Positions 1 through 23,620 of a stretch of DNA of 23,620 nucleotides are shown here, piece by piece. The notes beneath the pieces are model-generated. The model saw only the letters and a list, made by a program, of their open reading frames with translations. It was not told where the DNA came from and did no database searches. Origin of the DNA: a virus. Position 1 is the first letter of the stretch; each line of letters starts with the position of its first letter. Position numbers and translations under genes: made by a program. The DNA lies in the IMG/VR virus record IMGVR_UViG_3300042309_000102, positions 1 through 23,620 of that record; one strand, written 5' to 3'.

Positions 1-38
1 CGACTCTCCATGGTCTCTTTGTACCCCAAAACGAGTCG
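1..38. other. Dyad at HNH-terminase junction, candidate cos or terminase recognition region (first copy, possibly cut by window edge)
   Basis: CGACTC at 1-6 and GAGTCG at 33-38 form a perfect 6-base inverted repeat around 26 bases. It lies inside the end of the HNH gene and just before the terminase start. The same dyad recurs at 14122-14159, where a run of five C directly precedes it. HK97-like phages with HNH plus TerL usually have cos in this neighbourhood. The window opens exactly on the first base of the dyad, which would fit a sequence end at or near a packaging end. That functional reading is inference. Confidence 0.4.
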
Positions 39-53
39 ATAAGTCATGATTAG
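3..53 (+). CDS. HNH endonuclease, C-terminal end only (cut by window start)
   Basis: The last 16 codons and TAG stop of an HNH gene are readable in frame. They encode TLHGLFVPQNESISHD, differing by one residue from the end of the complete gene at 13887-14174. The stop lies 8 bases inside the terminase gene, the same overlap as in the second copy. The catalytic part is outside the window. Confidence 0.75.
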   Translation, partial: TLHGLFVPQNESISHD

Positions 54-1521
54 TGATGATCAGGTCATCATTGATACACCACCGGCTGAAATCGTCTCAG
101 ATCGGCTGGAATCGGTTTTTTTGCCGGTAACAGCTCCACGAATTCACTCACCACTCAATGATTTGCCGTCACGCGGCTTTGAATTGATCGATTTTGCTGA
201 GCAGATCATCCCGGGCGGCTTTATGCCGTGGCAAAAGTGGCTGGCCGAGCACTCGCTCAAGGTAAAGCCAGATGGCCGATACCATCACCCGGTTACAGTC
301 GCATCCGTAGCCCGGCAAAATGGCAAGAGCACTTACATGATGGCCAGAATCATGATGGGTCTTTTTCATTGGGATGAATCGTTGCAAGTTTCCACAGCTC
401 ACAGATTGGTCACATCGCTGGAGCAATTTAGAGCCATTGTGCAGATCATCGAGGAAAATGCGGATCTGGCCAATCAGGTAAAGCGAATCCGTTGGCAACA
501 TGGAGCCGAGGAGATTCAAACGCTTAAAGGCAATCGATTCATCATCAAAGCTGGTGGGTCGGCAGCGCGTGGATTGTCAAAGCCGGAAACCATCCACATG
601 GATGAAATCCGAGAGCTGCACGACATGGAAACTTTTGCAGCTATGCGGTACACCTTGATGGCCGCCAAAAATCCACAGGTCAATTGTTTTAGCTCGGCCG
701 GTGATTCTCACTCAATGGTGCTCAACCAATTGCGCGAGCGCGGTTTGGCCGCAGCTAGTGGTGCAGCCGATGATGTGGGCTATTTTGAGTGGTCTGCACC
801 AACCGATGAAATTTCATTGGAAAATGCGGCTTTTGCCAATCCCGGCCTAAACATCACAATTCACCCAGATAACATCCGAGCCGTTTTCAATGATCCTCCC
901 GATGTTGTAATGACTGAGGTTTTGAATCGATGGGTGCAGACAATCTCCAGCGTTGTGGGAGCAAAAGAGTGGCAAGAGTGTGGCGATGAAACAATTGATC
1001 TGGACGAGGACAAGCTCACATGGATGGCCATCGACATTTCACCGGATCGAAAAAATGCCGCATTGGTCGCGGCTCAAAAACTTGGCTCGGAGTCATTTAT
1101 CGTAAAGCTGTTGCATACATGGGAAAACACAATCCAGCTCGATGATCGGGCAATTGCCAACGATGCAGCCTCTTATTGCCGAAAGTACCCAATTGAGTAC
1201 TTGCTTTATTCAAGGCGTACATCTGGAGCAGTTGCAGCGCGTATGCAGCCGGCGGGTATCCCAATCCATGACATGGATGCCGATTATCCTCAAGCGTGCG
1301 ATGAATTACTTGGTGCAATCAATTCCGGGCGTTTGAAACATCGAAACCAATCAAAGCTGACAGAACAGATTCTTTCAGCTGTGCAATTGCGTAGAGGCGA
1401 TGGCGGTTGGGTAATAGGAAGGCGAGCGAGCGGTACGGCCGTGGCGGCTGCCGTGGCCGCTGCACTTTGTACACACTTTGCGACACGCCCAGAAACGGAA
1501 ATAGACATTTTGGTGGGTTGA
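46..1521 (+). CDS. terL: Terminase large subunit (packaging ATPase-nuclease), copy 1
   Basis: This is the motor that cuts concatemeric DNA and pumps it into the prohead through the portal. The 491 aa fit the HK97-type terminase length. An ARQNGKST Walker A-like loop lies at residues 89-96 (arginine-type, common in phage terminases) and HMDE at 184-187 is the Walker B plus catalytic Glu. The C-terminal RNase H-like nuclease starts near AIDIS, with D330 a candidate metal ligand. The usual last acidic residue near the C-terminus is not evident. The start ATG overlaps the HNH stop by 8 bases and has only a weak ribosome site, suggesting coupling. About 39 of 491 residues differ from copy 2, mostly conservatively. 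No small terminase gene lies beside it. Confidence 0.95.
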   Translation: MISDDQVIIDTPPAEIVSDRLESVFLPVTAPRIHSPLNDLPSRGFELIDFAEQIIPGGFMPWQKWLAEHSLKVKPDGRYHHPVTVASVARQNGKSTYMMARIMMGLFHWDESLQVSTAHRLVTSLEQFRAIVQIIEENADLANQVKRIRWQHGAEEIQTLKGNRFIIKAGGSAARGLSKPETIHMDEIRELHDMETFAAMRYTLMAAKNPQVNCFSSAGDSHSMVLNQLRERGLAAASGAADDVGYFEWSAPTDEISLENAAFANPGLNITIHPDNIRAVFNDPPDVVMTEVLNRWVQTISSVVGAKEWQECGDETIDLDEDKLTWMAIDISPDRKNAALVAAQKLGSESFIVKLLHTWENTIQLDDRAIANDAASYCRKYPIEYLLYSRRTSGAVAARMQPAGIPIHDMDADYPQACDELLGAINSGRLKHRNQSKLTEQILSAVQLRRGDGGWVIGRRASGTAVAAAVAAALCTHFATRPETEIDILVG

Positions 1522-1562
1522 TGCTTGACATTTTGAGAAAATGGGTGCATGGGATTATTTGA
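1521..1562 (+). CDS. Possible 13-codon coupling ORF between terminase and portal
   Basis: ATG at 1521 overlaps the terminase TGA by one base and opens MLDILRKWVHGII, whose stop lies 11 bases past the portal ATG at 1549. The second copy keeps the frame, length and nearly all residues (MLDILRKSSHGII, 15642-15683). Neither portal start has a Shine-Dalgarno sequence, so terminating ribosomes could be handed to the portal ATG. The conservation may instead reflect the overlapping portal start and terminase end. It is listed as a hypothesis, not an established gene. Confidence 0.3.
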   Translation: MLDILRKWVHGII

Positions 1563-2658
1563 CCGAAAGCGCACCATTGAAACTGTGGTTATTGACCGCG
1601 GTGCTGATGTCGCTGCACAAATTGGGCCAGCTCCAACGCTAGATGCTTTTTTTCCATTTGGTGGTGCTGATTATCTTGCAACCCGTGAGGAAGCAATGAG
1701 TGTGCCTGCTATTGCTCGCGCACGAAACATGATTTGTAATTCAATTGCCACAATTCCGCTCATTACTCGCGACAAAACCACAGGACAAATTATTGATCAA
1801 CCTGTTGTGATTTCCGATCCGGATAAGCGAGTACCGGGAGCCGTTTCCTGGTGTTGGGCAGCTGAGGATTTGTTATTTACTGGATTTTCGTATTTTCAAA
1901 TAATTGATTTGTTTGCAGACACAGGCCGTGTGCGCCAAATGTGGCGCGTTGCTCCAAATCGCGTTGGAGTTTTCTTAAATTCAATTGGCACTCAAATTGA
2001 GTATTACACAGTCGATGGATCGCGTGTGCCAATGACAGGTGTTGGATCACTCGTGGTGTTTTACGGCAACGATGAAGGATTATTGAATCGAGCAGGTCGA
2101 ACAATTCGTGCTGGTGCAGAGCTTGAAAGAGCTGCCGCAATGTACGCAAAAGAGCCTGTGCCATCAATGGTTTTGAAATCAAATGGCACAGCATTGCCAG
2201 CTGATCGCATTGCAAAACTTTTGGATGCGTGGGGCGCAGCTCGTAGAAACCGAGGCACCGCGTTTCTAAATGCCGATGTTGAATTGACCACAGTCGGTTT
2301 CACACCAGAGCAAATTGGCCTCAATGCTGCACGCGAGATTATTGCAACAGAATTGGCTCGTGCCGTGGGTATTCCGGCTTACTTTATTGATGCGCCGACT
2401 GGATCATCCATGACCTATGCAAACGCCCAAACGGCGCGTCAAACTTTGTTGGACTTTTCACTTTTGCCGCTGATGAACAGCATTAGCAGCAGGCTCTCAA
2501 TGCCAGATTTTACGCCTTCAACGCAGCGCGTGGAATTTGATCTCAAGGCGTATTTACGCGGATCAGAAAAAGAGCGCGCAGAGATTTACAAGATTTTATT
2601 TGACATCGGGGCGATCACCACCGATGAAATTAGACAAATGGAGGACATGATCTCATGA
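1549..2658 (+). CDS. Portal protein, HK97 family, copy 1
   Basis: It forms the dodecameric ring at the capsid vertex through which DNA enters and leaves. At 369 aa it is short for HK97-type portals, which usually exceed 400 aa. The N-terminus MGLFDRKR and the segment SVPAIARARNMICNSIATIP (residues about 50-69) are typical of the family's clip and stem entry. A glycine-serine loop with TYANAQTARQ near residues 287-296 precedes the C-terminal wing and crown region. The ATGA overlap with the capsid gene (2655-2658) implies coupled translation. No ribosome binding site precedes the ATG in either copy. About 13 residues differ from copy 2. Confidence 0.93.
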   Translation: MGLFDRKRTIETVVIDRGADVAAQIGPAPTLDAFFPFGGADYLATREEAMSVPAIARARNMICNSIATIPLITRDKTTGQIIDQPVVISDPDKRVPGAVSWCWAAEDLLFTGFSYFQIIDLFADTGRVRQMWRVAPNRVGVFLNSIGTQIEYYTVDGSRVPMTGVGSLVVFYGNDEGLLNRAGRTIRAGAELERAAAMYAKEPVPSMVLKSNGTALPADRIAKLLDAWGAARRNRGTAFLNADVELTTVGFTPEQIGLNAAREIIATELARAVGIPAYFIDAPTGSSMTYANAQTARQTLLDFSLLPLMNSISSRLSMPDFTPSTQRVEFDLKAYLRGSEKERAEIYKILFDIGAITTDEIRQMEDMIS

Positions 2659-4208
2659 AGCTGACAACACCAATGCAAATCACGGCAGCTGATTCGGATG
2701 CACGCACAATTAGCGGTCGCATTGTTGCTTTCAATGAACACGCAAATGCATCAACCGGCAAAGTCGTATTTGCTCGCGGATCAATCCAGCCACAAGATGT
2801 TTTCTTAAACCTTGAGCATGATAATACGCGCAGAATTGGGCGAAGCGTTGCCATGTCTGTGAACGATAAGGAAATGACGGCAACATTTAAGATTGCGAAC
2901 ACCACAGCTGGAACCGATGCGCTAACAGAGGCAATGGAAGGCTTACGCGATGGATTCTCAATTGAATTGGCTGTGGACAATTACGAAATGCAAAAGGATG
3001 GCACCATGAAGGTGCTCAATGGACAGCTCACAGCTGTCGCTTTGGTTACTGAACCGGCCGTGCGATCTGCACGCGTTTCAGAGGTAGCCGCATCAGAAGA
3101 TTCTGAAACTGAAACAGTTACAGAGACAACAAACCCAAATGAAGGAGACAAGATGGACAACACTACCGAACCAGTAGCTCCTGCCGTTGAACCGGTAGCA
3201 GCTCCAGAAGTCGCACCTGTACAGGCATCACGCCCGGCTTACTACACAGCACCACGCTCACCAATTGTGGACAAGGTTTCTTACCTTGAGCACTACCTAC
3301 GCGCAAGCGTTTTGCATGATGAGGATTCACGCCAGTATGTCAAGGCAGCTGATAACACAACATCAACAGCACCCGGCATGATTCCAACACCACAAAGCAC
3401 ACAGGTGATCAACGCGCTAGCAAATGCTGATCGTGGCACAATCGATGGCATCAGCCGTGAGACATTAGTTGCAGAAGGCATGACATTTGAATTGCCTCGC
3501 GTAACAGCTGTACCAACAGTATTGCCAATTGATGAAAACGATGCAATTACAGAATCATCACTATCTGCAACCTTTTTATCCGTTTCTGTTCAGCCTTTCA
3601 AAGGCCGTGCAATTTCCACAGTAGAACTCATTGACCGAAGCCGGCCAGAGTACCTAACAGCTTTGCTCCAGAATCTTGAATTTGCATACGCAAAAGAAAC
3701 TGATGAGTATGCATTGGCACAAATGCAAGCGGCAGTTACTAGCGTGACAGCACAGGCAGCAAACTCAGCAACCGGATTCCTTGGATACACATCAAAGGCA
3801 GCTGCAAATGTTTATGGCGCATCACTTGGATTCGCTCGCTCATTGATCGTTTCACCTACACAATGGGGAAACATCATGGGTTACAACGACAATGGCGCAC
3901 CACTTTACAACGCAGCACAGCCTTCAAACGCAGCTGGAAATGTTCGCGGAGATTCATTGCGCGGTGTAGTTTCACCGGGCTTAAATCTTTATGTTTCACG
4001 CTCATTTGGTAACGCTGGTACAACAACAGCCGATGGCGATTCTTCAATGGTCGTTGTAAATCCAGATTCTTACACATGGTATGAATCTCCACGCTTTACG
4101 CTACGCAGCAACATCAACAGCGATGGAACAATTGACATCCTGTATTACGGATACGGCGCACTAGCTGCCAAGGTGCCAAACGGCGCACAATTTAACAACC
4201 TCCCATAA
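2655..4208 (+). CDS. Fused prohead protease-major capsid protein, copy 1
   Basis: This single 517-aa frame joins two products that most HK97-like phages encode separately. Residues 1 to about 150 resemble the HK97 prohead protease: H55 in NLEHDNTRRIGRS and S102 in DGFSIEL are the likely catalytic pair, followed by VALVTEPAVRSARV. An acidic Thr/Glu/Asn linker (about 146-166) leads to M167. From there a proline-alanine-rich arm and an HK97-fold capsid protein follow, with SPTQWGNIMGYNDNGAPLY and GVVSPGLNLYVSRS. An internal ribosome site at 3142-3147 before M167 could also produce the 351-aa capsid alone. Residues about 258-300 are far more diverged from copy 2 than their flanks. Confidence 0.92.
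   Translation: MKLTTPMQITAADSDARTISGRIVAFNEHANASTGKVVFARGSIQPQDVFLNLEHDNTRRIGRSVAMSVNDKEMTATFKIANTTAGTDALTEAMEGLRDGFSIELAVDNYEMQKDGTMKVLNGQLTAVALVTEPAVRSARVSEVAASEDSETETVTETTNPNEGDKMDNTTEPVAPAVEPVAAPEVAPVQASRPAYYTAPRSPIVDKVSYLEHYLRASVLHDEDSRQYVKAADNTTSTAPGMIPTPQSTQVINALANADRGTIDGISRETLVAEGMTFELPRVTAVPTVLPIDENDAITESSLSATFLSVSVQPFKGRAISTVELIDRSRPEYLTALLQNLEFAYAKETDEYALAQMQAAVTSVTAQAANSATGFLGYTSKAAANVYGASLGFARSLIVSPTQWGNIMGYNDNGAPLYNAAQPSNAAGNVRGDSLRGVVSPGLNLYVSRSFGNAGTTTADGDSSMVVVNPDSYTWYESPRFTLRSNINSDGTIDILYYGYGALAAKVPNGAQFNNLP
3142..3155 (+). promoter_or_regulatory. Internal ribosome binding site and ATG inside protease-capsid fusion
   Basis: AAGGAG at 3142-3147 lies 5 bases before an in-frame ATG at 3153 (codon 167), exactly at the junction between protease and capsid. 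It is as strong as the sites before the tail tube and tape measure genes. Both copies are identical over 3099-3208 (110 bases by eye) around it, although flanking coding DNA diverges at synonymous sites. This suggests free capsid subunits are made in excess over the protease fusion. Confidence 0.65.
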
Positions 4209-4217
4209 TCACTATCG

Positions 4218-4241
4218 GTAGCGGTCGCTCCCGAACGCTAC
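4218..4241 (+). promoter_or_regulatory. Conserved hairpin between capsid and adaptor genes
   Basis: GTAGCG (4218-4223) pairs with CGCTAC (4236-4241) around a 12-base loop, with a possible G-T pair extending it. It lies in the 52-base gap after the capsid stop and just before the adaptor ribosome site AAAGGA (4249-4254). The block 4214-4265 is identical in the second copy, while the bases just after the capsid stop differ. No U-run follows, so an intrinsic terminator is unlikely. An attenuator, RNA processing site or protein target is possible. Confidence 0.5.
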
Positions 4242-4260
4242 TGACACGAAAGGAACCGAG

Positions 4261-4842
4261 ATGCCAGCAATAGTCACAGCCTCACAGCTGAGGTCAATTC
4301 TTGGTGTCTCGGTTTCTTTGTATTCCGATGCACAGTTGGATCAAATAATTGATTCGGCTGAGCAAACAATTTTGCCTTTACTTACGCAATACCAATCATC
4401 GGTGACATTTGCCAATGTGAGTGATTCCGTCATTTATTTCACCACAATGCGGCCAAACTATTTTGTGCCGGGTCAATCTGTTGTTGTAACCGGGGCCGGA
4501 GCATACAACGCGACTTATACTGTCACCGATGATCGGATTGAGCCATACACATTTACAGCAGCAACAGCGGCGGCTGATCGTGACTATCCATTGCCGTTTA
4601 TTCCTGCGGCATTTGCGACCTTATCCGGTGGGTCAGCCGCACAGCTTTACGCAAATACACCACCAGTAGAAAATGCAATTTTGGTTGTGTCGGTTGAGAT
4701 TTTTCAGAGCATCACAGCTCCCGGCAATCAAATCATGTCAGATAATTTTACGCCATCACCATTTGTCCTTGGCCGCAGCTTAACAAACAGAGTGATCGGC
4801 TTACTTGGGCCATTTATTGATGTTGAAACGATGTGCCAATGA
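4261..4842 (+). CDS. Head-tail adaptor (HK97 gp6-like) with inserted beta domain, copy 1
   Basis: By position after the capsid gene and by its helical N-terminus (VTASQLRSILG, then YSDAQLDQIIDSAEQTILPL), it resembles the gp6-type adaptor that sits under the portal. The 193 aa exceed a plain adaptor of about 100 aa because a beta-rich, Thr/Val/Tyr-rich segment (residues about 48-125) separates the helical N-terminus from a helical C-terminus ending in GLLGPFIDVETMCQ. The start has a good ribosome site, AAAGGA at 4249-4254. It overlaps the next gene by 4 bases. Function comes from synteny and fold impression, not a diagnostic motif. Confidence 0.65.
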   Translation: MPAIVTASQLRSILGVSVSLYSDAQLDQIIDSAEQTILPLLTQYQSSVTFANVSDSVIYFTTMRPNYFVPGQSVVVTGAGAYNATYTVTDDRIEPYTFTAATAAADRDYPLPFIPAAFATLSGGSAAQLYANTPPVENAILVVSVEIFQSITAPGNQIMSDNFTPSPFVLGRSLTNRVIGLLGPFIDVETMCQ

Positions 4843-5213
4843 GCATCGAATCAGCCATCCGCACACCATTGAAAACAGCACTTTCAACCATTGCTGCCAA
4901 TGTCTATAACGGCATCCCAGAGACAATGACAAGCCCATCGATCTGTTTGATCCCGGATGCGCCGTATCTTGAAAGCGTTTTGATCAATGGAGCAACAACA
5001 AAAGTCAAAGTCAATCTGACTGTGACTGGCGTTGTCGCATACATGAACAACGCGGCAGCTTTGGACAACCTAGAAAAATTGATGATCAACATCATCAGCG
5101 CAATGCCGTCAGGTTATGAAGTCGGCAATGTGAACCAACCCCAACCATTGGAAGTCGGTGCAGGTAGTTACCTCACAGCCGATTTACAAGTCAGCACCTA
5201 TTACACCAACTAA
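4839..5213 (+). CDS. Tail completion or tail terminator-like protein, copy 1
   Basis: This 124-aa protein starts MSIESAIRTPLKTAL and contains a helix, a proline-rich turn and a beta-sheet core (KVKVNLTVTGVVAY). It ends in GAGSYLTADLQVSTYYTN. Its size, mixed alpha-beta pattern and place between adaptor and tail tube fit the tail terminator or completion proteins that cap the tail tube at the head joint. The ATG at 4839 forms an ATGA overlap with the adaptor stop and is preferred over an in-frame GTG two codons upstream. Motif evidence is weak; synteny carries the call. Confidence 0.6.
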   Translation: MSIESAIRTPLKTALSTIAANVYNGIPETMTSPSICLIPDAPYLESVLINGATTKVKVNLTVTGVVAYMNNAAALDNLEKLMINIISAMPSGYEVGNVNQPQPLEVGAGSYLTADLQVSTYYTN

Positions 5214-5222
5214 GGAGAAATC

Positions 5223-5615
5223 ATGCCAACAACAATCGTCACCGGCAGAGACATCACTTTCACCATTGCTGGTGATAACTACGATGCTCAGGCCACATCA
5301 GCAATTTTGACAATTGATTCAACGATCAATACATACCAAACACTCGATGGCAAGGCGTATTTTACGTCCGATTCGCAAGGCACATTTGCCGTTGAAATGC
5401 TTGCCGATTGGCCAGCAGGCGGTTCACTATGCAACGCGCTATGGACAGCGGCCGACACAGCACCAAACACACCATTGGCGGTTGTTTTTACAGCTGCATC
5501 AGGATCGGTGTTCAATTTTGATGTGCAGCCAATTTTCCCATCAGCTGGAGGCACAGCACCAGATGCACAAACTGTTTCATTAGCATTTACCTGTGTGACA
5601 ACACCAACACTATAA
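5223..5615 (+). CDS. Major tail (tube) protein, copy 1
   Basis: A small 130-aa, beta-rich, Thr/Ala-rich protein beginning MPTTIVTGRDITFTIAGD. It is positioned right before the frameshifted tail chaperone gene, the standard place of the tube subunit that stacks into the tail shaft. A strong AAGGAG (5212-5217), 5 bases before the ATG, overlaps the preceding stop codon and fits high expression. The second copy is 133 aa with a slightly longer C-terminus and a diverged middle. The N-terminal 45 and the PIFPSAGGTAPDAQTVSLAF segment are conserved. Confidence 0.8.
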   Translation: MPTTIVTGRDITFTIAGDNYDAQATSAILTIDSTINTYQTLDGKAYFTSDSQGTFAVEMLADWPAGGSLCNALWTAADTAPNTPLAVVFTAASGSVFNFDVQPIFPSAGGTAPDAQTVSLAFTCVTTPTL

Positions 5616-5631
5616 AAAGGAGATCGGGAGC

Positions 5632-5910
5632 ATGAAACTAGCAATCACAATTGAATTCACTACCGGTGAGAGCGCAACCTATACCGCGCTACCACCGGAG
5701 TGGATGAAATGGGAACAAAAAACCGGAAACACAATTCAGCAAGTATCTGAGAAATTGGGCATCGCTGATTTGATGTTTTTGGCATACCACGCAATGAAAC
5801 GAGAGGCAGCCGGAAAGCCTGTCAAGCCTTTTGAAGTGTGGTGTGAAACTGTAACTGACATCAACATGGGAGAAACCGAAAACCCAAAAGTTATGAATCC
5901 GGATCAATAA
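5632..5910 (+). CDS. Tail assembly chaperone, short form (gpG-like), copy 1
   Basis: The 0-frame product of 92 aa coats the tape measure during tail assembly in lambda-type phages. It begins MKLAITIEFTTGESATYTAL and is almost unchanged in the second copy until the end, where KVMNPDQ becomes KATSREP. That loss of conservation begins exactly after the CCCAAAA slip site at 5883-5889. AAGGAG at 5617-5622 is 9 bases upstream of the ATG. The call rests on position between tube and tape measure, the frameshift architecture, and the downstream overlapping -1 frame. Confidence 0.85.
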   Translation: MKLAITIEFTTGESATYTALPPEWMKWEQKTGNTIQQVSEKLGIADLMFLAYHAMKREAAGKPVKPFEVWCETVTDINMGETENPKVMNPDQ

Positions 5911-6023
5911 ACCGGATTCTTTGGGAATTGGCTATCGATACGGGATTGTCAAGATCAGAGTTTCAAACAGCTGAGGACATTTTAACCGCTTTCGAGATAC
6001 TGAGGATCAGAAATGGCAACTGA
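5632..6023 (+). CDS. Tail assembly chaperone, -1 frameshifted long form (gpGT-like), copy 1
   Basis: If ribosomes slip back one base at CCCAAAA (5883-5889), translation continues from 5889 for 44 codons to TGA at 6021-6023, giving 130 aa. The extension reads SYESGSINRILWELAIDTGL and continues SRSEFQTAEDILTAFEIL before RIRNGN. The second copy encodes a nearly identical extension, with no in-frame start of its own. This explains the otherwise empty 100 bases before the next gene. In lambda, gpGT binds both the tape measure and the tube protein. The extension overlaps the next gene's start by 11 bases. Confidence 0.88.
5883..5919 (+). promoter_or_regulatory. Programmed -1 ribosomal frameshift signal with stem-loop, copy 1
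   Basis: The heptamer C CCA AAA (5883-5889) is a canonical X XXY YYZ slip site in the zero frame. Five bases later an 8-base perfect stem follows: GAATCCGG (5895-5902) with CCGGATTC (5912-5919) around a 9-base loop that contains the zero-frame stop. The spacing is typical for stimulatory structures. The heptamer is identical in the second copy. Confidence 0.88.
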
Positions 6024-6468
6024 GACAATCACCTATGACAAGGCTGATTTGCGCGGAATCATCAAAGCTTTCAAAGCTATGGATGAGCAAGCGGTTGCCG
6101 AAGCAAAAGGCGTTTCAAATGGCTTGGCTACTTATTTGCAATCAAAAGTTATAGCCGCAGCTGGAGGCCGACCAAATAAAGCCGCAATACGCATTGCCCA
6201 AGGATCGCGTGTAAGTAAGTCATCAAAAATTGGTGAAATCAGCTTTGGTTTTGTATCCCAAAAATTTAGCGGTGGCGGTACGACTCAGCAGCTTTGGGGC
6301 GGTTACGAATTTGGATCAACCAAATTTAAGCAATTTCCAATTTGGTCAGGCCGTGGGCCTCGCGGTGGATCGGCTGGCTATTTCATTTATCCAACATTGC
6401 GTGCCGAACAGCCACATATCATCAATCAATGGGAAAATGCATTTTCTAAGATTTTGAAGGAGTGGTGA
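6013..6468 (+). CDS. HK97 gp10-like head-tail or tail-joint protein, copy 1
   Basis: A 151-aa basic protein with a helical N-terminal half (KADLRGIIKAFKAMDEQAV) and the sequence WGGYEFGSTKFKQFPIWSGR, then YFIYPTLRAEQPHIINQWEN near the C-terminus. The GYEFGS...P...YPTLR pattern recalls HK97 gp10-type proteins, which normally sit between adaptor and tail tube genes. Here the gene is between chaperone and tape measure, an unusual place. Its start overlaps the gpGT end by 11 bases, and its stop TGA overlaps the tape measure ATG. Family assignment is tentative; it is nearly identical in copy 2. Confidence 0.55.
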   Translation: MATETITYDKADLRGIIKAFKAMDEQAVAEAKGVSNGLATYLQSKVIAAAGGRPNKAAIRIAQGSRVSKSSKIGEISFGFVSQKFSGGGTTQQLWGGYEFGSTKFKQFPIWSGRGPRGGSAGYFIYPTLRAEQPHIINQWENAFSKILKEW

Positions 6469-8060
6469 TGGCTGGTCAAAGTAGAACTCTCAAGCTTTCG
6501 ATTCTTGGCGATGTAGATCAACTTAAGAAAAGCCTCAACACCGGATCAAACGAAGTTCAAGGTTTTGGCAACAAACTCGGTGATTTTAGCAAAAAGGCTG
6601 GTTTGGCTTTTGCCGCAGCTGGTGCTGCCGCAGCTGCTTATGCAGGCAAATTGCTCATTGATGGTGTTAAGTCTGCAATTGAGGATGAGGCTGCTCAAGC
6701 AAAATTGGCAACAACTTTGCAAAATGTTACCGGTGCAACAAACGCGCAAATTGCAGCTGTTGAGGATTACATAACACAAACCGCATTGGCCAATGGTGTA
6801 ACCGATGATCAACTAAGGCCATCTCTCGACAGACTGGTGAGAAGTACGAAAGATGTTGAGGAAGCGCAAAAGCTCCAAACATTGGCATTAGACATTGCAG
6901 CCGGTACAGGCAAGGACTTGCAGACAGTTTCGGAAGCCTTGGGAAAGGCCTATGATGGAAATTTAGGCGCACTCAAAAAATTGGGTGTAGGCATCGATGA
7001 TTCAATTATTAAATCAAAGAATTTTGATGCTGCCGCAGCTGCACTTTCAAAGACTTTTGAAGGTCAAGCATCAAAGCAAGCTGAGACATTTCAAGGCAAA
7101 ATGGCACGGCTTACTGTTGCATTTGATGAGGCAAAAGAAACTGTCGGATCGTATGTGCTTGATGCGCTAACACCATTGGTCAGCAACTTTGTGGACAAAG
7201 GCATCCCAGCAATTCAAGATTTTGCCGGCAATCTGAGCAAAACATTGGGGCCAGCCTTTACTCAAATACTCAAAGTAGTTCGCGATGATGTTTTGCCGAT
7301 TATCAAAGCTTGGTATGGCTTTATTGTTGACACGATTGTTCCAGCTCTTTCAGCTATTATCGGGCCGGCTTTTCAAGGTTTAGTCAGCGCATTTACCAAA
7401 ATCAAAAATGCTGTCGTGGACAATAGTGATGAATTAAAGCCATTGCTAGGTTTGTTTAAGTCAATCGCCAATTTTATAAAAGAGGATTTAGCACCTATTT
7501 TGGGTGGTGCTTTCAAATTAGCATTGTCAGCAATTGGAACAATTGTTGCTGGCCTTGTTACCGGCTTTTCAAAGCTTGTTGGTTTTCTCACCAACACAAT
7601 TAACAAAATGAAAGAATTTGTCAATTTCATCAAAGATAATCCGGTTACACGCTTTTTCTTTACTACGGAAAGTGAATCCAAAGGTTTGAAGGCTGGGGGC
7701 ACTTTTGATCTACGCACACCGGTCGAATCACCGGGATTTGGCGTAGGTAATGGATTTATGCCATCGGGTGTATCACCGACATTTACAGGCGCACCTGTTG
7801 AGGCTTACTCACCAGCCATGCAAGCTGCGATTTTAAGGCGTGAGGAATTGAAGGCGGAAACCGAAAGATTGAGGCAAGCCCGAGAGGCAGCCGCAGCTGC
7901 ACGATTAGCGGCTACCGGTGGGCTTTCAACAGGTGAACGCATTACAATCAATGTGAGCGGTGCAATCGATCCTGAAGGCACAGCACGCACAATTGTGGAC
8001 ACACTCAATAACTCATTTTACCGGGGCACGCTTGGTGCTGGGGCGCTGGTTGCTGTCTAA
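6468..8060 (+). CDS. Tape measure protein, copy 1
   Basis: It sets tail length and is the longest gene in the unit (530 aa). It starts at ATG 6468 with AAGGAG at 6457-6462, preferred over a GTG two codons earlier. An alanine-rich hydrophobic stretch follows near residues 36-60. Long helical repeats come next, then two hydrophobic segments (DDVLPIIKAWYGFIVDTIVP and GTIVAGLVTGFSKLVGFLTN). The Arg/Ala-rich tail ends in NVSGAIDPEGTARTIVDTLN. At roughly 0.15 nm per residue it predicts a tail near 80 nm. Residues about 272-350 and 400-440 are strongly diverged from copy 2, but total length differs by one residue. Confidence 0.93.
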   Translation: MAGQSRTLKLSILGDVDQLKKSLNTGSNEVQGFGNKLGDFSKKAGLAFAAAGAAAAAYAGKLLIDGVKSAIEDEAAQAKLATTLQNVTGATNAQIAAVEDYITQTALANGVTDDQLRPSLDRLVRSTKDVEEAQKLQTLALDIAAGTGKDLQTVSEALGKAYDGNLGALKKLGVGIDDSIIKSKNFDAAAAALSKTFEGQASKQAETFQGKMARLTVAFDEAKETVGSYVLDALTPLVSNFVDKGIPAIQDFAGNLSKTLGPAFTQILKVVRDDVLPIIKAWYGFIVDTIVPALSAIIGPAFQGLVSAFTKIKNAVVDNSDELKPLLGLFKSIANFIKEDLAPILGGAFKLALSAIGTIVAGLVTGFSKLVGFLTNTINKMKEFVNFIKDNPVTRFFFTTESESKGLKAGGTFDLRTPVESPGFGVGNGFMPSGVSPTFTGAPVEAYSPAMQAAILRREELKAETERLRQAREAAAAARLAATGGLSTGERITINVSGAIDPEGTARTIVDTLNNSFYRGTLGAGALVAV

Positions 8061-9307
8061 TGAGCATTTTTAATCCGGTCTGGCGAGTGACGATTGGTGG
8101 CGTGCAATACCAAACGGCCATTTTGGCCAATCTTACAATTACCAGCGGTCGCTCAAACATTTATGAGCAAGCTCAGGCCGGATACACAAACCTTGAAATA
8201 ATCAATTTAGATCAATCAAATGTGGCAATCGGGATAAATGATTCAATACTTATCGAATTACAGGACTCAACATCTACATTTGTGCCAATATTTGGCGGGT
8301 CTGTTGTTGAGGTTGGCATTTCCGTAGCTGAAGTTGGAAGCGTTGATTATGCACAACGGATCAATATTATTGCGCTGGGTGCTTTGGCTAGATTGCCAAA
8401 AGCTTTGACTGATGGGGTACTTTCCAAAGAATTTGACGGCGATCAAATTTATGATGTGTTATCGGGTGTCTTGTTTGATTCATGGCAGGAAGTGCCGCCA
8501 GCTTTAACATGGGCAACCTATGATCCAACAACTCAATGGCAAAATGCTGAAAATTCGGGATTGGGCGAAATTGATCGACCAGGTAATTACGAGCTAGCCG
8601 CTCGATCATCCAACCGAACAGATGTTTATTCATTGGTTGCAGCTTTAGCCACATCGGGCTTGGGTTACATTTATGAAGATTCTCAAGGCCGAATTGGATA
8701 TGCAGATTCGACCCATCGAACAGTATATTTAGCAGCCAATGGGTATGTCGATCTCACCGCAAATCACGCTTTGGCACCGGGTTTAAGCATCCAGCAACGG
8801 GCAGGCGATGTGCGAAATTCAATCACGATTCAATATGGTGCCACATCATCATCTGAGGAATCTGCCAGCGATCCAGCATCGATTGCCTTGTATGGGCAGC
8901 TGGCACAAATTATCCGGACAACCTTGCACAATTCCAGCGATGCCGAGGATCAAGCTGATTTTTATTTAAGCCTCAGAGCTTATCCACAATTCAATTTTAA
9001 CAACATCACATTTGAGCTGACAAACCCAGAAATCGATGATATTGACCGGGATGCCTTAATTAATGTTTTTATGGGTATGCCCGTGAACATTGCCAATCTG
9101 CCACTCAATATGAATTCCGGAGATTTTCTGGGTTTCGTTGAAGGCTGGACATTTTCGGCCCGATACAATCAGGTCAGCATTTCAATGATCGTCTCACCAA
9201 TTGCGTTTTCATTGCAAGCCAAGCGATGGAACGATGTTCCGGTAGTCGAAGCATGGAATACAGTCAATCCAACTTTGGATTGGATCAATGCCACAGTTGT
9301 GGCGTAA
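8060..9307 (+). CDS. Minor tail protein, probable distal tail or hub component, copy 1
   Basis: This 415-aa beta-rich protein begins MSIFNPVWRVTIGGVQYQTA. Its place right after the tape measure is that of the distal tail or tail-associated hub proteins at the tail tip. Early segments have short strands and ELQDSTSTFVPIFGGSVVEV; the middle has SLVAALATSGLGYIYEDSQG. The late part has GMPVNIANLPLNMNSGDFLG and EGWTFSARYNQVSISM, as in hub-fold proteins. The TAATG overlap with the tape measure stop is one base. No enzymatic motif is visible. Residues around 258-282 differ most from copy 2. Confidence 0.72.
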   Translation: MSIFNPVWRVTIGGVQYQTAILANLTITSGRSNIYEQAQAGYTNLEIINLDQSNVAIGINDSILIELQDSTSTFVPIFGGSVVEVGISVAEVGSVDYAQRINIIALGALARLPKALTDGVLSKEFDGDQIYDVLSGVLFDSWQEVPPALTWATYDPTTQWQNAENSGLGEIDRPGNYELAARSSNRTDVYSLVAALATSGLGYIYEDSQGRIGYADSTHRTVYLAANGYVDLTANHALAPGLSIQQRAGDVRNSITIQYGATSSSEESASDPASIALYGQLAQIIRTTLHNSSDAEDQADFYLSLRAYPQFNFNNITFELTNPEIDDIDRDALINVFMGMPVNIANLPLNMNSGDFLGFVEGWTFSARYNQVSISMIVSPIAFSLQAKRWNDVPVVEAWNTVNPTLDWINATVVA

Positions 9308-9318
9308 GGAGAAAACAA

Positions 9319-9753
9319 GTGGCAAACCCAACAACAAACTTCAATTTTGTAATGCCCACACCGACAGATTTGGTTACGGATTTGCCGGCTGATTTTGAGG
9401 TATTTGGTCAGGCTGTGGACACACAATTAGCAACATTGACCACAAAAATACAATTCAATAACCAGACTGGAACCACATACACATTGGTGGCTAGTGATTT
9501 GGCAAAACTTGTGACCTGTTCAAATGGATCACCAATCACAGTCACAATCCCACCATCGGTTTTTGTCGCTGGCAATGTGATCAATCTGCAACAAACCGGA
9601 GCTGGTCAAGTCACATTTGCTCAAGGTGCAGGAGTCACAATTACATCATCCGGTGCAACGGCTTCAGCTCCAAAAATCCGCAAACAATACGCGGCATCAT
9701 CAATAATTTGCACCGCTTCCAATACTTTTACAATTCTTGGAGATTTAACATAA
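9319..9753 (+). CDS. Small structural (tail tip or baseplate-associated) protein, copy 1
   Basis: The best start is GTG at 9319: AAGGAG at 9306-9311 lies 7 bases upstream, and the N-terminus MANPTTNFNFVMPTPTDLV resembles small tail-tip proteins of environmental phages. The 144 aa contain DLPADFEVFGQAVDTQLATL, a helical lead-in, then a beta-rich C-terminal part (TYTLVASDLAKLVTCSNGSP, VTFAQGAGVTITSSGATAS). It could display a receptor-binding or fibre-attachment domain. The start of the second copy is present at 23452. Function is inferred from position. Confidence 0.65.
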   Translation: MANPTTNFNFVMPTPTDLVTDLPADFEVFGQAVDTQLATLTTKIQFNNQTGTTYTLVASDLAKLVTCSNGSPITVTIPPSVFVAGNVINLQQTGAGQVTFAQGAGVTITSSGATASAPKIRKQYAASSIICTASNTFTILGDLT

Positions 9754-10538
9754 TGCTTTTACTAGGAGTTGTTTCATGTTCACCAGCAACAACTGTCGAT
9801 AGTGACATTTTAATTGTTGCAGGTGCAGGAGGTGGAGGTGGTGCTGTCGCAGGTTGTATTGGCGGAGGCGGCGGCGCAGGTGGATTTCAGTATTTGACGG
9901 CTCAACCAATTGCAATTGCAAGTTATTCGGTAACTGTCGGCGCAGGCGGTGCAAAAGGTTTGGGTGCAGGAAGCGGCACACCTACGAGTGGAACAAATGG
10001 ATCGAATTCCGTTTTTGGAGCTTTGACGGCATCTGTTGGAGGCGGTTATGGCGGCGGCGGTAGCGGTTCAAATGTAGGTTTTTCAGGTGGCAATGGCGGT
10101 TCAGGTGGCGGTGCTGGCTTTAGTGCTGGATCAACAACAGTTGGCGGCACGGGAACTTCGGGGCAAGGTAACAACGGCGGAAACGAAGGTTCAGGCGGTG
10201 GTGGTTCAGGCGGTGGTGGCTCAAGTAGCGCAGGCGGAAATCCAACCGCAGGTTCAGGCACTGCAAATTCAATTAGTGGTTCGTCTGTTACTTATTCAAC
10301 CGGCGGTTTAGGAGACGGCGCAGCGGGCAATGGCGTTAATGCAACTGATCCGGCTGCAAATCTTGGCATAGGTGGCGCAGCTGGCTGGAACGCAAATGGC
10401 GCAAATGGTGGCTCGGGCGTTGTGATTATTCGCTATTTAACGGGAGCAATGACCGCAACAGGAGGAACCACATCAACATCTGGTGGATACACAATTCACA
10501 CTTTTACAACTAGCGGAACATTTACAAGGAGCGCATGA
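9753..10538 (+). CDS. Glycine-rich tail adhesin or fibre-tip protein
   Basis: A 261-aa protein dominated by Gly, Ser, Ala and Asn. DILIVAGAGGGGG starts near residue 17, a long polyglycine region covers most of the middle, and GSGVVIIRYLTGAM precedes a Thr-rich C-terminus (GGYTIHTFTTSGTFT). This layout is common in phage glycine-rich receptor-binding tips, which pack as polyglycine helices. ATG at 9753 overlaps the previous stop by one base, with GGAG (9739-9742) 10 bases upstream. The first residues contain VVSC, which resembles a lipobox, but surface lipidation is unlikely for a virion protein. No second copy lies in the window. Confidence 0.75.
   Translation: MLLLGVVSCSPATTVDSDILIVAGAGGGGGAVAGCIGGGGGAGGFQYLTAQPIAIASYSVTVGAGGAKGLGAGSGTPTSGTNGSNSVFGALTASVGGGYGGGGSGSNVGFSGGNGGSGGGAGFSAGSTTVGGTGTSGQGNNGGNEGSGGGGSGGGGSSSAGGNPTAGSGTANSISGSSVTYSTGGLGDGAAGNGVNATDPAANLGIGGAAGWNANGANGGSGVVIIRYLTGAMTATGGTTSTSGGYTIHTFTTSGTFTRSA
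10188..10217 (+). repeat. Two perfect 15-bp tandem repeats in adhesin gene
   Basis: GGTTCAGGCGGTGGT occurs twice back to back (10188-10202, 10203-10217) and is followed by a partial GGCTCA. In frame it encodes Gly-Ser-Gly-Gly-Gly units, like a flexible linker. Perfect DNA identity suggests recent slippage, and unit number may vary between strains. Confidence 0.85.
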
Positions 10539-10843
10539 TGAGTTATTGGGCGCAATTAGACAAAGACAACAAAGTTTTACAAGTAATTGTCGGAGATGAT
10601 GATCTTGAGGATGCATTTCAATGGCTTGTTTTGAATCATGGCGGTGTTTGGAAACACATGCCAGAGGATAACTATGGCGGCATCGGCTGGACATACATCG
10701 ATGATCTGGGTTTTCATGCACCACAACCATTTGAGTCATGGACACTTAATGGCTTAATTTGGGAAGCACCAGAGCCAAAGCCAGAAGGTGATTTTTACTG
10801 GGATGAAGCACAATTGAAATGGGTTGCTTGTGAACTTTCCTGA
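10538..10843 (+). CDS. Putative tail fibre-associated or fibre-assembly protein
   Basis: A 101-aa acidic, Trp-rich protein beginning MSYWAQLDKDNKVLQVIVGD. It contains NYGGIGWTYIDDLGFHAPQP, followed by a Trp/Pro-rich end (WEAPEPKPEG, then YWDEAQLKWVA). Short proteins with this pattern occur beside tail fibre genes in many environmental phages; no biochemical role is certain. AAGGAG at 10526-10531 favours ATG 10538, 6 bases away, over the ATG at 10535. Its start overlaps the adhesin stop by one base. Confidence 0.65.
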   Translation: MSYWAQLDKDNKVLQVIVGDDDLEDAFQWLVLNHGGVWKHMPEDNYGGIGWTYIDDLGFHAPQPFESWTLNGLIWEAPEPKPEGDFYWDEAQLKWVACELS

Positions 10844-11336
10844 TGGCACATTGCCGCGTTTAATTCAGGTTGCACTCGCTGAGGTGGGTACAGCTGAAAC
10901 CGGCAACAATGAAACCAAATACGGCAAATTTATGAAAGCCGACAAGCTGCCATGGTGTGGCTCATTTCTCAATTGGTGTGCGCATCAAGCCGGTGTCAAG
11001 GTGCCAAATGTTGTCAGCACACGAGCTGGAGCTGAGGCATTTAAGAAAGCCAAGCAATGGCACACCACACCAAAGATTGGTGATTTTGTTTTCTTTGATT
11101 TTATCGATGATGACAAGACGATCATCAATCACATTGGCTTGGTAATTAGATGTTCAGACAAACAGATTGTGACTATCGAAGGCAACACATCAAGCGGTGG
11201 CGATCAGCGCAATGGTGGCGAGGTTATGGTTAAATCAAGAACTTTGGGAGCAAGGTCATTTGTTGTCGGTTATGGCCGACCAACTTATGGCGCGTTTTCC
11301 GGTGATTTGCCGGATCGACCAAAAGGAGAAAAATAA
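10830..11336 (+). CDS. Endolysin with CHAP domain
   Basis: A peptidoglycan amidase or endopeptidase of 168 aa that would release progeny. The CHAP triad is visible: C43 in WCGSFLNWC, H101 in NHIGLV, and E117/N119 in IEGNTSSGG. No signal peptide or separate wall-binding domain is seen, so it probably needs a holin to reach the wall. GTG at 10830 gives MNFPDGTLPRLIQVAL and overlaps the previous gene by 14 bases; an in-frame TTG at 10824 is the only nearby alternative. Two membrane genes follow directly, completing a lysis cassette. Confidence 0.88.
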   Translation: MNFPDGTLPRLIQVALAEVGTAETGNNETKYGKFMKADKLPWCGSFLNWCAHQAGVKVPNVVSTRAGAEAFKKAKQWHTTPKIGDFVFFDFIDDDKTIINHIGLVIRCSDKQIVTIEGNTSSGGDQRNGGEVMVKSRTLGARSFVVGYGRPTYGAFSGDLPDRPKGEK

Positions 11337-11518
11337 TGGAGCAATTTAAGGCAGCGGCAGCATCGTGGGCACGCAGCGCGGTGGCTGGATGTCTGGCCGT
11401 GTACATGACCGGAAACACCAATCCAAAAGATTTGGCCATGGGCTTAATCGCTGGAATCGTGCCGGTTTTAGCTCGTTGGGCAAATCCTAACGATCACGCA
11501 TTAGGCATCAAAAAGTGA
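11336..11518 (+). CDS. Holin-like small membrane protein 1
   Basis: A 60-aa protein with two short hydrophobic segments, about residues 12-24 (ARSAVAGCLAVYM) and 32-46 (DLAMGLIAGIVPVLA), separated by a polar NTNPK turn. The C-terminus is short and charged. Size, topology and location after the endolysin fit a class II-like holin. AAGGAG at 11323-11328 sits 7 bases before the ATG. Its TGA is overlapped by the GTG start of the next membrane gene. Confidence 0.68.
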   Translation: MEQFKAAAASWARSAVAGCLAVYMTGNTNPKDLAMGLIAGIVPVLARWANPNDHALGIKK

Positions 11519-11715
11519 GTGTGGGCGAGTGGACGGCTGTTGGTGGACTTGTAATCACGACATTGGCAGCTGTCTATTCGTCAATGAAAATCATCATCAA
11601 AGCGGTCATGAGCGAGCTGTCACCGAATTCAGGTTCGAGTTTGAAGGATCAGGTTTCCCGGATAGAAGCTCGTTTGGATTATCTGTACACACAGCTCATT
11701 GAGGAAAAGAAGTAG
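11515..11715 (+). CDS. Holin-like small membrane protein 2 with coiled coil
   Basis: A 66-aa protein: one transmembrane segment near residues 5-22 (EWTAVGGLVITTLAAVYS), an amphipathic helix, then a charged coiled-coil-like C-terminus (SLKDQVSRIEARLDYLYTQL, then IEEKK). It starts at GTG 11515 in a GTGA overlap. One membrane span plus a charged helix resembles second lysis proteins (pinholin partner, antiholin or spanin-like). The pairing suggests joint control of lysis timing. Confidence 0.6.
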   Translation: MSVGEWTAVGGLVITTLAAVYSSMKIIIKAVMSELSPNSGSSLKDQVSRIEARLDYLYTQLIEEKK

Positions 11716-11718
11716 CGA

Positions 11719-11738
11719 CACGCCGCCATTTGAGCGTG
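11719..11738 (+). terminator. Weak hairpin after lysis cassette
   Basis: CACGC (11719-11723) and GCGTG (11734-11738) form a 5-base G+C-rich stem around a 10-base loop, 4 bases after the last lysis gene. It begins the longest untranslated gap in the unit (11716-11817) and could end or attenuate the late transcript. No U-run follows, so confidence is low. Confidence 0.25.
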
Positions 11739-11778
11739 ATTGTTGAACTTGTCGGTTTTGCCTGTCACTCTTTATTTC

Positions 11779-11811
11779 GGGAGCTGATTCGCGGCTCCCA
11801 GAATCGGGAGC
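11779..11811 (+). promoter_or_regulatory. Mutually exclusive hairpins covering the ribosome site of the next gene
   Basis: Three arms are in series: GGGAGC (11779-11784), GCTCCC (11794-11799), and GGGAGC again (11806-11811). The middle arm can pair with either outer arm (loops of 9 or 6 bases). The last arm is the Shine-Dalgarno region of the small gene at 11818. A further nested pair, GATTC/GAATC (11786-11790 and 11801-11805), competes. This is a switch-like leader by shape; no ligand or protein partner is implied. Confidence 0.45.
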
Positions 11812-11817
11812 AAGACA

Positions 11818-11976
11818 ATGAACGAAATCTCAATTGTGATCATGTGTTTGATCGCTGGTGCTTTATGGGCTATCACGGCCTATTCGGTTGGATTCAAGGA
11901 AGGCGAGCGACAAGGCTATACAAGAGGCCGAGCCGTTGCACGCCATGCCGTATCAGCTGATCGGAAGGTTAAGTAA
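11818..11976 (+). CDS. Small single-span membrane protein with basic tail
   Basis: A 52-aa gene. ATG 11818 follows GGGAG (11806-11810) by 7 bases, and the TAA overlaps the next ATG by one base. Residues about 3-24 form a hydrophobic span (ISIVIMCLIAGALWAITAYS). A charged tail with GFKEGERQGYTRGRAVARHA follows. Single-span proteins with such GxxxGxxxG-type Arg-rich tails are common in small environmental phages, without known function. It opens the early or accessory module and sits under the alternative-hairpin leader. It may act at the host membrane. Confidence 0.7.
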   Translation: MNEISIVIMCLIAGALWAITAYSVGFKEGERQGYTRGRAVARHAVSADRKVK

Positions 11977-12581
11977 TGGGATTCTTAGATAACTATGAAG
12001 GAAACAAAGAGCGCACAGATCGATGGATTAAGACTTATCCAGAAGGCCGACTTGAGGCCACAATCATCAATTTCGATGCAGACAAAGGTTCAATCCTTGT
12101 CCGTGCGGCCGCATGGCGTAACCAAACGGAGATTGAGCCAGCGGGCATCGATTTTGCGTTTGGCTATCAGGCTGCCTATAACGCCAATATGAAACGCTGG
12201 TTTGTTGAGGATACTGTCACATCAGCTTTGATGCGCGTGATGGCCTTGGTTATGGGTGGCACGGAAAAGGCCACAAAAGAAACCATGGAAAAGGTAAATG
12301 CGGCCGATGTTTATGACCCATGGGCTACAAAGTTTGGCGATGTCCCAAGTTACAAAACCTCAGCTGAGGCTGAGATGGCCGGCACACCATCATTTGGATC
12401 ATCAGATGAATCACCATCGGTGCCAGAGTGCCACCATGGCGCAATGCGCTGGAATCAAAGCAAGCCAGATGCAGCCAAATCATGGGGCGGCTACTTTTGC
12501 AGCGAGAAAATCAAAGAAAATCAATGCACGCCCCGTTGGTATGTTTTACGATCAACCGGAAAATGGGAGCCACAAGTATGA
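11976..12581 (+). CDS. Unknown 201-aa protein, possible nucleic-acid protein with C-terminal Cys/His cluster
   Basis: The N-terminal part (residues 1 to about 105) is an alpha-beta domain beginning MGFLDNYEGNKERTDRWIKT. It includes GSILVRAAAWRN and MKRWFVEDTVTSALMRVMAL. A polar low-complexity linker (about 115-148) follows. The C-terminus holds C152-H153-H154, C175 and C184 among aromatic residues, possibly a metal-binding knuckle. In this module a role in DNA binding, annealing or replication support is plausible, but no diagnostic motif is visible. It overlaps both neighbours by 1-4 bases. Confidence 0.55.
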   Translation: MGFLDNYEGNKERTDRWIKTYPEGRLEATIINFDADKGSILVRAAAWRNQTEIEPAGIDFAFGYQAAYNANMKRWFVEDTVTSALMRVMALVMGGTEKATKETMEKVNAADVYDPWATKFGDVPSYKTSAEAEMAGTPSFGSSDESPSVPECHHGAMRWNQSKPDAAKSWGGYFCSEKIKENQCTPRWYVLRSTGKWEPQV

Positions 12582-12772
12582 GCGACTATGTTGAAATCAT
12601 CTATCCACAAGAGATGAAAGCCAGGTTGATGTGCAATGGCGAAGTCGTTGAGGAATACAAAATCGAGCAATGCGACAAGTGCTCACAGCTGAGGCGATTA
12701 GATCATTTTGGCTACCAAAAAGGCTATGACAAGCAAGACAACATTATTTGGTTTTGTGGTGATTGCCGATGA
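12578..12772 (+). CDS. Small zinc-knuckle protein 1
   Basis: A 64-aa protein with C32-x2-C35 (QCDKCSQLR) and C60-x2-C63 (FCGDCR), a probable four-cysteine zinc site spanning a basic, aromatic loop. ATG 12578 forms an ATGA overlap with the previous gene, with GGGAG at 12565-12569. Such proteins may bind DNA, RNA or a host protein such as RNA polymerase. There is no evidence here for a particular target. Confidence 0.68.
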   Translation: MSDYVEIIYPQEMKARLMCNGEVVEEYKIEQCDKCSQLRRLDHFGYQKGYDKQDNIIWFCGDCR

Positions 12773-13248
12773 TAGATCGTATTGAGGAGGTGCAATGTAT
12801 GTTGGCAGCAATTCAACATTGCCATGATCGATCAGCTGATCACAGCTCACGCATTGTCAAAGACATTTCATGGTTTGCCTATGTTGCACAAATGGGTGAG
12901 TCAATGCTGGCTGAGTTAGTGGTGGCCAAGCGATTGGGCTATGAATATACACCGGGCATCACATGGGATAAATCAAAAGCCGATGTGGGCGAACACATTG
13001 AGGTCAAATGGTCAGCCAATCCAGCAAGCAATTTATGGATTCAGGATTCAGACAGACATGATCGTGACATTGCTGTATTAGTTACAGGCAGCTCACCAAA
13101 GATGCACATTGTTGGCTGGATGCCGGTAGCCGTAGCTAAGAAACCACGCTATCGCAATGCATCACAAAACAATTGGAGTGTGCCTCAAATCAATCTGCAA
13201 CCTATTGAGACTTTACAAAGGAGCAACTATGCACATCCTTCAATTTGA
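12769..13248 (+). CDS. PD-(D/E)XK-like nuclease
   Basis: A 159-aa protein with D72 in KADVGEH and E78-V79-K80 in HIEVKWS, the Asp...Glu-x-Lys pattern of restriction-endonuclease-like nucleases. A core strand DRDIAVLVTGSS follows, then a Trp/Lys-rich C-terminus. The coupled start ATG 12769 overlaps the previous stop (ATGA). An alternative in-frame ATG at 12799 has a stronger site, AGGAGG at 12785-12790, and would give 149 aa without touching the core. Possible roles are host DNA degradation, recombination or replication-intermediate processing. The catalytic call rests on one motif. Confidence 0.62.
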   Translation: MIDRIEEVQCMLAAIQHCHDRSADHSSRIVKDISWFAYVAQMGESMLAELVVAKRLGYEYTPGITWDKSKADVGEHIEVKWSANPASNLWIQDSDRHDRDIAVLVTGSSPKMHIVGWMPVAVAKKPRYRNASQNNWSVPQINLQPIETLQRSNYAHPSI

Positions 13249-13411
13249 TTGTTCGATCTGTAAGAAGCTGTATGGAAAGCCAAAGCAACGCCATGGCCTT
13301 AAAAAAGGTGCTGAACTCACAGCTCATGAGTGGTTTGCCCAATGTATGGGATGCGGTGCATTTGGTATCAAGATTGTTGATGATGCTCGGATTGAGGAGA
13401 TGTCATTGTGA
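13229..13411 (+). CDS. Small zinc-ribbon protein 2
   Basis: A 60-aa protein with C8-x2-C11 (CSIC) and C39-x2-C42 (CMGC), spaced like a zinc ribbon, and a basic loop between them. AAGGAG at 13218-13223 precedes ATG 13229 by 5 bases. The gene overlaps the end of the nuclease gene by 20 bases in another frame. It may be a nucleic-acid or transcription-machinery binder; no more can be said. Confidence 0.65.
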   Translation: MHILQFDCSICKKLYGKPKQRHGLKKGAELTAHEWFAQCMGCGAFGIKIVDDARIEEMSL

Positions 13412-13887
13412 ATAAGTTATCCACAGGCTTTATCCACAGGTGTGCGAAACCTGTTGGAATCGCCCAAGATTACGCTCGGTATTTGACAGCGTTGGTACGC
13501 TCCAGACTCGCAGACGAGCCGGTGTGCCGGATAGCTCGGGCGCGATGTATGGTGCTATTGGCCGTGCTATGTATTGTTGGCACAACACCGGCAACAGCTG
13601 CAAAAGAAGTTAAACCATCAGTTGATTATCTTAAACTCTATGCACACTCAAGGATTGTTAATTGGCAAGAATTCAAATGCTTTGAAAAACTAATTACAAA
13701 AGAAAGTAATTGGCGTGTGGAAGCAATCAACGGATCGCATTACGGATTAGGTCAGATGCGCAATCCTCTTTACAGAAACCTTGATGGCTTTCGGATGATT
13801 GATTGGAGCCTTCGCTACATAAGTCACAGATACTCTGGCTCAAGCTGCAAAGCCTTTGAACATTGGCAGAAGCGTGGGTGGCATTGA
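13408..13887 (+). CDS. Exported lytic transglycosylase-like protein
   Basis: The C-terminal part has the soluble lytic transglycosylase signature: catalytic-type E99 in ITKESNW and YGLGQM at 112-117, ending in HWQKRGWH. Before it lies a hydrophobic signal-like stretch (MVLLAVLCIVGTTPATAA, residues 48-65) preceded by RARC. The open frame begins at GTG 13408 (GTGA overlap, 159 aa), but ATG 13549 would start right at the signal peptide (112 aa). The first 47 codons overlay the DnaA boxes and hairpins and are atypically G+C rich. A second muralytic enzyme may aid lysis or alter the wall of the infected cell. Confidence 0.7.
   Translation: MNKLSTGFIHRCAKPVGIAQDYARYLTALVRSRLADEPVCRIARARCMVLLAVLCIVGTTPATAAKEVKPSVDYLKLYAHSRIVNWQEFKCFEKLITKESNWRVEAINGSHYGLGQMRNPLYRNLDGFRMIDWSLRYISHRYSGSSCKAFEHWQKRGWH
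13417..13438. other. Tandem DnaA boxes, candidate phage replication origin
   Basis: TTATCCACA occurs twice with no mismatch (13417-13425 and 13430-13438), 13 bases apart start to start. Each is followed by GG. This is the canonical bacterial DnaA recognition sequence. The unit lacks any recognisable replication protein, so recruitment of host DnaA is an attractive reading. The second genome copy does not extend this far, so conservation cannot be tested here. Confidence 0.55.
13488..13530. other. Run of three short perfect hairpins in a G+C-rich segment
   Basis: AGCGT/ACGCT (13488-13492, 13497-13501), CTCG/CGAG (13507-13510, 13515-13518) and CCGG/CCGG (13519-13522, 13527-13530) each enclose 4-base loops. 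By my count 62 of 104 bases in 13441-13544 are G or C, well above neighbouring genes. TACGCTC and GGTGTGC each occur twice in the segment. It lies just after the DnaA boxes and may be part of an origin or a structured RNA. Confidence 0.4.
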
Positions 13888-14174
13888 TGTCACGCAACTG
13901 GAAAGGTGGCAGCACAGCTCGATGGCGTAAGATCAGAGAGATGGTGCTTAAGCGTGATGGATGTTGCCAGATGTGTGGGCAAACCGAAGGCCCGATGCAC
14001 ATTGATCATGTGATTCCAAAGCGATTGAACGGGAGCGATGAATTATGGAATTTGAGGCAATTGTGTCAAAAGTGCAATTTAGTCAAAGGTGGTCGTTTTT
14101 TTGAAACGGACAAGACACCCCCGACTCTCCATGGCCTGTTTATACCCCAAAACGAGTCGATAAGTCATGATTAG
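13887..14174 (+). CDS. HNH endonuclease adjacent to terminase
   Basis: A 95-aa HNH nuclease. It has zinc ligands C27-C30 and C60-C63, the catalytic-site motif HIDHVIPK at 38-45, N55, and NLVKGG after the second CxxC. ATG 13887 overlaps the transglycosylase stop (TGATG); an in-frame upstream ATG at 13863 would add 8 residues. In HK97-like phages, an HNH protein encoded beside the terminase is needed for cos cleavage and packaging. Its gene runs 8 bases into the next terminase gene, so the genome ends appear joined here. Confidence 0.9.
   Translation: MSRNWKGGSTARWRKIREMVLKRDGCCQMCGQTEGPMHIDHVIPKRLNGSDELWNLRQLCQKCNLVKGGRFFETDKTPPTLHGLFIPQNESISHD
14122..14159. other. Dyad at HNH-terminase junction, candidate cos or terminase recognition region (second copy)
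   Basis: CGACTC (14122-14127) and GAGTCG (14154-14159) flank 26 bases, and CCCCC occupies 14118-14122. Both arms are identical to those at 1-38, while the spacer differs at a few positions. The site lies inside the last codons of the HNH gene. Confidence 0.45.
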
Positions 14175-15642
14175 TGATGATCAGGTCATGATTGATACCC
14201 CAACGGCTGAAACAGGCTCAGATGGGCTGGAATCGGTTTTTTTGCCGGTATCAGCTCCACGAATCCACTCACCGCTCAATGATTTGCCGTCACGCGGCTT
14301 TGAATTGATTGATTTTGCTGAGCAGATCCTCCCAAATGGATTTATGCCGTGGCAAAAGTGGCTGGCCGAGCACAGCTTGAAAATCAAACCCGATGGCCGC
14401 TACCAGCACCCGATTTCGGTTGCGACAGTTGCACGCCAAAACGGAAAGAGCACCTACATGATGGCCCGGATCATGATGGGTCTTTTCCATTGGGATGAAT
14501 CATTGCAAGTTTCCACAGCTCACAGATTGGTCACATCGCTGGAGCAATTTAGAGCCATTGTGCAGATCATCGAGGAAAATGCGGATCTGGCTAATCAGGT
14601 CAAGCGGATTCGCTGGCAACATGGTGCCGAGGAAATTCAAACCATCAAAGGCAATCGATTCATCATCAAAGCTGGAGGTTCGGCAGCTCGTGGATTGAGC
14701 AAACCGGAAACTGTGCACATGGATGAGATCCGGGAAATGCATGACATGGAAACATTTGCCTCAATGCGCTATACCTTGATGGCCGCCAAAAATCCACAGG
14801 TCAATTGCTTTTCCACGGCCGGTGATTCTCACTCAATCGTTTTGAATCAATTGCGCGAGCGCGGATTAGCTGCCGCAGCTGGAGGCACGGACAATGTTGG
14901 CTATTTTGAGTGGTCAGCACCAACCGATGAGATTTCCATCGAAAATGCAGCTTTTGCCAATCCCGGCCTCAACATAACCATCCACCCAGACAACATCCGA
15001 TCTGTTTTCAATGATCCTCCAGATGTTGTGATGACAGAGGTTTTGAATCGATGGGTTCAAACAATCTCAAGCGTTATTGGTGCCAAAGAGTGGCAAGCCT
15101 GTGGCGATGAAACGATTGACCTTGATGAGGACAAGCTCACATGGATGGCCATTGACATTTCACCGGACAGAAAACACGCCTCATTGGTAGCAGCCCAAAA
15201 GCTCGGCTCCGAAAGCTTTGTGATCAAGCTGTTGCACACATGGGAAAACACAATCCAGCTAGATGATCGGGCAATTGCCAATGATGCCGCCTCGTATTGT
15301 CGAAAGTACCCAATTGAGTATTTGCTTTACTCAAGGCGCACAACTGGAGCGGTCGCAGCTCGTATGCAGCCGGCCGGTATTCCAATCCACGACATGGATG
15401 CCGACTATCCGCAAAGCTGTGATGAATTGTTGGGTGCGATCAATTCGGGTCGGTTGAAACACCGAAATCAATCAGCGCTCACAGAGCAAATGCTTTCAGC
15501 TGTGCAATTGCGTAGAGGCGATGGCGGTTGGGTTATTGGAAGGCGTGCGAGCCAAACCAGCGTGACCGCTGCCGTAGCAGCAGCGCTTTGTACTCACTTT
15601 GCGACACGCCCAGAAAACGAAATCGACATTTTAGTGGGTTGA
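14167..15642 (+). CDS. terL: Terminase large subunit, copy 2
   Basis: 491 aa, the same length as copy 1. The ATPase motifs ARQNGKST and HMDE and the AIDIS nuclease aspartate are unchanged. Differences cluster in the first 90 residues, around residue 236-242 (LAAAAGGTDNVG against LAAASGAADDVG), and near the C-terminus. It starts 8 bases inside the complete HNH gene, so translation is probably coupled to it. Confidence 0.95.
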   Translation: MISDDQVMIDTPTAETGSDGLESVFLPVSAPRIHSPLNDLPSRGFELIDFAEQILPNGFMPWQKWLAEHSLKIKPDGRYQHPISVATVARQNGKSTYMMARIMMGLFHWDESLQVSTAHRLVTSLEQFRAIVQIIEENADLANQVKRIRWQHGAEEIQTIKGNRFIIKAGGSAARGLSKPETVHMDEIREMHDMETFASMRYTLMAAKNPQVNCFSTAGDSHSIVLNQLRERGLAAAAGGTDNVGYFEWSAPTDEISIENAAFANPGLNITIHPDNIRSVFNDPPDVVMTEVLNRWVQTISSVIGAKEWQACGDETIDLDEDKLTWMAIDISPDRKHASLVAAQKLGSESFVIKLLHTWENTIQLDDRAIANDAASYCRKYPIEYLLYSRRTTGAVAARMQPAGIPIHDMDADYPQSCDELLGAINSGRLKHRNQSALTEQMLSAVQLRRGDGGWVIGRRASQTSVTAAVAAALCTHFATRPENEIDILVG

Positions 15643-15683
15643 TGCTTGACATTTTGAGAAAATCCTCCCATGGGATTATTTGA
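15642..15683 (+). CDS. Possible 13-codon coupling ORF, copy 2
   Basis: MLDILRKSSHGII, opened by an ATG overlapping the terminase stop and closing 11 bases past the portal start. Only two codons differ from copy 1. The differing bases put TCCTCCC directly before the portal ATG, the opposite of a ribosome binding site. That strengthens the case for coupling rather than independent initiation. Confidence 0.3.
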   Translation: MLDILRKSSHGII

Positions 15684-16779
15684 TCGAAAGCGCACCATTG
15701 AAGCTGTGGCAATTGACCGCGGTGCTGATGTAGCTGCACAAATTGGGCCAGCCCCAACGCTGGATGCATTTTTCCCATTTGGTGGAGCTGATTACATTGT
15801 CAGCCGCGAGGAAGCAATGTCTGTGCCAGCGATTGCTCGCGCACGCAACATGATTTGCAATTCAATTGCCACAATTCCGTTGATTACTCGTGACAAAACA
15901 ACAGGTCAAATCATTGATCAACCGGTTGTCATTTCTGATCCGGACAAGCGAGTACCAGGAGCCGCATCATGGGTGTGGGCTTGTGAGGATTTACTTTTCA
16001 CGGGATTTTCGTATTTTCAAATCATCGATTTGTTTGCAGACACAGGCCGCGTGCGCCAAATGTGGCGCGTTGCTCCCAATCGTGTGGGTGTTTTCTTAAA
16101 TTCAATCGGCACCCAAATTGAGTATTACACAGTAGATGGATCTCGTGTGCCAATGACGGGTGTTGGATCTCTTGTCGTGTTTTACGGCAACGATGAAGGA
16201 TTGCTCAACAGAGCCGGCCGCACAATCCGTGCAGGTGCAGAGCTTGAAAGAGCAGCTGCAATGTACGCAAAAGAGCCTGTGCCATCAATGGTTTTGAAAT
16301 CAAACGGCACAGCATTGCCAGCTGATCGCATTGCAAAATTGCTTGATGCATGGGGCGCAGCTCGTAGAAATCGTGGCACCGCATTTCTCAATGCTGATGT
16401 TGATTTGACCACAGTTGGTTTTTCACCAGAGCAAATCGGCCTCAATGCCGCACGCGAAATCATTGCCACCGAATTAGCTCGTGCCGTGGGAATTCCGGCC
16501 TATTTTATTGACGCGCCAACTGGCTCCAGCATGACATACGCAAACGCTCAAACGGCTCGTCAAACTTTGTTGGATTTCTCATTGCTGCCGCTGATGAACA
16601 GCATTAGCTCAAGGTTATCCATGCCAGATTTCACGCCATCAACACAGCGCGTTGAATACGATCTCAAAGCGTATTTGCGCGGATCAGAAAAAGAGCGTGC
16701 AGAGATTTACAAAATTTTGTTTGAAATCGGTGCAATTACTACTGAGGAAATTCGACAAATGGAGGACATGATCTCATGA
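15670..16779 (+). CDS. Portal protein, copy 2
   Basis: 369 aa, about 96% identical to copy 1. The changes sit mainly near residues 9-12, 45-48 and 86-94 (AASWVWACED against AVSWCWAAED), with the rest of the ring-forming core nearly unchanged. It keeps the ATGA overlap with the protease-capsid gene. Confidence 0.93.
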   Translation: MGLFDRKRTIEAVAIDRGADVAAQIGPAPTLDAFFPFGGADYIVSREEAMSVPAIARARNMICNSIATIPLITRDKTTGQIIDQPVVISDPDKRVPGAASWVWACEDLLFTGFSYFQIIDLFADTGRVRQMWRVAPNRVGVFLNSIGTQIEYYTVDGSRVPMTGVGSLVVFYGNDEGLLNRAGRTIRAGAELERAAAMYAKEPVPSMVLKSNGTALPADRIAKLLDAWGAARRNRGTAFLNADVDLTTVGFSPEQIGLNAAREIIATELARAVGIPAYFIDAPTGSSMTYANAQTARQTLLDFSLLPLMNSISSRLSMPDFTPSTQRVEYDLKAYLRGSEKERAEIYKILFEIGAITTEEIRQMEDMIS

Positions 16780-18326
16780 AGCTGACAACACCAATGCAAA
16801 TCACGGCAGCTGATTCAAATGAACGCACGATCAGCGGTCGCATCGTTGCTTTCAACGAGCACGCAAATGCATCAACCGGCAAAGTCGTTTTTGCTCGTGG
16901 ATCAATTCAGCCACAGGATGTTTTTTTGAACCTTGAGCACGACAACACACGCAGAATTGGTCGCAGCGTTGCCATGTCCGTGAACGACAAGGAAATGACA
17001 GCGACTTTCAAAATTGCTAACACAACAGCCGGCACCGATGCACTAGAGGAAGCAATGACCGGATTGCGTGACGGATTTTCAATTGAATTGGCCGTGGACA
17101 ATTACGAAATGCAAAAGGATGGCACCATGAAGGTGCTAAACGGACAGCTCACAGCTGTCGCTTTGGTTACTGAACCAGCTGTGCGATCAGCTCGCGTTTC
17201 TGAGGTAGCCGCATCAGAGGATTCTGAAACTGAAACAGTTACAGAGACAACAAACCCAAATGAAGGAGACAAGATGGACAACACTACCGAACCAGTAGCT
17301 CCTGCCGTTGAACCGGTAGCAGCTCCAGAGGTCGCACCAGTACAGGCATCACGCCCAGCCTATTACACAGCACCACGCTCACCAATCGTGGACAAGGTTT
17401 CATACCTTGAGCACTACCTCAAGGCAAGCATTTTGCATGACGAGGATTCACGCCAGTATGTCAAGGCAGCCGACAACACAACATCAACAGCACCCGGCAT
17501 GATTCCAACACCACAGAGCACAAATGTGATCAACGCACTTGCAAACGCTGACCGAGGCATGATCGATGCGATCAGCCGCGAAAGCCTAGTAAGCGAAGGT
17601 ATGACATTTGAAATCCCAAAGGTTTCTGAGGTGCCTGTCGTTGATCAGATCAATGAAGGTCAAGCAATCGCTGAATCATCACTTTCAGCCACATTTTTAT
17701 CTGTTTCTGTCAAGCCTTTCAAAGGCCGCGCAATTTCCACAGTAGAACTCATTGACCGAAGCCGGCCAGAGTACCTCACAGCTTTGCTCCAGAATCTCGA
17801 ATTTGCGTATGCAAAGGAAACAGATCAGTTTGTGACAGCTGCAATTCAGGCAGCTGGAAACACAACAGCACAGGCAGCAAACACAGCAACAGGATTCCTT
17901 GGATACACATCAAAGGCTGTTGCAAATGTTTATGGTGCATCACTTGGATTTGCTCGCTCACTTGTAGTTTCACCAACACAATGGGGAAACATCATGGGTT
18001 ACAACGACAATGGAGCACCGCTTTACAACGCGGCTAATCCATCAAACCAAGCTGGAAATGTTGGAAACGGATCATTGCGCGGTGTAGTTTCACCGGGTCT
18101 AAACCTCCATGTTTCACGCTCAATCGGTACAGCTGGATCAACAACAGCTGAAGGCGATCTATCAATGGTTGTCATCAACCCAGATTCATACACATGGTAC
18201 GAATCTCCACGCTTTACGCTACGCACCAATGTCAATTCAGATGGAACAATTGACATCCTTTACTATGGCTATGGCGCACTAGCAACCAAGGTTGCAAATG
18301 GTGCAACATGGAACAACCTCGCATAA
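16776..18326 (+). CDS. Fused prohead protease-major capsid protein, copy 2
   Basis: 516 aa. The protease half keeps H55 and S102 with only a few changes, and the junction and internal start are identical to copy 1. The capsid half shows a sharply bounded diverged block near residues 258-300 (for example VSEVPVVDQINEGQAIAESS against VTAVPTVLPIDENDAITESS). After it a long, almost identical stretch resumes. A one-residue deletion occurs just before TAQAAN. Confidence 0.92.
   Translation: MKLTTPMQITAADSNERTISGRIVAFNEHANASTGKVVFARGSIQPQDVFLNLEHDNTRRIGRSVAMSVNDKEMTATFKIANTTAGTDALEEAMTGLRDGFSIELAVDNYEMQKDGTMKVLNGQLTAVALVTEPAVRSARVSEVAASEDSETETVTETTNPNEGDKMDNTTEPVAPAVEPVAAPEVAPVQASRPAYYTAPRSPIVDKVSYLEHYLKASILHDEDSRQYVKAADNTTSTAPGMIPTPQSTNVINALANADRGMIDAISRESLVSEGMTFEIPKVSEVPVVDQINEGQAIAESSLSATFLSVSVKPFKGRAISTVELIDRSRPEYLTALLQNLEFAYAKETDQFVTAAIQAAGNTTAQAANTATGFLGYTSKAVANVYGASLGFARSLVVSPTQWGNIMGYNDNGAPLYNAANPSNQAGNVGNGSLRGVVSPGLNLHVSRSIGTAGSTTAEGDLSMVVINPDSYTWYESPRFTLRTNVNSDGTIDILYYGYGALATKVANGATWNNLA
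17263..17276 (+). promoter_or_regulatory. Internal ribosome binding site and ATG in protease-capsid fusion, copy 2
   Basis: AAGGAG at 17263-17268 precedes the in-frame ATG 17274 (codon 167) by 5 bases, inside the 110-base tract identical to copy 1. Confidence 0.65.
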
Positions 18327-18340
18327 ATAACTCAAAATCG

Positions 18341-18364
18341 GTAGCGGTCGCTCCCGAACGCTAC
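18341..18364 (+). promoter_or_regulatory. Conserved hairpin between capsid and adaptor genes, copy 2
   Basis: GTAGCG (18341-18346) pairs with CGCTAC (18359-18364). The 52-base block around it matches copy 1 exactly, although the bases between the capsid stop and the block differ and include a 2-base length change. Confidence 0.5.
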
Positions 18365-18383
18365 TGACACGAAAGGAACCGAG

Positions 18384-18965
18384 ATGCCCGCAATAGTTAC
18401 AGCCTCACAGCTCAGACAAATTTTGGGTGTCTCGGTTTCTTTGTATTCCGATGCCCAGCTTGATTCATTTATTGATTCAGCTGAGCAAACAGTTTTGCCT
18501 TTACTTACGCAATACCAATCATCGGTGACTTTTGCCAATGTGAGTGATTCCGTCATTTATTTCACCACAATGCGGCCAAATTACTTTGTGCCGGGTCAAT
18601 CTGTTGTTGTTACCGGGGCCGGAGCTTACAGCGCGACTTATACTGTCACCGATGATCGGATTGAGCCATACACATTTACAGCTGCAACAGCGGCAGCTGA
18701 TCGAACCTATCCATTGCCGTTTATTCCAGCGGCAACAGCAACGCTGAGCGGTGGATCGGCAGCGGCTTTGTATGCAAACACGCCACCGATTGAAAACGCG
18801 ATTTTGGTTGTAGCGGTTGAGATTTTTCAGAGCATCACAGCTCCCGGCAACCAGATCATGTCAGACAATTTTCAGCCGTCACCATTTGTGCTCGGCCGCA
18901 GCTTAAGCAACAGAGTCATCGGTTTATTAGGCCCATTTTTAGATGTCGAAACGATGTGCCAATGA
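18384..18965 (+). CDS. Head-tail adaptor with inserted beta domain, copy 2
   Basis: 193 aa. The first helices and the beta insertion (YFTTMRPNYFVPGQSVVVTG) are nearly unchanged; scattered substitutions occur near residues 27-28 and 117-138. It keeps the 4-base overlap with the next gene and the same AAAGGA ribosome site. Confidence 0.65.
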   Translation: MPAIVTASQLRQILGVSVSLYSDAQLDSFIDSAEQTVLPLLTQYQSSVTFANVSDSVIYFTTMRPNYFVPGQSVVVTGAGAYSATYTVTDDRIEPYTFTAATAAADRTYPLPFIPAATATLSGGSAAALYANTPPIENAILVVAVEIFQSITAPGNQIMSDNFQPSPFVLGRSLSNRVIGLLGPFLDVETMCQ

Positions 18966-19336
18966 GCATCGAATCCGTAATCCGTACGCCATTAAAAAAC
19001 GCGCTTTCATCTATTGCTGCCAATGTCTATAACGGCATCCCGGAAACAATGACCAGCCCATCGATCTGCCTTATTCCCGATGCACCTTATTTGGAGAGCG
19101 TTTTAATCAATGGCGCGACAACAAAGGTCAAAGTCAATTTAACTGTCACGGGTGTTGTGGGTTATGCCAACAATGCCGCAGCTTTAGACAATCTCGAAAC
19201 ATTGATGATCAACATCATCAGCGCAATGCCGGGCGGTTACGAAGTCGGCAATGTGAATCAACCTCAACCATTGGAAGTCGGTGCAGGTAAATACCTCACG
19301 GCCGATTTACAAGTAAGCACCTATTACACCAACTAA
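18962..19336 (+). CDS. Tail completion or tail terminator-like protein, copy 2
   Basis: 124 aa from ATG 18962, with about ten substitutions against copy 1 (for example VVGYANNAAALDNLETLM against VVAYMNNAAALDNLEKLM). The C-terminal ADLQVSTYYTN is unchanged. The stop overlaps the AAGGAG of the tube gene. Confidence 0.6.
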   Translation: MSIESVIRTPLKNALSSIAANVYNGIPETMTSPSICLIPDAPYLESVLINGATTKVKVNLTVTGVVGYANNAAALDNLETLMINIISAMPGGYEVGNVNQPQPLEVGAGKYLTADLQVSTYYTN

Positions 19337-19345
19337 GGAGAAATC

Positions 19346-19747
19346 ATGCCAACAACAATCATCACCGGCAGAGACATCACTTTCACCATTGATGGTGATA
19401 ATTTCGATGCACAGGCCACATCAGCGACTTTAACTGTCGATTCAACTATCAACACCTACCAGACACTCGATGGCAAAGCGTATTTTACGACAGATTCGCA
19501 AGGATCTTTTGCGGTTGAAATGTTGGCCGATTGGGGCGCAACTGGCTCGCTTTGCGAAGGTCTTTGGACAGCGGCAGCATCCGCACCAAATACAGCATTG
19601 CCTGTTGTTTTGGTATCAGATACAGGCGCATCATTTGCGTTTTCTGTTCAGCCGATTTTCCCATCAGCTGGAGGAACAGCACCAGATGCACAAACTGTCT
19701 CACTTGCTTTCACTTGTGTGACAACACCAGTTTTGACAATTAGCTAA
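19346..19747 (+). CDS. Major tail (tube) protein, copy 2
   Basis: 133 aa, three residues longer than copy 1 at the C-terminus (TTPVLTIS against TTPTL). The region about residues 60-98 is diverged in sequence but equal in length. The N-terminal half and the PIFPSAGGTAPDAQ segment are conserved. The same strong AAGGAG lies at 19335-19340. Confidence 0.8.
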   Translation: MPTTIITGRDITFTIDGDNFDAQATSATLTVDSTINTYQTLDGKAYFTTDSQGSFAVEMLADWGATGSLCEGLWTAAASAPNTALPVVLVSDTGASFAFSVQPIFPSAGGTAPDAQTVSLAFTCVTTPVLTIS

Positions 19748-19764
19748 CAAAGGAGATCGGGAGC

Positions 19765-20043
19765 ATGAAACTAGCAATCACAATTGAATTCACTACCGGG
19801 GAGAGCGCAACTTATACAGCGCTCCCACCGGAGTGGATGAAATGGGAGCAAAAAACTGGAAACACCATCCAGCAAGTGTCTGAGAAGTTAGGCATTGCTG
19901 ATTTGATGTTTTTGGCTTATCACGCAATGAAGCGCGAGGCAGCTGGAAAGCCTGTCAAGCCATTTGAGGTGTGGTGCGAATCTGTAACTGACATAAACAT
20001 GGGAGAAACCGAAAACCCAAAAGCTACGAGCCGGGAACCTTAA
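19765..20043 (+). CDS. Tail assembly chaperone, short form (gpG-like), copy 2
   Basis: 92 aa, identical to copy 1 but for one residue up to the slip site. The zero-frame tail KATSREP is then unrelated to copy 1 beyond its first residue, as expected if selection acts on the -1 frame there. Confidence 0.85.
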   Translation: MKLAITIEFTTGESATYTALPPEWMKWEQKTGNTIQQVSEKLGIADLMFLAYHAMKREAAGKPVKPFEVWCESVTDINMGETENPKATSREP

Positions 20044-20156
20044 ACCGGATCATTTGGGAACTAGCGCTCACCACAGGATTGTCACGATCAGAGTTTCAAA
20101 CAGCTGAGGACATTTTAACTGTTTTCGAGATTCTAAGGATACGAAATGGCAACTGA
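19765..20156 (+). CDS. Tail assembly chaperone, -1 frameshifted long form (gpGT-like), copy 2
   Basis: Slippage at CCCAAAA (20016-20022) gives 44 more codons, reading SYEPGTLNRIIWELALTTGL and continuing SRSEFQTAEDILTVFEIL to TGA 20154-20156. About eight of 44 residues differ from copy 1, mostly conservatively. The 130-aa length is unchanged. Confidence 0.88.
20016..20051 (+). promoter_or_regulatory. Programmed -1 frameshift signal, copy 2
   Basis: The heptamer is identical to copy 1. The downstream stem is at the same place but weaker: CCGG (20031-20034) with CCGG (20045-20048), then one mismatch and a further GA/TC pair. The loop is 10 bases. Confidence 0.8.
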
Positions 20157-20601
20157 GACAATCACCTATGACAAGGCTGATTTGCGTGGCATCATCAAGG
20201 CTTTCAAAGCCATGGATGAGCAAGCCGTTTCTGAGGCCAAAGCTGTTTCAAATGGCTTGGCCACATACTTACAATCCAAAGTGATTTCGGCCGCTGGCAA
20301 TCGACCAAATAAAGCTGCAACCCGTATTGCTCAAGGCTCGCGCGTAAGCAAGTCATCAAAGATTGGCGAGATCAGCTTTGGCTTTGTGTCGCAGAAATTT
20401 AGCGGTGGCGGTACAACTCAACAGCTTTGGGGCGGTTACGAATTTGGATCAAACAAATTCAAGCAATTCCCACTTTGGTCAGGTCGTGGGCCTCGTGGTG
20501 GATCAGCTGGCTATTTCATTTATCCAACATTGCGTGCCGAACAGCCGCACATCATCAATCAATGGGAAAATGCATTTTCTAAGATTTTGAAGGAGTGGTG
20601 A
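20146..20601 (+). CDS. HK97 gp10-like head-tail or tail-joint protein, copy 2
   Basis: 151 aa with about eight substitutions against copy 1, all outside the WGGYEFGS and YFIYPTLR segments except one Ser-Asn and Thr change region near residue 102-104. An AAGGAT ribosome site precedes the ATG, slightly better than in copy 1. Confidence 0.55.
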   Translation: MATETITYDKADLRGIIKAFKAMDEQAVSEAKAVSNGLATYLQSKVISAAGNRPNKAATRIAQGSRVSKSSKIGEISFGFVSQKFSGGGTTQQLWGGYEFGSNKFKQFPLWSGRGPRGGSAGYFIYPTLRAEQPHIINQWENAFSKILKEW

Positions 20602-22196
20602 TGGCTGGTCAAAGTAGAACTCTCAAGCTTTCGATTCTTGGCGATGTAGATCAGCTCAAGAAAAGCCTCAACACCGGATCGACCGAGGTTGATGGTTTTG
20701 CTGGCAAATTAGGTGGATTTGCTAAAAAAGCCGGTGCAGCTTTTGCCGTAGCTGGAGCAGCTGCCGCAGCTTATGCTGGCAAATTGCTTGTTGATGGCGT
20801 TAAGGCTGCAATTGAGGATGAAGCAGCTCAAGCCAAATTGGCAACCACATTGGAAAATGTTACCGGTGCAACCAATGCCCAGATTAAAGCTGTCGAGGAT
20901 TACATAACACAAACAGCTTTGGCTAACGGCATCACCGATGATCAATTGAGGCCATCGCTGGATCGGTTGATCAGATCGACCAAAGATGCGACCAAAGCAC
21001 AAGAATTGCAATCATTGGCGTTGGACATTGCAGCCGGTACCGGCAAGGATCTTTCAGCCGTTTCTGAGGCTTTGGCCAAGGCGTACGATGGCAACTTAGG
21101 CGCATTAAAGCGTTTAGGTGTTGGCATCGATGATTCAATCATCAAATCAAAGAATTTTGATGCAGCCGCAGCTGCACTTTCAAAGACTTTTGAAGGTCAG
21201 GCATCAAAGCAAGCTGAAACATTTGAAGGCAAAATGGCGCGGCTAACTGTCGCATTTGATGAAGCAAAAGAAACTGTCGGATCCTATGTGCTAGATGCAC
21301 TCACGCCATTGGTCAGCGGTATCGTGGACAAAGGCATACCAGCGCTGACCGATTTTGCCAGCAATTTAGGCAAAAGCCTTGGGCCAGCATTTGGTCAAAT
21401 TGTCAAAGTCGTGCGCGATGATCTTTTGCCGATTTTGGTTTCATGGTGGAAATTTCTTTATAATGAAGTCATCCCGGCAATTGGCGGTGTTGTTGGCCCA
21501 ATCCTTGAAGGTTTGAAATCGGCATTTGATAAGATTAAAAAAGCAATCACAGACAATTCAGCGGAATTGCAACCTTTCTATGATGCGCTCGCAAAAGTAT
21601 GGGAATTTGTCAAAAAGTATTTGGTTCCACTTTTGGGCGATCAATTCAAAACAGCACTCGAAGCTATTGGCACAATTGTTGCTGGTCTAGTCACGGGCTT
21701 TTCAAAATTGGTTGGTTTTATCTCAAACACAATTACAAAAATGAAAGAATTTGTGAATTTCATCAAAGATAACCCCGTGACACGCTTTTTCTTTGGCGAT
21801 GATGGCTCAAAAGGTTTGAAAGCAAGCACATCGTTTCAGACACCGGTTCAACCTGTACTTTCGCCTGTTAGAAATCAAGATTTATTTTATGATCCCAATG
21901 GCGATCCGCGCACATTTACAGGCGCACCGCTAGAGGCATTTTCACCCGGTATGCAAGCTGCAATTTTACGCAAAAACGAATTGGCCGCGGAAACAGCACG
22001 ATTGCGAGAAGCACGCGAATCAGCGGCAGCTGCACGATTGGCGGCAACGGGTGGCCTTTCCACAGCTGAGCGAATCACGATCAATGTGAGCGGTGCAATC
22101 GATCCAGAAGGCACAGCACGCACAATTGTGGACACTCTCAATAATTCCTATTATCGCGGCACAAGCGGTGCAGGAGCTTTGGTTACAGCGCCATGA
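20601..22196 (+). CDS. Tape measure protein, copy 2
   Basis: 531 aa, one residue longer than copy 1, so the predicted tail length is the same. AAGGAG and ATG are placed as in copy 1. The middle hydrophobic region (SWWKFLYNEVIPAIGGVVGP) and the segment before TFTGAP are heavily changed. The ends, including NVSGAIDPEGTARTIVDTLN, are conserved. The stop forms an ATGA overlap with the hub gene, against a TAATG overlap in copy 1. Confidence 0.93.
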   Translation: MAGQSRTLKLSILGDVDQLKKSLNTGSTEVDGFAGKLGGFAKKAGAAFAVAGAAAAAYAGKLLVDGVKAAIEDEAAQAKLATTLENVTGATNAQIKAVEDYITQTALANGITDDQLRPSLDRLIRSTKDATKAQELQSLALDIAAGTGKDLSAVSEALAKAYDGNLGALKRLGVGIDDSIIKSKNFDAAAAALSKTFEGQASKQAETFEGKMARLTVAFDEAKETVGSYVLDALTPLVSGIVDKGIPALTDFASNLGKSLGPAFGQIVKVVRDDLLPILVSWWKFLYNEVIPAIGGVVGPILEGLKSAFDKIKKAITDNSAELQPFYDALAKVWEFVKKYLVPLLGDQFKTALEAIGTIVAGLVTGFSKLVGFISNTITKMKEFVNFIKDNPVTRFFFGDDGSKGLKASTSFQTPVQPVLSPVRNQDLFYDPNGDPRTFTGAPLEAFSPGMQAAILRKNELAAETARLREARESAAAARLAATGGLSTAERITINVSGAIDPEGTARTIVDTLNNSYYRGTSGAGALVTAP

Positions 22197-23440
22197 CCTT
22201 ATTCAACCCAATTTGGCGTGTGACCATTGCAGGTGTGCAATACCAAACGGCTATTTTGGCCAATCTGACGATTAGCAGCGGGCGCACAAACATTTATGAG
22301 CAGGCGCAGGCTGGGTACATCAATCTTGAATTGATCAACCTTGATCAATCAAACGTCACAATCGGACTTAACCAAGACATACTCGTGGAGTTGCAAGATT
22401 CCACAGCTACATTTGTGCCAATCTTTGGCGGCTCAATTGTTGAGGTTGGCATTGCCGTGGCTGAGGTTGGATCGGTCACTTACGCACAGCGAATCAACAT
22501 CATTGCATTGGGCGCTTTGGCAAGATTGCCCAAAGCTTTAACTGATGGCGTTTTGAATGATGATTTTGACGGCAACCAGATTTACACAATTTTAACGCAA
22601 GTATTGTGGAGCACATGGGCAGAAGTGCCACCGACACTAACATGGGCAACTTATGATGCGACCACACAATGGCAAAACGCTGAAACAAGCGGAGTAGGTG
22701 AAATTGATCGCCCAGGCAATTATGAGCTTGAAAATCGATCATCATCGGTCACGGATGTGTATTCATTGGTCGCAGCTTTAGCCACATCGGGATTGGGTTA
22801 CATCTACGAGGATGCTCAAGGCCGAATCGGTTATGCAGACAGTACACACCGAACCAATTATTTGGCGGTCAATGGGTATGTTGATCTCACAGCAAATCAC
22901 GCCTTGGCATCGGGTTTGAGCATCCAATCCCGCACGGGCGATGTTCGCAATACAATCACGCTCAAATACGGCAACAATTTAAACAAAGAAGTGAACGCGG
23001 TTGATCAGGCATCTGTCACCTCTTATGGTCAATTAGCACAAATTTTCAACACCACGATCAAACATGATGCCGATGCTCAGGATCAGGCGGATTTTTATCT
23101 TGAACTCAGAGCCAATCCGCGATTTAATTTTAACAACATCACTTTCGAGCTTACGAATCCAGAACTTGATGACAGCGACCGGGATGCCTTGATCAATGTT
23201 TTCATGGGTATGCCCGTGAACATCATGGATTTACCATTGAACATGAATTCAGGCGATTATCTGGGTTTCGTTGAAGGCTGGACATTTTCGGCCAGATACA
23301 ATCAGGTCAGCATTTCAATGATTTTGTCACCAGTATCTTTCTCATTGCAAGCCATGCGATGGAACGATGTGCCGGTGACAGAAAAATGGAACACCATCAA
23401 TCCAACCTTGGATTGGATCAATGCCACGATTGTGGCGTAA
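22193..23440 (+). CDS. Minor tail protein, probable distal tail or hub component, copy 2
   Basis: 415 aa, equal in length to copy 1. It starts MTLFNPIWRVTIAGVQYQTA. The most changed part is near residues 258-282 (GNNLNKEVNAVDQASVTSYG against GATSSSEESASDPASIALYG). The C-terminal GWTFSARYNQVSISM region is unchanged. AAGGAG for the next gene begins at its stop codon. Confidence 0.72.
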   Translation: MTLFNPIWRVTIAGVQYQTAILANLTISSGRTNIYEQAQAGYINLELINLDQSNVTIGLNQDILVELQDSTATFVPIFGGSIVEVGIAVAEVGSVTYAQRINIIALGALARLPKALTDGVLNDDFDGNQIYTILTQVLWSTWAEVPPTLTWATYDATTQWQNAETSGVGEIDRPGNYELENRSSSVTDVYSLVAALATSGLGYIYEDAQGRIGYADSTHRTNYLAVNGYVDLTANHALASGLSIQSRTGDVRNTITLKYGNNLNKEVNAVDQASVTSYGQLAQIFNTTIKHDADAQDQADFYLELRANPRFNFNNITFELTNPELDDSDRDALINVFMGMPVNIMDLPLNMNSGDYLGFVEGWTFSARYNQVSISMILSPVSFSLQAMRWNDVPVTEKWNTINPTLDWINATIVA

Positions 23441-23451
23441 GGAGAAAACAA

Positions 23452-23620
23452 GTGGCAAACCCAACAACGAACTTCAATTTTGTAATGCCCACACCGACAG
23501 ATTTGGTCACGGATTTGCCGGCTGATTTTGAAGTATTTGGTCAGGCTGTGGACACACAATTAGCAACTTTGACCACCAAAATTCAATTCAACAATCAAAC
23601 AGGCACAACATACACATTGG
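23452..23620 (+). CDS. Small structural protein, copy 2, N-terminal part (cut by window end)
   Basis: GTG 23452 opens MANPTTNFNFVMPTPTDLVT as in copy 1, and the frame stays open for 56 codons to the window edge. Only synonymous changes are visible in the part present. Confidence 0.8.
   Translation, partial: MANPTTNFNFVMPTPTDLVTDLPADFEVFGQAVDTQLATLTTKIQFNNQTGTTYTL

Follow-up and report, generated by a model that had tools for sequence, protein, structure and literature searches.

Does the window analysed here, a complete linear IMG/VR virus record of 23,620 bases, represent one natural double genome, or two genomes that were joined on the way to the database? Our results suggest that it is very probably a chimeric metagenome contig, in which the assembler ran from one strain (A) into a second strain (B) at a cos site common to both. 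The 23.6 kb double genome itself is probably no natural object.

A self-comparison aligned positions 1-7301 with 14122-21434 at 85.9% identity and 7529-9487 with 21662-23620 at 78.3%, and the two matches run in the same direction; identity is thus about 86% across 7.3 kb of in-register overlap. Ten genes are shared, each of them open in both copies, and their offset runs from 14121 (TerL, 46 to 14167) to 14133 (8060 to 22193). Self-alignment and gene offsets therefore confirm the first-pass annotation, which had placed the same genes in the same order in 1-9487 and 14122-23620 at an offset of 14121-14133. The copies are indeed in register at its boundary of 14122, but the meaningful boundary is cos, which divides the window as follows:

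1-9, plus strand: last 9 bases of the cos overhang, CGACTCTCC, at the contig start; other contigs begin within or at the same 12 bases
10-14118, plus strand: genome A, a full packaged unit minus the 12-base overhang, whose ends match the fixed ends of relatives
14119-14130, plus strand: cos, a 12-base overhang, probably 3', CCCCGACTCTCC, located where A joins B, from contig-end comparison
14131-23620, plus strand: genome B, two thirds of the unit of a second strain counted from its left end, by the self-comparison and block identities

The window is longer than one 14.1 kb unit and repeats that unit in register. Per 250-base block, A and B are 73-95% identical up to about 7.2 kb and 58-84% identical at 7.2-9.2 kb. 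Block identity returns to about 90% at the very end of the B part, and it is inside this stretch that the contig end cuts genome B off. Across the ten shared genes, dN/dS is 0.04-0.20, and third positions make up 55-84% of the codon positions that differ, in agreement with the many synonymous differences reported at first reading. Because dN/dS is low and the differences are biased to third positions, A and B are two functional genomes under strong purifying selection, and neither is a decaying duplicate.

The annotated genes are:

46-1521, plus strand: terminase large subunit (TerL), copy A (phrog_9, E 1.2e-55)
14167-15642, plus strand: TerL, copy B, 92% amino acid identity to copy A
1549-2658, plus strand: portal, copy A (PF04860, E 1.4e-35); copy B at 15670-16779
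2655-4208, plus strand: protease/major capsid fusion, copy A (PF04586, E 1.4e-4); copy B at 16776-18326
5223-5615, plus strand: possible major tail protein, copy A (phrog_4574, E 0.0014); copy B at 19346-19747
6462-8060, plus strand: tape measure protein, copy A (phrog_58, E 6.7e-15); copy B at 20595-22196
8060-9307, plus strand: tail-region protein, copy A (weak phrog_5313 match); copy B at 22193-23440
9708-10538, plus strand: glycine-rich protein, A only (PF21722, E 4.1e-17)
10824-11336, plus strand: CHAP endolysin, A only (PF05257, E 1.2e-8; phrog_9589 endolysin)
13863-14174, plus strand: HNH endonuclease reading frame running through cos (PF01844, E 2.6e-11)

Judged by these protein matches, the gene set is that of a very small siphophage. 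Copy A of the protease/capsid fusion also matches the major head protein family phrog_2263 (E 3.4e-53), and the tail-region protein has hundreds of homologues among viral contigs. The glycine-rich protein and the endolysin are found in A alone because B is truncated by the contig end.

To place the join, we searched viral contigs with TerL, which gave 347 related stretches; 80 were kept as the TerL set, and the full records were then retrieved. More than half of the set (44 of 80) begins at the base equivalent to window position 10/14131, 36 bases before the TerL start. Nine full-length relatives of 13,597-14,584 bp (L199-L203 and L205-L208) start at the base equal to window position 10 and end at the base equal to 14118 (...ACAC). 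The 12 bases CCCCGACTCTCC sit between the two ends in contigs that cross cos, and are missing from both ends of the nine full-length monomers. We infer a 3' polarity, because the overhang bases are lost from both ends, as happens to 3' overhangs in end repair. The packaged DNA of this diverse swarm of 13.6-14.6 kb siphophages has fixed ends, which we read as a 12-base 3' cos; in many Arthrobacter phages, cohesive ends are reported to measure 9-13 bases (PMC5513430).

Together with its ATGG/AAGG flank, the cos pattern CCCCGACTCTCCAWGG was matched by 115 stretches from viral contigs, and the 16 bases ending at the A/B join, ACACCCCCGACTCTCC, are identical in 113 of the 115 junction copies tallied. 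The join falls exactly at cos, and the contig itself begins 9 bases ahead of the left end of A. Among the contigs listed by a scan with the exact cos pattern, which misses variants, none had two cos copies; when a contig starts at cos, as the window does, the full site occurs in it only once. One relative, L210, closes on itself via an exact 123-base end repeat, and therefore DNA that crosses cos exists in these samples.

The HNH reading frame crosses this site. Its catalytic domain lies left of cos, in A, while the last ~15 residues and the stop codon lie right of it, in B; the overhang encodes part of a conserved TPPTL. The C-terminus ends in SHD or SHE, in most members with the stop codon at the start of TerL, and almost every distinct junction sequence in the family keeps the frame open across cos. 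A codon test gave a clear coding signal left of cos (142 synonymous changes against 81.6 expected) and moderate support for coding right of it (36 against 23.7, with 38 against 28.7 in another frame). Packaged DNA would thus carry the gene in two pieces, and only circles or concatemers would have it whole. A literature search for genes spanning a cos site found none, a weak indication that this arrangement may be new.

HNH matches also lie beside the genome end, at the right ends of the cos phages SfI and SfIV of Shigella, but in the window the reading frame crosses the overhang. Decurro likewise has an HNH gene at its right end, which ends before the genome end, whereas that of the window crosses cos. 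The nearest cultured relatives, all distant, are the cluster AN Arthrobacter phages (Decurrovirus, 15.3-15.6 kb), Curtobacterium phage Penoan (15.3 kb) and Gordonia phage EricDab (16.7 kb). Phages of this type share with the units of the window a very small siphophage-type genome, a protease-capsid fusion, the order TerL-portal-capsid, a tape measure and an endolysin. Contigs with both ends, at 13,597-14,584 bp, agree with the ~14-17 kb of the type, the protease-capsid fusion is present, and the cohesive ends have a short extension of 12 bases, read as 3'. Close protein similarity is absent: the capsid fusion matches over its first ~130 residues only (26% of its length) at ~35% identity, and matches to phage TerLs stay below 60%, at 26-28% among the matches listed.

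We then asked whether A and B form one lineage. Between A and B, TerL and portal together share 86.55% identity. Of 77 contigs, 60 lie nearer to A than B does, and 51 lie nearer to B than A does. In phylogenies built on TerL and on the stretch from TerL through portal to the capsid start, A and B fall into separate supported groups, each including contigs that begin at the packaged end. Constraining A and B to group together in AU tests gave p values of 0.061 and 0.114, neither significant, with a log-likelihood drop of ~95 each time; recombination within the swarm may blur this test. From the identity ranks and the supported tree groups, A and B are two ordinary swarm members and not sisters of each other. 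Compared by segment, A or B reaches 81-98% identity to other contigs, except in the A-only stretch at 9.5-11 kb. Unlike other parts of the genome, positions 9501-10500, in the region of the glycine-rich gene of A, have almost no relatives at the DNA level among the contigs retrieved, and are possibly a fast-exchanging receptor-binding module. Near-identical DNA was not found in the phage collection. A genome-contig collection contained a single relative, L363 (JAIXWE010000062.1), a 14,197 bp contig binned in an alphaproteobacterial MAG; the binning is probably uninformative on the host.

The window has company. Nine further longer-than-unit contigs (L190, L191, L193-L196, L212, L213 and L365) carry diverged in-register overlaps that are 71-94% identical. 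The lengths (and overlap identities) of five of them are 17,400 bp (89.8%), 15,566 bp (83.3%), 16,131 bp (72.7%), 16,724 bp (89.7 and 94.1%) and 16,504 bp (92.9%); those of the other four are 17,821 bp (92.2 and 85.7%), 20,684 bp (73-79%), 25,513 bp (71-80%) and 16,000 bp (90.0 and 92.6%). The pairing of two TerL copies was compared in L190 and L191, in each of which the copies fall into different tree groups, as for A and B, in pairings unlike that of the window. The right-end/left-end protein pairing of the window recurs in L107. At the junctions of L121, L161 and L148, near-identical HNH-side right ends are attached to different left ends; strains seem to have swapped ends at cos, via recombination or misassembly. 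Two other records, of 16,178 bp (L192/L077) and 16,888 bp (L295), contain inverted joins, with end duplications in inverse orientation or with parts of TerL on either strand, which are signs of misassembly or amplification chimeras.

Together, these observations favour a switch between strains at cos, by the assembler or by ligation of cos ends, because the join lies exactly there, relatives of both halves start there as monomers, other over-long contigs pair other strains, and A and B are not sisters. One of the options listed in the first-pass annotation, an assembler crossing from one strain into its relative, is thus the one we prefer. The annotation had spoken of two diverged genomes joined: the two diverged strains stand, while the evidence points away from the joined object that this implies. 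We infer that the switch was made in silico rather than in one natural DNA molecule.

We propose the following model. The natural genomes would be separate linear monomers of ~14.1 kb with 12-base 3' cohesive ends, and co-occurring cos siphophages of this size would share a strongly conserved junction made up of the HNH gene end, the 12-base overhang and the TerL start. From the left end of strain A, the assembler would proceed to the right end, cross cos on reads of circular, concatemeric or end-ligated DNA, and enter the left end of strain B, since the junction is common to the strains. The contig would then stop 9.5 kb later, at 23620, where A and B reach ~90% identity again. The switch thus lies in sequence common to strains, and both parts are closer to other genomes than to each other. 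Against an assembler join we count that the longest exact string spanning the join and shared with another contig (L107) is 74 bases, shorter than large assembler k-mers, and that the AU tests were non-significant.

Precedents exist for such an artefact. Chimeras from co-existing similar viruses are documented (PMC5610896), and the CheckV authors hold that IMG/VR contigs with a repeated genome are probably artefacts of assembly, and say that chimeras of closely related viruses still escape detection (PMC8116208). The genome concatemers recognized in IMG/VR by CheckV, and by MetaVR as a 'concatemer' class, likewise exceed unit length and repeat the unit head to tail; in the window, by contrast, the repeat copy is 86% identical and comes from another strain, and repeat and k-mer filters stay silent. 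Its 21-mer frequency is 1.05, below the MetaVR concatemer cut-off of 1.4 (PMC12807716), and for this reason the window would go unflagged, as cross-strain cases pass the filter.

Another possible origin is a real mixed concatemer, in which, within a co-infected cell, A and B are ligated after their cohesive ends pair, or recombine during replication, and later packaging would cut the product into monomers. The 12-base overhang is identical in almost all members, so any two strains could anneal; right and left ends are freely mixed among contigs, and the HNH frame is open across the A/B join. However, such a molecule would be transient, of a kind that a consensus contig cannot show, and many contigs share the pattern with different strain pairs, beside plain misassemblies. 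We consider this origin unlikely for the window. It is similarly improbable that A-B concatemers form in co-infected cells via the swarm-wide cos, with HNH-cos-TerL ends routinely exchanged between strains.

The cos ends of two strains might also have been ligated during DNA extraction or library preparation, giving chimeric molecules that were real in the tube and not in nature. The cohesive 3' ends are the same across strains, but the expected consensus is the same as from an assembler switch, and most full-length contigs are without the overhang, as trimming of 3' overhangs ahead of ligation would predict. We regard ligation in the tube as very unlikely.

An inherited two-unit phage of ~28 kb, arising by tandem duplication and then divergence, would agree with two intact copies under purifying selection. 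Yet the copies are not mutual nearest relatives, most swarm contigs being closer; each clusters with contigs whose first base is the packaged end; and every one of the nine contigs that have both exact ends spans a single unit. The same pairing should also recur if a double genome were inherited, whereas L190 and L191 pair other strains. The non-sister copies, differing pairings and one-unit monomers largely refute such a dimer, which is extremely unlikely. Terminal redundancy (pac/DTR), whose end repeats should be identical and not 58-95% identical by block, and a tandem prophage, with no integrase family at E<=0.001 and no non-phage flank in the window, are rejected, as in the first-pass annotation.

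The chimeric contig that we favour is a clear case of an assembly defect that escapes k-mer and repeat filters, with two strains placed end to end at a shared cos. Taken at face value as a virus of 23.6 kb, it would make genomes of the group look larger, and their gene copy numbers higher, than they are. The comparison also gives exact genome ends for a group of very small tailed phages that is abundant and uncultured.
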